Below, one piece after another: positions 1-64,000 of a stretch of DNA of 64,000 nucleotides. Both the position numbers and the translations under genes were made by a program. The notes beneath the pieces were generated by a model. That model was not told the origin of the DNA and did not search any database. It saw only the letters and a list, made by a program, of their open reading frames with translations. This DNA is from Thiocapsa bogorovii (GTDB taxonomy: Bacteria; Pseudomonadota; Gammaproteobacteria; Chromatiales; Chromatiaceae), in contig NZ_CP089309.1 in assembly GCF_021228795.1 (NCBI RefSeq), positions 3,224,001 to 3,288,000 on the forward strand, given 5' to 3'. Each line of letters starts with the position of its first letter. The first letter of the stretch is position 1.

Positions 1-1
1 A

Positions 2-220
2 ATCCCGCAGGGTTGGTCGGGCGAAGCGCTCGAGTCTCGTATTCTGCCGTTCGCGCCCGTCGGGGTGATCCGCAAGATGCTGCTCGTCGACCTGGACGGT
101 GACGGCGCACTCGACGCGGTGCTGGGGCGCACAGGCAGTTCCGACTCGGGATACATCCTTTACGGTCCGCTTTGGGACACCTTCGAGTCGATGACCGCAG
201 CCGGGGTTCCTATCGATTGA
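2..220 (+). CDS. FG-GAP/VCBS repeat protein, C-terminal fragment
   Basis: An open frame enters from the left edge and ends with TGA at 218-220, so only the last 72 residues are visible and the start lies outside the window. The fragment contains LLVDLDGDGALDAVLGR, the DxDxDGxxD calcium-binding loop typical of FG-GAP/VCBS repeats, which build beta-propeller blades in secreted or surface proteins. Nothing more can be said about the full protein. A second, complete protein of this type lies at 37279-39636. The next gene starts 182 bp downstream and I see no gene in that gap. Confidence 0.7.
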   Translation: MPQGWSGEALESRILPFAPVGVIRKMLLVDLDGDGALDAVLGRTGSSDSGYILYGPLWDTFESMTAAGVPID

Positions 221-402
221 GGCGGCCCGCGGGGCCTGATCGGGTTGCCGGAGCATTCGATAGCCGCGGCTCGTGCCGGCGACTAAACATGCCTCGTGAG
301 CGCATTGGCTCCTTTTCCGGACATCGACAAGGCAGGCCACGTCTGCTCTGGCCCGAGACCCTTGCTTCGACCTTGTACGCTTGATTTGTTATCGGAGTTC
401 TT

Positions 403-1335
403 ATGCGATTTTTGTCCTACTCACTTGCACTCTGCATTTGCCTGCTGATCGGGCCCGGTCTCGCTCCGGCAGAGCCCGTCGCCCAGGCCCCGGAAAAGGC
501 CCAGGCCCCCGAAAAGCAGGTTACCCCGGTGGTGATGGCACGCGTGGGTGAACGCGACATCACGGTCGAGCAGTTCATGCAGTTCCTGACCAAGAACCCC
601 GGCCGCGTCCACGAGGCGACGACGCCCGAAGGCAAGGGCCAGCTCCTGCGCACGCTGGTGGAGGCCGAGCTGATGCGCCAAGCGATGCTCGATGCGGGCT
701 CGATCACCGAGACATCAACCCCCGAAGAGCAGCAGGTCGCCTTCGCCCAGCTTGCCGCGGCGAAGTTCCCCGCGCCTCCCGCGCCGGACGAAGAGGCCCT
801 GCGTGACTACTATGAGCACAACAAGGACATGTTCGGGATTCCGGCATCCGTGCGACTGAGCCAGATCCAGCTTCGCGTGCCGGAAGGTGCGAGTGAGGAG
901 GAAAAAGCGGCCGTGCGTGCACGGGCCGAGGCCGTCTTGGAGCGTCTCAAGGCGGGCGAGTCCTTCGCGGATTTGGCCTCGGCGCTGACCGAGAATCCCC
1001 GCGAGAAGGGAACCGACGGCGACCTCGGCTTCGTCTGGCGCGACGGACATGAATGGCTGGAGTCCGCACTCGAGGGTGTCGAGGTCGGTCAGCATACTGC
1101 TGTGTTGGAGTCGCCGGTCGGCTTCGATATCCTCATGCTGACCGAAGAGCGCGAGGCGGTCATCACACCCTTCGAGCAGGCCCGCGACAGCGTGGTCCAG
1201 CGCATGCAGGCCGATGGGCAGGAGAGGGCTAGACAGGCCTATGCCGCGTCGCTGGCAAAGTCGACGAAGGTCGAGCTGCTCGTCGAAGATCTCAAGGCAG
1301 CCTACCCGAACGGCCTTTTCGAGGCATCCGAGTGA
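403..1335 (+). CDS. secreted parvulin-type peptidyl-prolyl cis-trans isomerase
   Basis: A 310-residue protein with a hydrophobic N-terminal signal (residues 1-24, ending about APAEP), so it is likely periplasmic. After a SurA/PrsA-like N-terminal helical region comes a PpiC-type rotamase domain at about 145-250, with VRLSQIQLRVPEGA, a LERLKAGESFADLA segment and GDLGFVWRDGHE, in the order expected of parvulins. Such enzymes isomerise prolyl bonds and assist folding of exported proteins. The start is supported by GGAG at 394-397, five bases before ATG. The substrate is unknown; it sits upstream of cell-surface genes, but no operon link can be proved. Confidence 0.85.
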   Translation: MRFLSYSLALCICLLIGPGLAPAEPVAQAPEKAQAPEKQVTPVVMARVGERDITVEQFMQFLTKNPGRVHEATTPEGKGQLLRTLVEAELMRQAMLDAGSITETSTPEEQQVAFAQLAAAKFPAPPAPDEEALRDYYEHNKDMFGIPASVRLSQIQLRVPEGASEEEKAAVRARAEAVLERLKAGESFADLASALTENPREKGTDGDLGFVWRDGHEWLESALEGVEVGQHTAVLESPVGFDILMLTEEREAVITPFEQARDSVVQRMQADGQERARQAYAASLAKSTKVELLVEDLKAAYPNGLFEASE

Positions 1336-1402
1336 TGCCGATCACCCCCGCGCAACCCCTGTATTCGGGCGCATCTCCCCATTGAACAAAGAGTATCGGC
1401 CC

Positions 1403-1813
1403 ATGGATATCAAAACACTGCTAGTCCTCCTGGCTGCCGTGCTAGTCACGATCGCGCCCGCGACCGTGTTATCGGGCGAGCAGCCCGAGCGCGCGCGTTT
1501 GGACGAGCGGGTCGCGGCCTATTGGGATGCGATCCGGATCCGCGATCTCGCGACCGCCTATACCCTGGAGCTGGGCTCGGTGGACGGATCCCTGACCGCG
1601 GATGCCTTTCGTCGGCGTTCTGACAAGAACGTCTGGGACGTGGTCGAGTACAAGACCACGGCGGTCGAGATCGACGGCGACGAGGCACGGCTGTATCTCG
1701 AGATGGTCGTGAGGGCCCCGCAGATCGCTAAGCCTCTGAAGCGGACCCGCTCGGACCGCTGGGTGTTTTCCAAGGGGGACTGGTTTCGCGCGCCCGCCGC
1801 CCCTGCTCCTTAG
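1403..1813 (+). CDS. small secreted protein, possible NTF2-like fold
   Basis: A 136-residue protein with a clear signal peptide (MDIKTLLVLLAAVLVTIAPA). The mature part contains a stretch of the form R.AAYWDAIRIRDLATAYTL, which recalls the first helices of NTF2-like/SnoaL proteins, but this is only a resemblance. The frame stays open upstream to 1214 inside the previous gene. ATG 1403 is preferred because the signal peptide begins there and the preceding gene ends at 1335. The function is not recognised. Confidence 0.6.
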   Translation: MDIKTLLVLLAAVLVTIAPATVLSGEQPERARLDERVAAYWDAIRIRDLATAYTLELGSVDGSLTADAFRRRSDKNVWDVVEYKTTAVEIDGDEARLYLEMVVRAPQIAKPLKRTRSDRWVFSKGDWFRAPAAPAP

Positions 1814-1837
1814 ACGATCGACGAGGCACGGTTGGCC

Positions 1838-3286
1838 ATGGAGACCTGGTCGGTTGCCGTGTTCCCGGAGGAGTCCCCCGGCGATGTCCTCGTGCTGGGG
1901 TCCGATCGGACGGACACGGCATCCGTTCTAACGGCGCTCGGCTACGGCGTCTCGAGGTGCGGCTCCTCCGCGTCCGGGTCTGCCGCGGCGGACGTCGGTG
2001 CGAGCGGGGTCGGTTCGCTTGGCTCTGCGGAGTCGAGGGATGTGCTGCAGCTCGTGCATGTCGTCCTGATCGGATATCGGCTTTCCGAACCGCCGCTGGC
2101 GCTGTTCAACGGCTTGCGCGAGCGGCTTGCGCCCGGCGGGCGCGCGAACCTGATTGTGTCCCGGCAGTCCAATGACGATCTCGAATCGGCTGCCTACGCG
2201 CGTCGAATCGGTTATCTGAGGGCAATCGCGGCGCGATGCGGCTTCGTGTCGGATCGCGAACCGGAGGCGAGGTCGCATCCGCAATCGGCGCAGCGGCGGT
2301 GTCTGTCGTTCGTGCGGGCCGACCGAGATCCACGTTGGCGCGTCATGGTCTTGCCCGAGCGCGACGTCCCCCGCTTCGTCGGCCTCTTTAAGAGCGCCTT
2401 TAATCAGGATATCGACGTCGCACTCTGGCGTTGGAAATACGGGGACGGTCGTGGCGACGCCATCATCGCCGAAACCGGTGGGCGTCTGGTCGCACACTAT
2501 GGTTGCACGCGACGCCGGGTTCGGTTCTTCGGCGAGCCGATCGTCACGGTGCAGATCTGCGATGTCATGGTCGATCCCCGCGAGCGCGGCATCATGACCA
2601 AGTCCGGTGCCATGTTCCTCACGGCGGCCACCTTTGCCGAGATCTTTCTCGGGCTGCAGGGCGTTCCACTCGGGTATGGCTTCCCGAGCCGACGCCACGA
2701 GCGTCTCGCCGAGACCCTTGGACTCTATGCCGAGGTTGGGCGGCTAATGGAGGTACGCTGGCCGGGCGGCGATACGCGCGCTCGTCTCGCGAGTCGCGTG
2801 CGCCATCTCGATCCCGAACAGGCAGGAGATCGCCGCGCCGTGGAGCGTCTCTGGTCGGCGATGGCCCGGGATTTCGAGGACGGGGTCCTCGCGATCCGGG
2901 ATTGGTCTTACATCGCCTATCGGTACGCCGCGCATCCGCTGAACCACTACGAGCTCTTGCTGGTGACGTCGCGTCTGACCGGTCGTCCGCTCGGACTCCT
3001 GGTGTTGCGAAAGGGGAATGATGCGGTCGAGCTCGTCGATCTCGTCGCGCCTCGCTCCAATCTGCCGGTCCTCGTCGATCAAGCCCGTCGGCTGACGGCC
3101 CTCTGGGGACTGCCGTCGGTTTTCTGTTGGATCACGCAACAGCATGTCTCGGCTCTCGGCGGGCCCGACGGAGAGGTCAAGGACCTGGACATCAGTATTC
3201 CGACGAGTGTTTGGGTCGACGGACCGGCGCCCGAGCGGCTCCGCGACCGCTGGTGGTTGATGTCCGGTGACACCGATTTCCATTAG
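1838..3286 (+). CDS. GNAT-family acyltransferase with N-terminal Rossmann-like region
   Basis: A 482-residue protein. Residues 1-150 look like a worn Rossmann or methyltransferase-type domain (GDVLVLGSDRTDTASVL, then GLRERLAPGGRANLIV), with no complete SAM-binding motif. From about residue 165 it resembles GNAT acetyltransferases: WRWKYGDGRGDAIIAE, then VQICDVMVDPRERGIMTKSG, which matches the beta4-loop-alpha3 acyl-CoA-binding region. ATG 1838 is chosen over TTG 1832 because GAGG at 1823-1826 lies about 11 bases before the ATG. It lies just upstream of a LmbE-GT2 fusion, which suggests a role in modifying a surface glycan. The substrate is unknown. Confidence 0.6.
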   Translation: METWSVAVFPEESPGDVLVLGSDRTDTASVLTALGYGVSRCGSSASGSAAADVGASGVGSLGSAESRDVLQLVHVVLIGYRLSEPPLALFNGLRERLAPGGRANLIVSRQSNDDLESAAYARRIGYLRAIAARCGFVSDREPEARSHPQSAQRRCLSFVRADRDPRWRVMVLPERDVPRFVGLFKSAFNQDIDVALWRWKYGDGRGDAIIAETGGRLVAHYGCTRRRVRFFGEPIVTVQICDVMVDPRERGIMTKSGAMFLTAATFAEIFLGLQGVPLGYGFPSRRHERLAETLGLYAEVGRLMEVRWPGGDTRARLASRVRHLDPEQAGDRRAVERLWSAMARDFEDGVLAIRDWSYIAYRYAAHPLNHYELLLVTSRLTGRPLGLLVLRKGNDAVELVDLVAPRSNLPVLVDQARRLTALWGLPSVFCWITQQHVSALGGPDGEVKDLDISIPTSVWVDGPAPERLRDRWWLMSGDTDFH

Positions 3287-3320
3287 GCGGCATCCGAGAA
3301 ACATCGGGGATACGCCAGTC

Positions 3321-4862
3321 ATGAGCTTCGTCGAGCAGCATTTCGTTCCCTATCGTGCCGAGCAGTCGCTTGGGCCGGGGCGCGCATTGGTGTTCGCGCC
3401 CCATCCGGACGACGAGGTCCTCGGGTGCGGGGGGGCGATCATGCGGCACGTCGCCGCCGGCGATCCGCTCGCGGTCGTGATCGTCACCGATGGCGGTGCG
3501 GCAAGCGGCGCCGGGAGCGAATATGCACCTGTCCGCGAGCAGGAGTCACGGTGTGCCGCGGAGATCCTCGGCTATGGCGAGCCGCTGTGCTGGAGGATGC
3601 CGGATCGCGGGATCGCCTACGGAGAGGCCCTGATCGAGCGGATGATGGATGCGATCCGCGAGCAGCAGGCCGACCTGGTCTACGTACCCTCCTGGTGGGA
3701 GATGCACCCGGATCACTACGCGGTCGCCTTGACGGGCGCGGAGGCCGTGCGGCGCAGTGGGGGCGACATCGCCTTGGTGATGTACGAGGTCGGAGTCCCC
3801 CTGCACCCGAATCGTTTGCTGGACATCACCGACCTTGTGCAGCGCAAACAGGCGGCCGTCGATTGTTTTGCGAGTCAGCTGGCGCAGCAGGACTACGGGC
3901 GACACATCGGTGCCCTGAACGTCTATCGCACCTACACCCTGCCCGCCATCGTGCTCGCCGCGGAAGCCTATCGGATCGTTCGGGGCGATGCGCTTCGGCT
4001 GGATCCGTCGCTGGCCGTCCGCCCCGGGGTCTACTACACGCAACGCCAAGCGGAGGTGGTTGCGCCGCCCTTGGTCTCGGCGATCCTGATCGGAGCGGAC
4101 AGCGGATCCGGCCGAGAGGCACTCGACTCGGTGTTTCACCAGACCTATCCGAGCCTGGAGGTGGTCGCTCTCGCGGAGCGCTCCGACGCGGCTCGATCAC
4201 TGCCGCGCCCCCCGGAAGGGGGTGCGCGTTTTCCGATCCGATGGGTCGAGTGCGATCCGAACACACCGCGCGGCGAGGCAGCGAATACGGGGATGATGCA
4301 GGCCACCGGGACCTATCTGCTCATCCTGGACGAGGCGACCCTGCTCGACCCGGATCATGTCGCGTCCTTGATGACGCGGCTCTCTCTCGACGGGCAGGCG
4401 CGCTTGGCGCGGTCCGGCGCGGTGCTCGAGGAGCTGCTCGACGGACGGTTGATGCGCCGAGTGGAGCTGAGCGGGGATCCCAATCTAGCCCGGATCGATT
4501 CCGGGCAGGTGTACCCGCTTGCGAGCCTCCTGTTCGAGCGCGCCTTGTTTCTCGACGGGTGTCGGTTCGACGATGCCGCGTCCGACGACACGGACTTTCT
4601 GAAAGGCATCCTGGCTAGCGCCGATCCGCTGCCTGTCGATCGTAACAGCGTTCGTCACCGGCATCGCCTATCCTCCGGTGTGCCTGACCCTTGGCCCCCG
4701 CGGGAACCCTCGGATCCGCTCGGTGAGGATCGGGACCCCGTGTCTCCGCTCGATGCGCGGATCCATACGCTGGAACAAGAGGTCGAGGCGCTGAGACGCT
4801 CCACCTCTTGGCGGTTGACCGCCCCAATGCGTGCCTTCTCGCGGCTCCTGCGGCGGCGTTGA
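3321..4862 (+). CDS. LmbE/PIG-L deacetylase fused to degenerate GT2 glycosyltransferase
   Basis: A 513-residue two-domain protein. Residues 20-235 form a LmbE/PIG-L N-acetylglucosaminide deacetylase with intact motifs APHPDDEVLGCGG and MHPDHYAV, the zinc ligands and base of the family. Residues 250-430 have the outline of a GT2 glycosyltransferase (SVFHQTYPSLEV, GEAANTGMMQATGTY), but the nucleotide-binding VDDGS and the metal-binding DxD are replaced (VALAERSD; ILDEATLLDP), so this half is probably inactive. The C terminus holds a short coiled coil and STSWRLTAPMRAF, a tail common in surface-glycan transferases. ATG 3321 is preferred over an open frame reaching 3267 inside the upstream gene. 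The paralog at 46023-49346 has the opposite pattern. Confidence 0.8.
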   Translation: MSFVEQHFVPYRAEQSLGPGRALVFAPHPDDEVLGCGGAIMRHVAAGDPLAVVIVTDGGAASGAGSEYAPVREQESRCAAEILGYGEPLCWRMPDRGIAYGEALIERMMDAIREQQADLVYVPSWWEMHPDHYAVALTGAEAVRRSGGDIALVMYEVGVPLHPNRLLDITDLVQRKQAAVDCFASQLAQQDYGRHIGALNVYRTYTLPAIVLAAEAYRIVRGDALRLDPSLAVRPGVYYTQRQAEVVAPPLVSAILIGADSGSGREALDSVFHQTYPSLEVVALAERSDAARSLPRPPEGGARFPIRWVECDPNTPRGEAANTGMMQATGTYLLILDEATLLDPDHVASLMTRLSLDGQARLARSGAVLEELLDGRLMRRVELSGDPNLARIDSGQVYPLASLLFERALFLDGCRFDDAASDDTDFLKGILASADPLPVDRNSVRHRHRLSSGVPDPWPPREPSDPLGEDRDPVSPLDARIHTLEQEVEALRRSTSWRLTAPMRAFSRLLRRR

Positions 4863-4920
4863 GACGCGCGGCCGATGCGATGCGTTTGGCATCGGCATCT
4901 TGGTCGTAGCGATGGTCGAT

Positions 4921-4950
4921 GACGACAACGACAACGACAACGACAACGAA
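4921..4950. repeat. hexamer microsatellite (GACAAC)4
   Basis: Four perfect GACAAC units at 4924-4947, flanked by partial units, lie in the 128-bp gap between the convergent ends of the LmbE-GT2 gene and the ABC exporter gene. No gene or terminator is evident here. Confidence 0.85.
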
Positions 4951-4990
4951 CCGTCTCAACACATCTGCCGTGCTGCACTCGGTTGATCGG

Positions 4991-6859
4991 TCAGCGCTGA
5001 GTGCCATAGAGGGTGGCGTAGTGGCCGACCTCGTCGATCAGATCCTCGTGACGCCCTTCCTGACTGATGCGTCCCTGCTCCATGACGACCACGCGGTCGG
5101 CTTGGAGGACCGCGGTCAGGCGGTGGGCGATGATGATGGTGGTTCGACCGGACAGGAATCCGGTCATGGCCCGATGCAGGCGCTCTTCCGTCCCGGTGTC
5201 GAGCGCGGAGGTCGCCTCGTCGAGGATCACGACCTTGGGATCGGCCAGCACCATCCGTGCGACCGCCAGGCGCTGGCGTTGGCCGCCGGACAGCCGGACG
5301 CCGTCTCGGCCGAGCACGGCATCGAGCCCTTCGCTTAACCCTTCCACCACGTCCTTGAGCTGGGCGATCTCGAGTGCATGCCAGAGACGCGCGTCGGGGA
5401 TGTCGCGTCCGAGGGTCAGGTTCATGCGCAGGCTGTCGTTGAAGAGCGACGGATCCTGCAGGACCGTGGCGACATGGTCTCTGACGACGTCCAATCCGAT
5501 CTCCTCGACCGGGATTCCGTCGAAGAGGATGCGGCCGTGACGGATCGGGTAGAGCCCGAGGATCACCTGCACCAACGTCGTCTTGCCGGCGCCGCTCGCG
5601 CCGACCACCGCGACCTTCTCGCCCGCCGCGATGCTCAACGTCACACCGTTCAACACGGGTTCTCCGCCTCCGTAGTCGAAGCGCACGTCTCTCAGATCGA
5701 TCGCGACCGTCTCCTTGCCGGCGAAGGGGTCTGTTCGATGAGGGTACTTGGGCTCCAGCCCCATCCCGAGCAGTCGATTGATGCGTTCCAGGGCGGCCTG
5801 TGCGCTGTGGTAGTCGTATTGGACGTCGAGCATCGTTTGCAGGGGGTTCATCATGAACCATAGATAGGCAAAGACGGCCAGCATTTGACCGATCGATAGA
5901 TCCGAGAAGACCACCATGAGCATGGCCGCTACGCGGAAGATATCGAAGCCGACGATGAAGATCAGGAACGACAGCCGGTTGGCGGCGTCCGCCTTCCATC
6001 GGTACTCGAACGAGGTGTCGCGAATCCGGCGGGCACTCTCGACGCTGCGCCCCACGTAAAAGCCTTCCCGATTGCTGGCCCGAATCTGCCGAATCGCGTC
6101 GAGCGTCTCGGAGATCGACTCCTGAAACCCCTGAAATGCACGGTTTTCCTGCCGTTTCAACGCCTTGACGCGCCGCCCGAACCGGGTCGTGATGTAGATC
6201 ACGACAGGGTTGAGCAGCAGGATGAAGAGCCCGAGCTGCCAATGCATCCAGAGCAGGACGGCGGCGGTGCCGAGGATGGTGAGCGTGGCGACCAAGAAAC
6301 GACTGACCGCGGAGGAGACCAGGTCATCGATCGCGTTCATGTCCGTCACGAGATGAGAGGCGACCGTGCCCCCGGCGAGGGTCTCGTACTCGGCCATCGA
6401 GACGCGCTCGAGCCGATGCAGCAGATCGCCGCGCATGCGAAAGACGACATCCTGGGCGATGCGGCCGAAGAGACGTGTCTCGACGATGCTCAGTCCGACG
6501 TTCGCGAATCTCAGCACAAGCGTTGCGAGCAAGGCCGCGAGCAGATACCACATGGGGCCTTGCCAGCTCGCGGGCGAGATGTGGTCGATGAAGGCGACCA
6601 TGGCCCCGGGGTCGTCGAGCAGGACCTCGTCGACCATCAGGGACAGGATCAAGGGCATCGGAATCGCGGCGAGTGCGGCCAGGATGGCCACCAGGTTTGC
6701 AAGGATCAGCTCACGGCGATGGCGCAGCACCATGTCGGCCAAGACACGCCAATCGTATCGGCCCGGCGATGCATCGGCGCGGGCCGACGAGCGCTGCTCG
6801 ACGCGATCGGTGACGCGATCGGCGGATTGATCTGCGACTTGATCGGCGGGCAAGGTCAT
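4991..6859 (-). CDS. ABC exporter, fused permease-ATPase (MsbA-like)
   Basis: A 622-residue half-transporter. An N-terminal transmembrane domain of about six helices (residues 50-345) is followed by an ATPase with Walker A GASGAGKTT, Q-loop VLQDPSLFND, signature LSGGQ, Walker B VVILDEATS and the H-loop IIIAHRL. This fold order is that of lipid, peptide or polyketide exporters that work as homodimers in the inner membrane. It is the last gene of the leftward polyketide operon, 75 bp after the PLOD-like gene, so export of the lipid-like product is a reasonable inference. The residues before 35 are low-complexity and charged (repeated ADRV/TDRV). The substrate cannot be read from sequence. Confidence 0.9.
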   Translation of the reverse strand: MTLPADQVADQSADRVTDRVEQRSSARADASPGRYDWRVLADMVLRHRRELILANLVAILAALAAIPMPLILSLMVDEVLLDDPGAMVAFIDHISPASWQGPMWYLLAALLATLVLRFANVGLSIVETRLFGRIAQDVVFRMRGDLLHRLERVSMAEYETLAGGTVASHLVTDMNAIDDLVSSAVSRFLVATLTILGTAAVLLWMHWQLGLFILLLNPVVIYITTRFGRRVKALKRQENRAFQGFQESISETLDAIRQIRASNREGFYVGRSVESARRIRDTSFEYRWKADAANRLSFLIFIVGFDIFRVAAMLMVVFSDLSIGQMLAVFAYLWFMMNPLQTMLDVQYDYHSAQAALERINRLLGMGLEPKYPHRTDPFAGKETVAIDLRDVRFDYGGGEPVLNGVTLSIAAGEKVAVVGASGAGKTTLVQVILGLYPIRHGRILFDGIPVEEIGLDVVRDHVATVLQDPSLFNDSLRMNLTLGRDIPDARLWHALEIAQLKDVVEGLSEGLDAVLGRDGVRLSGGQRQRLAVARMVLADPKVVILDEATSALDTGTEERLHRAMTGFLSGRTTIIIAHRLTAVLQADRVVVMEQGRISQEGRHEDLIDEVGHYATLYGTQR

Positions 6860-6934
6860 CGGCGGGGGCTCGGGGGCTGGTCGAGATGTTCGCGCCGGTG
6901 CGGGGTGAGTCGATCGTGTCTCATCTCGGCCCGA

Positions 6935-7720
6935 TCATGTGTCATCCGTGGTGTGCCCGGTGTCGATGCGGAAGATCGGCGCAGCGACAAAGCCGATGTT
7001 TTGGAACATGCGGCAACGGTAATCGAGGGCGATGTCCGAGGGCCTCTCCATCCAGAGGGTGCGCAGGATTCCCTGCTCGGAATCGGGGGCCTCGGGGGCG
7101 GCGGGAATCTCGAGCGCGGCGGCGAAGAGGTCGCGACAAAACGCGGTCCGGCCGATCCAGGTCCCCCCGTTGAGGTAGTGGCAATCACCCGGCTGCCCGG
7201 CGGCCATCGCGCGCTCGAAACGCTTGAACCGCGGCAGCGGAGGCCAGCTCAGACGATCGGCCCCGAAGACGATACCGGTCGCGAAGTGGTCCTCGAACCG
7301 ATCCACGAGGATCTCGGGGTTGCCAAGGATCAGGGCGTCCCGCGAGTCTGCGTAGAGGACGTAAGGGGTGTCGATCGTATCGAGCAAGGCGCGAATCGTC
7401 CGCGGTTTGTCGCGCGCGTTGACCCAGTCGCGAACACCTTGCCCGCCGACCCGATAGGGCACGCCCAAATGCTCGAGCCCCCGTTCGAGCAGTCCCATGG
7501 CCTGCGCGCCGTTGTTGCAGGTGATGACGGTGACACGCGCGGAGGGACCGATCGTTGCCGGGGCCGAACGGAAGAAGGCGTCGCGAATCGGAGGCCAATG
7601 GGGATGGTTGCGATGGTGGCCGTGCGCGTGGACCACTAAGGGCTCGGTGCCGAGCTGCTCGTTGACGAGCCGCAGCCCGACCGGTTCCGCCGGCACCCGC
7701 GCCGACGGGGTACTAGACAT
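6935..7720 (-). CDS. PLOD-like glycosyltransferase
   Basis: A 261-residue protein resembling the glycosyltransferase domain of procollagen lysyl hydroxylase/glucosyltransferases. Diagnostic segments are VLYADSRDALILGNPEI (the metal-binding acidic motif), IVFGADRLSWPPLP and CHYLNGGTWIGR. Such domains transfer a hexose from a UDP-sugar. The start is ATG 7720, overlapping the stop of the upstream synthase by 8 bp with a GAGGG ribosome site six bases before it; a GTG at 7726 is an alternative. Its tight coupling to a polyketide synthase suggests that it glycosylates the lipid product, which is inference. Confidence 0.7.
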   Translation of the reverse strand: MSSTPSARVPAEPVGLRLVNEQLGTEPLVVHAHGHHRNHPHWPPIRDAFFRSAPATIGPSARVTVITCNNGAQAMGLLERGLEHLGVPYRVGGQGVRDWVNARDKPRTIRALLDTIDTPYVLYADSRDALILGNPEILVDRFEDHFATGIVFGADRLSWPPLPRFKRFERAMAAGQPGDCHYLNGGTWIGRTAFCRDLFAAALEIPAAPEAPDSEQGILRTLWMERPSDIALDYRCRMFQNIGFVAAPIFRIDTGHTTDDT

Positions 7721-10700
7721 TTGCACCCTCGCCGAGCCTTACCTCGGAGGCTCCGTGATCCGTCGCCTGTCGGGTCTTGCCCGCGATGCCCCACGGACCG
7801 TCTCCCGCGATGACCTCGCAGACATCCGACGCCCCGGCGGCCAGCTCCGCGATCAAGAAGCGCGCGCCGGCTTCGGGCGTGATGACCGGAATGCCCTGCC
7901 GAGCAAATCGCTCCTGGACCTTCGCATCCGCCATCCCGACCCCCGTCCAGGGCCCCCAATTGATCGCCAGGATACGGGTCTGCGGCCACTTCGCCCGCAT
8001 CATCCAAGCCAATCGATTGAGCGTCTCGTTGGCAGCGGCATAATCGCTCTGGCCGCGGTTTCCGAAACGCCCGGCGGTCGAGGCGAAGAGCACCAGGGTT
8101 CCCAGTCGCTCGGGGTCCAGGCGGGCCATCAGCGTATGTGCGGACTTGGCCTTGGTTTCGAAGACACGGGCGATGGAGTCCGGTGTCTTGTCTACGAGCA
8201 GTCGGTCTTCGATCACGCCTGCCCCGTGCAGCAGGAGATCGATACGCCCGAGCCGCGTCTGGAGCGCCTCGATCAGGGCGCCGAATGCACGCGAGTCGCG
8301 AACGTCGCAGGCGTGATACTCGACCTGAATCCCGGACGCGCGTAACCGTCGGAGCGTCGCGACGGCCTCTTGGTGCCGGACGACGGCGCCGACCTCGCGC
8401 TCGATGACGGCCGGAGGGCGCGATCGTCCGGCGGCGCGATCCGCATGGATGAGCCTCGTGCGGATCTCCGCCGGGGTTTCTTCTTCGCCGCCGTCGCTCG
8501 CCGAGGCATCTTCGAGCGCTTGTCGGCCGATCAAGACCACACGCATGCCCGGACGCGCCAGCGCGCAGACCAGCGACGCGGTGATGCCTCGGGCACCGCC
8601 CGTGGCTAGGATGACGGCATCCTGGGGAAGCTCGGCGCCGTCCGTGTCGGTGTGGGCGAGGGGTGCCGGACGCGGGGAATACGACCAGCGTTCACCTTGC
8701 AGGTAACCGACCTCAGTCGCACCGCCCGGAGAGAGGAGCTCGTTGACGAGTGTATCCGCGACGGCGAGGGGCGGCCGATCCCGCTCGAAGTCCAGGCAAC
8801 GGGTGTGAAGCGACGGCCATTCATGCTCGAGGCTTCGTAAGATCCCGAGCGGTGCGGCTGCGACAGGCGATCCCGCAAGCAGCCTTCCGTCTCGGCCGAA
8901 GCGTCCGCCCAGAGCGGACGCCGACAGAATCCATCGCGTTTCAGTGCGATCCGAGCGGGCGAAGTCGCTGCGAACCGCTTGGAGGAGCCGGAAGAGGTCC
9001 AGCACGCTGCGCCTGCAGGCATCGGCCCAATCGACGTGATCTCCCTGATCCAGCCCGGCGAGATGCACAATGCCCTGAACGGGGCCATAGGCCGAGCGCA
9101 GCGCGGCGAGCGTGTCATCGAGGTCGTCGCCGGCCTCGACCAGTCCGGCATAGGCGCCCCGCAGCTCGAGGAGGGCTGCGAGCTCCTCGGCAACGCCCAG
9201 TCGGTCGCGCGTGACGATGTAGAGTCCGCTCAGGCGCGCATCGCTCGACGTCGAGAGGGGCTGTTCTACAGGCGCCATGACATAGCGTGGACAGGCATCG
9301 ACGGTACTTCGCGGCGGTGCTGCAGAGGGCGCCTTCGACGGGGTGGTCGGCTGCGTCGTTTCTTTGGCCCGGGAGAGTCGAGAGACCCATTCCCCGAGAT
9401 GTCGAAGCCGGGTCAAGTCCTCCGAGAAGGCGTGGATGTCGACATCGGCGCGCCCCGCAATCTCTTCTCGGAGGCGGTCCGCCATCTCGATGCGTTTCAA
9501 CGAATCGATGCCCAGGTCGGCCTCGATATCCTGTGTCAGATCGAGCATGTCGGCCGGATACCCGGTGACCTCGGACGCGACACGCAGGATGGCCTCGGCC
9601 CAATCGATGGTGTTCCCTGTACTGACGTCGGCTCGGACGGGCCGATCGGCTACGCGGACGCCGGTTGTCTGCGCGCCGCCGGGCGGCATGCTTACGGGCG
9701 GCACGGATTCGGCGGATTCGAGCCACCCCCGCAAGGTGCGGATACGGGCTAGCCTATCGACGTCGAGGTTGCCCGTGCCGGCCCCCGGCAGCGCGCGCGC
9801 AAAGGATTCGAGGATCTCGAGCCGCTTGAGCGAGTCGATGCCCAGCTCGGCCTCCATGTCGTCGTCCAAGCTCAACATGTCCTCCGGGTAGCCGGTGACC
9901 CGGGAGACCGTCTCCATCAGGATCCGTGTCGGATCCAGCGACGGCGGTGCGCTCGGCGCAGGCGGCGCCGAGGTCGGCGCCGGGCGGGGCTCGACGGGCA
10001 CCGATTCGCGAGACGGCTCTGAAGCCGGTGTGACCGACGGTCGGGCGACCGCCCCGGGGATCGAAGCAGGTTGCGAGAGGCTCGCCGGGGCGGGCAGATC
10101 GCCGCCGACGAGTGCGCTGAAGATACGCTCCTGGCTGGCGATGAAGGCCTGCACCGTTTCGGCGTAAGCCTGATAAATGCCCGCAACCCCGGCGTCGTCA
10201 CCGACCGCCGGCAATGGCGAGCGGCTTGGCTGAAGGCGCGCGGATTCGGTTGCTTCACGCGCCCGTTCGGCCTGTTCGCGTGCGAGCGAATCGGTGTCGT
10301 AGAGGGGCTTGAGCGCACGCCATCGCGAGGTCTCTGAAGAGCCGTCGCCGTTCTCCGAGACCGGCCAGGCCATGTGCCCGTCGACCATCCAGGAGGTGGG
10401 TCGGACGGGTGGCGCCAAGGCGGCCCGGCACACCTCGTCGATGCCGCGAATCCGCTCGACCCGTCCGTCGAACAGGCGCGCGAGATCGATGGGCCGACCG
10501 GCGCGCCAGAGTGCGGCGAGCCCTTTGAGGAAACCGGGCATCCCCTGTTTGCCGGGGTCGAGCGCGACGATACGGACATCCTCCGGAAGGTCCATCGTCC
10601 CGAGTAGACCGGCCAATGTCTCCATCGGACCCACATCGACGAAGACGCGTGCCCCCGCGTCCATCATCCGCCGCACCATCGCGACGAACTCGACCGGCGC

Positions 10701-13700
10701 AGTCAGATGGCTGTTCAGATGGGCGGCGACGTTTGGGCCCTCCAAGCGCCGGCCGTCGATATTGGAGTAGGCCGCGATCCGGGCGGGACTTGGGGAGATG
10801 CGTGAAAGGTCATGGGCGAAGGCATCGCTCGCCTCTGCCATCAAGGGCGAATGGAAGGCCGTCGACACCCGCAGTCTCATGACGCGCCAGCCCTTGTCGG
10901 CCAATCCGGCGCAGGCGGCCTCGAGCTGCGGGGCAGGGCCGGAGATCACCACCTGCTTGTCGCTGTTGTGATTGGCGAGCACGATCCCCGGGTATCGGCG
11001 GAGCTCGCTCTCGACGGCCTCGCGCTCGGCAAAGACCGCAGCCATTCCACCGGGGCGGTTGACCGCCGCCATCAAGCCACCTCGCGCGGTCGCGAGGTCG
11101 ATGAAGTCGTCGAGTGACAGCACGCCTGCGGCATGCAGTGCGGTCAGCTCGCCGAAGCTGTGACCGGCGACCATGTCCGGGATCACGCCCAAATGCTGCA
11201 GATAGGCGACCGAGGCCGCCGAGACGGCGCCGATAGCGGGTTGTGCCACACGGGTGTCGATCAATCGCTCGTCGAGGCGAGCGCGGTCGGACGCATTGAA
11301 GACCGACGGCGGAAAGAGGTAGTCGTCCAACGCAAGCGGGAGCTTGCCCTCCAAGCGCGCGCGTACATGCGATAAGACCGCTCGGGCAGGCGGGGCATGA
11401 AGGGCCAGTGCCCGTCCCATACCGACGTACTGGGCGCCTTGGCCGGGGAACAGAAAGGCGACGGTGTCGACGCCGTCGGTCGAGCGTTGCTCCAAGCCCA
11501 GCTCGCTCGGCAGGCGGCGTGCGGGTTCGTCCAGCGCATCCATCAGGCCGGCGAGGGCGTCGGCGAGTCGCCCCAGGTCGGGGACCACGGCGGTTGCGAC
11601 CCAGCCCGTGCGCGGATCGCCTGCAGCCTGCGCGCAGGCTGCCGCCAGGGTGCGCAGAGGCGGCTTTGCGCCGCGGGCGAGCCAGTCCTGCAGATGGGTG
11701 AGCTGCGCCCTCAACCGCGCGCGATCAGGCCCGTGAAACACAAACAGCTCGGCGGGCCAGCGGTGGCCGCCGCACGGTGCGGGCGGGCCGCCGAGTGCGC
11801 GATATTCTTCCAAGACGACGTGACTGTTGGTGCCGCCGAAGCCGAAGGCGCTGACGGCGGCGCGATGCGGATGGGACTGTCGATCGAGCCAGGGACGGGG
11901 TGCGTCCAGCAATCGCAGGGGCGACCCCGAGCGCGCCAACGCCGGAATCGGGTCGGTGACGCCGTAATGCGGGGGTAGAACCCCATGGTAAAGGGCCAAG
12001 GTCGTCTTGGCCAAACCCAACAAGCCGGCCGCTGTCTTGGCGTGGCCGAGGATCGATTTGAGCGACCCGAGGGTGCAGCTTTCGGCTCCCACGCCGCCCG
12101 TATCCAGCAGCCCGCTGTAGGCTTCGATCTCGGATTGGTCGCCGACCCGAGTCCCCGTGCCGTGAGCCTCGTACAACTCGATGCTCGACAGCGGGATCGC
12201 CGCTTTGAGGTAGGCACGGCGCATCGCCCGCAGTTGGCCTTCCGTGCGAGGCGCCGTCATTCCCATCGCGCGCCCGTCGCTCGAGGCGCCGACCGCCTTG
12301 ACCACGGCGTAGATCCGGTCCCCGTCGCGCTCTGCGTCCGCAAGACGCTTGAGCACCATCACGATTGCGGCTTCGCTCGGCACGAAGCCGTTGGCGGACG
12401 CGTCGAATGCGTGCTCGGTACCCGTGGGAGAGAGTGCGCCGGTGCGCGTAAATCCCGTGTATGACCCCGGACTTTGGCCGACGTCCACGGCGCCCACAAG
12501 GGCGAGATTGGTACGACCGGACTCCAGCGATTGAACGGCGATGTCCAAGGCTGTCAGCCCCGATGCGCAGGCGGCATCGACCGTTAGATTCGGGCCGCCG
12601 CAATCGAAGCGGTTCGCGACCCGACCCGCGACGACACTGGTGAGGCCGCCTGCAAAGGTCTCGTCCGCCAGCTCGGGCGTGCGCGCCTTGATCTCGGCGG
12701 CATGCGGGCCGGCAACGACGGGCGCCATGGCGCGGGCACGAATGGCGTCCCCGGTGAACCCGGCGGCATCCGCGGCGCCGAAGATCACGGCGGTTTCCTC
12801 CCGATCGAAATCGCCGTCGGGGTATCCGGCATCCAGGAGGGCACGTCGCGTCATCTCCAGCATGAGGAGTTGGGCGGGGATGATGTTGCCGACCGATTTC
12901 GGCGGGATGCCGAACAGCAGTGGATCGAACAGGACGGGGTCGAAGAAGCCGCCCCAGCGGCATACGCTCGCATCAGGGTCACGGCCCTCGGGGTCGTGGT
13001 AGAGCCGCCAGTCCCAGCGCCCTGCCGGAATCTCGCGGGTCCGCGGTTGTGCGGCGAGAATGACGTCCCAAAGCGCTTCGACGTCGGCCGCGCCCGGCGC
13101 GAGCATCCCGATGCCGATGATGGCGATATCGCTCGGCTTCGCCTCCCGAGCGGAATCCGCACCGCGCAGCGCCGTCGCCTCGGCCGCGCTGGCCTCGAGC
13201 CATCGTGCCGCATCCTCGGTGACGCTGCGATGAAGGCGGGTGATGTCGGTCAGCTCGTCCTTCACGACGGCACAGTCCCCGATCATGAACATGCCGTCTC
13301 GCTGCTGTTGCTCCGAAGGGGCTTCGATCAGCCGCTCCCCTTCCCGAGCAATCCCCTTTGTCGCAATGCGCAGCCGTCCGAGCAGGAGTGCATCGAGTTG
13401 CTCGCGGGTCTCGTCGATCGAGCGCTGAGCCTGCAGAAGCGTCCGGCGATTGGCCAAGAAGAGGTCGACGAAGGGCGTGTCGATGCAGCGATTGGCGTGC
13501 CCAGGCGCGCTTTCGATCGTGACGGTGCGGCGGCACGCCAAGGCGGCATGCTGGAAACCCGCAACCACGGCACCGCGATCCACGGCCTCCCGGGTGTAGA
13601 GATAGGCGGTTCCCATGAGCATCCCCCAGGCTGCTCCGCGCGCGACCAGCGGAGCGGCGACGGTGGCCGCCATGGCTGCGCTGGCCGCGTCGTGGATTCC

Positions 13701-15209
13701 GCCCGCGAACAGGACCTCAAGGTCCTTGATGTCCGCCCCCTTGGACGCGAGGATACGCTCGACCGCCATCTCCCACAGCGGCAGGGATCCGATCGGCCCG
13801 ACATGTCCTCCGCACTCGCGGCCTTCGAAGATCAGGCGACGCACGCCCTCGCCGAGAAAACGCTCGAGAAGCGCCGGTGTCGGTACATGGACGAAGGTCT
13901 TGAGTCCGATAGCCTCCAGCGCCTTGGCTTGATCCGGGCGGCCGCCCGCAAGGACGACGTAGCTCGGCGCGATCCGTCGCAGGCATTCGATCTGGGCCTC
14001 CAGGAGGCTCGGCTCGATGAAACCGAGCAGGCCCACGCCCCAGGCCCTGCCGGCGAGCCGCTCGCGGCAGCGTCCGAGGAGCGCGGAGATCTCGCTCGGG
14101 CGCATGACACCCAGCGCGAGTGTCGGCAGAGCGCCGCCGCCGGCAACCGCGTCGGCGAATTCGGCGGTATCGCTGACGCGGGTCATCGGGCCTTGGACGA
14201 CCGGGTCGGCCACGCCGAGGCGCCCCGCCATGGTGCTGCCGCGGCGTGTTGCTCCCTGGGTCGCCGCAGTCTCGATCATCCGCGGGATCGCGTTTTCGAT
14301 GGCCCGCAGCAGCCGCCCGAGGGTGCGATACTCGCGTGCGAACCGCTCCGCGAAGCCGAGCCCCTGTCCGACCGGCCACAATGCGGTTTCGGGCGATCCG
14401 AATCCGAGCCGCTCCCCGATCGATCGACGCCATTCGGCGCGTGCCTGCTCCGGTCCGATGTCCTGGCCCTCCAACGCGATCGCCAGATCGCGTGCCGGCT
14501 TCGTTTGCCGAAAACGCGACTGCTGCAAGACGCGGCAGGGGGCCTTCAGAGAGGAGCCGAGGAGCAGGCTGGCTTCCACGCTCTGGGTTTCGAGCCAACC
14601 GCGATGCTCGGGGCCGAGCGGCGATTCGCGCAGGAGCAGGAGCTGGTCGTCCAAGACGACGCCGGCCGCACCGGCAGCCCGGCAGGCGGCCATGCCGCCG
14701 ATGCCGAGACCGCCGTAAACGATCACTGGCCCGATCCCGACCGCGAGAGCCGCCTGAAGGAGGACCGGTGCGCCGGTTTCGCCGCACCAGCCGGCGCTCT
14801 CCTGGCCGCGCACGATGAGGCCCTCCGGGCGCAGATCGGAGGCTCGAACGGCGTCCAGGATCGCCACCGACGGGATCTCGATCCAGACCGCTCCGCCGCT
14901 TTTGCAGGCCACGCGGGCGGCATCGATCAAACGGTCCGCGCAGACAAGATCGGCGTCGGCGATCAGAAGCGGTCGTCCCTGCACACTGGCCTCTCGGACG
15001 ACGCTCTCGACCTGCTCCGGGCGCAGGCGTAGACCCGCCGACGGCGGTGCATCCGCGACGGCACGCGTGAAGGCGGCGTGGCCGCAACGGGTGAGGTCGA
15101 GGACGCCGAGGTGCCCCGCACGGGCCGCCGCCGGCAGGATGGAGCCGCCGGGAAGCTCGGCGGGATTCAGGCACAGGCAGACGAACGCCTGCTCGATCGG
15201 ATGCTTCAT
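7713..15209 (-). CDS. PfaA/HglE-like iterative synthase: ER-like, ER-like, KS, AT, ACP, ACP, KR
   Basis: A 2498-residue synthase. Residues 1-330 and 335-600 are two successive nitronate-monooxygenase/FabK-like barrels; the second keeps EGRECGGHVG and VLFAGGIHDA, while the first is degenerate (RGQESAGWCGE). A ketosynthase follows (about 693-1130) with Cys881 in DAACASG, then HGTGT and GHAKTAAG, a signature of the PUFA/enediyne/heterocyst-glycolipid group. An acyltransferase (about 1245-1560) has GHSFGE and TAFHS, the malonyl type. Two carrier domains each carry GIDSLKR (serines near 1791 and 1901). A ketoreductase fills about 2200-2470 (ATGGARGITASL, SDYAAANETLN). There is no DH; that activity is likely supplied by the product of 20205-24218. 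ATG 15209 with GGAG five bases upstream is preferred over 15242. Confidence 0.88.
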   Translation of the reverse strand: MKHPIEQAFVCLCLNPAELPGGSILPAAARAGHLGVLDLTRCGHAAFTRAVADAPPSAGLRLRPEQVESVVREASVQGRPLLIADADLVCADRLIDAARVACKSGGAVWIEIPSVAILDAVRASDLRPEGLIVRGQESAGWCGETGAPVLLQAALAVGIGPVIVYGGLGIGGMAACRAAGAAGVVLDDQLLLLRESPLGPEHRGWLETQSVEASLLLGSSLKAPCRVLQQSRFRQTKPARDLAIALEGQDIGPEQARAEWRRSIGERLGFGSPETALWPVGQGLGFAERFAREYRTLGRLLRAIENAIPRMIETAATQGATRRGSTMAGRLGVADPVVQGPMTRVSDTAEFADAVAGGGALPTLALGVMRPSEISALLGRCRERLAGRAWGVGLLGFIEPSLLEAQIECLRRIAPSYVVLAGGRPDQAKALEAIGLKTFVHVPTPALLERFLGEGVRRLIFEGRECGGHVGPIGSLPLWEMAVERILASKGADIKDLEVLFAGGIHDAASAAMAATVAAPLVARGAAWGMLMGTAYLYTREAVDRGAVVAGFQHAALACRRTVTIESAPGHANRCIDTPFVDLFLANRRTLLQAQRSIDETREQLDALLLGRLRIATKGIAREGERLIEAPSEQQQRDGMFMIGDCAVVKDELTDITRLHRSVTEDAARWLEASAAEATALRGADSAREAKPSDIAIIGIGMLAPGAADVEALWDVILAAQPRTREIPAGRWDWRLYHDPEGRDPDASVCRWGGFFDPVLFDPLLFGIPPKSVGNIIPAQLLMLEMTRRALLDAGYPDGDFDREETAVIFGAADAAGFTGDAIRARAMAPVVAGPHAAEIKARTPELADETFAGGLTSVVAGRVANRFDCGGPNLTVDAACASGLTALDIAVQSLESGRTNLALVGAVDVGQSPGSYTGFTRTGALSPTGTEHAFDASANGFVPSEAAIVMVLKRLADAERDGDRIYAVVKAVGASSDGRAMGMTAPRTEGQLRAMRRAYLKAAIPLSSIELYEAHGTGTRVGDQSEIEAYSGLLDTGGVGAESCTLGSLKSILGHAKTAAGLLGLAKTTLALYHGVLPPHYGVTDPIPALARSGSPLRLLDAPRPWLDRQSHPHRAAVSAFGFGGTNSHVVLEEYRALGGPPAPCGGHRWPAELFVFHGPDRARLRAQLTHLQDWLARGAKPPLRTLAAACAQAAGDPRTGWVATAVVPDLGRLADALAGLMDALDEPARRLPSELGLEQRSTDGVDTVAFLFPGQGAQYVGMGRALALHAPPARAVLSHVRARLEGKLPLALDDYLFPPSVFNASDRARLDERLIDTRVAQPAIGAVSAASVAYLQHLGVIPDMVAGHSFGELTALHAAGVLSLDDFIDLATARGGLMAAVNRPGGMAAVFAEREAVESELRRYPGIVLANHNSDKQVVISGPAPQLEAACAGLADKGWRVMRLRVSTAFHSPLMAEASDAFAHDLSRISPSPARIAAYSNIDGRRLEGPNVAAHLNSHLTAPVEFVAMVRRMMDAGARVFVDVGPMETLAGLLGTMDLPEDVRIVALDPGKQGMPGFLKGLAALWRAGRPIDLARLFDGRVERIRGIDEVCRAALAPPVRPTSWMVDGHMAWPVSENGDGSSETSRWRALKPLYDTDSLAREQAERAREATESARLQPSRSPLPAVGDDAGVAGIYQAYAETVQAFIASQERIFSALVGGDLPAPASLSQPASIPGAVARPSVTPASEPSRESVPVEPRPAPTSAPPAPSAPPSLDPTRILMETVSRVTGYPEDMLSLDDDMEAELGIDSLKRLEILESFARALPGAGTGNLDVDRLARIRTLRGWLESAESVPPVSMPPGGAQTTGVRVADRPVRADVSTGNTIDWAEAILRVASEVTGYPADMLDLTQDIEADLGIDSLKRIEMADRLREEIAGRADVDIHAFSEDLTRLRHLGEWVSRLSRAKETTQPTTPSKAPSAAPPRSTVDACPRYVMAPVEQPLSTSSDARLSGLYIVTRDRLGVAEELAALLELRGAYAGLVEAGDDLDDTLAALRSAYGPVQGIVHLAGLDQGDHVDWADACRRSVLDLFRLLQAVRSDFARSDRTETRWILSASALGGRFGRDGRLLAGSPVAAAPLGILRSLEHEWPSLHTRCLDFERDRPPLAVADTLVNELLSPGGATEVGYLQGERWSYSPRPAPLAHTDTDGAELPQDAVILATGGARGITASLVCALARPGMRVVLIGRQALEDASASDGGEEETPAEIRTRLIHADRAAGRSRPPAVIEREVGAVVRHQEAVATLRRLRASGIQVEYHACDVRDSRAFGALIEALQTRLGRIDLLLHGAGVIEDRLLVDKTPDSIARVFETKAKSAHTLMARLDPERLGTLVLFASTAGRFGNRGQSDYAAANETLNRLAWMMRAKWPQTRILAINWGPWTGVGMADAKVQERFARQGIPVITPEAGARFLIAELAAGASDVCEVIAGDGPWGIAGKTRQATDHGASEVRLGEGANV

Positions 15210-15278
15210 GACGTCTCCAACGGAGGGGTTGCGCGCGGTCATCCGAACACGCAGCGAAACGGGTCGGGCACGGGCGTC

Positions 15279-15569
15279 TTAGAGCCCCTTGTAGTCGGCA
15301 AGGCCTTCCAGGAAGACATCCGCATCGACGATCGGGATGACCTCGACATGACTAGCCTTGAAGTAGGGGTTCATCCGCACCTTGAGCAGCAGATCGCGTG
15401 AGTTGTCCGCGCTCGTCACAAAGGCCCCGCCGCCGGCGACGAAAGCATAGGCGGCCTCCACGTCGCCGCTGCTCAGCGCGGCTCGAACCTCGCCGGCGTA
15501 TTGGCGGACCTGCTCGGATTCGATCTGATAGGGTTGCCCATTGGGGCGCATGATGACGAGGAACTTCAT
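15279..15569 (-). CDS. YCII/muconolactone-isomerase-like dimeric-barrel protein
   Basis: A 96-residue protein starting MKFLVIMRPNGQPYQ and ending in PYFKASHVEVIPIVDADVF, the layout of the small ferredoxin-like alpha/beta barrels of the YCII and muconolactone isomerase group. Its ATG (15567-15569) overlaps the TGA of the aminotransferase (15566-15568), so translation is coupled. It lies 69 bp before the large synthase gene. Members of this fold act as isomerases, cyclases or accessory proteins in polyketide pathways; which applies here cannot be told. Confidence 0.6.
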   Translation of the reverse strand: MKFLVIMRPNGQPYQIESEQVRQYAGEVRAALSSGDVEAAYAFVAGGGAFVTSADNSRDLLLKVRMNPYFKASHVEVIPIVDADVFLEGLADYKGL

Positions 15570-16762
15570 GGGGGAGTCTCTCCGGTTGAAACGGGGGAGG
15601 TCGTGCGTGTGTCGTCGCCCGCGAGCACAGCGGTCAGGCATTCGCGAAGACGTTCCAGTGCGTCGGCCGGGGGTTGTACCCGGGCCGGAAGGGTGAGGAG
15701 GCGCGGGGCGATCCGTGCCGCGACGGGACAGTGACGGCGTCTGATACCTGCGCGGTGGTCCTCCCAGTCAAACAAGCTTTGATGCTGGAGGGTCGGCCAG
15801 TAGTGGTTCGGCTCGATCGCCACGCCGGCTCGGCGCAGACGCTCGGCGATGGCCGCGACCTCCTCGGGTGTGGCTGCGAGGCCCTCCGGGACGCCGAGGA
15901 CGATGCGCCAATAGACGCGTTCGGCATCGCAGCAGGGTTGCAGAGGGACCAGACCGAGATCGCCTGCGATCGCCTCGACGCCACGCGCGTACGCACGCTG
16001 CAGCGCCTGCTTCTCCGGGTAGCGCTTGAGCTGACCGAGCGCCAGCACCAAGGCGACCGGATGGGGTCGCAGCTTCAAGCCGACCGCCGATCCGGCCCAG
16101 TCGAGGGTCTTCAGGTCGCCCGGGACGCGGTTGACGTGGCCGTAGACCAGCATCCGCTCGTGCAGCTCCGGGTCACGGGTCACGGCGCATCCGAGCTCCC
16201 CGCCTGAGACGAGTTTTCCCCGCCCGAGCGAGAAGCAGGCGATGTCGGCATGGGCCGCCAGGGGCTCGCCGCGATAGAGCGCGCCGTGGGCGTGCGAGGC
16301 ATCCGCGACCAGCGGGATCCCAGGTGCTGCGGCGCGCAATGCGGTGTAGTCGGCGGGAACCCCCCAAGGGTTGTGGACCAGTATCGCGGCTGTCCGCTCG
16401 GAGACGGCTCGGGCCAGATCCTGCGGATCCAGCGTCAGGCCGAGCGGTTCCGCATCGACCGGCACCATCACGGCGCCGAGTGATCGCACGGCGGCCGCCA
16501 TGCCGTGGAAGCCGTAATCGCAGACCGCGACCTCATGGCCCGAGCGCACGCCTACCGCCCAGAGCGCGGCATGGATCGCCGCGGTTCCGTTGTTCGTCGC
16601 CACCGCGTGCCGTCCACCGGCGAAGGCGGCGAACTGTTTCTCGAAACGGGCCAGATGTCCGCCGCTGACGATCGAGATCTCGCCGCGTCGAAGCAGGCGA
16701 GCGACCGCCTCGATGTCGCTCTCGTGGACATCTTGCCAGTTCTCCGAGGGCTCGATCGTCAT
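15566..16762 (-). CDS. DegT/DnrJ/EryC1/StrS-family PLP aminotransferase
   Basis: A 398-residue protein of the sugar aminotransferase family. Visible landmarks are VATNNGTAAIHAAL (cofactor phosphate site), VADASHAHGA (the Asp contacting the pyridinium nitrogen) and FSLGRGKLVSGGELG, whose Lys should form the PLP Schiff base. These enzymes convert keto-sugars to amino-sugars, usually after an oxidoreductase acts; here a Gfo/Idh/MocA dehydrogenase lies directly upstream, 4 bp away. ATG 16762 is chosen because it follows that stop at once. The pair probably makes an amino group on a sugar or head group of the product. The ATGA overlap with the next gene indicates coupling. Confidence 0.85.
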   Translation of the reverse strand: MTIEPSENWQDVHESDIEAVARLLRRGEISIVSGGHLARFEKQFAAFAGGRHAVATNNGTAAIHAALWAVGVRSGHEVAVCDYGFHGMAAAVRSLGAVMVPVDAEPLGLTLDPQDLARAVSERTAAILVHNPWGVPADYTALRAAAPGIPLVADASHAHGALYRGEPLAAHADIACFSLGRGKLVSGGELGCAVTRDPELHERMLVYGHVNRVPGDLKTLDWAGSAVGLKLRPHPVALVLALGQLKRYPEKQALQRAYARGVEAIAGDLGLVPLQPCCDAERVYWRIVLGVPEGLAATPEEVAAIAERLRRAGVAIEPNHYWPTLQHQSLFDWEDHRAGIRRRHCPVAARIAPRLLTLPARVQPPADALERLRECLTAVLAGDDTRTTSPVSTGETPP

Positions 16763-16766
16763 GAGG

Positions 16767-17852
16767 TCAGGCCCGCGCATAGAGCGGCGATGTCGCGGTC
16801 GACCCAAGCTCGCCTCGGGCGGACGCATAGATCGCTTGGATCACCCGTACCGCCTCGGCGGCCTGCTCCAGGGTCGCGGCGCGCGGATCCGGCGTGCCCT
16901 CCACCGCGCCCGTCAGGGCCCGGAATTGGTCCCGGTGCGACACCCCGTAATACGACACGCCCAACGGGATCTCGTTGGTCTTCTGCGCCTCGGCGAACGC
17001 GGAGCGCCAGTGTTTGAGCGCCTTCTTGGATGTCAGCTCCAAACGGTGAAGACGCGCGGGGGTCGACAGATCGAAGGCCACGATGCCGCGATCGCCCATC
17101 AGTTCGATGACGTTGCTCCAGGCGGATCCGGCGGCACCGGTAATGGCCACCGTGCCGAGTGCACCGTTTTCGAGTTGCAGTGCGGCGACAAGACTGTCCT
17201 CGGTCTCCATCACCTCGCGATTCCCCAGCGTGTCCATCATCGCCTCGACATGAATGACCGGGCCGGCCAACCACATCAACATGTCGATGAAATGGTAGCC
17301 CTGGTTCATGAGAACCGAGCCGCCCTCGCGCGCCCAGGTTCCGCGCCAGTCGCTCGCGCCGTAGTAGGCGGGGTCACGCACGCATTCCAACGAGACCCGG
17401 ACCATGCGCAGTGCACCGAGATGTCCTTCGGCGATGAGCTCTCGCACCAGGGTTACGAGCGGGTCGAAACGGTGCTGCGTGATCGGAAAGACCAATCGGT
17501 CAGCCGAACGCGCCGCCGCGGCGAGCGCGAGCACGCCAGACGGGTCGAGCGTGGGCGGCTTCTCCAGGAGGACATGTTTGCCGGCGCTCAACGCCTGCAA
17601 CGCCAGATCCGGGTGCGTATCGTGCGGCGTGCAGATCGAGACCGAGCGCACCGCGGCATCCGCCATCACCTGGTCCAATTCGGCGGGCGCCAGACCCCAG
17701 CGAGCCGCGAACGCGCCGGCGATCTCGGGATCCATGTCCACGGCGTAGGCCAATCGCAGGGGTGCCGCATATCCGGCCGCGTCTACATGGGTCGGCGCGA
17801 CGCGCCCGCAGCCGATCAGGGCGTGTAGCCACTCGTTGGATGGGTTCAACAT
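16767..17852 (-). CDS. Gfo/Idh/MocA-family oxidoreductase
   Basis: A 361-residue NAD(P)-dependent sugar dehydrogenase family protein. The N terminus has a shortened glycine motif (LIGCGRVAPTHVDA), then VSICTPHDTHPDLALQAL and HVLLEKPPTLD, whose EKP is the family hallmark; a conserved GGSVLMNQGYHFIDM follows with the likely catalytic His. The family oxidises or reduces sugar hydroxyls using nicotinamide cofactors. ATG 17852 fits the start of the Rossmann fold; the frame is open to 17984 but that extension is low-complexity. It sits between a deacetylase and an aminotransferase, which suggests a sugar-tailoring set. Confidence 0.85.
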   Translation of the reverse strand: MLNPSNEWLHALIGCGRVAPTHVDAAGYAAPLRLAYAVDMDPEIAGAFAARWGLAPAELDQVMADAAVRSVSICTPHDTHPDLALQALSAGKHVLLEKPPTLDPSGVLALAAAARSADRLVFPITQHRFDPLVTLVRELIAEGHLGALRMVRVSLECVRDPAYYGASDWRGTWAREGGSVLMNQGYHFIDMLMWLAGPVIHVEAMMDTLGNREVMETEDSLVAALQLENGALGTVAITGAAGSAWSNVIELMGDRGIVAFDLSTPARLHRLELTSKKALKHWRSAFAEAQKTNEIPLGVSYYGVSHRDQFRALTGAVEGTPDPRAATLEQAAEAVRVIQAIYASARGELGSTATSPLYARA

Positions 17853-17955
17853 GCGTGATTCGATCTCGTTGATCTCACAAATTGCGCCGGCGCCGGATGC
17901 GTTGGTCGCGGGCTCGGCAAGGTTGGTCGAGCAGGCCGTAGGGCTCTCGGGGCCT

Positions 17956-18732
17956 TCAGGTGCCGAGGGCCGCGAAGCCGACAACCTGGATGCCCTCGCT
18001 GTCCAGCGCCTCGCGCAGCTCCGCGGAGCAGAGCAGCCGCGTCTCTTCGACGCGCGCCTCGACGTAGCTGGAGATCGCCGCGAGTGCCGAATCCTGCGGA
18101 GATCCCGGATGGCAACCCAGCTCGACGATCGATCCGGGGCCGGCCATTCTCAGCGCAAGCCTGAGTCGTCCCATGACCAATGCCGTGGTCAGCGGCCGCA
18201 CGCCGGAGAGCATGAGCAAGTCGGACGGTGTCTTGACCCCGAGTTCTCTTAGACGCCGCGCCTCTCCCGTGCCGCACGCGCGCCCGGGAAGTCCATGGCG
18301 GGCCGCCACCTCGGCAAACGGCGGGATCAGCTCGCGCCGGCAATGCACATGGTGGTGGCTGTCCAGATGGGTCGGCTCGATCCCCCAACTGTGCAAGCGC
18401 GCGATCTGAGCGTCCCACTCCCGAACGACCTCATCCGGATGACAGGCACCGAGTCCGCTTCGATGATCGGGAAATTGCCCGTCGGGCCCCACCAACGACG
18501 GGATCTCGCGCGGATCGAGACAGGGTCGGCCTCCGGTCAGCTGGAGGTGACAACCGATCCGCCCCGCGAGCCTGTCGGCGACCCTGCGCAGCCGACCCTC
18601 GGCCCCGGGGACACAGACCATTGCGGTAGTCGAAGACAGGACGCCGCGGGTCGCGGTCTCCAGGGTCGCCTCGGTGACCAGATCGGTCAGGGCGAGGTCG
18701 TCGGCGTTGATGATGACGCGTGGGCGGATCAT
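17956..18732 (-). CDS. ChbG/HpnK-type (YdjC) carbohydrate deacetylase
   Basis: A 258-residue protein of the YdjC family. It begins PRVIINADDLALT, the metal-binding DD motif, and has IGCHLQLTGGRP and THLDSHHHVHCRRELIPPF, the His-rich metal site, plus VELGCHPGSP near the end. Family members remove N-acetyl groups from amino-sugars (chitobiose, or hopanoid-linked glucosamine for HpnK). The ATG (18730-18732) overlaps the stop of the glycosyltransferase gene in an ATGA arrangement. A GlcNAc transfer followed by deacetylation on the lipid is therefore a sensible guess, as in hopanoid glycosides. The metal ligands appear complete. Confidence 0.82.
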   Translation of the reverse strand: MIRPRVIINADDLALTDLVTEATLETATRGVLSSTTAMVCVPGAEGRLRRVADRLAGRIGCHLQLTGGRPCLDPREIPSLVGPDGQFPDHRSGLGACHPDEVVREWDAQIARLHSWGIEPTHLDSHHHVHCRRELIPPFAEVAARHGLPGRACGTGEARRLRELGVKTPSDLLMLSGVRPLTTALVMGRLRLALRMAGPGSIVELGCHPGSPQDSALAAISSYVEARVEETRLLCSAELREALDSEGIQVVGFAALGT

Positions 18733-19853
18733 AGCGTAATTCGTCTCTTTGCAAGGGAGGCAAGCACGTGGGCCGCCCGTTCGGCACCGTCGCAATCCAG
18801 TGATTCGGCACGGCCCGTAGGGCGAACGCCCAGACCCTCATCGATCCGGGCTGCGAGGGACGCCGCACCCGCCTGCTCGTCGAAGGTCCACACGCCCTCG
18901 AGGCGTCCGAGCGCGGCGGCACGGTCGATCTGGTCGCTGCCGGTTCCCGCATAGGGGCAGAAGACGATCGGCAAGCTGATTCTCAGCAGCGCGTACGCGG
19001 TGTTGTAACCGCAGCGCGAGACCACGAGGGACGCTCCGTCCAGCGCTTGCCGCAAGGGTGACCGGGTCAGCACCTGGATCCGGGAGGCGTCGATGCAGGA
19101 TGCCGAGGGGTCGCCCAAAGGCCCCGCGACGATGCGCAAGCGGATCTCGCCGCGATCGAGCCGGGTGCGCAGGGCCGATTCGAGCAAGCGGAAGAGACCG
19201 ACACCGGTGCTTCCACCTCCCGCGAGGCCGACCACTAGGGGCGGCGATCCCGGCGGTGCGGGTACGAACGCGGGCTCCACGACATACCCGACGTCGTGGC
19301 GCTCCTCGGGCAGCAGGTAGCCCTGTCGCTCGAAGGCCTCGGCTGGACGTTCGTGACGCGCATCGACATAGCAGAGTGCGAGGTCGTAGCGACCGATGGC
19401 GCGCCGCACGCCGGGGTTCCGGGGGCCGCGCATCGTGGGCCGGGGTCCGTACGGGACGCCGATGGCGAAGAGCGGCGCGTCTGGATTGCGCGGTGTCGAT
19501 GCGAGCACCGGAGCGAGCTCTCCGCCGAGCCCGAGAAAGAGATGGTCCACGAGCACCGCATGCGGGAGAAAGACCCGAAAGGCCTCCGCGATCCGGTCGG
19601 CGCGCTCGCGCACGCGCGCCGGACCTCCGCGGTCGTCGGCCGCCGGCCAGTCCGGCAGCGTCGCGATGTGCAGATCGGACGGGAGATCGAGACCGTCGAG
19701 CCCTTTCCGGCACGCCAGCAGCATGCAGGCCGCGCCCTGTTGCTCCATCAGGGCCGCCGCGATCAGCAGGCTGCGTTGCACATGGCCTACGCCGAGCTGG
19801 GCATGGGCGTAGAGGAGAATCCGCGGAGTCGAAGGGCTCTGCGTCGGGGTCAC
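18729..19853 (-). CDS. GT1/MurG-like glycosyltransferase
   Basis: A 374-residue GT-B fold protein. The N-terminal YAHAQLGVGHVQRS is the acceptor-side glycine loop; the C-terminal half has VGLAGGGSTGVGLF and SRCGYNTAYALLRISLPIVF followed by GSDQIDRAAAL, matching the UDP-sugar site of GT1/GT28 enzymes. GTG 19853 is taken as the start, since the open frame upstream to 19964 overlaps the ACP gene and is Arg-rich, unlike protein. It lies 52 bp after the ACP gene and is coupled to the deacetylase gene. The likely role is transfer of an (N-acetyl)hexosamine to the lipid product, an inference from context. Confidence 0.75.
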   Translation of the reverse strand: MTPTQSPSTPRILLYAHAQLGVGHVQRSLLIAAALMEQQGAACMLLACRKGLDGLDLPSDLHIATLPDWPAADDRGGPARVRERADRIAEAFRVFLPHAVLVDHLFLGLGGELAPVLASTPRNPDAPLFAIGVPYGPRPTMRGPRNPGVRRAIGRYDLALCYVDARHERPAEAFERQGYLLPEERHDVGYVVEPAFVPAPPGSPPLVVGLAGGGSTGVGLFRLLESALRTRLDRGEIRLRIVAGPLGDPSASCIDASRIQVLTRSPLRQALDGASLVVSRCGYNTAYALLRISLPIVFCPYAGTGSDQIDRAAALGRLEGVWTFDEQAGAASLAARIDEGLGVRPTGRAESLDCDGAERAAHVLASLAKRRITL

Positions 19854-19905
19854 CGCTTTAGGATCCGGCCGCCGTCGATGCGCGTTCGATCGTCGCTCAT
19901 CGGGC

Positions 19906-20217
19906 TTACATCGCCTGTGGGCGCGGTGCGGGGGCGCCCTGATGCGCGAACGCGAACTCGACAAGCTCCCCGACGGTGAGCTCGTCGCGATACTGACCGT
20001 CGGCCATGACCAGGGCCTCGTAGGGCAGACGCAGGCTCAGACGCAGGTCGAGCATGGCGAAGAGCTCCATCGCCTCGACGGAGGTTAGACAAAGGTCGGT
20101 GTTCAGCATGGTGGACGCACCGAGAGGCTCCTCGAGCTCGAGGTCGGTGTCGGCCAGGATGTCCTGGATGCATTGGAGCACTGCGTCTTGAATCTGTGCC
20201 GGTGTCAGGCTGTCCAT
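19906..20217 (-). CDS. stand-alone acyl carrier protein
   Basis: A 103-residue protein with an acidic four-helix ACP pattern. The segment CLTSVEAMELFAML aligns with the DSLxxxE helix of carrier proteins, and the Ser in TSVE is the probable phosphopantetheine site. It is less canonical than the GIDSLKR carriers of the big synthase. The start overlaps the end of the upstream KS/AT/DH gene by 13 bp, so the two are coupled. It may carry a starter, or an intermediate handed between the Pfa-like and modular parts; the sequence does not decide this. Confidence 0.75.
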   Translation of the reverse strand: MDSLTPAQIQDAVLQCIQDILADTDLELEEPLGASTMLNTDLCLTSVEAMELFAMLDLRLSLRLPYEALVMADGQYRDELTVGELVEFAFAHQGAPAPRPQAM

Positions 20218-23200
20218 TCGATCCTCGTTTCACGTGTGGTGGATTGTTGATGCTCGATGTCGTTCGAGGCGTTCCGCTCCAGGTCCACGACCGCCCGGAT
20301 CCGCCCGCCGGTCGTCTGGATCCTGACGGGTGGAAGCCTCCCGCGGAGCCGTTCGACCCAGTCGCCGAAGGGGCGCACGCGGGCGAGATGCCATTGCGTT
20401 TCAGCCTCCTCGGTCAGCTCCACGCAAAGGTCGAGGTGATCGGGCGAGTGACCCTCGTGCTCCCTCAGCCAGACGATGGCGGCCTCTTTGGCCGCGAGAC
20501 GCATCAGCAGATCGGTGCGTTTCGTGTCGCCGCGTGCCGGCAGCCCGTCCTCTGTTTTAGCCCCGGTCTGGTGCTCGGTTTCCACGAGGATCAGACGCGC
20601 GAGTGCCGCGACGAAGATTCCGCCCGCGAGGTCCAGGTCCTTGACGAGTTGATCCGGGCATTCACGCACGAGCCTTCGATCGTTCGTCTCGGATCCGCCG
20701 GTTGTCAACAGCGGTTGACTCTCGCGCCAATAGAGGCGCGAGAGCATCGGTTGAAAGGGGTAATAGACCATGAGGCGCATCCCGTCCACGCGGGCAAAGA
20801 CGGGTCCGTGCGGTCGCGCAAAACTGGCGTCCGCGACCAGCGCATCGCCTTGCTGCCGGACCCGGACCGCGCAGGCGACCCGATCGCCTGATTCGGGGAT
20901 GTCTCCGGTCTGGCGATACCGATCGATCCCGACCGGGAATGCCGTAAACCAGCGGGTTCCGCGCGCGAGGAGCCAGAAGGCCACAGCCTGGCCGACGGCG
21001 TCGAGCAAGGCGGCGGGTGTTGCCGCCTCGCCATGGCGTTGTGGTCCGAAGAGCCGGTCGCGCTGCGGCGCGACCGCCGTCAACTCCAACCCGTCCTCGC
21101 GCAGAGCGATCAGACGATCGAGACAGCGAAACGCCGGTCCGTGAAAGAGCGCCAGGCGGTTGAAGTCGGCCATGCTCCACGCGGTCGCGAGCGGTTCGCC
21201 CCAGGTCTCGACCGGTTCCAACCGGATGCTTTCGGTGCCGAGCACCACCTGTGCGGTTACCGCCTCCCGAACCGCATCGCCGTCCTGCGTCGGCGGGGTA
21301 AAGAGTGCGACGGAGATGCGCTCGAGCCCGTCGGCGTCGCGATGCCGTCGCTGTAGGTGGATGCACAGACGCGATTGCCGCTGCGGAACACTGATCCAGC
21401 GTTTCCCAAGGAGACCGTCCACGCCCGAAAAGGAGAACCGTTCGCCGCGACCCCCGCCCACCAGCTCGCGTGCGGCCTGGGCCATAACCTCGAGGGCCAT
21501 CACCATCGCCATGACGGGTAAGGGCCGTTCGGGCCGCGACTCTTCGCCGGCCGGGACACGACCGAGACGGTGATGGTCCAGATGGGTATCCCGATCCGGC
21601 TCCAACAGCAGGCCGAGCTCGATCGCGTCGGCGACCTTACGGGCAGGGCCGTCGAAGAGCCCGTCGGAAGTTGCTCGCCATGTGCGCTCCGGTAGCGCGA
21701 CCTGCGGCGGTCGCCGGGCTCGGGCGGCGGCGATTAACCCGAGCGCAACCCGTTCCTGAGTCTCGATGAACTGCCGCGTGAGCGCCAGCTGCCGATGCAT
21801 GAGGGCGATACGCTCTGGGGTGAGCCCCTGCGGGGGCCCGTGTGCGAATCCGCTCGCGTTTCCGGGTGAATCCGGTGCTCGAGTGTCCTCGGCGGGATCC
21901 TGCTCGCCCCACGCCTCGGGTGGACTTGCCTGCGCCCATTCGGTGAGGTTCCGCTCGTCGGCGTCGGGCTCGGGAACGATCCCCCAATCCATCCGGTGCG
22001 CGGGGCCCGGCCGCAACCGGCTCAGGTCGATGCGCACGCCCGCCACGAACAAGGTGGCGAGGGCATCCAGTACGATCCGGGCGCCGTCTCCGCCTTCCCG
22101 ATCGAGGCCGACCAAGGTGGCCGGCCGACGCCGCAGCACATCCTTGGTGTAGCCGACCAGTTGGCTGCGCCCGCCGATCTCCACGAAGGTCCGAAGCCCT
22201 CGCGCGTAAAGCGACTCGATCGCTTCGCGAAACCGCACGGTCCCCGTCAGGGCCTGCTTGACGACTGCCGGGAAGCGCTGCGGATCGGACGGGTAGGGCG
22301 CGTTTGCGGCACAACTCCAGATCCGTGTTTCCGGCTTGCGATAACCCAGCTGGGCCAGCAGGCGTTCCAAGGGCTCGAGCTCGTCGCGATAGAGCGGGGT
22401 GTGGAACGGCCGGTCGAACGGCAGGTGCAGGCAGATATTGGCGTCCTCGTCGAGTGCGGCGATGACCGCATCGATCTCGGGCGCGAGACCGAACAGAACC
22501 ACGTGTTTCGGCGAGGCGTCGATCGCGAGAAAGACACGACCGGTATAGCACTCCAGCAGCTCGGCGAGACGCTTTCGACCCTGATCGACGAGGTGAACGG
22601 CCACCATGCGTCCGGTTCGAATCAGACCGTCGGAGCGTCGGCTCCTGCCCGAGGCCGCGGTATCCCAGATCAGCCGTTCCCTGGACATCCCGGGCGGCGG
22701 TTGCATGGCGCCGGCGAGCAGCAGGGCGGCCATCTCGCCGTTGCTGAAGCCGAGCAAGGTGTCGGGCTCGACTCCGGCTCGGGCGAGGAGTCCCGCCGAT
22801 GCCATGACGGCCATGGATCCGACGGCGCCGCTCCAATCGAAATCGTTCCAGGCGGCAGAAGCGGGACTGTCTTGTCGATAGAGACGGGCGCAAAGATCCC
22901 CGGCCGGACCGGGCCACGCGGTTGCGAAGTCGTCCAAGGTGTCCATCACGGGCGGGAAGCTCAGGGCTTGACCGCGCAGGATGCCCGGATAGGCCGAGCC
23001 GATCCCGGGCGCCATGAAGGCGACGGAGGGCGGCCCCTGCATCCCTGCCTGTGTGGGGTCCGGGAGCGAGAGATGGACGCCGATGCGCTTTGCACGCATC
23101 GGGCTGCCGACGCCGTCGAGGAGGTCGGCCGCGACCCGCAGTCGGTCCGCGAGCTCCTGCCGGTCGGCTGCGACGAATCCCAGGCGGGCAGCCCCCTCGG

Positions 23201-24218
23201 CGCAATAAACGGATTCGGCGAGCGCGGTCATCGAGAAGATCGAGGGGGCTGCCATGAGCCGTTCGGCGAGATTCGCGATCTCGGCACGCAGGGCGGGGGC
23301 CGATCCCGCGGCGATCAGGAACGGCTCGGCCGGCCAGGCGGTGACCGATGCCTGTAGCAGCACGCCGGTCTCGTCCGCCGCCCTCACTCGGACAATCTGC
23401 TCCGAGCCATCGGTGCGCAGCACAATATCGGCACGGCGCGGACCCGAATCGAATCCGTGGACCCAGGGCGTTGCACCGGTCGATCTCGTCCCCGACTGGG
23501 GCGGCCCGTAGGGCGGGATGATGCGCTCGCGCAAGGCGAGGGCGGCGACCGCCAGCGGCAGCACACTGGTGAAGGTCTGCGACAGGTGGAGCCCGTACTC
23601 GGGAGACCACCACCAAGGTGCGGGGCGTTCTCCCGCCGAATACGAGCCGAGCTCGGTTTTTGCCGGCGGGCTCTCCGACCCCAGTCGCAGGACGGCCGGC
23701 TGAACCGCGCCCCGGTCGATCACCGCGAAGACCGGGGTGCTCGTGGACACCGCGGCGGATAGCGGCATAAGCCCGACGACGGCGCCGCGGTCGAGCTCGC
23801 ACGCGGCGATCATGACCTGGGAAAAGCCCTCGCGCATGAGCTCGCCTGCACGATCGAGCGCCCGCGCGCAGGCCTCGGAGCCGCCGCCCTGCGACCAGAC
23901 GCGGAGATCGACCGACGTGGACGAGGTGAGCGTCGCCTCCAGGTCGCGACGGCGTACCGGTGCACCCGGAGCGGAGCTGTCGCAGATGACGATCGCAAGG
24001 CTTCCGGGCATCTCGGGCGTGGCGAGGCCGCGCAGGACGGATGAGAGAAACCTGACTTGATCGAGCGTCGCCGTCGTGGATTCCAGCGGGCGCCCGGCCA
24101 AAAGCCCGTTCCAAACCGCCGAGACGTCGGCTAAACGGCCGACCTGAAGGCTCAGGTCGGTGATCGCGATCGGCCGGCGGTCGTGCCCGGAATCGGTCTG
24201 GTGACTGCGCTCGGACAT
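20205..24218 (-). CDS. PfaB/PfaC-like protein: degenerate KS, AT, DH, possible PPTase remnant
   Basis: A 1337-residue protein, first gene of the leftward operon. Residues 1-270 keep a ketosynthase outline (ALALRERIIPPYG matches the KS helix after the active-site His), but no DxACxSx cysteine or HGTGT is found, so this is a chain-length-factor-like pseudo-KS. An acyltransferase at about 395-720 has the nucleophile motif GFSNGE and a RPFHTPLY His. A double-hotdog dehydratase at about 850-1170 has DHHRLGRVP (His near 880) and LLDAVGQA (Asp near 1072), both apparently intact. The tail holds LAAKEAAIVWL, recalling the KEA helix of phosphopantetheinyl transferases fused to enediyne synthases, but the Asp/Glu metal motif is not obvious. 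It likely works in trans with the product of 7713-15209. Confidence 0.78.
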   Translation of the reverse strand: MSERSHQTDSGHDRRPIAITDLSLQVGRLADVSAVWNGLLAGRPLESTTATLDQVRFLSSVLRGLATPEMPGSLAIVICDSSAPGAPVRRRDLEATLTSSTSVDLRVWSQGGGSEACARALDRAGELMREGFSQVMIAACELDRGAVVGLMPLSAAVSTSTPVFAVIDRGAVQPAVLRLGSESPPAKTELGSYSAGERPAPWWWSPEYGLHLSQTFTSVLPLAVAALALRERIIPPYGPPQSGTRSTGATPWVHGFDSGPRRADIVLRTDGSEQIVRVRAADETGVLLQASVTAWPAEPFLIAAGSAPALRAEIANLAERLMAAPSIFSMTALAESVYCAEGAARLGFVAADRQELADRLRVAADLLDGVGSPMRAKRIGVHLSLPDPTQAGMQGPPSVAFMAPGIGSAYPGILRGQALSFPPVMDTLDDFATAWPGPAGDLCARLYRQDSPASAAWNDFDWSGAVGSMAVMASAGLLARAGVEPDTLLGFSNGEMAALLLAGAMQPPPGMSRERLIWDTAASGRSRRSDGLIRTGRMVAVHLVDQGRKRLAELLECYTGRVFLAIDASPKHVVLFGLAPEIDAVIAALDEDANICLHLPFDRPFHTPLYRDELEPLERLLAQLGYRKPETRIWSCAANAPYPSDPQRFPAVVKQALTGTVRFREAIESLYARGLRTFVEIGGRSQLVGYTKDVLRRRPATLVGLDREGGDGARIVLDALATLFVAGVRIDLSRLRPGPAHRMDWGIVPEPDADERNLTEWAQASPPEAWGEQDPAEDTRAPDSPGNASGFAHGPPQGLTPERIALMHRQLALTRQFIETQERVALGLIAAARARRPPQVALPERTWRATSDGLFDGPARKVADAIELGLLLEPDRDTHLDHHRLGRVPAGEESRPERPLPVMAMVMALEVMAQAARELVGGGRGERFSFSGVDGLLGKRWISVPQRQSRLCIHLQRRHRDADGLERISVALFTPPTQDGDAVREAVTAQVVLGTESIRLEPVETWGEPLATAWSMADFNRLALFHGPAFRCLDRLIALREDGLELTAVAPQRDRLFGPQRHGEAATPAALLDAVGQAVAFWLLARGTRWFTAFPVGIDRYRQTGDIPESGDRVACAVRVRQQGDALVADASFARPHGPVFARVDGMRLMVYYPFQPMLSRLYWRESQPLLTTGGSETNDRRLVRECPDQLVKDLDLAGGIFVAALARLILVETEHQTGAKTEDGLPARGDTKRTDLLMRLAAKEAAIVWLREHEGHSPDHLDLCVELTEEAETQWHLARVRPFGDWVERLRGRLPPVRIQTTGGRIRAVVDLERNASNDIEHQQSTTRETRIEWTA

Positions 24219-24509
24219 CAGAGTTCCAGGGGCGTGAGCGGCGAGGCTTGTGGTTCGGGACAGGGTCCCGCGGGCGTCGCGATCCCGCTGGGTTCACAAA
24301 AGCGGTGACCTGCTGCGCAGGTTGGAGGCGGCTGGATGTCTTGGCGTGACACGCGCGGCAGTATATTGTTCCCTCCGACCGCCTTCAAATCGAAATACCG
24401 TTGAACGATCCGAGTCGGCTGTCGCATCCGAGTCAGAGCCCGTAGCACCTATGCGTCTGTCGCGGGGCGGCGCATCCACCGAAACCTTCCCATTGGTAGC
24501 CATCTCCCT
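24219..24509. promoter_or_regulatory. divergent promoter region between the two polyketide operons
   Basis: These 291 bp separate the divergent starts of the two operons and hold no credible gene. TATATT at 24362-24367 lies in a locally AT-richer patch and could serve as a -10 element; on the minus strand a TTGAA box lies about 16 bases upstream of it. No operator repeat was recognised. Co-regulation of both operons from here is an inference. Confidence 0.45.
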
Positions 24510-27500
24510 GTGAAGAGCGCACAAGACCGCGCGGCCGATGTGGGTCATCCGCCCGTCGGCACTCGAACGTCCCGGCTCCATCTGCTCTGCGCGCCCGCTC
24601 GGGCCGATCTGTGCCGTGCGCTGCGCGGGGCTCTGGAGCACGGGGCCGATACGTTCGAGCCTCCGGCGTCCGGCGCTCCCCCCGAGAGCCACCGACTGGC
24701 CATCGTCACTACGGACACGGCCGACTTTGCCGGTGCCGTTGCCCGTGCACTCGATGCGCTCGAAACGCGCTCGAGTGCGCGCTTCAATCTGGGAAACCGA
24801 ATCTACTATCGCGACGCGACCGGGTACGAGGAGCCGGGCCGCGTTGCGGTGCTGTTTCCGGGCTTCGGTCATCGCGATACCGGGCTTGCACGGCAGCTGG
24901 GCGGCCTCTCGCCTGCGGTCGACGCCTGGAACGCCGCCGTCGCGGGGCCTCGTCCGTTAGGGCTCGTATCCGGGGAGTCGGGTTCGGAGCTTGCGGGCAT
25001 GCTCGACGACGTGTTGATGGCCGATCTGGCCATGTGGGTCTTGATGAGGGATCTCGGCCTAAGCAGCGATCTGCTGGTCGGTCATAGCTTCGGCGAGCAC
25101 GTCGCCCTGGTGGCGTCTGGGATGGTGCCGAGCCTGGCCGATTTGAGCCCGCTCTTCGCGTCGGTCGCGAACCTCGACGCCGCCGGTGATCCGCTCGGGA
25201 TGCTGGCGATCACGGAGGCCGCCGTCGATCTCATCGCACCCGAGCTGGAGCGCGACCCGCCGTCGGTGTTCATGGCGCTGGACAATTGTCGACAGCAAAA
25301 GGTCTTCTGGGGTCCGTCCGCGGTGCTGGGGCGGGTCGAAGCGCGGGTCAAGGCGCAAGGCCTGCTGGCGTACCGTCTGACGGGTTTGGCGTGTCCGGTG
25401 CACACGCCGGCCTTCCCGGTTTCCGGGGAGCTGCTGCGCCGAGGTTATGCGGCACTCGCACTCTCGCCGCCGCGGATCTCGGTTTGGAGTTGCAGCCGGC
25501 TGCGTCCTCTGCCCGAAGAACGCGCAGCGGCCATCGAGGTGCTTGCCGCGCAATGGCATGAGCCGGTGCGGTTCCGCGAAAGCATCCTTGCGCTCTTCGA
25601 CGCCGGTTTCCGGACCTTCGTCGAGGTCGGCCCCGGCGAGCGGCTCTCCGGGTTCGTGCGCGAGACCCTTCGCGGCAAGGGCGTGTTGGCGGTGCCGACG
25701 CATCGCGAGGGTCACCCGCCCCTGCAAACGATTCAAGTCGCCTTGGCTCAGCTTTATCTCCTCGGCCAGACGATCGACCCGGATCGCCTGAGCCCGCAGC
25801 CGAGCGTGTCCGAGGAGCGATTCGACGGTGGCGGGATCGCGTCGAGCAGTCCGCCGGAGACGCCCGGCGATACCGGGCTGCGACCGGCTGTGCAGCAACC
25901 CGCCTCGACGGATCGACACCGGTTCCGCGATCTCGTTGGGATGATTCAGGGCGAGGTCGCGGGATTGTTGGATCTCGCGGACCCCGAGTCGCTCGACTCC
26001 GACACCGGGTTTTTCGATCTCGGGCTCGGCTCCCTGGGTTGCGTAGAGCTCAGCGAGCGTCTCGGGCGGTTGCTCGGGAGACCTCTGCCGCAAACACTCG
26101 CATTCGATTACCCGGACATCGCTCGGCTGGCGCGGGCCTTGGCGAGCGCCCCGGGGACGTCTCCCGAGTGCGCCGACAGCGACCCGGGGCGCGCAACTTC
26201 AGCGCCCGAACCCGCGTCCGGGAACGAGCCGATTGCGATCGTCGGGATCGGTTGCCGCTTTCCGGGCGGGGTCGATTCGCCCGATGCATTCTGGCAACTG
26301 CTCCGAGAGGGCCGTGATGCGATCTCCGAGGTCCCGCCCGCGCGTTGGGATCCGAGGGCCTACGAGGCTTGGATCGATGCCGACCAGCGTGAAGCCGCCC
26401 GAAACGGCGGGTTTCTTGCCGACGCCTTGGGCTTCGATGCCGATTTCTTCGGTATCTCGCCCCGTGAAGCCAAGACACTGGATCCGCAGCAGCGCATGCT
26501 TTTGGAGGTCAGCTGGGAATCGCTCGAAGACGCCTGCATCGATCCCAAAGGTCTCGGGGGTTCCCGCAGCGGCGTCTTCATCGGCATCAGCAGTGCCGAT
26601 TATGTTCAGCGGCTCTCGCCCGCGCAGCGTCTGGAGGTCGGAGGCTATCTCGCCACGGGCAATGCGGCCAGCACGGCAGCCGGGCGAATCGCGTTTGCAT
26701 TGGGCCTGAACGGCCCGGCGATGGCGGTCGATACGGCCTGCTCGTCGTCACTCGTCGCGGTTCATCTGGCCTGCGATAGCCTAAGACGCGGCGAGAGCGA
26801 TTTGGCGTTGGCCGGGGGTGTCAATCTGATGCTGAATCCGGAGACGACCGTCTTTTTGGCCAACGCGCATGCCCTCTCGAAGGGCGGGCGATGCAAGACC
26901 TTCGATGCGAGCGCCGACGGCTATGTGCGCGCCGAGGGCTGCGGCGTCGTGGTGCTGAAGCGACTCTCGGATGCGCTGGCTGCAGGGGATGCGGTCGTCG
27001 CCGTCGTCTTGGGTTCGGCCGTCAATCACGACGGCCGCACCTCCGGCTTGACGGTCCCGAGCGGTCCCGCCCAGAGCGCCTTGATCCGCGACTGTCTGCG
27101 TACGGCGGGGATCGTGCCATCCGATGTCGGCTACCTCGAGGCCCACGGAACCGGGACCCCCTTGGGTGATCCGATCGAGCTGCAGGCCCTTGGGGAGGTC
27201 TTTCGCTCGGCGCGGGCGGCGCCCCTGAGACTCGGATCGGTGAAGACCAATATCGGCCACCTCGAGGCGGCGGCCGGGATCGCCGGGCTGATCAAGGCCG
27301 CGCTGCAACTGCGCCGCCGTCGGCTGGTGCCGAGCCTGCATTTCCGGACACCCAACCCGCGCAGCGACTGGGCGTCGCTGCCGTTCGAGGTCAACCGGGA
27401 CGATCGGGATTGGGACTCTGCTGGGCGGCGGATCGCCGGGGTCAGCTCCTTCGGCATCAGCGGAACCAACGCCCATGTGATCCTTGCCGAGGCGCAGTCA

Positions 27501-30350
27501 ACGGGTTCGGCGACCGAGCCGAATGCGGAGTCGGATGGGGCCGACACGGGTCGCGCGCATCTGCTGGTTCTGTCGGCCCGAACCCCCGAGGCACTGCGCA
27601 CCGCGGCGCTGCGGATGGTTGATCGCCTGGAGGAGAGACCGGTAGGTCGCTCGGTGGATCGCCCGATGGATCCTGGGGTCGTCGAGCCGGGTGCGTTCAC
27701 AACGCTGGTTGGTTGCGCTGTGCCGAGGCTGGTGGACTGCGCTTCGCTTGTCCACCCTACACCGCTTATCCACCCTACGCCGCTTGTCCACCCTGACGCT
27801 ACGATGAGGGATGGTGCCGGGTTTATCGGCGACGCCGTCGAGCCCCTGTCGGCACTGTGCCGGACCAGTTGGCTCGGACGTCACCACTGGCGCTACCGCA
27901 TTGGGGTGGTCGCACGCAGCCGCTCGGAGGCACGCGATCGACTGCGCGAGCGTGCGGCCTCCGCGGCTTTCGACCATGCCGGTGCCGAGGGGCGTGCGCC
28001 GCGTATCGCCTTTCTGTTCACCGGTCAGGGCTCGCACGAGCCGGGGATGGGGCGTGAGCTCTATGCGACCGAGCCGGTGTTTCGCAGGGCATTCGATCGC
28101 TGTTGCGAGGGGCTCGCCCCCGATCTGGATGCGCCGCTTGCCGAGGTGGTTCTGGATCCTCGCGATCGGCGTTTGGAACAAACGGCTTGGGCCCAACCCG
28201 GACTCTTCGCGCTCGAATACGCCTTGGTGGAGATTTGGCGCAGCCGTGGAATCCTCCCGGACGTGGTGATGGGACACAGCCTGGGCGAGTACGTCGCGGC
28301 ATGCGTGGCGGGCGTGATGTCGCTCGAGGATGCCCTGCGACTGGTCGCCGCGCGTGCACGTTTGATGCAGTCCTTGCCGACGGGTGGCGGCATGCTGAGC
28401 GTCGCGGCCTCTCCCGAGGGGCTGGAGTCCGTCGTCTCGCTCGCGTCGCTCGGGCTGGACCTGGCCGCGGTGAACGGCCCCGCGAGTCTTGTGGTCGCGG
28501 GGCCGGTCGGCGCCCTCGATCGCGCGGAGCGTCGGCTCATGGAGGCCGGGATCGGTTGTCGTCGTCTGCCCGTCTCGCATGCCTTTCACTCGCGCCTGGT
28601 CGAGCCGATCCTGGCCGAATTCGGTGCACAAGTGGTGGGGTGTCGGCTCTCGGAGCCGCGGATCGAGATGGTGTCCAATCTCACCGGGCAGAGGGTGCGA
28701 CATGAGGTCACGGATCCCGCGTACTGGGTCGAGCACCTTCGAAGCACGGTTCGATTCGAGGCCGGGATGCGGACGCTCTCGACGCTTGGCTGCGATGCCT
28801 ATGTCGAGATCGGCCCGAAGCCCGTGCTGATCGCGCTCGGCCGCGAGGCGGCAGGCGACGCTCGAAGCGCGCTCTGGCTTGCGAGCATGCAGCCGCCGGT
28901 CGATCCGAGCATTACCCTGTTGAATACCTTGGGCCAGCTCTACGAGCGAGGCGCCGACCCGAATTGGACGGGGTTGGAGCCCGCCGCCGGGACGCGGCCG
29001 CGGGCCCGGCTGCCGACCACGCCCTTCGAACGCCGGACCTTCTGGATCGAGCTCGCCGAAGGGCGTCATGTCGCCGCTGCTCCGTCGGATTCGCTGCCGC
29101 CGCGTTTGCCGGGGCGTCTGTTGGATCTCCCCGGCGAAACCGGTGCTTTGCGCTTCGAGACCCGTATGTCCATCGGCACGACGCCGGAGCTCGAAGGCTA
29201 TCCGGGGCTCGCCGAGTATGCCCTCCCGCCCGCTGTTCTGCTCTATGCGGCGTTGCAGGCGGTACGTCGGGCCGCTCCCGGCGGGCGCCTGTGGTTGGAG
29301 GATCTGCGGCTCGTCGGTGTCCAGCGGCTCGCGGACCCCGGCGTGATCCTGCACACCTTGGTCAAGATGCCGAGCGCCGAGTCTGGCGTCGTCGAGATCC
29401 ATAGTCGCGCCGAAGGTTCGGAGGATGAGCCTTGGAGCCTGCTCATGCAGGCGCGGGTGCACGCCGCATCGGAATCGCCCGTGCCCCATCCGGAGCTCCG
29501 GCGCATGTCAGGACGGACTCGGGATGCGGACGAATCGCTGCTCGAGCGTCTTCGCTCGGAGTATTCCGCGATCGAGAAGGCCGCTTTTTATCGCGCGGGG
29601 GAGCAGCTCGGATTCCGATACGGTCCCGATCTGCAGGTGCTGCGCGAGATCCGCCTTGGCATCGACGCGGCGAGCGCCGTTCTGGATCTGCAGATCGATA
29701 GCGGCGTCGCCCCGTCGCCCCTACCCGATCTGCCGCTGGCGGCGATCGAAGGCGGGCTGCAGCTCTTGGGCGGACTTGATGCCGGTGCGACACCGCCGCG
29801 GCTCGGACAGCTGCGCGCGATCGAGCGTGTCGAGATCCCGACTGCGCTCCCGCGTGAGGTCTTGGTCTTGGTCTTGGTTTGGCGGACGGAGGATCACGCT
29901 GCCGCGTCGATTCGGCTCCTCGATGCGCGGTCCCTGTTGTTGTGTGCAGAGCTTTCCGGGATTCAGGCCGACGAGATGGAGGTCTCCCGGGTCTCGGCGG
30001 CGGAGGGCGAGATTCGAGACAGGCTCGAGCGCGCGCCTCGCGAGGACTGGCCGTCGCTCATCGTCGGCTTCGTGAACCGCATCGCCGGTCTGATCATCGA
30101 TGGGAGCGCCGATTATCGCATCGACCCGCGCCGACCGCTCACCGAGCTCGGCCTGGATTCGCTGATGGCGCTGCGGATCGCCATCGAGCTGAAGGCCGAT
30201 CTCGGCGTCGAGGTCCCGGTCTCGCGGATCGTCGCCGGAGCCACGATCGAGACCCTGGCGGCCTCGTGCGTGGAGCAGGTCATGGGCGGCGATCAGGTGG
30301 TGCAGGGCTCGCAGAGGCTCGACGGATTCTTCCAGGAGGGCGAGCTGTGA
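24510..30350 (+). CDS. modular type I PKS: AT, ACP, KS, AT, degenerate DH, ACP
   Basis: A 1946-residue synthase. An N-terminal acyltransferase (GHSFGE, Ser near 192; PVHTPAF) is followed by a carrier (GLGSLGC, Ser near 508), which looks like a loading unit. The ketosynthase (about 573-1000) has DTACSSS with Cys744, HGTGT and GHLEAAAG, the modular subgroup. The second AT has GHSLGE (Ser1257) and HAFHS, a malonyl-CoA type. A double-hotdog region follows at about 1530-1800, but its catalytic His and Asp are replaced ([18 protein letters not shown]). The final carrier has GLDSLMA (Ser1884). No KR or ER is present. The GTG start at 24510 has no strong ribosome site and is uncertain. A repeat-rich insert lies between KS and AT. 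Confidence 0.88.
27731..27798 (+). repeat. REP-like palindrome plus three 18-bp tandem units inside the PKS gene
   Basis: GGTGGA (27731-27736) pairs with TCCACC (27751-27756), and the latter recurs at 27769 and 27787. The three 18-bp units begin at 27745, 27763 and 27781 and encode LxHPTP-like repeats in the KS-AT linker. The palindrome resembles GGTGGA...TCCACCCTAC sequences that I recall as dispersed intergenic repeats in gammaproteobacterial genomes. Confidence 0.7.
30334..30340 (+). promoter_or_regulatory. ribosome binding site AGGAGGG that sets the NRPS start
   Basis: A near-perfect Shine-Dalgarno sequence ends six bases before GTG 30347, which overlaps the PKS stop TGA (30348-30350). 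This favours GTG 30347 over ATG 30356, which would be 15 bases away. Confidence 0.75.
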
Positions 30351-33300
30351 GCGGCATGGAGCCGTTCGAGAACCTGGTGCTCGCCGGATGGCGATTCTGG
30401 CTGGACGGGGACCGGCTGCGTTATCGCGCTCCGAAATCGGGTCTCGACGCGGAGGTCTTGGAGCGGTTGCGAGCCGATCGGGCGCGATTGATCGACGTGC
30501 TGCAGCGGGATCCCGGGTGCTTGGATCTTGCCCCTCTCTCGCATGGGCAAAGGGCGCTCTGGCTGCTGCAACAGCTCGAACCCGGGTCTGTCGCATACAA
30601 CCAGTCGATGCTGCTCAATCCGGGTCCCGCGGCCGATGCAGCGCATTGGCGCGCGGCTTGCCGACACCTCCTGAAGCGGCATCCCGTCTTGGGTGCGACT
30701 TTCGCGCTGCGGGACGGAGAACCGGTCCAGCGCTTCGGCGTGTGGGCCGAACCACCGGATTGGGCGGAGATCCGACTGCCGTCCGAGACCTCGGGCCTGA
30801 CGGAGACACTGCAACGCCTTCAAGCGGAGCCCTTCGATTTGGAACGCGGGCCCGTCGCCCGGTTTCGGTGGATCCTCGCCGAGACGGGGCCGACCTTGGC
30901 GATCCTCATCCACCATATCGCCTGCGATGGCTGGTCTTTCGAGATCATGCGGCGCGAGCTGCTCGCGCTGTGCGATCGGGCGGACGCGGACGGGGATCCG
31001 GCGCAAAGCCTCCCCGAGCTCCGCTACGATTATCGCGATTTCGTGCTGTGGCAGCGGGAGATGTTGGCGAGCGCACGGGGCGAGCAACTTTGGGATTTTT
31101 GGAAGACTGTGCTCGCCGGCCCGATTGCGCCGCTTGAGCTTCCGAGAGATTTCGCGCGATCGCCGAAGCCATTGCGTTGCGCGGGCACCGTCGAGAGCGT
31201 CCTCGACGCCGAGGCGGCTGCGCGGCTCGGCGTGTTGGCCAAGGCCCGAGGGGTGACCCTCAATGTCCTCATGCTGGCGGGATTCCTGGCCCTTCTGCAC
31301 CGCTGGACGCGGCATACGGATCTTCTCGTCGGGGTGCCGACGGCAGGTCGCGGACTCCCCGAATGGCAGGGGGTGGTCGGTTACTTTGTCGACCCCGTTG
31401 GGATCCGCGCCGGGGTCGATCCGGACGACGCCTTCGATACCTTGCTCGAGCAGGTGCGCTCGCGCTTTCTGGCTGCCCTCGAGCATCGGGATCTCCCCTT
31501 CGCCTTGATCGTCGAACGCCTGGGTGGGCAACGCGATCCCGAGCGCTCGCCGCTCTTCGATGTCCTGTTCAATTTCATCGGCCTTCGGGGCGCGGAGCCG
31601 CTCGCGGAGATCGCGGCGGTCGACGCGAAGTTCGAGCTCACGCTCACCGTCGTCGAGCTCGACGCAGGTCTTCGGTTGAGCTTCGGGTTTCGCACCGATC
31701 TTTTCGAGGCGGCAACGATCGAGCAGCTCGCAGCCGGTTTCAAGCGGTTGCTCGCCGCCATCTGCGACGATTCGAGCCGCCCGCTGGCTCACTTGCCCCT
31801 CTTAGCCGATGCTGTTCCCGCCCCTGCGATTCGCGGCCGCACGCTCGACTCGGCGACACTCGCGCCGGTCCACGTCTTGATCCGGGAGGCCGGTCGTCGC
31901 TGTCCCGATGCCGTGGCGTTGGCCGATCGGCCCGAGGTCGACATGAGCGCGGTACGATCATTGACCTATCGCGCCCTGTCGAGCGAGATCGATCGCATCG
32001 CCGGCGGGCTCCTGTCTGCCGGCTGCGTCAGGGGATCGCGGATCGGTCTGTGTTGCGAGCGCGGCTCCGATGCCGTTGTCGGTCTGCTTGCGGTCCTCGC
32101 CGCAGGCGGGGCCTACGTTCCTCTGGACCCGGACGATCCGCCGCACCTGATGCGCGAGATGCTGGCCCGGGCCGCGGTCTCTCTGCTGTTGACCCAAGGT
32201 GTGCTTGCGGAACGTCTCCGAACCTTGGGCGCGCCGATACTACTCTTGGAGGACATGCAGGCGCCGACGCCCGGACGGAAGCCCCCCGATCCCGGGGTCG
32301 GTCCGGACGACCTCGCCTGTGTCATCTTCACCTCGGGCTCCACCGGCCGACCCAAAGGGGTCGCTGTCGAGCATCGTGGTCTGACGAACTACGTGGCCAG
32401 CATGACGGAGGACCTCGGGATCCAGCCGGGATCCAGCTTCGCGTTGGTTTCCTCGCTCACCGCGGATCTCGGTAACACCGCCATCTTCCTCGCGTTGACG
32501 AGCGGGGGAACCCTGCATGTCCTGCCGAAGGCAATGACGACGGAGCCGGCCGGCTTTCGGGACGCCCTCGCGCACGGGATCGATTACTTGAAGATCGCAC
32601 CCTCGCATCTTGCTGCCCTCGGGATCGGCGGGCCGCGGGCATTGCCGCGCAAGGGGCTGATTCTCGGCGGCGAGTCGAGCCCATCCGACTGGGTCCAGGG
32701 GCTGCTCGGGGAGGGCGGGTGTCGAATCTTCAACCATTACGGTCCGACCGAGGCGACGATCGGCGTCTTGATACACGAGGTGCGTCGCGAGGACCGAGGA
32801 TCCGGCCCGACCTTGCCTTTGACCCGGGCGGTCGCGAACTGCGCCGTATTCCTGCTGGATCCGAGTCGGCAGCCTGTGCCGAGGGGGTTTCCGGGAGAGA
32901 TCTGGATCGCCGGGCCTTGTTTGGCACGAGGATACGTCGGCGAAATGGCCGACGGCGTACCGGGTTTCGCGGTGCTCCCGGGCATCGGGCGGGCCTACCG
33001 GACCGGTGATCTGGCGCGGCAAGGTTCAGACGGAGGGTTGCGGATCCTGGGGCGGGTGGATCGGCAAGTGAATCTCCACGGACATCGTATCGAGCTGGTG
33101 CAGATCGAGCAGGCGCTGGTGGCGCATGGCGAGGTCGATCAGGCGCTCGTGCTGCCCGATGTCGACGGGCTGCAGGCGTCGCGACTGATCGCATGGGTTG
33201 TGGTGTCCGAGGCCGGAGGCGCGGCATTGTCGGGGGAGACGCTGCGCGGCTTTCTTGCTGCGCAGCTGCCGGCTCACCTGATTCCGAGTCGGTTCAACCT

Positions 33301-34522
33301 CGTTGATCGCATCCTTCTGACCCCGAACGGCAAGGTCGATGCCCGAGCCATGCGCGCACTGCAGCCGGCGGAGATGCCCGGCGAACGGCACCCCACCATC
33401 ACGGATGCGACCCAGTTGCGCCTGTGCGTGATCTTCTCGGAGGTCTTGCGCGTCGAGCAGGTGAGCGCGCGGGACGATTTCTTTGCGCTCGGCGGGCATT
33501 CGCTTTTGGCGGTCCAGCTGGCCGGGCGGATTTTCCGAGAGTTCGGCAAGCGCTTGCCGCTTGCCGTCTTCTTCACACATCGCACGGTCGAGGCACTCGC
33601 CGAGGTGCTTCGGGAGTCGGGCGATCCTGCCGAGCGGGACTCCATTCTCGTGCCGATCCGCCGAAGCGGGGACGGCGCGCCGATCGTCCTCTTTCCCGGA
33701 GCTGGCGGCAGCATTCTTTACTTCGAGGCATTGGCGGTCGCCTTGGGCGGCGTGGCCCCGATCTGGGGTGCGCAGGGCTCGAGGGGTGACATTGCGACGA
33801 TGGCCTTGCGATACCATGAGGCGATTCTTGATCGCCTCGGGCCTCGGCCCTGCCATCTGATCGGTCATTCCTTTGGTGCATTGGTCGCCTTCGAGCTTGC
33901 GCGCTTGCGTGAAGGCTGCGGCCATCCAACCGGATCGCTCTGGGTCTTGGACAATCCGGCCCCGCGGGCGGCGAGTGAGGAACGATACCGTCACTGGAGC
34001 CTCTCCGATTGGTATGCCCATATCGCCCGACGGATCGCCCGACTTTATGATGTCCCTTTGGCCCTCGATCGCGACGCGTTGGAAGGTAAGACAGACTCCG
34101 AGCAGGCCGAGCTCTTCGCCGGGTACCTGGTCGAGGCTGGTGCACTGCCGCGAGGGACGCCTCGGGAGCAGCTCGACGATTTTGTCGTGACCTATCGCGA
34201 GAACGTCATTGCAGGGGAGCGCTACGCTCGACCGAGTGCGCCTCTGCGCGTGCCGATTCACCTCGTCAAGGCGTGCGATCGGGACGTTCTAATCGCATCC
34301 GAGGATGGTCCGGAGGATCTACTGTCGGGTTGGGAGGCATGCAGCCTGTATCCGATCCGGTCGTTCGAGGTTCCCGGAACCCACATCACGATGCTGCTGC
34401 GGCCCCACGCCGATCATCTCGCCGAGTGCATCCGATCGCTGATCGCGGCGTCATCCGAGTCAGCCGAGTCGGCCGAGTCGGCCGAGTCGGCCGAGATGGA
34501 TCACGAGGTACTGTCCCGATGA
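30347..34522 (+). CDS. single-module NRPS: TubC-like docking, C, A, T, TE
   Basis: A 1391-residue synthetase. Residues 1-55 ([20 protein letters not shown]) match the TubC N-terminal docking domain that receives a chain from an upstream subunit. The condensation domain (about 60-480) has HHIACDGWS. The adenylation domain (about 510-1000) has [27 protein letters not shown] and NGKVD; hand alignment gives the pocket code D-L-T-K-L-L-H-I-G-K, close to aspartate-type codes. The carrier has GGHSLLA (Ser near 1052) and the thioesterase GHSFGA (Ser near 1174). The C terminus ends in SAE repeats. It likely condenses one amino acid with the acyl chain from the preceding PKS and releases the product by TE. 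The GTGA overlap with the PKS gene shows coupling. Confidence 0.9.
34457..34495 (+). repeat. 9-bp tandem repeat encoding (ESA)n at the NRPS C terminus
   Basis: Four GAGTC(A/G)GCC units plus a partial unit lie just before the stop of the NRPS gene and encode a flexible [13 protein letters not shown] tail. Copy number may vary by slippage in steps of three residues. Confidence 0.85.
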
Positions 34523-35535
34523 ATGCGGCCTTTCTCGCCTGCGGCGGTATGCTGGCCTGCGCGGTCGGAGCCGCAGCCCGTCTTGGGATTGCCGACCTTC
34601 TCGCTGACGAGCGGTTGTCGGCGGATGCCTTGGCTGAACGAACCGGGACCCTTCCCGACGTTCTCGAAGCCGTCCTGGACCTGCTTTGTACCCAAGGGGT
34701 GTTTTGTCGCGATGAAGCGGGTCGCTTCTCCAACACGCCGGACTCCGAGCCTTTGCGCTCCGCTCATCCGCGATCGATGCGCCATTTCTGCATGTTGGCG
34801 TCCGCCGAGTATCAGCAGGCCTTCGGGGCGCTGATGGTGACCCTCTCGACCGGCGAATCCGGGTTCCGCGCGACCTTCAACGGCTCGATTTACGACTATA
34901 TGACCCAGAATCCGGAGGCCGGTCGCGTCTATGATCTGGCGATGGAGGATTTGTCGCGTCCCTTGTCCTCGACGCTTGCGAGCGAGTGGGTCTTCGCGGA
35001 GTCCACGACCCTGTTGGATCTCGGAGGCGGACACGGCGTCTTGCTCCGCGGTCTTCTGCGCGCGCGACCGGATGTGCTGGGCATCTGCTTCGATCGCCCG
35101 GATGTCTGCGCGCGGGGTGAGCTCGATCTTCGGGAGACCGCCTCGGATCTGCTCGGACGCCTGCGTTTCATGGCCGGTGACTTCTTCTCCGACGTTCTGC
35201 CGGATGCCGATGTCTACCTGCTGAAGAACGTCATCCACAATTGGACGGACGAGAGCGCGATCCGGCTTCTCTCGAACGTTGCGGACGCGCTGAGCCGGCG
35301 CTCGAATGCACGATTGTTGGTGATCGAATCGCTCACGGATGGCGGATTCTCCGACACCTATCGTGCGATCGATAAGATACTTGCTCGTGTACTCTGCGAA
35401 TCCGGGACACGTCTGCGCGACCTGAATACATTGAGCCGTTTGATCGAGCGTAGCCGCCTCGTGTTGTTGCGGACACATGGGCTGTCGACCGGGCATACCC
35501 TTCTGGAATGCAGAGGCGTATCGATTGAATCGTGA
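34519..35535 (+). CDS. SAM-dependent O-methyltransferase (COMT/AdoMet_MTase family 2)
   Basis: A 338-residue methyltransferase with an N-terminal helical dimerisation region (about 1-90, including a winged-helix-like LAERTGTLPDVLEAVL) and a C-terminal Rossmann domain. The SAM loop is LLDLGGGHG and the catalytic region reads LKNVIHNWTDE, with the His expected as general base. The family methylates hydroxyl groups of phenolic or enolic polyketides. The ATG overlaps the NRPS stop as ATGA, so it acts in the same pathway. An open frame reaches further upstream but lies within the NRPS gene and is not used. Confidence 0.85.
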   Translation: MNAAFLACGGMLACAVGAAARLGIADLLADERLSADALAERTGTLPDVLEAVLDLLCTQGVFCRDEAGRFSNTPDSEPLRSAHPRSMRHFCMLASAEYQQAFGALMVTLSTGESGFRATFNGSIYDYMTQNPEAGRVYDLAMEDLSRPLSSTLASEWVFAESTTLLDLGGGHGVLLRGLLRARPDVLGICFDRPDVCARGELDLRETASDLLGRLRFMAGDFFSDVLPDADVYLLKNVIHNWTDESAIRLLSNVADALSRRSNARLLVIESLTDGGFSDTYRAIDKILARVLCESGTRLRDLNTLSRLIERSRLVLLRTHGLSTGHTLLECRGVSIES

Positions 35536-35548
35536 GGATCGACGTGCA

Positions 35549-36376
35549 ATGCCGCCGAGGCGTGGCGATCAGCAACCGAAGAGTCCCGTCGCCGGGACCT
35601 GTGCGGCCCTCCCGCCGAGCCGATTCTCCCGCCTCGTCGAGCGACCGCTTCCTCCGCTCGACGACGAGGTTCATCTCTACACTTGGGATTTGGACCGGCG
35701 CGCCCTGCAGATCGAGGACGATTGGATGTCGCACGACGAGCGCGTCCGCGCCGAGAGGTTCCGGTTTGAGCGAGACCGGCGCCGATTTCGTGCGACGCGG
35801 CAGACGCTGCGTTGGATCCTCGGGTCGTATTGCGGATGCTCCCCCGAGTCGATCCGATTCGGCTACGGCCGAGCAGGCAAGCCGCACCTCGTCGGCAGCG
35901 AACTGGGTTTCAATCTCTCCCACTCGGGAGGGCGGGCACTCCTGGCGGTCGTATCGCGCGGTGCCGTCGGGGTCGACCTCGAGGAAGTCAGGCCTATTGG
36001 GGGTCCGCTCGGAATTGCCGAGCACTTTTTCTCGCCGATCGAAGTAGCCGAGCTCAAGCGGATTTCCCTTCAATCCCCCTCGCTCCTGCTGCAGGCATTC
36101 TTCCAGTGTTGGACACGTAAAGAGGCCTATTTGAAGGCATCCGGCGCGGGGCTGTCGGAAGAGGCTCTTCGCGCCTTCGCAGTCTCCTGTCACCCGGACG
36201 AGACGCGGCGTCTTTTGACTGACGATAGTCGCCTTGGGGCTCATTCGGGATGGTCCTTTACCGACGTCGTGCCCCACGACGGTTTTGTCGGCGCCGTGGC
36301 GGTGTCCGAAGAGTGTAGGCGTTGGTCGGTATGGGCATTCGAGCTCGATTCGCAGATGGGAGATTTCGGGCCCTAG
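35549..36376 (+). CDS. Sfp-type 4'-phosphopantetheinyl transferase
   Basis: A 275-residue enzyme that activates carrier domains by attaching phosphopantetheine from CoA. The motifs are FNLSHSGG, GVDLEEVRP (metal-binding Asp/Glu) and WTRKEAYLKASGAGL, complete and in the usual order. ATG 35549 has GAGGA about ten bases upstream and lies 13 bp after the methyltransferase stop. As the last gene of the rightward operon it should serve the seven carrier sites encoded in the cluster: two in each PKS, one NRPS T domain, the free ACP, and possibly others elsewhere. Confidence 0.92.
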   Translation: MPPRRGDQQPKSPVAGTCAALPPSRFSRLVERPLPPLDDEVHLYTWDLDRRALQIEDDWMSHDERVRAERFRFERDRRRFRATRQTLRWILGSYCGCSPESIRFGYGRAGKPHLVGSELGFNLSHSGGRALLAVVSRGAVGVDLEEVRPIGGPLGIAEHFFSPIEVAELKRISLQSPSLLLQAFFQCWTRKEAYLKASGAGLSEEALRAFAVSCHPDETRRLLTDDSRLGAHSGWSFTDVVPHDGFVGAVAVSEECRRWSVWAFELDSQMGDFGP

Positions 36377-36485
36377 CCATCGGCTACCCGCGAATCAGAA
36401 CGTTTGAAGGCGATCAATCGCGATCGACGAGGTTTTCATGGCGGTACGACCGAGTATGTGTCGGCTTTTCCGATGAGGATGTGGC

Positions 36486-37136
36486 GTGATCGAGAAATAC
36501 GTATTTATCGTAACCTATGGCCGTTCCGGATCAACCTTGCTGCAGGCCGTATTGAATTCGATTCAAGGCTATTGTATTCGCGGCGAAAACAATTTAGCGA
36601 TACTCCCTCTCTATCGGAGTACGCAGCGGCTTCTTAAGGCCAAGCAGGACTATCGCGTAAAGCCGATTCCATCGAATCATCCTTGGTACGGTTTGGACAA
36701 CATCGATCTCGATCGGTATACGCGGTCGTTGGTCGATGCCTTCGTGACCAACGTTCTTATACCTCCGGCAGATTGTCGTGTCTGCGGCTTCAAGGAGATC
36801 CGCTACTACGCAGCCGAGGAGATCACTGAATTGCTGGATTTCTTCCGGACGGCTTTTACTGACTCCCGAATCGTCTTCAACACCAGGGACGCCCTCGCGG
36901 TAGCCCGGTCGCGTTGGAATGCAAAGATGGATCAGGCGGCCGTCGTCGAGAGCGTTCACCGTATGGATGCGGTCTTCGCTGATTACCAGGCGAAACATCC
37001 CGAGCAGACATATTTGGTCTTATATGACCAATATGCGAAGGATCCTTCCAAGCTAGAGGGTCTGTTCGATTTCTTGGGTGAGGCTTTCGACCCCGTCATT
37101 GTCGGCCGTGTCTTGTCCGAGAAACTGATGCACTAG
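36486..37136 (+). CDS. sulfotransferase (PAPS-dependent)
   Basis: A 216-residue protein beginning IEKYVFIVTYGRSGSTLLQ, the P-loop-like 5'-phosphosulfate site of sulfotransferases (GRSGSTLL). The later RIVFNTRDALAVARSRW matches the 3'-phosphate-binding motif with its conserved Arg and Ser. Such enzymes move sulfate from PAPS to hydroxyls of sugars or small molecules. The start is GTG 36486 after a GAGGAT ribosome site. It follows the polyketide operon by 109 bp on the same strand, so it could act on the lipid or on the glycan made by the genes to the right. The base composition here is noticeably more AT-rich than in the cluster. Confidence 0.75.
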   Translation: MIEKYVFIVTYGRSGSTLLQAVLNSIQGYCIRGENNLAILPLYRSTQRLLKAKQDYRVKPIPSNHPWYGLDNIDLDRYTRSLVDAFVTNVLIPPADCRVCGFKEIRYYAAEEITELLDFFRTAFTDSRIVFNTRDALAVARSRWNAKMDQAAVVESVHRMDAVFADYQAKHPEQTYLVLYDQYAKDPSKLEGLFDFLGEAFDPVIVGRVLSEKLMH

Positions 37137-37278
37137 TCCTGGCCGGATCTCGCCTCCTCATCGGAGCCTAGCGTCGGCAACAAGATCTTCCGAGCCGAGA
37201 AGAAGCTCACGCATGTCGGAATGGAGGGTCGCTGCCGGCAATCCGCACAAGGCGTTCGGTAAATGCCCTGGTCAGTGA

Positions 37279-39636
37279 TTAACGCGCGCCGACCACTGTC
37301 ACGTTCGTGCGCACCGATACGCTTGTTCCGTCTGGTTTGGCCAACATGGCCTCGATGACGTAGCTTCCGGAATCGTCGAAGCGCCTGACCATGACATTCC
37401 CGCTCGCGTTCTCTAGGGGCTCACCGTCGATCCGCCATGTGATCCGTTCCGGCGGTGTCGAATTAGGGTCCAGCAGCAGAAAACGACCGGTGCGATGTTG
37501 TTCAATGAGTGTTCGCGCGACGAGTAGTTGCGGTTCGGTGACTCGGGTGCCTTTGCCCTCTCGGCAGGTGAACAGCGCGTCGATCGAAGGTTCGGAAAAG
37601 CGCTCTAAGGTGCCGCTGGGCCACTCGACCAAGAGGTCTTCCACTGTCTCTGATGCGCCGAGACCGAAATGGAGTGTCGGCTCGTCTTGGGCCGTCATTC
37701 GAATCCCGCCCGAAGCGGTGCGCATCTGCCACCGATCTCCGGCATACAGAAAAGCCCGAGATCCGAAGGCGTCGGACGCGCTTTCGGTGCCCCTGAGCTC
37801 GACACGGAACCAATGGTTCGAGTTAGCTCGGTTGCGGAACAGCGTCAGCGGGCCATGTTCTGCCATGACCTCAGCCTGTCCCCGAGTGACGAGGATATCG
37901 AGAAAGCCGTCGTTGTCGAAATCCGCGGCAGAGACGGAGTCGATCATGCCTGTTTGGTATTGCTCTTCTGTCCCGGAAGGCTGGCTGGCTGAGAAGTGGG
38001 TTTCATGGTTCTCGTAAAGCAGGTACGGACGGGATCTCAGGTCATCGGCACAACCCAGGAAAATGTCCATGTCCATGTCATTGTCGAAGTCGCCTGCGAC
38101 GGCCGACACGCAACTGGTCTTTATTGCCGATAGGCCATAATCGCCCGGTGTGCGTTGCCAAGTTTTATCGCCTTGAACATAGAATACGTCGCTCGAGCCA
38201 TCGCCTATCGGTTCCGTGGGCGGGATCTCGCCCACGAGGTCGATCCGGTTGTTTCCGATGATCTCCAAAAAGAAAGGAATGCTTTCCTCTTTCTTGACAG
38301 TGAGCGACCAGATATGGGTTTCGGGGTCATAGCCCAAATAGAAACCTGTAGCCGAGATGTCCGGGCTTACGTGCCCGTGAAATCGGGTGTCGCCACTGTC
38401 GAGCTCGAATTGGTGGTCACTCGAATTCGCACCGGAGCCGCCTAGGAAGATGCGCTGTTGGCTCGAATCGATCCAGGTCTTGGGTCCCGATGCGGGCCGC
38501 ACGATGACCATGGCCTCGCCTTCGAATTTAAAATTGAGACCCGTGATGACTTCTCGTCCGGGCAGACCGATCGTGACCTGTTTGAGGTTCGTCTTGCGGA
38601 TGAAAGCCCCGCCTGCTTTCGTCGGACCAAAATAGTCCAGACTTAGATCTCCCGTGAAATCCGCCAACACCAGGTCATAAGTATGCCGAGCCCCGAGCGC
38701 CTCATCGGGCGGAACCTCATTAAAAGAACAGGGGCCGACGGCATTCTCGCGGTAAAGCTTGCCAGGTGCGCCGCTGAATTGAAGGTATCTGGCCTGGTCT
38801 CGGAAGCCCCGAAATTGGATCACCGCACCTGAGGAATCGTCAGGTCCTAAGCCCGGGAGAGCCTGAGTGCAGGGTTCGAAATGCCCAGATTGGTCTTGAA
38901 GGTAGATGACGCCGCGGGGATCCCGCGGGCTCGCCAGGGCAAAAATCACGTCCAGTTGCCCGTCGAGGTCGATGTCGAACCACGACGCGCGCCGCCCTCG
39001 TTGCCACGGAAGGGCTAAGCCTCTTTCCTCTGATTGATCGACGAAGCGCCCGTTTGATTGCATGAAGAGGATGTTCGTATTCCGCAGTCGATCCACGTTT
39101 GTGATCGGTCCCGCTTTCAACAGCCCGGACGCGCCGCCTCGCGCGACGAACAGGTCCGACTCGCCGTTGTTGTCGACGTCGGCCCAGGAGGCGCCGTGCC
39201 AATCCCCGGGGATCGATCCGAGAGCAATGGACCCTTGATCGGAGAACCGCACTCCGCCTTCATTACGATAGAGCGATGCTGGAGACTTGGCAGCCGGGGC
39301 GAATTTGAACGGTGTTGGATAGGTGAAGTGATGGGAGACAAAGATGTCGACGAAGCCGTCATTGTCGAAATCGCGCCATGATGCCCCCCAAGTCTGGCCA
39401 CGGTAATCCAGCCCGGCTTGCCCGGACCAGTCCGTGAATCCGATGGCGGTCCCGGAATCAACTCCCGCCAGCCCTTGCGATGTCGCCGCAAGCAGGAGCA
39501 CCGCCGCCAGCGAAATGGGTACGAAAGGACGACATGCATGACGCTTCAACTCCACTTGCTTCGTCGCTTGACTTGTAGAAGACGGTCCGTAGGTCCAGCG
39601 CCTCTCGTCCGCAGTCGGTATGGTCGATTGGTTCAC
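37279..39636 (-). CDS. CRTAC1-like secreted protein: FG-GAP repeats plus ASPIC/UnbV domain
   Basis: A 785-residue protein with an N-terminal hydrophobic stretch at about residues 38-57 (SLAAVLLLAATSQGLA), likely a signal for export with an unusually long n-region. At least five calcium-loop repeats are visible (DFDNDGFVDIFV, DVDNNGESDLFV, DIDLDGQLDVIF, DFDNDMDMDIFL, DFDNDGFLDILV), which form a beta-propeller. The segment FGSRAFLYAGDRWQMRT...LHFGLGASETVEDLLVEWPSG is an ASPIC/UnbV domain, and a C-terminal Ig-like segment follows. GTG 39636 lies 3 bp after the upstream stop; GTG 39555 would place the signal peptide at the very N terminus and is an alternative. A cell-surface or adhesion role is likely but unproven. 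Confidence 0.75.
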   Translation of the reverse strand: MNQSTIPTADERRWTYGPSSTSQATKQVELKRHACRPFVPISLAAVLLLAATSQGLAGVDSGTAIGFTDWSGQAGLDYRGQTWGASWRDFDNDGFVDIFVSHHFTYPTPFKFAPAAKSPASLYRNEGGVRFSDQGSIALGSIPGDWHGASWADVDNNGESDLFVARGGASGLLKAGPITNVDRLRNTNILFMQSNGRFVDQSEERGLALPWQRGRRASWFDIDLDGQLDVIFALASPRDPRGVIYLQDQSGHFEPCTQALPGLGPDDSSGAVIQFRGFRDQARYLQFSGAPGKLYRENAVGPCSFNEVPPDEALGARHTYDLVLADFTGDLSLDYFGPTKAGGAFIRKTNLKQVTIGLPGREVITGLNFKFEGEAMVIVRPASGPKTWIDSSQQRIFLGGSGANSSDHQFELDSGDTRFHGHVSPDISATGFYLGYDPETHIWSLTVKKEESIPFFLEIIGNNRIDLVGEIPPTEPIGDGSSDVFYVQGDKTWQRTPGDYGLSAIKTSCVSAVAGDFDNDMDMDIFLGCADDLRSRPYLLYENHETHFSASQPSGTEEQYQTGMIDSVSAADFDNDGFLDILVTRGQAEVMAEHGPLTLFRNRANSNHWFRVELRGTESASDAFGSRAFLYAGDRWQMRTASGGIRMTAQDEPTLHFGLGASETVEDLLVEWPSGTLERFSEPSIDALFTCREGKGTRVTEPQLLVARTLIEQHRTGRFLLLDPNSTPPERITWRIDGEPLENASGNVMVRRFDDSGSYVIEAMLAKPDGTSVSVRTNVTVVGAR

Positions 39637-39639
39637 AAA

Positions 39640-40356
39640 CTAAGACCTCGGGCGTCGCAGATCCACTTCGGCATCTTCAAGCGAGTAACCGAAGATCTCG
39701 AAATCCGAACGGTAATTCTCGTATACAACGGCCAAATCGTCTTCCGATGAATAGAATTGGTGAAGACGCTGTAGCTCGTTCGATGAGGTGTTGCGCGGTG
39801 AGATGCATTCGGGCGGAGGCAGCCCGATACGCTGAAAGACCTCCACGATGTCTCTATCGAAATGCTCGACCCGGCCGACGTAGTCGACGAGCAATCTGAA
39901 TGACTCGCCATAAGGCTCCGCTAATAGCTTCGTCATGGAAGGCTCGACGAAGGCCGAATGCCGGATGAATTCGGAGAAATCGGCGCTTTCACGGAATGCC
40001 TTCGAGATGGGCCAGGTATCGATGATCTCCTTATTCGCTCCGACGACCGTTCGATGAAGCTTCGTGATGAATGTATAAAACGAGATTACCCGAAAAAACG
40101 GGTTTCGGACAAAGCCGAACTTAAAATAGGCTCTGAAGGTTTCATCGCCGAGCACATTGCGAACGTCGCGAGCGGCGGAATGTTTCCAGAGTCCAAAACG
40201 CTGCTGATAAACGCCCTGAAGTGTTTCGCCCAGGGTCGAGACGCCGAGCTCGATGTCGTTCCAACAGCTGTAGGGACTGAGAAGATCCGTGATCGTCGAG
40301 CCGGCGCATTTGTGAGTGTGGATAAAGATGAAGTCTTTGCTATTGGATATGATCAT
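39640..40356 (-). CDS. sulfotransferase family protein (Sulfotransfer_2-like)
   Basis: A 238-residue protein. IFIHTHKCAGSTITDLL is the 5'-phosphosulfate loop of the carbohydrate sulfotransferase 2/HNK-1 type group, and FKFGFVRNPFFRVISFY is the 3'-phosphate motif (RxPxxRxxS). These enzymes sulfate glycans. It is followed directly by the CRTAC1-like gene, 3 bp away, suggesting one transcript. It shares little with the other sulfotransferase in the window beyond the PAPS motifs. Codons rich in A and T set it apart from the polyketide genes. Confidence 0.72.
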   Translation of the reverse strand: MIISNSKDFIFIHTHKCAGSTITDLLSPYSCWNDIELGVSTLGETLQGVYQQRFGLWKHSAARDVRNVLGDETFRAYFKFGFVRNPFFRVISFYTFITKLHRTVVGANKEIIDTWPISKAFRESADFSEFIRHSAFVEPSMTKLLAEPYGESFRLLVDYVGRVEHFDRDIVEVFQRIGLPPPECISPRNTSSNELQRLHQFYSSEDDLAVVYENYRSDFEIFGYSLEDAEVDLRRPRS

Positions 40357-40500
40357 AAGATCGAGTCCGCGAATGATTGGGGTACGTATAGGGTCTTTCT
40401 TGGCCGGGCGGGAACTGCATGGATACCCGCTGCCCAGTGTCTGAATCGGCTGGACGAAACGACGATCACTACCGTTGCGCTTCGGGTCATGGAGCGCCGG

Positions 40501-42594
40501 TCATGGGGACGCTGCTTTTCTTCCGAGAAACAACAGCTGCGCCGGCCCGAGATGACCGAGAACGGTTGAGTGATAGAAGACACCCGACGAGCCGACAAAG
40601 CCCGCAGCGTCGAGGTCGTCGATGAGATCCCATCCGAAGTGATAGAAAGCCAAGCAGCCGTCGGGTCGTAGGGGATCGCCGTGATACTCGGGCTCCGTCA
40701 GGTGCAGGATCGATCCATCGTCGAGCACTCGCGCACGGATGAGTGTCTCGGCGGCGTTCGGTCGGAACGGGACGCTCAGCAGGAGTTGGCCGCCGGGTCT
40801 CAGGACCCTGTAAAACTCCCTCAACGCAGCACGATATTCGGGCACGTGCTCGAGAACGTCAAAAGACAATAGATAGTCTAAGCTGGCGTCCGCGAAGGTC
40901 AGGCGCGTCACGTCTTCGTTGCGGATTCCGCGGTCGTCGACCGCCCCCGAAGGACGGTCGCTGCCGAGAAACTCGCTGCCGACGACGCCGGGGTAGCGGT
41001 TGCGCAGCAATGCATAAAATCCGGTGGCCTGCTCGGTGATATAGATGTCGGCCTGCGGTCCGGGCCGGCATTCATCCTCGAAGACGTTGATGGCGCCCCG
41101 CATTCGGTTGTTGAGGCCGCAGCTCGGGCAGGTCACCGTTTCGCGCCAATTCGGCGTCAGCTTGCCGTCGAGCAGGTAGGCGTGCGCAAAAGCGACCTTG
41201 AACCTGACATTCTTGTCGCACACATGGCAGAAGCCCTCGATCTCGGCGGCTTGGCCCCTGTCGATGATGGGCGCTTCGAGCGCTGACCGCTCCGCGGTCA
41301 AGGGTTCCGCGGACGACGCCAATGCGCGATATTCGTCGAGGCTTGCGCAACGTGTGATCGACAGGATTGGGCTCGTGTTGCGGTGCGCTCGGGCGCCTTG
41401 CGAAACCGCTTCTCTCAAGGGTGAGGGTTGCGCTGGTGTGCTGCCGAGCTTGCGCTCGACTGTCCCGCGAATGCGATTGGCGCGAAACGCGGCCGCATAA
41501 AATTGGTGTAGAAGCTCGGTCGTGACCGGGTCGATGGAGAGATCCATCCGCGCGCGCGCTTGGGCGAATCGATCCAGATCTCCCGCTGCCTTCATGAGAT
41601 CGTCAAAGCGTGTGGTGATCTGCGCCCATTCCTGCTCCGCATGACCGATCTGAGCCCAAGCCTGAATAGCGGGGTCGGGATGAAGTTGGCTGAAGGCCCA
41701 ATTGGACTGGCCTTGCAGGCGACATCGTCTGCAGAAGTCGTCGAAGGTCAGGGTCCGAATCATGGAGCTGATCGCTGCCGCGTTGTAGACGACGCGAAGG
41801 CCGACCTTTGCGAGACGGAAACCCAGCTCGATGTCTTCGGCGCCAAAACGAAAGATCGGGTTGAAGACCCCGTATTCGAGGAGAAAGCCGCGTTTGCACG
41901 AGGAGCGACCGCCCCAGAAATAGGTGAAGTCCAGGATCGACTCATGTGCGATGTGTGGATAGGAAAAAAGCTGACAGCCGACAACCGTGACATAGCGCAT
42001 CAGCGGTGAGCGCGCCGGTTCCTCAGCCAGTCCGGTGTAGCCCAGCACGGCGAAATGTGGCTGCGCAAAGCGCTCATGGGTCTTGTGGTGCTCTTCGAGG
42101 CAATGGGGATCCAGCACATCGTCATCGTCGAGAAACGCGACGATCGGTGCCCTCGACAGGAAGAGTCCGTGGTTCTTCCCGCTGGCGAGCCCGGAATTCG
42201 CCTGATAGGCGTAACGGAGACGGAGCATACCGGAGAAACTTTCGGCGACCTCGCGCGTATCGTCAGTCGAGCCGTCGTCGACGACGATAACCTCGAAACG
42301 CTCCAGCCCGATCGTTTGCGTGCAGAGCGCGCCCAACGCCCGCCGAAGCAGCGGCGCTCGGTTATAGGTGCAGATGACCGCGCTGATGAGCGGCTCAGGG
42401 AAGGGTGGGGCAAGCTGTTTCACGGTCGTTCGTGCCCTAGTCTGTGCTTCCGTGGCAAAGCGCGCAAACGGAGCGCGCTTGGCGCGCCAGTAGATGAGGC
42501 GATCGTCAAGGCGTTCCCGATCGATTGCCGGCTTGATGAGCTTGCTCGGACGCGCGAAGCGGATAGGTCTCGAGCGCGACGAACGCCGCGGCAT
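40501..42594 (-). CDS. GT2 glycosyltransferase fused to zinc-ribbon/methyltransferase-like domain
   Basis: A 697-residue fusion. Residues 65-290 form a GT2 glycosyltransferase with ISAVICTYNRAPLL, VIVVDDGSTDD and the metal motif FLDDDDVLDP, all intact. A linker follows, then CHVCDKN and CPSCGLNNR (about 455-505), two CxxC pairs that could bind zinc, then a class I methyltransferase-like part (LDYLLSFDVLEHVPEY, FYRVLRPGGQLLLSVPF). The usual GxGxG loop of the SAM fold is weak (VVGSEFLGSD). ATG 42594 overlaps the upstream gene by 89 bp; GTG 42423 would avoid this but shorten the N terminus by 57 residues. The GT2 half is a paralog of 54972-55940. Confidence 0.8.
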   Translation of the reverse strand: MPRRSSRSRPIRFARPSKLIKPAIDRERLDDRLIYWRAKRAPFARFATEAQTRARTTVKQLAPPFPEPLISAVICTYNRAPLLRRALGALCTQTIGLERFEVIVVDDGSTDDTREVAESFSGMLRLRYAYQANSGLASGKNHGLFLSRAPIVAFLDDDDVLDPHCLEEHHKTHERFAQPHFAVLGYTGLAEEPARSPLMRYVTVVGCQLFSYPHIAHESILDFTYFWGGRSSCKRGFLLEYGVFNPIFRFGAEDIELGFRLAKVGLRVVYNAAAISSMIRTLTFDDFCRRCRLQGQSNWAFSQLHPDPAIQAWAQIGHAEQEWAQITTRFDDLMKAAGDLDRFAQARARMDLSIDPVTTELLHQFYAAAFRANRIRGTVERKLGSTPAQPSPLREAVSQGARAHRNTSPILSITRCASLDEYRALASSAEPLTAERSALEAPIIDRGQAAEIEGFCHVCDKNVRFKVAFAHAYLLDGKLTPNWRETVTCPSCGLNNRMRGAINVFEDECRPGPQADIYITEQATGFYALLRNRYPGVVGSEFLGSDRPSGAVDDRGIRNEDVTRLTFADASLDYLLSFDVLEHVPEYRAALREFYRVLRPGGQLLLSVPFRPNAAETLIRARVLDDGSILHLTEPEYHGDPLRPDGCLAFYHFGWDLIDDLDAAGFVGSSGVFYHSTVLGHLGPAQLLFLGRKAASP

Positions 42595-43327
42595 GACTTA
42601 GGTGTGCGCGATCGTTCAGGAACTGCTCCATGGCGGTATTTGTTTCCGTGTAGTCATATGTGCTGACGGGCTTACGGAGCGCATGCCGCACGGGCGAGGC
42701 ATCGATGACGCCGAGGCGACAACCGTGCGCGTCGAGCTGGACTGGCCAGACGAAGTCGAGCCCCCACCCCATCGGGGCTTCCTCGTCGAAAGGAAGCAGG
42801 TGCGCAAAACCGTCCCGGCGTAGGGAGAAGACGGGACCGATCTCGACGAAGCGCGTCTGCCGCGCCTCAACCCCAAGGAGTTGGGCCACGAAATAGTGGT
42901 CGATATAGCTGTCGTGCGTTCGAGCGGGCTGGGCCAAGGTCAGGTCGTGTGCTGTTTGATAGGCGAGAAAGCGGTCGAGAAAGCCTGATTCCAGCTCGAT
43001 ATCGTCGTCGACGACGACTAAGAACCGATATGGGGCGAGGTCGATCTCGGCCAGCAGTCGATTAAGGATTCGGAATTTGGGCACCCGTTCGGTCAACCTT
43101 AGCACCGTGAGTGCGCGAAGTCCGTCGGGGATGCCTCCTTCTCCGACAGCTGCCCATCGTAGATCGATCTGCCATAGGTTCCCGGCGAGTAGATCCGCCG
43201 AGATCCGCGCTGCGTGATTCGCAACGGACGGCAAATAGATGCCGAGGACCAGAACGCGATTGTCGTTCGGCTCCGGTTTGGACTCCGGGGGACGACGGAT
43301 CGAAGTTGAGGGATCGGGCAGCGTCAT
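42506..43327 (-). CDS. glycosyltransferase-like protein (GT-A fold)
   Basis: A 273-residue protein. FLVVVDDDIELESGF carries a DDD metal motif of GT-A transferases, and EIGPVFSLRRDGF with FDEEAPMGWGLDFVWP resembles the acceptor and catalytic region of DUF707-like glycosyltransferases. No canonical GT2 N terminus is seen, so assignment to a family is tentative. It starts 7 bp after the GT4 gene and overlaps the next gene, so it belongs to a leftward glycan operon. The acceptor and sugar are unknown. Confidence 0.6.
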   Translation of the reverse strand: MTLPDPSTSIRRPPESKPEPNDNRVLVLGIYLPSVANHAARISADLLAGNLWQIDLRWAAVGEGGIPDGLRALTVLRLTERVPKFRILNRLLAEIDLAPYRFLVVVDDDIELESGFLDRFLAYQTAHDLTLAQPARTHDSYIDHYFVAQLLGVEARQTRFVEIGPVFSLRRDGFAHLLPFDEEAPMGWGLDFVWPVQLDAHGCRLGVIDASPVRHALRKPVSTYDYTETNTAMEQFLNDRAHLSHAAAFVALETYPLRASEQAHQAGNRSGTP

Positions 43328-43334
43328 GATGTCT

Positions 43335-44525
43335 TCAGGCCAGCAGAGACATGAGTATGGGCGAAACCGCGTCCTTGGAGTATCGCTGCGCGATCAGGTC
43401 CTGTCCCGCGGCGGACACGCGATGCCAGAGAACGTCGTCCGTGTAGAGGCGCAAGACGGCATTGGCAAAAGCAGTCGGGTCGTCGGCAATCAGGGCGTCA
43501 ACACCATCCACGAGACCCATGCCTTCGGCGCCAACATGTGTGGTGACGACCGGCAATCCATAGCTGAGGCTCTGTCCTATTTTGCCTTTCATCCCTGCGC
43601 CGTGGCGCAGCGGAGAGACGAAGACCCGGCTGTTCTCGAACCAGGACGCGACATCCGGGACATAGCCCACTGGATTGACCAGCGGGGACGCGAGAGCATG
43701 GATGCTATCGGGCATGTCGCTGCCGACGATGTTGAATCGGATATCGCTTTGCTGAGCATGAACGAGCGGCAATATGTTCTGCACGAAAAAGAGAACTGCA
43801 TCGACGTTCGGCGTGTGCTGAAAACCGCCGATGAAAAAGAGGTCCCGCCGCGATGATGCCGGTGCGACCATAGTGCAGATACGATGCACGTTGGGCACGA
43901 CATCGACCACGAGTCCCGGATCCTCTTCGAGGAGTGCATGCTTTTCTTCTTCCGTGATCGCGATGGTCAAGTCTGCGCCGATGGCGTTCGACAGTTCAAT
44001 GCGTCGGTAATGTTCAGCCAGGGACCGCAACCGATCGGGTTCCGAATCGAAGGCGGCCCCGCGCATGAAGCGGATCCAATGCAGGTCGACCGTGTCGTAG
44101 ATGACCCGCGCGGCGACTGCGAACGCGCGAACCATGGAAAGATAGGATTCTGCGAGCTCGGGTCGCGAGATCCAGGCGATACGATAGCTCCCGCCCCTCG
44201 TCCTGAGGTGCTCGAGGGCAGCTTGTCGGCCGATCACAAGCTCGATACCTTGCTCGGCGAGTGCTCTGGAGTACCGTGAGTCCTCGGCAGGCCGATCTGC
44301 AATGAAATCGACGGTATGACCTGCGTCGAGAAGGATCTCGAGAATCATCTGCATGCGGAAGGATCCGGAGTCGCGGTCCGGCGTCGGGGGTTTCCAGTCG
44401 ATCATCAAGATCCGGGCGGGTGACGGATCAGGTCGCGGAAAGAGCGACGCCCAGTCCCCGTCCCAATCGTGAATCAGTCTATCGGAGACCTGACCGAGCT
44501 CGCCCGACCTTCCTTCGGGATTCAT
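43335..44525 (-). CDS. GT4 glycosyltransferase, formerly the C-terminal part of a larger protein
   Basis: A 396-residue GT-B transferase (GT4 group). ILMIDWKPPTPDRDSGSFRM opens the N-terminal fold; VSPLRHGAGMKGKIGQSLSYG and VVTTHVGAEGMGL are the donor-binding region. The frame is open to 44558 and continues to the left end of the insertion sequence at 44582. When the IS is removed it joins the frame of 46023-49346 without a stop, so this was probably the last domain of that protein. Today it could start at ATG 44525, which has AAGGA nine bases upstream, or at GTG 44558. It is clearly related to 53618-54958, with near-identical motifs such as WKPPTPDRDSGSF and IYDTVDLHWIR. Confidence 0.85.
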   Translation of the reverse strand: MNPEGRSGELGQVSDRLIHDWDGDWASLFPRPDPSPARILMIDWKPPTPDRDSGSFRMQMILEILLDAGHTVDFIADRPAEDSRYSRALAEQGIELVIGRQAALEHLRTRGGSYRIAWISRPELAESYLSMVRAFAVAARVIYDTVDLHWIRFMRGAAFDSEPDRLRSLAEHYRRIELSNAIGADLTIAITEEEKHALLEEDPGLVVDVVPNVHRICTMVAPASSRRDLFFIGGFQHTPNVDAVLFFVQNILPLVHAQQSDIRFNIVGSDMPDSIHALASPLVNPVGYVPDVASWFENSRVFVSPLRHGAGMKGKIGQSLSYGLPVVTTHVGAEGMGLVDGVDALIADDPTAFANAVLRLYTDDVLWHRVSAAGQDLIAQRYSKDAVSPILMSLLA

Positions 44526-44575
44526 GGGTAAACGTCCTTCGGACGCGCCAGCCAGCACGTAATGGATCAGGGGAT

Positions 44576-44581
44576 TGAGTG
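44576..44581. repeat. target-site duplication, left copy (TGAGTG)
   Basis: TGAGTG abuts the left inverted repeat of the IS, and the same six bases abut the right inverted repeat at 46085-46090. Direct duplication of a short target is the mark of transposon insertion. Confidence 0.85.
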
Positions 44582-44595
44582 CTCGACTTTGGCCA
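44582..44595 (+). repeat. IS terminal inverted repeat, left
   Basis: CTCGACTTTGGCCA, the exact reverse complement of 46071-46084. The match stops after 14 bases on the inner side. Confidence 0.9.
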
Positions 44596-44597
44596 AT

Positions 44598-46013
44598 CTA
44601 GGCGGTCGCCGCGAGCTGTTCCAGCAGGCGATCGAGTCGCTTGGACGAAATTAGGACCATCTCCCCCTCGGACCGTGAGTAGGCGTAATTCTCCTCGGCC
44701 CAGATGGTGCGCCGCACCAGGGCCAGGCAATCGGAGAAGGTGGCGTGGGACTTCAGATACCAGGCCGTGGAGCGCGGCAGGGCGTCCCAGCGCTCGCGCC
44801 ACCGGTAGACCATGAGACAGACGAGCGAGAACAGCGCCATCAGCATCGGCGTGGTGCGTGCGATCGCCAGGTCGTTCCACTGGCGCTGGGTCTCGACGCC
44901 GAGGTGGCGACGGACTTCCTCGAAGGTGACCTCGAGCGACCAGCGCTGGACGAACAGCTCCACGACGCGGGCCGGCGCCATGTTCAGGTCGGTGGTGAAG
45001 AAGGCTTGCGTCGGCAGCCGGCCCTCGGGATCGACCACGAGCACCCAGCGAATCGGCAACGGCGGCCATCCCGCGGTGTGCCACAGACACACCTCGCTGA
45101 GCAGGCGCAGCGTTTTGGGCTGTCCGTACCATTGAATCGCGACCTCCTCGCCTCGGGTGTGCGCCGCTTCCTCGCGTGTGGCGAGCTTGGCCAGTACGCC
45201 GCCTTTCTTCGGCTTGGGGCCGCGCCGCCCGGCGGGCACCGGCTCGGGAAAGGCGAACAGGCGTGCATCCAGGCGCAGGCGCGTGATCAGGGTCGCTTGC
45301 GCAGCCAGCACTTCCCACCCCAGCTGGATGCAGGAGTAGCTGCCGTCGCCGAGCAGGATCCAGCGGCGTTGCTGCAGCCAGCGCGAGACCAGCCAGACCA
45401 TCCCGATGGTGAGCTCCACGACCGTGCGATGGTGCCGCGCGGCCGCCTCGTCGGCCCGTTTCGACGGCGCCAAGCGGGTGAGAAAGGGCAGCGCCCAAGG
45501 CCGCGTGCTCCACGGCACGGGCACCAACAACGCCATGCAGATCCACTCCAGCCCCAAACAGGTCACCACCTTGCCGCGCGAGGAGCGCACCGCATCGCGA
45601 TACATCCCCTTCGCTCGAATGCGCGCGCCCTTGCGCCGTTCCAGCGTCTCGTCGACCGCCACCACGATCGGCACCTGCGCCGGCAACATCCCGAGCAACA
45701 ACCCCAGCAGAATCCGCGCCCCTTGGCGCGACGACCAACGCGCCCGATTCAGCACCCGGTGGTAACGCTCGAAGCGCCGCTCCGCGCTCAGCCCCATCGC
45801 CCGCAGTGCCGCCGTCACCGTGCGTGGTCCTTGCGCCAGCAGCGTTCCCGTGAGCAAGACGTGCAGATGCGCCAGGGTCGGCGCGGTGAACAGGCAGGCA
45901 AAGGGCTGCAGAACAGATACAATCGAGGCTGGCAGAGGGAACATCCGCGGGCAGGTCCGAGGTTTTGGTCGACATCGGACGATACCGTCCGCGGCCCTCT
46001 GCCGCCACATCAA
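44598..46013 (-). CDS. DDE transposase of the IS
   Basis: A 471-residue transposase that cuts and joins the element's ends. The probable catalytic acidic residues are in IVVAVDETLERRKG (first D), WILLGDGSYSC (second D) and RWSLEVTFEEVRRHLG (E, with the Y/W-rich helix seen in IS4-type enzymes). The gene fills the element, ending two bases inside the left inverted repeat; the start may be ATG 46013 or an inner ATG such as 45944. The length and motif spacing fit the IS4/IS701 type of DDE transposases, but this is from memory of motif style, not a search. Confidence 0.85.
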   Translation of the reverse strand: MMWRQRAADGIVRCRPKPRTCPRMFPLPASIVSVLQPFACLFTAPTLAHLHVLLTGTLLAQGPRTVTAALRAMGLSAERRFERYHRVLNRARWSSRQGARILLGLLLGMLPAQVPIVVAVDETLERRKGARIRAKGMYRDAVRSSRGKVVTCLGLEWICMALLVPVPWSTRPWALPFLTRLAPSKRADEAAARHHRTVVELTIGMVWLVSRWLQQRRWILLGDGSYSCIQLGWEVLAAQATLITRLRLDARLFAFPEPVPAGRRGPKPKKGGVLAKLATREEAAHTRGEEVAIQWYGQPKTLRLLSEVCLWHTAGWPPLPIRWVLVVDPEGRLPTQAFFTTDLNMAPARVVELFVQRWSLEVTFEEVRRHLGVETQRQWNDLAIARTTPMLMALFSLVCLMVYRWRERWDALPRSTAWYLKSHATFSDCLALVRRTIWAEENYAYSRSEGEMVLISSKRLDRLLEQLAATA

Positions 46014-46022
46014 TCGGGTCTG

Positions 46023-49000
46023 TCACCGTCGCTCCCGGCGCCTCGCGGCGCTTCCGCCGAGGCCCGGAAATGGCCAAAGTCGAGTGAGTGCTCGGGTGTC
46101 TGGATACCTGGACCAATACCAGCCGGTGTCGAATTCCGAACTCGGGTTGCAGCCTTGCTCCGCGCCGAACAACAGAAAGTCGACGAGAGGATTGCGTCCA
46201 CTGTCGGACACGTCCGGGTAGTTGTCGAGATACCAGGACGAATCGAAGAGGGGGTGGGGGTCACGGCCCTCGTAGGCTCCCGCGGTCAGATAGTGGTGAA
46301 GCGGATTGGCGTCGAGGATGTCTGGATTTTGCTCGCGATACCAATCGGTGTCGAACAGCGGACTCGGATCCCGGCCTTCGAAAGCCCCGGATACCACATA
46401 GTGCCGCAACGGGTCGATCCCTGCGGCGAGTACATCCGCGCCGTGCTCGAGATACCACGTCGTATCGAAAAGTGGATGAGGGGAGCGGTGTTCGATCCAT
46501 CCTTGCCGGATGTAGTGAAGGAAGGGGTGTAACCCAGTGTCGGCCACGTCCGGGTTGACTGCCAGGTACCAGGGGCCGTCGAATAGCCCATGCGGTCCCT
46601 CGTTGGTTCTCGTGCCGTAGGTCAGAAAATGAATCAGGGGGTTAGTCTCCGATCCTTGAAGCTCGGGATTGTCTGCAACATACCAATCCAACCGGAACAG
46701 GGGGTGCGGATGCCGTCCTTCTCGAACACCTTGCTCGATGAAATGGACAAGCGGGTTCCTCCCGGCTTCGGCGACATCCGGGTTCTGTTCGAGATACCAC
46801 GAAGCGTCGAAAAGCGGGTGAGGGTTTCTGCCTTCGTTGATGCCCGCAGTGATGAAATGCACGAGCGGGTTGATACCCGTCTCGGCCACATCGGGATTGC
46901 TGGCGAGGTACCAATCCGTATCGAACAAGGGATGCGGGTCTAGGCCTGCGCCGGCTCCCGTGTCCAGATAATGAATAAGCGGATCGATTTCGCTAGCGAC
47001 CGCGTCCGGACATTGCGCGAGATACCATGCCGTATCGAACAAAGGATGAGGGTTGCGGCGCTCTCGGGCCCCCACAGTGAGCCAATGGAGTATCGGGCGG
47101 TAACCGGCGAGCAAGATGTCGGGATACCGTTGGGTATACCAGGCTTCCTCGAACAAACCCGACGCGAGGATACGTCGTGCGCGCGATCGTCTAAGGATTG
47201 CGGAGGGCAGCGTGAAGGTCGCCGACCACCATGCGACCTTCGCCGCTGCCGAGAAAGGACGCGTGAAAGCCCACTGCCCGTGCTCAAGCCGGAGGAGCTT
47301 TGCCGCCAAGGGCCAAAACGCGCTCGCATACATTGAGTTCAGGCGATCGGCGAGCAGATCCCGCTGTGCCGCGCTTGACCGCGCCAACTCGAGCGCCGAC
47401 GTCAGCTCGCTTTCCAAAGACTGTGCCTTCGTCACGCGGGCAGCGGCGATTTCCTCGAGCGCAGCGACCTGCAGGCGCTCTGCATCGAGCGCCGAGCGAA
47501 GGGCGTGCATTTCGGAGACGGAGGCGCTGAGGGAGGATTCAATCTCCTGGGATTTTTCGACTTCTTGGGAGAGAGCGTCCTCCAGGGTGTCGATCCGCGC
47601 CGATTTTTCGATACCTTCCGACTCAAGCTTTGCGAGACGCGCTTGACAGGCAGCGAGTGCCGCCGTAATTCGGTCTAAATTTGTGATGCGCCCGTTGGTT
47701 GCAGTCTCCAGGAAGTCAATTCGAGCCTCGCGTGCCGCCAGCGTCTTCTGCAGAATTTCGACCGATTGCTCTAGCTCCACGTGCCGTTGCTCACGCGCCT
47801 GCATGACCCGCAGGTCTTCGCGTAGAGCATCGCATTGTCGCTGGGACTCCGCTTTCGCGGCTGCGACCTGATGCTTCGTGTAGCCGGCGATCGCAATCAC
47901 CTGAGCCAGGGTCCAGCGTCGACGCCAAAGATCGAAAAACGCCTCGAGGCCTGCCCGCGTTTCGGGCGTCGGAGCGCGAACGCCGAAGCCGCTCCCTTCC
48001 GAGATTCGATAGACGGCGGTGATCCGGTCGACGTGCAGGAAATTCGACCGAATGCTCAGCTTGACCCAGAAGTCCCAGTCTTCGTAAAGAGAAAGTTCCT
48101 CATCGAAGCGGATCTCGCCCCCGAAGAGGGATCGTTCGAAGAGCACGGAATGAATCGGTAGATAGTTTTCGACCAGGAGTCGGGTTGCATCGTGGCGTTC
48201 GTTGAACACATGGACGAGGTCCCAACCCCCGCTTTCGTTTCTCTTGCGGCATTCGATGCCGGAATAGGCAGCGCGAGCGGTATCGGAACGGCGCAATGCC
48301 CAGACGAGGCAGCTGACATGGTCCGGGAGAAACCAATCGTCGTCATCCAGGAAAACGACATATTGACCTGTTGCCGACATCACGCCGAGATTCGCGGCGG
48401 CTCCGCGACCGAGCGGTGTGCCCGTCGATGCCGTATGCAGAGGAAACTGCCCACACCAGGCTTCGGGGGGCGAGGTTCTATGTCCCTCGACATCAACCAA
48501 AACGACCTCGATGCGCCGATAGGTTTGGGCGGCAATCGAATCGAGTGCGTCGGCCAGCTCGGGGCGGTTTGCGCTGCGGATCACGACGGAGACCAAGGGT
48601 TGGTCCGACGGTGACTCGCTCCAAGTTTTCAATCGGGCCGAGATGCCCGGAACCGGCCGGGAGAGGTCTTCGCCTCGGATGACCGCCAGCCCTTCCGCAG
48701 CCTGAATCTCCTGAGGCAAGGTATAGGCACGGAGTCGGTTCAAGGCGGCAACCTGCTCTCTGCGCTGATGGTTGTCGGGCCGCGAATCGAAGCATTCCGC
48801 GGCCGCCTGTTTCAGGTCGAGGACCGGGGTGATATCGAGGAGCAGATTGGGTTGTAGCGGTACATCGATCTCGTAGACGACCAAAGCGCACTCGCTCGGA
48901 AGGCGACGGACCGCCTCGTGCGCGACAAGGCCGATCATGGAGCGTGTCGAATCGGGGTCATGGACGGACGGAGCGTAGATCAGCTTGGCGCCGGTCTCCT

Positions 49001-49346
49001 CGGCGATTCGAACGAGCCTCCGGATCATCTTTTCGCCGTAATCCATCTCCGAGGGCGGCTCACCCCAGAAAATCGGCTGTTGAGACCCTACGACCCGTGA
49101 GGCCGCGCGACTCTCGGATTCGAGGCAGCGCTTGGTCTCGGTTCTCGTCGACGCGTCGGCGATATCATGACAACCGTCGGTGACGACCACTACGAGAACG
49201 TCGTCCCCGGACGTGACGTGTCGGCAGCAGGCCCCGCCGCAGCCGAAAATCTCGTCGCCCGGCTCGGCGGCGACCACCAGGACAGGGCCATGACCCGGAA
49301 GGTGTTCCGACGAATTCTGGCTCGATGTCCCTGGCAGGTTCTTCAT
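46023..49346 (-). CDS. IS-interrupted LmbE-like/GT2/coiled-coil/WY-repeat protein (N-terminal part)
   Basis: The remaining reading frame is 1107 residues; the last 20 or so are read from inside the IS. Residues 20-240 are LmbE-like, but the motifs are eroded (AAEPGDEIFGCGG for HPDDE, VHDPDSTRS for HPDH), so deacetylase activity is probably lost. Residues 250-480 are a GT2 transferase with intact FLDDDDWFLPDH. A coiled coil (about 500-660) follows, then from residue 731 tandem units of about 38 residues with the pattern LFDxxWYLxxNPDVxxxGxNPLxHFxxxGxxEGRxPHP. Ten units are present, the tenth cut after RYPDTRAL by the IS. Before insertion it continued into the GT4 domain of 43335-44525. It probably elongated a surface glycan. 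Confidence 0.85.
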   Translation of the reverse strand: MKNLPGTSSQNSSEHLPGHGPVLVVAAEPGDEIFGCGGACCRHVTSGDDVLVVVVTDGCHDIADASTRTETKRCLESESRAASRVVGSQQPIFWGEPPSEMDYGEKMIRRLVRIAEETGAKLIYAPSVHDPDSTRSMIGLVAHEAVRRLPSECALVVYEIDVPLQPNLLLDITPVLDLKQAAAECFDSRPDNHQRREQVAALNRLRAYTLPQEIQAAEGLAVIRGEDLSRPVPGISARLKTWSESPSDQPLVSVVIRSANRPELADALDSIAAQTYRRIEVVLVDVEGHRTSPPEAWCGQFPLHTASTGTPLGRGAAANLGVMSATGQYVVFLDDDDWFLPDHVSCLVWALRRSDTARAAYSGIECRKRNESGGWDLVHVFNERHDATRLLVENYLPIHSVLFERSLFGGEIRFDEELSLYEDWDFWVKLSIRSNFLHVDRITAVYRISEGSGFGVRAPTPETRAGLEAFFDLWRRRWTLAQVIAIAGYTKHQVAAAKAESQRQCDALREDLRVMQAREQRHVELEQSVEILQKTLAAREARIDFLETATNGRITNLDRITAALAACQARLAKLESEGIEKSARIDTLEDALSQEVEKSQEIESSLSASVSEMHALRSALDAERLQVAALEEIAAARVTKAQSLESELTSALELARSSAAQRDLLADRLNSMYASAFWPLAAKLLRLEHGQWAFTRPFSAAAKVAWWSATFTLPSAILRRSRARRILASGLFEEAWYTQRYPDILLAGYRPILHWLTVGARERRNPHPLFDTAWYLAQCPDAVASEIDPLIHYLDTGAGAGLDPHPLFDTDWYLASNPDVAETGINPLVHFITAGINEGRNPHPLFDASWYLEQNPDVAEAGRNPLVHFIEQGVREGRHPHPLFRLDWYVADNPELQGSETNPLIHFLTYGTRTNEGPHGLFDGPWYLAVNPDVADTGLHPFLHYIRQGWIEHRSPHPLFDTTWYLEHGADVLAAGIDPLRHYVVSGAFEGRDPSPLFDTDWYREQNPDILDANPLHHYLTAGAYEGRDPHPLFDSSWYLDNYPDVSDSGRNPLVDFLLFGAEQGCNPSSEFDTGWYWSRYPDTRALTRLWPFPGLGGSAARRRERR
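46071..46084 (-). repeat. IS terminal inverted repeat, right
   Basis: TGGCCAAAGTCGAG, the exact complement of the left end. It lies between the transposase start and the target duplication. Confidence 0.9.
46085..46090. repeat. target-site duplication, right copy (TGAGTG)
   Basis: Matches the left copy at 44576-44581. Together they define a 6-bp duplication. Confidence 0.85.
46085..47156 (-). repeat. tandem coding repeats of about 38 residues (10 units)
   Basis: The 114-bp units encode LFDxxWYLxxNPDV...NPLxHF...GRxPHP. The units are diverged in DNA, so they are old. Unit 8 lacks two residues (DILDANPLHHY), and unit 10 is split by the IS. Confidence 0.85.
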
Positions 49347-50009
49347 ATTGCGAATCGAAGCGTTTCAGCGAGATAGGGCAGTTCTTGGCGCGGCGACTCC
49401 GCTGGCTAGATAAGCGTGACGGGGGCACAAGTAGATCGAGGCGCATCTGAAATGTAACGGACATGCTCGGCGTTGCCCGACGCGCTGCGCAAAGCAGCCG
49501 GGCACATCGACCTGTGCGAGGCATTAGGCGTGTGGCGTACCCTTCGACGGCCCGGGGGGGATGTTCCGCGACCGTCGTTTCGTGCCCAGGATCAGTCGAA
49601 GTCCATCCGTCAACCTCGATCCGACGATAATACTTGAGAACGGATCCAAGGTGCTAATCGTCGAACGCTACCAATCCACTGGAGTCGCGACGAAAGGCGG
49701 CCGGAGCGTTCGGGTTTGGATCGGGAGTCGCGTAGCAGAAGCGGCCGTCGAGTGCGCAGGCTCGTCAAGACAACATGGATGCTGGCTTGTATCGACGCTG
49801 CTGGTAAGATAGAGGCGTGTCGTTCAATGCTTCGGCGCGCAAATCGTCCCGCTTTTTCGCATCCTCAAGATCGATCTTGCCGACGCCTCCGTTTCGCCTC
49901 GGGTGCTCCCCGACGGCCAAGCGGCCGGCGCCGGCCTTGGAACACCGAGGGCTTGCGGGCTCCGCTCGTCTCGCGGCGAGAGTTTTGACCGGTTTAGTTG
50001 TTTGTCTAC
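49347..50009. other. intergenic region between divergent glycan operons
   Basis: These 663 bp lie between the divergent starts of the large leftward gene and the GT2-WbsX gene. Short open frames exist on both strands (for example 49561-49812 on +) but have no recognisable domain or ribosome site. The region should hold promoters for both directions. An imperfect hairpin lies at 49476-49506. Nothing else is recognised. Confidence 0.5.
49476..49506. repeat. imperfect hairpin
   Basis: TGCCCG pairs with CGGGCA (49501-49506), and an inner GCTGC pairs with GCAGC, with a 4-base bulge. No T-run follows on either strand, so it is not a typical intrinsic terminator. Confidence 0.4.
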
Positions 50010-52208
50010 ATGAGAGCCCCGCGCCCCCATCTCTTGAAAGCACCGTCTGACGCCAAGGCCATGGCCGGGCGTGCGATACGCGCCATTTACCACCGGCTTC
50101 CGTTGCCGGCCGGCGGGAAAATAGCCTTAAAGTCTTTCTCCTATCGGATGTTTTCGCCGTTTATAAGGCACACGGCGAGCTATCGGCACTGGCGCGAACA
50201 GCAGAACCCAGAGGAGGTTTCGTACCACGATGAGCCGGTTTCGCGAATTGCACCACCGCACCTCTTCCCTTCTCTAGAGACTGGTTTCCTGGAGGCGGCC
50301 GTCGATCTTGTGCTTCCGTTGGACCCGGATCCCGAGGTCACCATCCTCATGCCGGTTCACAATCAGGTCGGATTTACGCTGTGTTGTCTGCAGTCCATCG
50401 CTGCGGCGCCGCCGCGGGTTTCGATCGAGATCATCGTCATCGACGATGCGTCGACCGACGAGACATCCGAGCTGCTTAGCGCCGTCACGGGAATCCGTCA
50501 TGTACGTAACGACGTCAACCGGGGTTTTCTGTTGAGCTGTAACCGGGGCGCTGCTCTGGCGCGAGGCCGTTACCTACATCTCCTGAATAACGACACTCAG
50601 GTCCAGGCCGGATGGCTCGACGCCCTGGTCGATGTCTTCGTGCATGAGCCGGACACCGGAATCGCTGGTTCCAAGCTGATTTATCCTAGTGGGCATTTGC
50701 AGGAGGCGGGAGCCGCCCTCAAGCGCGACGGGCGGGTCGAGTTGATTGGTCTTAACGGAGATCCTTCAGAACCGGTTTACAGCCGGCGCCGGCGGGTCGA
50801 CCACTGCTCGGGCGCGAGTATCCTGATCGAGACGTCGCTGTTCAACCGCCTCGGGGGATTCGACGAAGTCTACGCGCCGGCGTACTACGAGGACTGCGAT
50901 CTCTCCTTGCGCGTTCAGGCGCTCGGGCGTCATGTGGTCTACGAACCGAGCTCCGTCGTCCTGCATCATCTGAGTGTCTCGACGAACGCTCGCCCGTCCG
51001 AGAAGTCGACCCGAATTGCAGCGAACAGCGCAATCTTTCTCGGCCGGTGGCAGTCGACACTCGATGACCTGGATACGGTTCGGCTGATTGCGTTCTTTTT
51101 GCCGCAGTTTCATCCTATCCCGGAAAACGATCGATGGTGGGGCAAGGGATTCACCGAGTGGACCAATGTCACCCGCGCAACACCGAACTTTACGGGTCAC
51201 CGGCAGCCGCATCTGCCGGCGGATCTCGGGTTCTACGATCTTAGGCTTGCCGAGACTCGGCAGGCACAAGCCGATTTGGCGCGCGATTACGGCATCTACG
51301 GGTTTTGTTATTACCATTATTGGTTTGCCGGCAAACGATTGCTGCAGCGCCCGATCGATGACATGCTGGCATCCGGACAGCCCGACTTTCCGTTTTGTAT
51401 CTGCTGGGCCAACGAGAGCTGGTCTCGGCGCTGGGACGGGCGTGAGGCGGATATCCTGATTGCGCAGCAGCATTCGGAAACGGACGATTTGGCATTCATT
51501 CGTCATCTGCAACCATTTCTCCGAGACCACCGCTATATTCGAATACACGGCCGTCCGTTGATTCTCGTTTATCGTATCGAGTTGTTTCCCGAGCCGAGGC
51601 GTACTGCCGAGATCTGGCGCGAATATTGCGTTCGTTCGGGGTTGGGTGAGATTTATCTCGCTTGCGTTCAAAGTTTCGGTTTGTCTTCCGATCCGGCGGA
51701 TTTTGGATTCGACGCGATCGTTGAGTTCCCCCCGCACGATCTCTCGGTTCCGCTCGATCCTCAGCCCCCTACAGACAACCCGGCATTTTCAGGGCAGGTC
51801 TATGATTATCCGGCAACCGCCGAGCGGTTCATGCAGCGCCCGTTGCCGGATCATCGGTTTTTTCGCACGGCAATGCCCTCCTGGGATAATACTGCTCGAA
51901 GGCAGGATGCGGGCACGATCTTTTTGCATTCTACACCAGAGTTCTATGAGCATTGGCTTTCGACGCTTGTGACGCAGTCGAGGCGCTTGAATCCTCCAGG
52001 GGAGCGATTCGTCTTCGTGAATGCCTGGAACGAATGGGCTGAAGGAAATCACCTGGAGCCGGATCAGCATTACGGCCATGGCTACCTTGAAGCGACTCGG
52101 GCGGCTCTGGGCGATATGGCGCCTTTGCGGCGCGTAAGCGCGTCGGTTCCATACGTTTCGACGGGCCTTCGCACGTCGGTCCAATCCGTCCGAACCAGCG
52201 TATGTTGA
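50010..52208 (+). CDS. GT2 glycosyltransferase fused to WbsX-like domain
   Basis: A 732-residue fusion. Residues 105-330 form a GT2 transferase (VTILMPVHNQVGF, IIVIDDASTDE, LHLLNNDTQV for the metal motif, YYEDCDLSLRVQALG). From about 355 the segment LIAFFLPQFHPIPENDRWWG opens a WbsX/GH99-like domain, continuing with FTEWTNV, YGFCYYHYWF, WANESWSRRWDG and VNAWNEWAEGNHLEPD. WbsX-like domains occur in O-antigen and capsule loci and may act as glycan-modifying enzymes. ATG 50010 is chosen over TTG 49998. The stop overlaps the next gene by 7 bp, making this the first gene of a rightward operon. Confidence 0.85.
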   Translation: MRAPRPHLLKAPSDAKAMAGRAIRAIYHRLPLPAGGKIALKSFSYRMFSPFIRHTASYRHWREQQNPEEVSYHDEPVSRIAPPHLFPSLETGFLEAAVDLVLPLDPDPEVTILMPVHNQVGFTLCCLQSIAAAPPRVSIEIIVIDDASTDETSELLSAVTGIRHVRNDVNRGFLLSCNRGAALARGRYLHLLNNDTQVQAGWLDALVDVFVHEPDTGIAGSKLIYPSGHLQEAGAALKRDGRVELIGLNGDPSEPVYSRRRRVDHCSGASILIETSLFNRLGGFDEVYAPAYYEDCDLSLRVQALGRHVVYEPSSVVLHHLSVSTNARPSEKSTRIAANSAIFLGRWQSTLDDLDTVRLIAFFLPQFHPIPENDRWWGKGFTEWTNVTRATPNFTGHRQPHLPADLGFYDLRLAETRQAQADLARDYGIYGFCYYHYWFAGKRLLQRPIDDMLASGQPDFPFCICWANESWSRRWDGREADILIAQQHSETDDLAFIRHLQPFLRDHRYIRIHGRPLILVYRIELFPEPRRTAEIWREYCVRSGLGEIYLACVQSFGLSSDPADFGFDAIVEFPPHDLSVPLDPQPPTDNPAFSGQVYDYPATAERFMQRPLPDHRFFRTAMPSWDNTARRQDAGTIFLHSTPEFYEHWLSTLVTQSRRLNPPGERFVFVNAWNEWAEGNHLEPDQHYGHGYLEATRAALGDMAPLRRVSASVPYVSTGLRTSVQSVRTSVC

Positions 52209-53563
52209 TCCCTCTCCGCAACATTTTTGCTCGGCAGGGTGGGCTCATTCCGGTTTTTGAGCGAGCGCTGAGGATCGCGCGTGCGGACGGCTTGGCGGGT
52301 TTGCGCGATCGTCTGCTCGGCGTTTGGAGGTCGGCGCACGACCGCGAAGCGGACTTGCGGGACACCGAGGAGTCTCGGGAGAGGCGGCCTGCGAAAAAAC
52401 CGACGGATCCTCCGCAGCGAATCACCGCGGCGCCGGGTGCACTCTTGATTGGGCATCCCTATGCCGTCCTGGGTCGGGCGGAGGATATTCGAACGGCTGC
52501 ATCTGCTTGCGAAGCCGCAGCGATCCCCTTCGCCACGCGAAATCTTTACGGTGACTACGGCCGCGAGACGGCGGGGATGCATAAGGATTTCGACTTGATG
52601 CATCGCGAGGATTCGACGGCAGTCTACCGCGCCAACATTCTCGTCTTGAACGCCGACGAGATGGAGAGGGCGTGGCAGTATCAGGGCGAAAGTCTGGATT
52701 GCGGCGCCTACAATATCGGTTATTGGGCCTGGGAGCTCAGCCGCTTTCCGGATGCTTGGTTGCCGGCATTCGAGGGTTTGGACGAAATCTGGGCGCCTTC
52801 GCGTTTTATTCAACAGGCGATTGCCGAGAAGGCCGATTGTCCTGTCGTATGGATGCCGCTTGCAGTGGAGCACCGCATCACCGCAGCCGCGTCGCGTCGG
52901 GCACTCGGACTGCCCGAAGATCGATTTCTCTTTCTTTTCTTTTTTGACTTTCGCTCATTCGTCAGCCGTAAAAACCCATTGGCTGTCCTTAATGCATTTC
53001 GACAAGCGTTTTCGAGTGCAGACGATTCGGTCGGTCTCGTCATCAAAACGAATGGTATGTCAGAATGCGCCGATGCCTACGAGGACTTCAAGAGTAGCGG
53101 CATCGCCGACGACCAACGCATCACTTGGCTCGATCGTGTGATGGACGATCGGGAGATCAGGTCGCTGATGAGCCGCTGCGACTGCTTCGTCTCTTTGCAC
53201 AGGTCGGAGGGCTTCGGGCGAGGTCTTGCAGAGGCGATGTTGATGGGTAAGCCGGTGATTGCGACCGGATATTCCGGCAATCTGGATTTCACGAACGAAG
53301 AGAACTGCTGCCTGGTCGATTGCGCCTTGGTCCCGGTCGGCAACGGCGAATACCCACATGGTGCGGGGCAGCTCTGGGCCGAGGCCGATGTTGAGATGGC
53401 GGCGGATTTTATGCGGCGTCTTGTCGACGACCGGGCCTTCGCGGCGGCGAAGGGGGGTGCAGGTGCTCGCTACATTCGTGCATTCCATAGTCCTGCGGCG
53501 GTCGGTGCCCGTTACCGGCGTCGCTTGGAGCAGCTCGGCTTAGTGGACCGGTCGATCTCGTGA
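52202..53563 (+). CDS. GT4 glycosyltransferase
   Basis: A 453-residue GT-B protein. After a charged N-terminal segment the first fold includes GALLIGHPYAVLGRAEDIR and YNIGYWAWELSRFPDAW. The C-terminal donor domain has VSLHRSEGFGRGLAEAMLMG and PVIATGYSGNLDF, the EGFGxxxxEAM signature of GT4 enzymes with the conserved Glu residues. The gene overlaps the preceding one by 7 bp. It probably adds one sugar of the surface polymer in the cytoplasm; donor and acceptor are not known. Confidence 0.88.
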   Translation: MLIPLRNIFARQGGLIPVFERALRIARADGLAGLRDRLLGVWRSAHDREADLRDTEESRERRPAKKPTDPPQRITAAPGALLIGHPYAVLGRAEDIRTAASACEAAAIPFATRNLYGDYGRETAGMHKDFDLMHREDSTAVYRANILVLNADEMERAWQYQGESLDCGAYNIGYWAWELSRFPDAWLPAFEGLDEIWAPSRFIQQAIAEKADCPVVWMPLAVEHRITAAASRRALGLPEDRFLFLFFFDFRSFVSRKNPLAVLNAFRQAFSSADDSVGLVIKTNGMSECADAYEDFKSSGIADDQRITWLDRVMDDREIRSLMSRCDCFVSLHRSEGFGRGLAEAMLMGKPVIATGYSGNLDFTNEENCCLVDCALVPVGNGEYPHGAGQLWAEADVEMAADFMRRLVDDRAFAAAKGGAGARYIRAFHSPAAVGARYRRRLEQLGLVDRSIS

Positions 53564-53617
53564 TGCCAGGGTCTCGGTCCATCACGAGATCCGCTTCGCG
53601 TGTCGGGTCTTGACGCG

Positions 53618-54958
53618 ATGGCGCCTTGGAAAGCCGCTGTGGAGCGCGCTCTGCGGTCTCTCTTCCGGCGGCTGCCGCTTAACGACGCCCGACGCGAACA
53701 GATCAAGGCCGCAATTCGCGCATCTCGGGTTCCACTTTTTGTCGGAGAGGGGTTGGCGCAGCCGTGCTGGTCGCAGCTCGTCCCTCCCTGGACGGGAGAT
53801 TGGTCCGCCCTGTTTCCGCCGAGTCGGGTTGAAGCGCACCGCATACTGGTCATTGATTGGAAACCACCGACCCCCGACCGCGATTCAGGGTCGTTTCGTA
53901 TGCGCATGATCCTGGATTTGATGCGCGAGGCAGGATGGGGCGTCGATTTCATAGGTGACCGAGATGCGGAGGGTGTTTCCTATAGAAGATCGCTCCAGAA
54001 GATCGGGGTCTCTTTGCTGATCGGTCAGGAAAGCGCATGGAGACATCTGATTGTAAACGGCGGTATCTACCGATTCGCGTGGGTCTCACGTCCGGAGATT
54101 GCTGAACGGTATTTGCCGATGGTGCGAGCCCTTGCGCCGCGGGCCGAAGTGATCTACGACACGGTCGACCTGCATTGGATCCGTTTGCGCCGCGGTATTC
54201 CCTTCAGCCAGGATCCGAAGGCGCTTTCTCATCTTGCGGAGTCATTTCGGCGCATCGAAATATGCAACGCGCGGTGTTCCGATCTGACGATTGCCATAAC
54301 CGAGGATGAAAAGCGGGCTCTCTTGGACGAAGATCCGGAGTTGAAAGTTTGCGTCTTGCCGAATATTCATGCGGTTTCTTCGGTTGTCCCTCCGGTGTCT
54401 GGCCGATCCGGCCTTTTCTTTATCGGTAGCTTTAGTCATCCGCCAAACGTAGACGCGGTATTTTACTTCGTCAGAGATATCTTCCCTCGGATTCTCGAGC
54501 AGATCCCGGCAGCCCACTTTTACATCGTCGGCAGCGATATGCCTTATTCCGTGCGCACGCTGAAGTCTCGACGCGTTCGGCCGGTCGGGTATGTTCGTGA
54601 CGTGGAACCATGGTTTCGACGCATGCGTGTTTTCGTTGCCCCGCTACGCCATGGGGCGGGAATGAAGGGGAAGGTCGGTCAGAGTCTCGCCCTCGGCCTG
54701 CCCGTCGTGACGACGGGTGTCGGGGCGGAAGGGATGGGGTTGACTCATGAGATCAATGCCTTGATCGCCGAGGATCCGGCAGACTTCGCCGCCTCCGTGA
54801 TTCGCGTCCATCGGGACAACGCGCTTTGGGATCGCCTCTCTTACGCAGGCCAAGCGCTTGTTCGTCAGCACTTTTCTAAGGACGCTGCGGAGTGTGTCCT
54901 AATACCTCTCCTGCGTGTCGAGGGGTCGCAACGGGAAGTTGGGCGTGATAAGGATTGA
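53618..54958 (+). CDS. GT4 glycosyltransferase, paralog of the 43335-44525 product
   Basis: A 446-residue protein with WKPPTPDRDSGSFRM, YDTVDLHWIR, LTIAITEDEK, FVAPLRHGAGMKGKVGQSLALG and GVGAEGMGL, all closely matching the GT4 gene on the other side of the IS region. It has its own N terminus of about 75 residues that the other copy lacks, supporting the idea that the other copy was once the tail of a bigger protein. ATG 53618 is taken as the start; GTG 53600 is possible. It is followed 13 bp later by a GT2 paralog, so a GT4-GT2 pair occurs here as it does on the opposite strand. Confidence 0.85.
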   Translation: MAPWKAAVERALRSLFRRLPLNDARREQIKAAIRASRVPLFVGEGLAQPCWSQLVPPWTGDWSALFPPSRVEAHRILVIDWKPPTPDRDSGSFRMRMILDLMREAGWGVDFIGDRDAEGVSYRRSLQKIGVSLLIGQESAWRHLIVNGGIYRFAWVSRPEIAERYLPMVRALAPRAEVIYDTVDLHWIRLRRGIPFSQDPKALSHLAESFRRIEICNARCSDLTIAITEDEKRALLDEDPELKVCVLPNIHAVSSVVPPVSGRSGLFFIGSFSHPPNVDAVFYFVRDIFPRILEQIPAAHFYIVGSDMPYSVRTLKSRRVRPVGYVRDVEPWFRRMRVFVAPLRHGAGMKGKVGQSLALGLPVVTTGVGAEGMGLTHEINALIAEDPADFAASVIRVHRDNALWDRLSYAGQALVRQHFSKDAAECVLIPLLRVEGSQREVGRDKD

Positions 54959-54971
54959 AGCGGAGGGCCCG

Positions 54972-55940
54972 ATGCCCCTGATCAGCGTCGTGCTGCGTCT
55001 GTCTGACGGGTGTCCGGGGCTGAGGGATTGCCTCGATAGCCTACTCGCTCAGAGTCTCGGGGTGGACCGGATCGAGGTCTGCGTTGATGAGGAAGGCCGT
55101 GGCGAGGAAGCGCTGGCGCGGCTTGACTCGATCGCTTCCCCTCTTGTTCTCCGGCATCCGCCACGACGCAATTCCGTGAGTCCCGTCGGTCCCAATGCAG
55201 GTTTGTTCGCCGCGCGTGGCCGTATCGTGTTTTTCATGAGCGGGAATGATGTCTTGGAGGCGCGTTGCCTTGAGGAACACCATCTTACTCACGAGGAGTT
55301 CCCGGACCCGCACGTCTGCGTCCTCGGTTATACTCGCCTACGCGGCGAGGCTGCCCGTTCTCCGCTGATGCGTTCCCTTGTCGGATCCATTTGCGTGGAC
55401 CCCGACAGGCGCGAGACTTCGCCTGTGTCCGCATTGGATGGATCCGCAATTTTCGGGCAAATACCCTCCTTCAAGCGCGATTTCCTTCTTGAGCAGGGGG
55501 CGTTGAATTCACGCTTTCCTAGCGGTTTCGAGTGGAGCGAGCTTGGCTATCGCCTGCATCGAGTGGGTCTGTCGATGATTCGTAACGCGGATGCCATGAT
55601 CGATATGACGCGGCCTATCGGTCTCGAAAATGCTTGCGTTCACTGTTATCGACAAGGTCAGTCGGATCGGATCCTCGTTCAAGTTCATCCCGAGCCCGAG
55701 GCGCGCGCGTGGGCGCAGATTGATCATTGGGAGTCGGAATGGGAGCTTGTCGAGCCGATTTTTGGAGACATCATGAAATCAGCTCGCATGCTCGATCGAT
55801 TTGCGCAAGAGCGTGTTCGCTTCGAGCTACCTATCGACGAGCTGGCAACACGCCTTCTTCATCGTGCCTATGCGGCTGCTTTTCGCGCAAACCGCCTTCT
55901 GGGAGCGATAGACGGCGTCGTTAATGGAATCAAGTCATGA
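54972..55940 (+). CDS. GT2-like protein with eroded catalytic motif
   Basis: A 322-residue protein related to the GT2 half of 40501-42594. Shared stretches include LEEHHLTHEEF, VLGYTRLRGEAARSPLMR, RQGQSDRILVQVHPEPEARAWAQI in part, and LLHRAYAAAFRANR. The nucleotide motif VVDDGSTDD of the relative is here CVDEEGRGEE, and FLDDDD is FFMSGNDVLE, so the metal-binding Asp residues are mostly gone. It may be inactive, regulatory or a partner of another transferase. ATG 54972 is preferred because GGAGGG lies four bases before it. The stop overlaps the permease start as ATGA. Confidence 0.75.
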   Translation: MPLISVVLRLSDGCPGLRDCLDSLLAQSLGVDRIEVCVDEEGRGEEALARLDSIASPLVLRHPPRRNSVSPVGPNAGLFAARGRIVFFMSGNDVLEARCLEEHHLTHEEFPDPHVCVLGYTRLRGEAARSPLMRSLVGSICVDPDRRETSPVSALDGSAIFGQIPSFKRDFLLEQGALNSRFPSGFEWSELGYRLHRVGLSMIRNADAMIDMTRPIGLENACVHCYRQGQSDRILVQVHPEPEARAWAQIDHWESEWELVEPIFGDIMKSARMLDRFAQERVRFELPIDELATRLLHRAYAAAFRANRLLGAIDGVVNGIKS

Positions 55941-56788
55941 CATCCAATACCAGTAATATTCAATCGCCCCTGCTTCAGCAGCTCAGTCATGGTCTTGAGC
56001 TGGAGCAGCTCAAAAAGGCTTGGCGCGATATATTGGAAGGCTGGAGGCGTCGAGAGCTCTGGGCAACCTTGGGCCTGCATGATATCCGGCAACGTTATCG
56101 TCGTTCGACGCTTGGGCCTTTCTGGATCACGATCTCGATGGGTGTAATGGTGTTTGCGCTGGGTCTTCTATACGGTCAGATCTTCGGCCAAGAGCTGCAT
56201 GACTATCTGCCGTTTCTCGCCGCCGGATTCGTGATTTGGGGTCTCGTATCCGCGATGATCCTGGGGGGGTGTACGACCTTTATCTCTGCGGAGGGAATGA
56301 TTCGCCAGCTCAATGCACCTGTATCCATTTACGCCTATCGCGAGGTGTGGACGGCGGTCATCGCCTTCGCCCACAATATCTGGATATTTGTTGCCGTGGC
56401 TTGGTGGTATGACGTCGGGCTGAGCTGGAATGCACTTTGGGTTCTCCCTGCGATTGCGATTCTTCTGATCAACGGCTTTTGGATGGCGCTCTTCTTCGGG
56501 CTGCTGAGCGCGCGTTTTCGGGATGTTCCTCTGATCATCGGCAGTATCGTCCAGGTGCTGTTCTTTTTGACGCCGGTCATCTGGCGCCCCGAGATGTTAC
56601 CGGACCGCGCACTCTTGCTGGAGTTGAATCCCTTCTATCACATGGTCGAAATCCTTCGCGCGCCGATGCTCGGTCACACACCTTCTCTCAGTAATTGGTT
56701 GGCCGTCTTGCTGATTGCCGTGGTTGGTTGGGGGGTGACGCTCTTCTTTTACTCCGCTTATCGCTGGCGGATCGCCTACTGGGTCTGA
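55937..56788 (+). CDS. ABC-2 polysaccharide exporter permease (Wzm-like)
   Basis: A 283-residue integral membrane protein. After a cytoplasmic helix (ELWATLGLHDIRQRYRRSTLGPFW, a typical ABC-2 permease entry) there are about six membrane segments, and the region LIIGSIVQVLFFLTPVIW with LELNPFYHMVEILRAPML is characteristic of Wzm/KpsM/TagG-type permeases. It forms the channel that moves a lipid-linked polymer across the inner membrane. The ATPase gene follows 11 bp later. The start codon overlaps the stop of the preceding GT gene, so the whole set 50010-58083 is likely one operon. Confidence 0.9.
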   Translation: MTSNTSNIQSPLLQQLSHGLELEQLKKAWRDILEGWRRRELWATLGLHDIRQRYRRSTLGPFWITISMGVMVFALGLLYGQIFGQELHDYLPFLAAGFVIWGLVSAMILGGCTTFISAEGMIRQLNAPVSIYAYREVWTAVIAFAHNIWIFVAVAWWYDVGLSWNALWVLPAIAILLINGFWMALFFGLLSARFRDVPLIIGSIVQVLFFLTPVIWRPEMLPDRALLLELNPFYHMVEILRAPMLGHTPSLSNWLAVLLIAVVGWGVTLFFYSAYRWRIAYWV

Positions 56789-56799
56789 GGATTAGGCAG

Positions 56800-58083
56800 A
56801 TGGCATCCATTACCCTGGAGAAGGTCTCGGTATCCTTCCCGGTCTATAGTTCCGCGACCAGATCCATCAAGAATCGTTTGATACAAAGTGCGACGGGCGG
56901 GCAGATCCGTTCCGAGTCGGGTTCGGACCGAATTTCGGTTGTTCAGGCCCTGCAGGATATCAATCTCCAGCTTGAGAGCGGGGATCGGATTGGTTTGGTC
57001 GGCCATAACGGCGCAGGTAAAACAACACTCCTTCGTGTCCTCGGCGGCATTTACGAGCCGAATGAGGGGCGGGTCGCGGTTAGGGGGTCGACTGTCCCGT
57101 TGTTCGATATCAGCCTGGGGATGGATCCCGAAAGTACCGGCTATGAGAATATTGTTCTACGAGGCCTCTATCTGGGTCTGAGTCGCTCTCAGATGCGCGG
57201 ACGGCTCGACGAGATCGCGGACTTCACCGAGCTCGGCGATTTTCTCAACTTGCCGATCCGAACCTATTCAGCCGGGATGCGGATGCGTCTTGCGTTCGCC
57301 GTGTCGACGTCGGTCGCACCGGATATTCTTTTGATCGACGAGGGCATCGGGGCCGGCGATGCGGCTTTCCTGCAGAAAGCCAGTGAGCGACTGAAGCTCT
57401 TTACCGAACAGGTATCGATCATTGTGTTGTCGTCCCATTCAGAGGATCTGATCAAGCGAATGTGCAACAAGGCGGTGCTGATGGAGCACGGTCGCGTTGT
57501 GGGATCAGGGTCGACGCAGGAGGTTTTGACGCAGTATCGTCAGCGGCAGGAGGGGGCGAAAAGCACCGCAGCAAGCGTTGAGCTTCCGCTCGAGATTGCG
57601 TCCAAAGTCGCGACCCGCTCCGATGCATCGGCTTGGGCGATGGAAACGACTAGACTCCTGAGACAGGGTCGTTGGGATGCCGTCGATGTCGACCGTCTTG
57701 TGGAAGAGGTTGTCGCCCTCGTGGATCCGGATCGCGATCTGATCGAAGGACAGTTGACCTATCTCTTGGTGCAATTGCTCACATGGCATCAGCGGGAATC
57801 GGAGAGATCAGAGCTGCGGCGAGAGATTATTGATCAGGTCAGGCGGCAGACCGAGTTGATGATCAAGCAGGATAAAGAGGTCGCCGGCACTGCGAAAGAC
57901 TCTCTGGAGAGCGCCTACCGAAAGGCGCGATCGGCCGCGGCGCGTCGCATGGGTATCGATGCATCGCGGTTTCCGGCGCAATGCCCGGTCGCATTGCCGC
58001 TCCTGCTGGATCCTACTTGGTTTCCGGGGGAAGGGCCGTCCGACGACGTCACGGTCGCACGCCGCCAGCCGACTGACGCTTAG
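56800..58083 (+). CDS. ABC-2 exporter ATPase (Wzt-like) fused to a DUF29 domain
   Basis: A 427-residue protein. Residues 1-245 are the ATPase of a Wzm/Wzt pair: [16 protein letters not shown] (Walker A), [15 protein letters not shown] (signature), [12 protein letters not shown] (Walker B) and VLSSHSEDL (H-loop). Wzt proteins usually end in a glycan-binding beta-sandwich; here residues 270-410 look instead like a DUF29 domain ([36 protein letters not shown], then [14 protein letters not shown] and [20 protein letters not shown]). DUF29 is a helical domain of unknown function, normally a small separate protein. ATG 56800 gives a normal ATPase N terminus. The stop overlaps that of ubiB on the other strand. 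Confidence 0.88.
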
Positions 58084-59741
58084 GTTTGCCGCCCCGCAGA
58101 GAAAAACAGCAGCGCGCCAAGCATGTAACACGCCGCGACGAGCACAACCCCGGTCGTGGCCGGTAGCCAGGGACCCGGGCCGAGCAGCAGGACGAGGGTG
58201 CCGCAGACGATCACGGTGGCGCCGCCGAGTGCGCGGACCGACTGGGATGTCGAGGCGGCCTTGTCGTGGCTCGCGCTGCGGCCGTGGTTTCCGAGTGATC
58301 CGGCCTCGGCTGCCCGCAGTCGTTTGTCGTAGGTGCTGAGGATCCGGTAGGCCATCAAGGGGATCTCGGGGGTCTGATCGGCGACGGAGATAAAGTTGCG
58401 CTTGGTCCGGTCGAGTAGCCCGACGACCCCGATCTGATCCTTCATCCAGCGTTCCATGTAAGGCTTCGCGGTGGTCCAGAGGTCCAGCTCGGGGTAGAGC
58501 TGACGGCCGAGGCCCTCGATGTTGAGCAGTGTCTTCTCGAGCAGCACCAACTGCGGTTGGATCTCCATGTCGAAGCGCCGCGCGGTCTGAAACAGTCGCA
58601 CCAGGAAGTGCCCGAAGGAGATCTCGGACAGGGGCTTCTCGAAGATGGGCTCGCTGACGGTGCGGATGGCGGACTCGAATTCATCCACTCGGGTGCCGGA
58701 AGGGACCCAGCCGGATTCCACGTGCAGCTCGGCAACGCGCCGATAGTCCCGCTCGAAGAAGGCGAGCAGATTCTCGGCGAGATAGCGCTGATCCTCCGTG
58801 GTGAGTGTGCCGACAATGCCGAAGTCGATCGAGATGTAGCGCCCCGAGGGCTCGACGAAGATGTTGCCCGGGTGCATGTCCGCATGGAAGAAGTTGTCTC
58901 GGAACACCTGGGTGAAGAAGATCTCGACTCCGCGCTCGCCGAGTTGTTTCATGCTCACGCCTTGGGCCTTCAGCCGGGCGACATCGCTGACCGGGGTCCC
59001 GTAGATCCGCTCCATGACCATGACGCCGGGGCGTGTCCAGTCCCAGTAGATCTCCGGGATGTAGAGCATCTCGCTGTGGATCCAGTTGCGGCGCAGCAGG
59101 GACGCATTGGCGGCCTCGCGTTGCAGATCCAGCTCGTCGTAGATGGTCTTCTCGTATTCGCGGACCACGTCGACCGGGCGCAGGCGCCGCCCGTCCTTCC
59201 AATAGCGTTCGGCGAGATGGGCAACGGTATACATCAGCCCGAGATCGCCCCGAATGGTTCGCTCGATGCCGGGTCGCAGCACCTTGACCACGACCTCGGT
59301 CCCGTTCTTCAGGCGGCCGGTGTGGACCTGTGCGATGGAGGCGGAGGCAAGCGGGATGGGGTTGAATTCGTCGAGCACGTGGTCGACCGAGCAGCCCCAG
59401 GCCTTCTCGATGATGGCGCGTGCCTCCGCGCCGTCGAAGGGCGGTACCCGATCCTGGAGCTTGGCCAGCTCGACGGCCAGGTCGTCGGGCAGTAGATCGC
59501 GTCGGGTCGAGAGGATCTGCCCGAATTTGACGAAGATGGGACCCAAATCCTCCAGCGCGAGGCGCACGCGCACGGGGTAGGAGGTCGGCAGGTCGCGCCG
59601 AAACCAGTGCCATGGCGAGATGTACATGACCCAGCGCAGCGGTCGAAACAGATGGGTCGCGAGGATGACCTCGTCGAGTCCGTGGCGCAGAAGGATCCAG
59701 TTGATGCGGAAGAGCCGCAGGGCCTCGCGGGGTCCGATCAT
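58080..59741 (-). CDS. ubiB: ubiquinone biosynthesis atypical kinase UbiB
   Basis: A 553-residue ABC1/ADCK-family protein needed for ubiquinone synthesis. Hallmarks are the KxGQ motif in [16 protein letters not shown], the Ala-rich loop [24 protein letters not shown] (catalytic loop) and ISIDFGIVG (metal-binding DFG). Two C-terminal membrane helices anchor it in the inner membrane. ATG 59741 overlaps the ubiJ stop as ATGA; the frame upstream of it is the shadow of ubiJ. It marks the end of the core gene block, and its TAA overlaps the TAG of the convergent exporter gene. Confidence 0.95.
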
Positions 59742-60388
59742 GACGGGGTGCCGGACCCCGCGTGCGGTCGAGCGAGGCGCTCGAGGCGTTCGATACGCGC
59801 CTCGGCGCGCTCGACATCGTCGCGCAGGATGTCGACCTGCGCGAGGAATGCCTCGACCTCGTAGCGGGTCGGGGTCAGGCGGGCCTCTTCCTGAAGGTAT
59901 TCCTGAAGATCCTTGGTCAGGGACTCGGATGTCTTGCGTGCCCACTGCGCCGCCGCACGCGCTTGGTTGCCGACCTGGTGGGCGAAGGGGTCACCGATCA
60001 CGCGCGCGAGCTGCTCTTCCCAATCCACGTCGAGGCCGGCGATCGCTCGGTTGAAGGCTTGTGCCAGGGAGGTGTCGCCGAGAATCTCGACCTCGCCCTG
60101 GATGATCTGCGTCTCCTTGCGCTCCGCCATGCCCATGCGGGCGAGCGCGAGCGGGGTGCCGCGGATCAGGCAATCGGGCTCGGCGTCGTAACCGCCGAAG
60201 AGCTGGAGGCGTCGGTCGCTCGGGATGATGGTGACGCGCGTGCCGAACCCTTTCAGCTCGATGCCGATGATCCGCCCTTCCAGGGCGGCGAAGGCTGCAG
60301 CACCCTCGGGGTCCAATGCGATGTAGCGGTTCAGTGCCTGCTCGACGACGGCCAGTACCGCGTCCGGGATCTGGATGCCTTCGGTCAC
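59738..60388 (-). CDS. ubiJ: ubiquinone biosynthesis accessory factor UbiJ (SCP2 domain)
   Basis: A 216-residue protein with an SCP2 lipid-binding domain (about 10-110, including [20 protein letters not shown] and [16 protein letters not shown]), followed by a C-terminal coiled coil ([22 protein letters not shown]). UbiJ binds ubiquinone intermediates and is part of the soluble Ubi complex. GTG 60388 overlaps the ubiE stop as GTGA, the same arrangement as at the other side of the gene. Gene order ubiE-ubiJ-ubiB is standard in gammaproteobacteria, which supports the call. Confidence 0.93.
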
Positions 60389-61134
60389 AGTTTGTAACCT
60401 CGGTGAATGGCGACGATACCGCCGCTGTGGTTGAAGTAGTCGCAACGCTCGAACCCGGCCGCTTCCATCATGGCGCGCAGGGTCTCTTGATCCGGGTGCA
60501 TGCGGATGGATTCGGCCAGATAGCGATAGCTCTCGGGGTCATTCACGACCAGGCGCCCGAGCGTCGGCAGGACCGAGAAGGAGTAGAGGTCGTAAGCTTT
60601 GCTCAAGGGTCGGCTGACCGGGTGCGAGAACTCCAGGATCAGTGCCCTTCCGCCGGGTCGAAGCACCCGTTGCATCTCCACGAGTGCTGCTTGTTTGTCG
60701 GTGACATTGCGCAGTCCGAAACCGATGGTGACGCAGTCGAAGTAGTCCGAAGGGAACGGCAGCTTCTCGGCGTTGATCAGGGCGTAGTGAAGGTTGCCGA
60801 CGTGTCCCCGGTCGAGCATGCGCTCGCGCCCCTCGGTGAGCATGGAGGCGTTGATGTCGGACATGACCACCAGCCCCTGCGCGCCGACGATGCCGGAGAA
60901 ACGCTCGGCGAGATCGCCCGTACCGGAGGCGAGATCCAGCACCCGCTGACCACGGCGCACCCCGGCGAGCTCGATGGTGTGACGCTTCCAGAGCCGATGG
61001 ATGCCCAAGGACATGAGGTCGTTCATGAGGTCGTATCGGGAGGCGACCGAATCGAACACGGCGCGCACGCGCGATGCCTTCTCCTCGACCGGGACCTGTT
61101 GATAACCGAAATGTGTCGTTTTGTCGTCGGACAT
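60385..61134 (-). CDS. ubiE: ubiquinone/menaquinone biosynthesis methyltransferase UbiE
   Basis: A 249-residue SAM-dependent C-methyltransferase of quinone synthesis. Family motifs are [20 protein letters not shown] at the N terminus, [15 protein letters not shown] (SAM loop), [26 protein letters not shown] and LEFSHP. The length matches the E. coli enzyme closely. ATG 61134 has AGGGA about nine bases upstream. A 232-bp gap separates it from the DUF971 gene; no gene is visible there, and it probably holds the promoter for ubiE-ubiJ-ubiB. Confidence 0.96.
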
Positions 61135-61366
61135 GCTGAATCCCTGCTGAACCGCGCTTGATAGGGTCTGCACCGCTTCGGGGTTTTTTGGCCTTGACGC
61201 GAACAAGGGCCGTCGGCGGCGCGGTTCAGATCGATGGTTTTCTCAAAGGCCGCGGCTGTTATGCAGCAACGGCCGTGTGATCCGGGTCGGTCAAGGCGAC
61301 GATCAGTCGCTCGCTGCCGAGCCGGCTCAGTTTACAACATCGGGTCCACGACAGCGGCGTCGGGGA

Positions 61367-61729
61367 TCAGGACGCGCGGACCTTTCGTTTTTGTCCGGCC
61401 TTCTCCAGCTCGTCGAGATACTCCTTCCACAAACGCTCCTGCTCGACCCCGAGGTTGTAGAGGTACTCCCAGGAATAGATCCCTGTGTTGTGCTCGTCGT
61501 CGAAGTGCAGACAGATGGCGTAGTTGCCGACGGGCTCGATCTTGTCGATCCCGACCTCCTCCTTGCCGAGCTGCAGGACGCGCTGCCCAGGGCCGTGGCC
61601 CTGGACCTCGGCGGAGGGGGAGTAGACGCGCAGGTACTCGCACGGCAGGTTGAAGTGCGAGCCGTCGTCGAAGGTGATCTCGAGGATCCGCGATTGTTGA
61701 TGTAGGTTGAGTTCGGTCGGTGTCGGCAT
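61367..61729 (-). CDS. DUF971 (gamma-butyrobetaine hydroxylase-like N-terminal domain) protein
   Basis: A 120-residue protein of the DUF971 family, which matches the small domain at the N terminus of gamma-butyrobetaine hydroxylases. ILEITFDDGSHFNLPCEYLRVYSPSAE and NYAICLHFDDEHNTGIYSWEYL (each shown here in part) are diagnostic. ATG 61729 has AGGAG five bases upstream. It lies between hslU and ubiE, a placement common in gammaproteobacteria. A role in iron-sulfur or metal handling has been proposed for relatives; nothing in this sequence settles it. Confidence 0.88.
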   Translation of the reverse strand: MPTPTELNLHQQSRILEITFDDGSHFNLPCEYLRVYSPSAEVQGHGPGQRVLQLGKEEVGIDKIEPVGNYAICLHFDDEHNTGIYSWEYLYNLGVEQERLWKEYLDELEKAGQKRKVRAS

Positions 61730-61884
61730 GCTGTTCTCCTTGGCCCGCGAATCCAACGCGGACGTTTTGAATGGGGTTGATTGGACCAAAAAGACCTTGT
61801 TCTAAACCGCGTCAGCTCCGGCGGCGTTAGGCCGAGATGCGTTCGACGGCAGGCGACACCGGCACATGGGGAAGTGGACGCGGT

Positions 61885-63216
61885 TTAGAGGATGTAGCGC
61901 GACAGGTCCTCGTCCGCCGCGAGCCCCGACAGATTCTGATCGACATAGGCGGCGTTGATGGTCACGGTCACGCGGTCCAAGTCCGAGGCGTTGTAGGAGA
62001 CGTCCTCGAGCAGTCGTTCCAGGACGGTGTGCAGCCGACGGGCCCCGATGTTCTCGGTCCGCTCGTTGACCTGCCAGGCGATCTCGGCGAGTCGACGGAT
62101 GCCGTCCTCGGTGAACTCCAGGGCGACGCCCTCGGTGGCAAGCAGGGCGCGGTACTGATCGGTCAGGGAGGCGTCCGGCTCGGTCAGAATCCGCACGAAA
62201 TCCTCTGTGGTCAGGGCCTTGAGCTCGACGCGAATCGGCAGGCGTCCCTGCAGCTCCGGGATCAGATCCGACGGCTTGGAGAGATGGAAGGCCCCGGAGG
62301 CGATAAAGAGGATGTGGTCCGTGCGCACCGAGCCGTGCTTGGTCGACACGGTGCTGCCCTCAACCAGCGGCAAGAGGTCGCGCTGCACCCCCTCGCGCGA
62401 GACATCGGCGCCCGCCATGCCTTCACCGCGCTTGGTCACCTTGTCGAGCTCGTCGAGGAACACGATGCCGTTCTGCTCGACGTTCTCGATGGCGCGCAGC
62501 TTCAGCTCTTCGTCGTTGACCCGTTTGGCGGCCTCTTCGTCCTTGAGCAGCTGTCGGGCGTCGCGGATGCGCAGCTTGCGTCGCTTCATACGCCCTTGGC
62601 CGAGGTTCTGGAAGAGCCCCTGAAGCTGGCTCGTCATCTCCTCCATCCCGGGCGGGGCCATGATCTCGACCCCCATCGGCGAGGCGGAGACCTGGATCTC
62701 GATTTCGCGCTCGTCGAGCTCGCCGGCGCGCAGGCGATCGCGGAACTTCTCGCGGGTCGCCGAGCTGGTCACGGAGCGGCTTTCCTCCTCGAAGCTCGAA
62801 GGTGGCGGGAGGAGTGCATCGAGGATCCGCTCCTCCGCGGCGGCCTCGGCCTGCCCCGCGAGCTTCGCCATTTCTTGTTCGCGCGCGAGCTTGATCCCGA
62901 TGTCCGCCAAGTCGCGAATGATGGACTCGACATCGCGCCCAACGTAGCCGACCTCCGTGAATTTGGTCGCCTCGACCTTCAAAAACGGTGCGTTGGCCAG
63001 GCGGGCCAGACGCCGCGCGATCTCGGTCTTGCCTACACCGGTCGGCCCGATCATCAGGATGTTCTTGGGTGTGATCTCCGAGCGCATCGGCTCCGGGATC
63101 TGTGCCCGACGCCACCGGTTACGCAAGGCGATGGCGACGGCGCGCTTTGCCTCGTCCTGACCGACGATGTGCTTGTCGAGCTCCGAGACGATGCGTTGTG
63201 GGGTGATTTCCGACAT
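61885..63216 (-). CDS. hslU: ATP-dependent protease ATPase subunit HslU
   Basis: A 443-residue AAA+ unfoldase, the same length as E. coli HslU. Walker A is [17 protein letters not shown], the pore loop is [19 protein letters not shown], Walker B is [12 protein letters not shown], and the sensor region ends near [17 protein letters not shown]. The C terminus is DEDLSRYIL, which docks into HslV. It forms hexamers that feed unfolded proteins into the HslV chamber in the cytoplasm. hslV lies 190 bp upstream, farther than the usual few bases, but on the same strand. Confidence 0.97.
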
Positions 63217-63406
63217 CTGGACCTGTCCGTCGAGGGGGTCGCCCGAGTCGAGCGACCGATTTGGATAGAGGATCGACCTCACGAGGTTTCGTCGAGGGCC
63301 GCCGCGGGCTCGCGCATAGGATTCGCGGCGCGAACCGACGGCGACACTTGCGGGTACCGGAAACGGTCGCGGCCAACAGGCCCGGCCGTGGCGCGACAGA
63401 CAGCCT

Positions 63407-63952
63407 TCACCGGTCTGTATCGAGCTCTTCGATCACCAGATTGTGATTGGTATAGATGCAAATGTCCGCGGCGATGTTCAAGCCCTTCTCGACGATCTCG
63501 CGGGCGCCGAGCTCAGTGTTTTCGAGCAGCGCGCGGGCCGCGGCCTGAGCAAAGGATCCGCCGGACCCGATGGCCATCAGGTCGTTCTCCGGCTCCACTA
63601 CGTCGCCCGTTCCCGAGATGATGAGAGAGGTCTGCGCGTCGGCGATGCAGAGCAACGCCTCGAGCCGGCGCAGCATACGATCGGTCCGCCAGTCCTTCGC
63701 CAACTCGACGGCGGATCGGGTCAGGTGACCCTGGTGCTTCTCGAGCTTGCCCTCGAAGCGCTCGAAGAGCGTGAAGGCGTCCGCCGTGGCCCCGGCGAAC
63801 CCGGCGATGACCTGCCCTTTGAAGAGGCGCCGGACCTTTCGCGCGTTGCCCTTCATGACCGTCTGTCCGAGCGAGACCTGCCCGTCGCCGCCGATCACGA
63901 CTTTGCCGCCGCGCCGAACCGAGAGAATCGTCGTACCTCGAAAACCTTCCAT
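63407..63952 (-). CDS. hslV: ATP-dependent protease peptidase subunit HslV
   Basis: A 181-residue threonine protease of the HslVU complex. The core [23 protein letters not shown] matches the family, with the first Thr of GTT as catalytic nucleophile after removal of a short leader (MEGFRG). [11 protein letters not shown] and [16 protein letters not shown] are also conserved. ATG 63952 is preferred to the GTG just before it. It is the first gene of the hslVU pair; about 48 bp upstream remain in the window, too few to judge the promoter. Confidence 0.96.
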
Positions 63953-64000
63953 CACCCCGATCCCGTTTGTTCAGGTCGCGGCTAGTCTACGACATCGGGG

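Follow-up and report, generated by a model that had tools for sequence, protein, structure and literature searches.

A divergent gene cluster of Thiocapsa bogorovii predicted to join a Pfa/Hgl-like lipid synthase to a one-module PKS-NRPS

The analyzed window, a stretch of 64,000 nucleotides from Thiocapsa bogorovii, contained two divergent operons at positions 4991-36376, as resolved by a Pfam/NCBIfam scan of its ORFs. The leftward operon comprised a Pfa/Hgl-like lipid synthase and sugar genes, and the rightward operon a one-module PKS and a one-module NRPS. All genes and domains listed in the original prediction were recovered in place by Pfam/NCBIfam models and motifs, with refinements. Domain content, domain losses, AT classes, the A-domain code, and synteny were read from the sequence. 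The features, including two possible accessory genes upstream, were as follows.

1832..3286, plus strand: GNAT-family acetyltransferase (Pfam Acetyltransf_9), possible accessory gene (sugar N-acylation) of uncertain membership
3267..4862, plus strand: PIG-L deacetylase joined to a weak GT2-like region, possible accessory gene
4991..6859, minus strand: predicted MsbA-like ABC exporter (Pfam ABC_tran/ABC_membrane)
6935..7726, minus strand: GT_PLOD-like glycosyltransferase (Pfam E 2.8e-8)
7713..15242, minus strand: PKSA, a PfaD-PfaA fusion, ER1(no His)-ER2-KS-AT(malonyl type)-ACP-ACP-KR
15279..15569, minus strand: 96-aa conserved protein with no assigned function
15566..16828, minus strand: DegT-family sugar aminotransferase (Pfam 9e-55)
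16767..17984, minus strand: Gfo/Idh/MocA sugar dehydrogenase (Pfam)
17956..18795, minus strand: YdjC/ChbG-type carbohydrate deacetylase (Pfam 2.7e-48)
18729..19964, minus strand: GT-B glycosyltransferase of the GT28 C-terminal type, true start probably further in
19906..20217, minus strand: free-standing ACP (TSVEAMEL around Ser; weak AsbD match)
20205..24218, minus strand: PKSB, KS remnant-AT(PfaB-type, GFSNG)-DH(HHRLGRVP...DAVGQ)-truncated PPTase remnant
24219..24509: divergent intergenic region with a promoter-like site
24510..30350, plus strand: PKSC, AT1(PfaB-type loading)-ACP-KS-AT2(malonyl type)-DH-like region without His-ACP, no KR found
30347..34522, plus strand: NRPS, TubC-type docking-C-A(aspartate code)-T-TE
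34519..35535, plus strand: O-methyltransferase (Methyltransf_2 plus dimerization domain)
35477..36376, plus strand: Sfp/HetI-like phosphopantetheinyl transferase (PPTase; Pfam ACPS)

A gap of 291 bp separated PKSB from PKSC, and the PKS and NRPS genes lay <20 kb from the Pfa-like genes. The gap contained the promoter-like sequence TTGAAG-17-TATACT at 24388-24360 on the minus strand, whose hexamers and spacing were both kept in T. marina. The ORF at 24294-24872 (minus strand), which overlaps the PKSC start and had no Pfam family match at 1e-5, was rejected as a gene, and the ORF at 19850-20233 was rejected as the ACP in favor of 19906-20217. The latter matched the AsbD model at E 3e-4, far below its cut-off, and had no Pfam ACP match.

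T. marina showed the same gene order, and its aligned proteins from 4991-36376 were 74 to 100% identical, including the PPTase (74% over the 261 aa compared), PKSB (82%), and the 120-aa ORF at 15279-15641 (100%); the gene set is therefore not a chance assembly. Genome searches sampled the family, class, and phylum to which the window belongs. Among the matches listed from 210 family genomes, PKSB and the PKSC loading module occurred at high identity in the same 2 genomes, those of the window and T. marina. The synteny expected of a joint cluster was likewise found, with both operons together in 2 of the 2 genomes that had either one among those matches, a count that comprises two related genomes. 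A contig scan with two peptide patterns returned T. marina alone, a result of little weight for other lineages, and plasmid searches yielded no ortholog. The two upstream genes were more widespread: the GNAT acetyltransferase had matches in 4 of 11 genus genomes and the PIG-L/GT2-like gene in 6 of 11, the window's own included, with close matches confined to T. marina (82% and 92%, respectively; other genomes ≤40% for the PIG-L/GT2-like gene).

The reductive set of PKSA and PKSB (KS-KR-DH-ER) was complete, with intact motifs. PKSA scored 884 bits against the PfaA model (cut-off, 1010); its ER1 weakly resembled FabK/NMO (NMO E 1.5e-5, under the cut-off), with AGW in place of the GGH motif, and its ER2 was FabK-like with ECGGH present. 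PKSB supplies a PfaB-type AT plus a DH, covering PfaB/C functions. The prediction of pseudoKS-AT-DH for this protein was accurate as to the AT, the DH, and a KS remnant, but did not list a truncated PPTase remnant at the C terminus (prob 90, E 1.7e-6, a value obtained without a shuffle control). The “pseudoKS” is a stretch of about 245 aa, in which hhalign matched residues 225-326 to the last part of the KS and the linker in relatives (prob 91, E 1e-6, against E 0.085 for the best of 20 shuffles). Residues 1-224 gave no detectable profile match and no Pfam match, and the KS active-site Cys and His were absent in the alignment with relatives. Judged by these alignments, PKSB retains little of its KS and no complete fused PPTase. 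Predicted structures of the PKSB N terminus and the PKSC DH-like region had a pLDDT of about 36 and were set aside.

The two acyltransferases of PKSC fell into different classes. In a tree of 24 AT domains, PKSC AT1 and the PKSB AT, from both the window and T. marina, grouped with the ATs from the second, PfaB-type protein of relatives (8 of 8), while the PKSA AT and PKSC AT2 grouped with malonyl-type ATs, the split having 100/100 support. The malonyl Gln/Arg pair was present in 12/12 domains on the malonyl side and 0/12 on the PfaB-type side of the AT alignment. The tree and the alignment of second proteins drew on 16 of 20 loci (L049, L059, L064, and L065 were left out, of which L059 and L064 carry similar proteins), and the AT1 branch was long (2.2). 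The tree and the motif table both spoke against AT1 as a malonyl loader, which was set aside. PfaB itself is described as lacking the malonyl pair and accepting palmitoyl, with a proposed role in the last step (PMC12895367). PKSC AT1 shares with it this AT class and a proposed late-stage role with long chains, but occupies the loading position within a PKS and retains the histidine of GHSxG, as do the eight relatives' ATs. Since the studied PfaB has GYSxG, the likeness is incomplete; moreover, the same account gives carrier-to-carrier off-loading by PfaB as a proposal and reports some hydrolyzing PfaB relatives (PMC12895367). Grouping with PfaB-type ATs and lacking the malonyl pair, AT1 is probably the domain to which the lipid synthase passes its finished chain.

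A different order of assembly would have AT1 load a short starter and another enzyme join the PKS-NRPS aspartyl unit to the lipid, much as zeamine biosynthesis is described as condensing two parts made in parallel (PMC13291983). We consider this order improbable, given the place of AT1 on the PfaB-type side of the AT tree, the TE at the end of the NRPS, and a Pfam scan of 36 ORFs that revealed no second condensation domain.

The order AT-ACP-KS-AT-DH-ACP predicted for PKSC was upheld, but its “DH” matched weakly, with neither PS-DH (E 0.0013) nor PKS_DH_N (E 0.0031) reaching its cut-off, and the catalytic His was missing in the window and T. marina alike. No KR was found in PKSC by Pfam or motif. 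With neither the DH His nor a KR, PKSC should leave its ketide unit as a beta-ketone.

The A-domain code, mapped by hand via LgrA positions and what we take to be the PheA positions, read DLTKIGHI in both the window and T. marina. This aspartate-type code, from which Asp incorporation is predicted, stands beside the DLTKVGHI listed for the Asp domain SrfAB-M2 of surfactin (PMC3207962, Table 2); exact text searches with the ten-letter codes returned no paper, and those with eight-letter codes returned two. The NRPS was a terminal C-A-T with a cis TE and contained no N-methyltransferase domain. In addition, a methyltransferase fused to a GT was present at 40501-42594. Since the line has a single extension module, a single aspartate-type A domain, and a single TE, the predicted “lipopeptide-like” product is too loose a description; a long-chain beta-ketoacyl-aspartate or a 3-acyl tetramic acid reads better.

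The TE bears on which of the two would be released. Its make-up was ordinary (GHSFG...GTH), it resembled no known Dieckmann cyclase in particular, and its best PDB matches were Vlm2 (E 7e-9) and Pks13 (E 5e-6), as would suit an enzyme that hydrolyzes the chain to a linear glycosylated N-(beta-ketoacyl)-aspartate surfactant, perhaps O-methylated at a carboxyl. Against this outcome, to which we assign a minor though appreciable probability, bacterial tetramate lines usually place a terminal NRPS module with a TE-type cyclase after a last module that does not reduce, and the ring is usually closed at that NRPS module (PMC10956176).

The sugar genes point to an amino sugar. PDB matches of the DegT aminotransferase included WbpE and perosamine synthase, and those of the Gfo/Idh/MocA dehydrogenase were led by 3q2k/3q2i and included WbpB. 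Both of the predicted glycosyltransferases were matched, but modestly (GT_PLOD 2.8e-8; GT28-C 7e-5), and the GT-B enzyme at 18729..19964 had no PDB relative at E 0.01. The best NCBIfam model for the ABC exporter was MsbA (364 bits, below its cut-off). No hydroxylase that could create a glycosylation site was found among the scanned ORFs, nor any P450/AlkB-type family among the 27 ORFs scanned at 403-49346.

The operons could alternatively be mere neighbors, with the leftward one making an Hgl-like envelope glycolipid and the rightward one a separate acyl-aspartate. Consistent with this, other family and class genomes contained PfaDA plus KS-AT(-DH-PPTase) pairs without an NRPS match or PKSC ortholog in the 10 to 40 kb compared. 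The two-product reading nevertheless appears unlikely: the PKSC loading AT is PfaB-type, the operons co-occurred in 2/2 genomes among the matches listed, and the rightward operon carries a PPTase (best model HetI, E 3e-47, below its cut-off) where that of PKSB is truncated. The genome has a second ACPS-family gene elsewhere, so the PPTase argument is weakened and not exclusive. The original claim of one amphiphilic glycosylated product from both operons is thus supported by the co-occurrence, the conserved promoter-like site in the divergent region, the loading AT, and the PPTase lost by PKSB, and is tempered by that second gene.

The best overall explanation, which we regard as evenly poised between right and wrong, is that a single cluster makes a glycolipid for export whose head derives from aspartate. 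PKSA and PKSB would act as an iterative, fully reducing secondary-lipid synthase giving a long, mostly saturated acyl chain, which AT1 would lift from the lipid-synthase ACPs onto the first ACP of PKSC. PKSC would add one malonyl unit, left as a beta-ketone, and the NRPS would condense the beta-ketoacyl chain with L-aspartate. In the release step the TE would most likely form a 3-acyl-5-carboxymethyl tetramic acid by a Dieckmann reaction, and otherwise give the N-(beta-ketoacyl)-aspartate; the O-methyltransferase may cap an enol or carboxyl. The Gfo, DegT, and YdjC genes would provide a (deacetylated) 3-amino sugar, to be attached by the two glycosyltransferases, probably on a hydroxyl kept on the chain, before export by the MsbA-like ABC protein. 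In this scheme we infer the transfer order, ring closure, sugar identity and position, O-methyl site, and chain length. The product would most likely be a long-chain N-(beta-ketoacyl)-aspartate that is glycosylated and exported, and that the TE has cyclized to a 3-acyl tetramic acid. That such compounds form a new bacterial class, with an acyl chain that comes from a PUFA-type synthase by way of an embedded PfaB-type acyltransferase, is advanced tentatively.

The general kind of cluster is not new. A 2026 survey charted 63 PKS-NRPS-PUFA-synthase-like “triple hybrid” clusters, among them one of Ottowia thiooxydans with fused pfaDA, fused pfaBC without a canonical KS-CLF, and a glycosyltransferase (PMC13291983); its main text names neither Thiocapsa nor Chromatiaceae. 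Going by their description there, these share adjoining Pfa-like synthase, PKS, and NRPS genes with the Thiocapsa cluster, which differs in its single PKS extension and single NRPS module, aspartate code, TE, PfaB-type loading AT, sugar-gene set, and divergent operons. The cluster is thus a variant of a described kind, and the prediction that no such cluster had been described applies to the exact gene set, for which the literature searched gave no match. Hgl and other secondary-lipid synthases, likened by description, share the iterative long-chain synthase, glycosylation genes, and a PPTase with HetI as best model; relative to Hgl, the Thiocapsa cluster adds a PKS-NRPS partner and amino-sugar genes. 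Bacterial polyketide tetramate pathways (terminal C-A-T with a TE or TE-like Dieckmann cyclase) share the unreduced final extension, one NRPS module, and the TE, but take their acyl chain from a modular PKS, whereas here it would come from a PUFA-type synthase.

If the predicted product is right, it would share with the ancorinosides, diglycosyl tetramic acids of sponges, an Asp-derived 3-acyl tetramic acid, a long plain alkyl chain, and sugars (PMC8541288). The N-methyl, D-Asp, terminal O-glycoside, and uronic acid described for ancorinosides (PMC8541288) could be assigned to none of the cluster genes. The Thiocapsa cluster is related to them in idea, and production of an ancorinoside is not claimed.

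Placed where the receiving enzyme would be loaded, the PfaB-type AT suggests a concrete means by which a lipid synthase can be plugged into a PKS-NRPS. The hand-over step is open to testing with single purified domains, and the making of the lipid can be tested stepwise. If the product is a tetramic acid, the making of long-chain glycosyl tetramates, the sponge ancorinosides among them, could be approached through genes; should that reading hold, molecules of the ancorinoside type would have a first genetic model, and it would lie in a free-living anoxygenic phototroph.

Thiocapsa is a purple sulfur bacterium, and the genome carrying the window is a single contig of 5.65 Mb. The divergent cluster of the original prediction, a Pfa-like synthase facing a PKS-NRPS, was correctly observed, and the genes and domains of both operons were found:

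24218 down to 4991, minus strand: leftward operon, with PKSB, a free ACP, a glycosyltransferase, a YdjC deacetylase, a Gfo/MocA dehydrogenase, a DegT aminotransferase, a 96-aa unknown protein, PKSA, a glycosyltransferase, and an ABC exporter
24510 to 36376, plus strand: rightward operon, with PKSC, the NRPS, an O-methyltransferase, and a PPTase

The genes of the leftward operon overlap or sit <80 bp apart. PKSA is a PfaD-PfaA fusion with the order ER1-ER2-KS-AT-ACP-ACP-KR; the KS Cys/His/His, AT GHSFGE, two LGIDS carriers, and KR motifs were intact in both the window and Thiocapsa marina 5811 (T. marina). ER2 carries ECGGH and ER1 carries ESAGW at that place; the ER1 His was also absent in T. 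marina and in the five relatives with an alignable ER1 (two more rows could not be aligned). Eight second proteins from related genomes, the partners of PfaDA, served as the comparison for PKSB; four of them keep the whole KS-AT-DH-PPTase fusion and four end after the AT. Relative to these proteins, PKSB has retained the AT and DH (HHRLGRVP, DAVGQ) and has lost most of the KS, active-site residues included. The fused PPTase has lost its catalytic half, and the truncated domain forms the PKSB C terminus (20292-20732). The KS-remnant profile match was limited to residues 225-326, and profile comparison gave no assignment for the first 224 residues. The conserved ORF at 15279-15641 probably encodes a 96-aa protein starting at 15569 and was 100% identical to its T. 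marina counterpart over 120 aa (other compared cluster proteins, 74-96%); it matched nothing in Pfam or NCBIfam, and no solved structure was convincingly related to it.

In the rightward operon, PKSC has the order AT1-ACP-KS-AT2-DH-like-ACP, and the NRPS has the order docking segment-C-A-T-TE. The DH-like region gave weak PS-DH and PKS_DH_N matches, and at the position expected for the His of the HxxxGxxxxP motif, both the window and T. marina have Tyr. Because this His is missing and neither Pfam nor a nucleotide-binding motif revealed a KR in PKSC, the final extension should leave a beta-ketone. The NRPS A-domain code, mapped via an LgrA alignment and the PheA positions, was D-L-T-K-I-G-H-I-G-K, and the four signature stretches were the same in T. 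marina. Its first eight letters, DLTKIGHI, are one conservative letter off DLTKVGHI, the code of SrfAB-M2-Asp, and likewise one off DLTKIGHV, the code of two P. syringae pyoverdine domains predicted to be Asp type (both from Table 2 of PMC3207962). The A domain is predicted to take aspartate.

The two operons appear to be joined at the first AT of PKSC. An AT tree was built with 24 domains drawn from the two cluster-bearing genomes and from relatives (26 were found, and two short ones were dropped; 16 of 20 loci were used). AT1 and the PKSB AT clustered with all eight ATs taken from second proteins (PfaB type) in related genomes, and the PKSA AT and AT2 clustered with malonyl-type ATs; this split had 100/100 support, and the AT1 branch was long (2.2). 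The malonate-binding Gln and Arg were present in 12/12 domains on the malonyl side and 0/12 on the other, counts that depend on the alignment. According to PMC12895367, PfaB of PUFA synthases, named the terminal acyltransferase, has no Gln/Arg pair and binds palmitoyl and not malonyl; some PfaB relatives hydrolyse, and hand-over of the product to another carrier is the authors' proposal rather than a result. The PfaB studied there has GYSxG, whereas AT1 and the eight relatives' ATs keep GHSxG and the PKSB AT has GFSNG. The simplest reading is that AT1 would lift the finished chain onto PKSC. The PPTase is truncated in PKSB, and a separate PPTase gene closes the rightward operon; dependence of the PKSB side on that gene would be a plausible second joint but is not forced, because the genome search also turned up a second ACPS-family gene.

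Among the genomes searched, T. marina was the one genome besides that of the window in which the two operons occurred together, in the same order. Gene order was shared from the ppi gene through the FG-GAP gene, bar one sulfotransferase seen in the window alone, with 74-100% identity between compared proteins. The co-occurrence is that of a single inherited locus rather than of two associations that arose independently. PKSB matches were found in 14 of 210 family genomes (E 1e-20). Two of them, those of the window and of T. marina (82%), were full length, and the remaining 12 were partial, at 26-34% identity. The AT1-ACP part of PKSC matched in 19/210 family genomes (1e-15), with T. marina as the sole ortholog (87%) and the others at <=36%. 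Counts in the class and phylum samples, window included, were 13/321 for PKSB (<=34% elsewhere), 11/398 for the AT1 part (<=35%), and 13/321 for the NRPS (<=38%); the sugar-gene DNA block was found in 2 of 11 genus genomes. Alternatively, the operons could be mere neighbors, the leftward one making a glycolipid and the rightward one a separate acyl-aspartate. The best argument for two products is that relatives carry the PfaDA plus KS-AT(-DH-PPTase) pair with no NRPS match nearby; arguments for a single product include the PfaB-type AT1 at the head of PKSC. Such secondary-lipid synthase pairs, with or without DH-PPTase, recurred across several genera at both family and class level (loci L050-L062), and another modular PKS-NRPS locus was seen in a further compared genome, G005, and on a different T. 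marina contig (L063, L066).

The closest solved relatives of the Gfo protein were 3q2k/3q2i, WlbA-type sugar 3-dehydrogenases, and structural matches of the DegT protein included WbpE and perosamine synthase. These two proteins, taken with the pair of glycosyltransferases and the YdjC deacetylase, suggest a 3-amino sugar. The GNAT and PIG-L genes at 1832-4862, with close orthologs in T. marina only among the 11 genus genomes, may also be cluster members. Two PIG-L deacetylases with GT2-like regions lie in the window (3267-4862 and 46023-49346; ~37% alike). The 291-bp divergent region contained one promoter-like match, facing PKSB (shuffles, mean 0.0), with the two hexamers and spacing the same in T. 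marina and two spacer bases changed; by this consensus match it is a putative promoter. After the PPTase gene lies a sulfotransferase gene (36486-37136) with no counterpart in three compared T. marina stretches (tblastn, 1e-10). The adjoining 37279-58083 segment looks like a surface-glycan locus, containing FG-GAP/UnbV, a sulfotransferase, several glycosyltransferases, WbsX, an ABC-2 permease, and an ABC ATPase joined to DUF29; its GC content is mostly lower (57-61%) but reaches 66% at 44-46 kb.

No described cluster with this exact set had been known to the original prediction. That holds for the Thiocapsa variant, which is new within the literature searched, but not for the general kind: PKS-NRPS-PUFA-synthase-like triple hybrids are already known, 63 such clusters having been charted, mostly within six named clades (PMC13291983, where the main text has no "Thiocapsa," "Chromatiaceae," "tetramic," "aspart," or "ancorinoside"). 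In the available portions of other papers, BGCs in lake genomes were reported without the words NRPS or polyketide (PMC8382752), Thiocapsa was mentioned solely as an expression host (PMC4882561), and none of the purple sulfur bacteria looked for were named (PMC3098273). PMC3870968 lists an NRPS-PKS protein of T. marina other than those of the cluster, with the order KS-AT-CP-PLP, and this protein may belong to the L063/L066-type locus. A literature search that paired tetramic acid with either PUFA synthase or heterocyst glycolipid found no paper containing tetramic acid; ancorinoside synthesis and activity are covered in PMC8541288, the available text of which showed no gene cluster. The proposal of one amphiphilic, glycosylated, lipopeptide-like product stands in direction and can be sharpened: the predicted cluster product is a long-chain beta-ketoacyl-aspartate with sugars, probably a tetramic acid.
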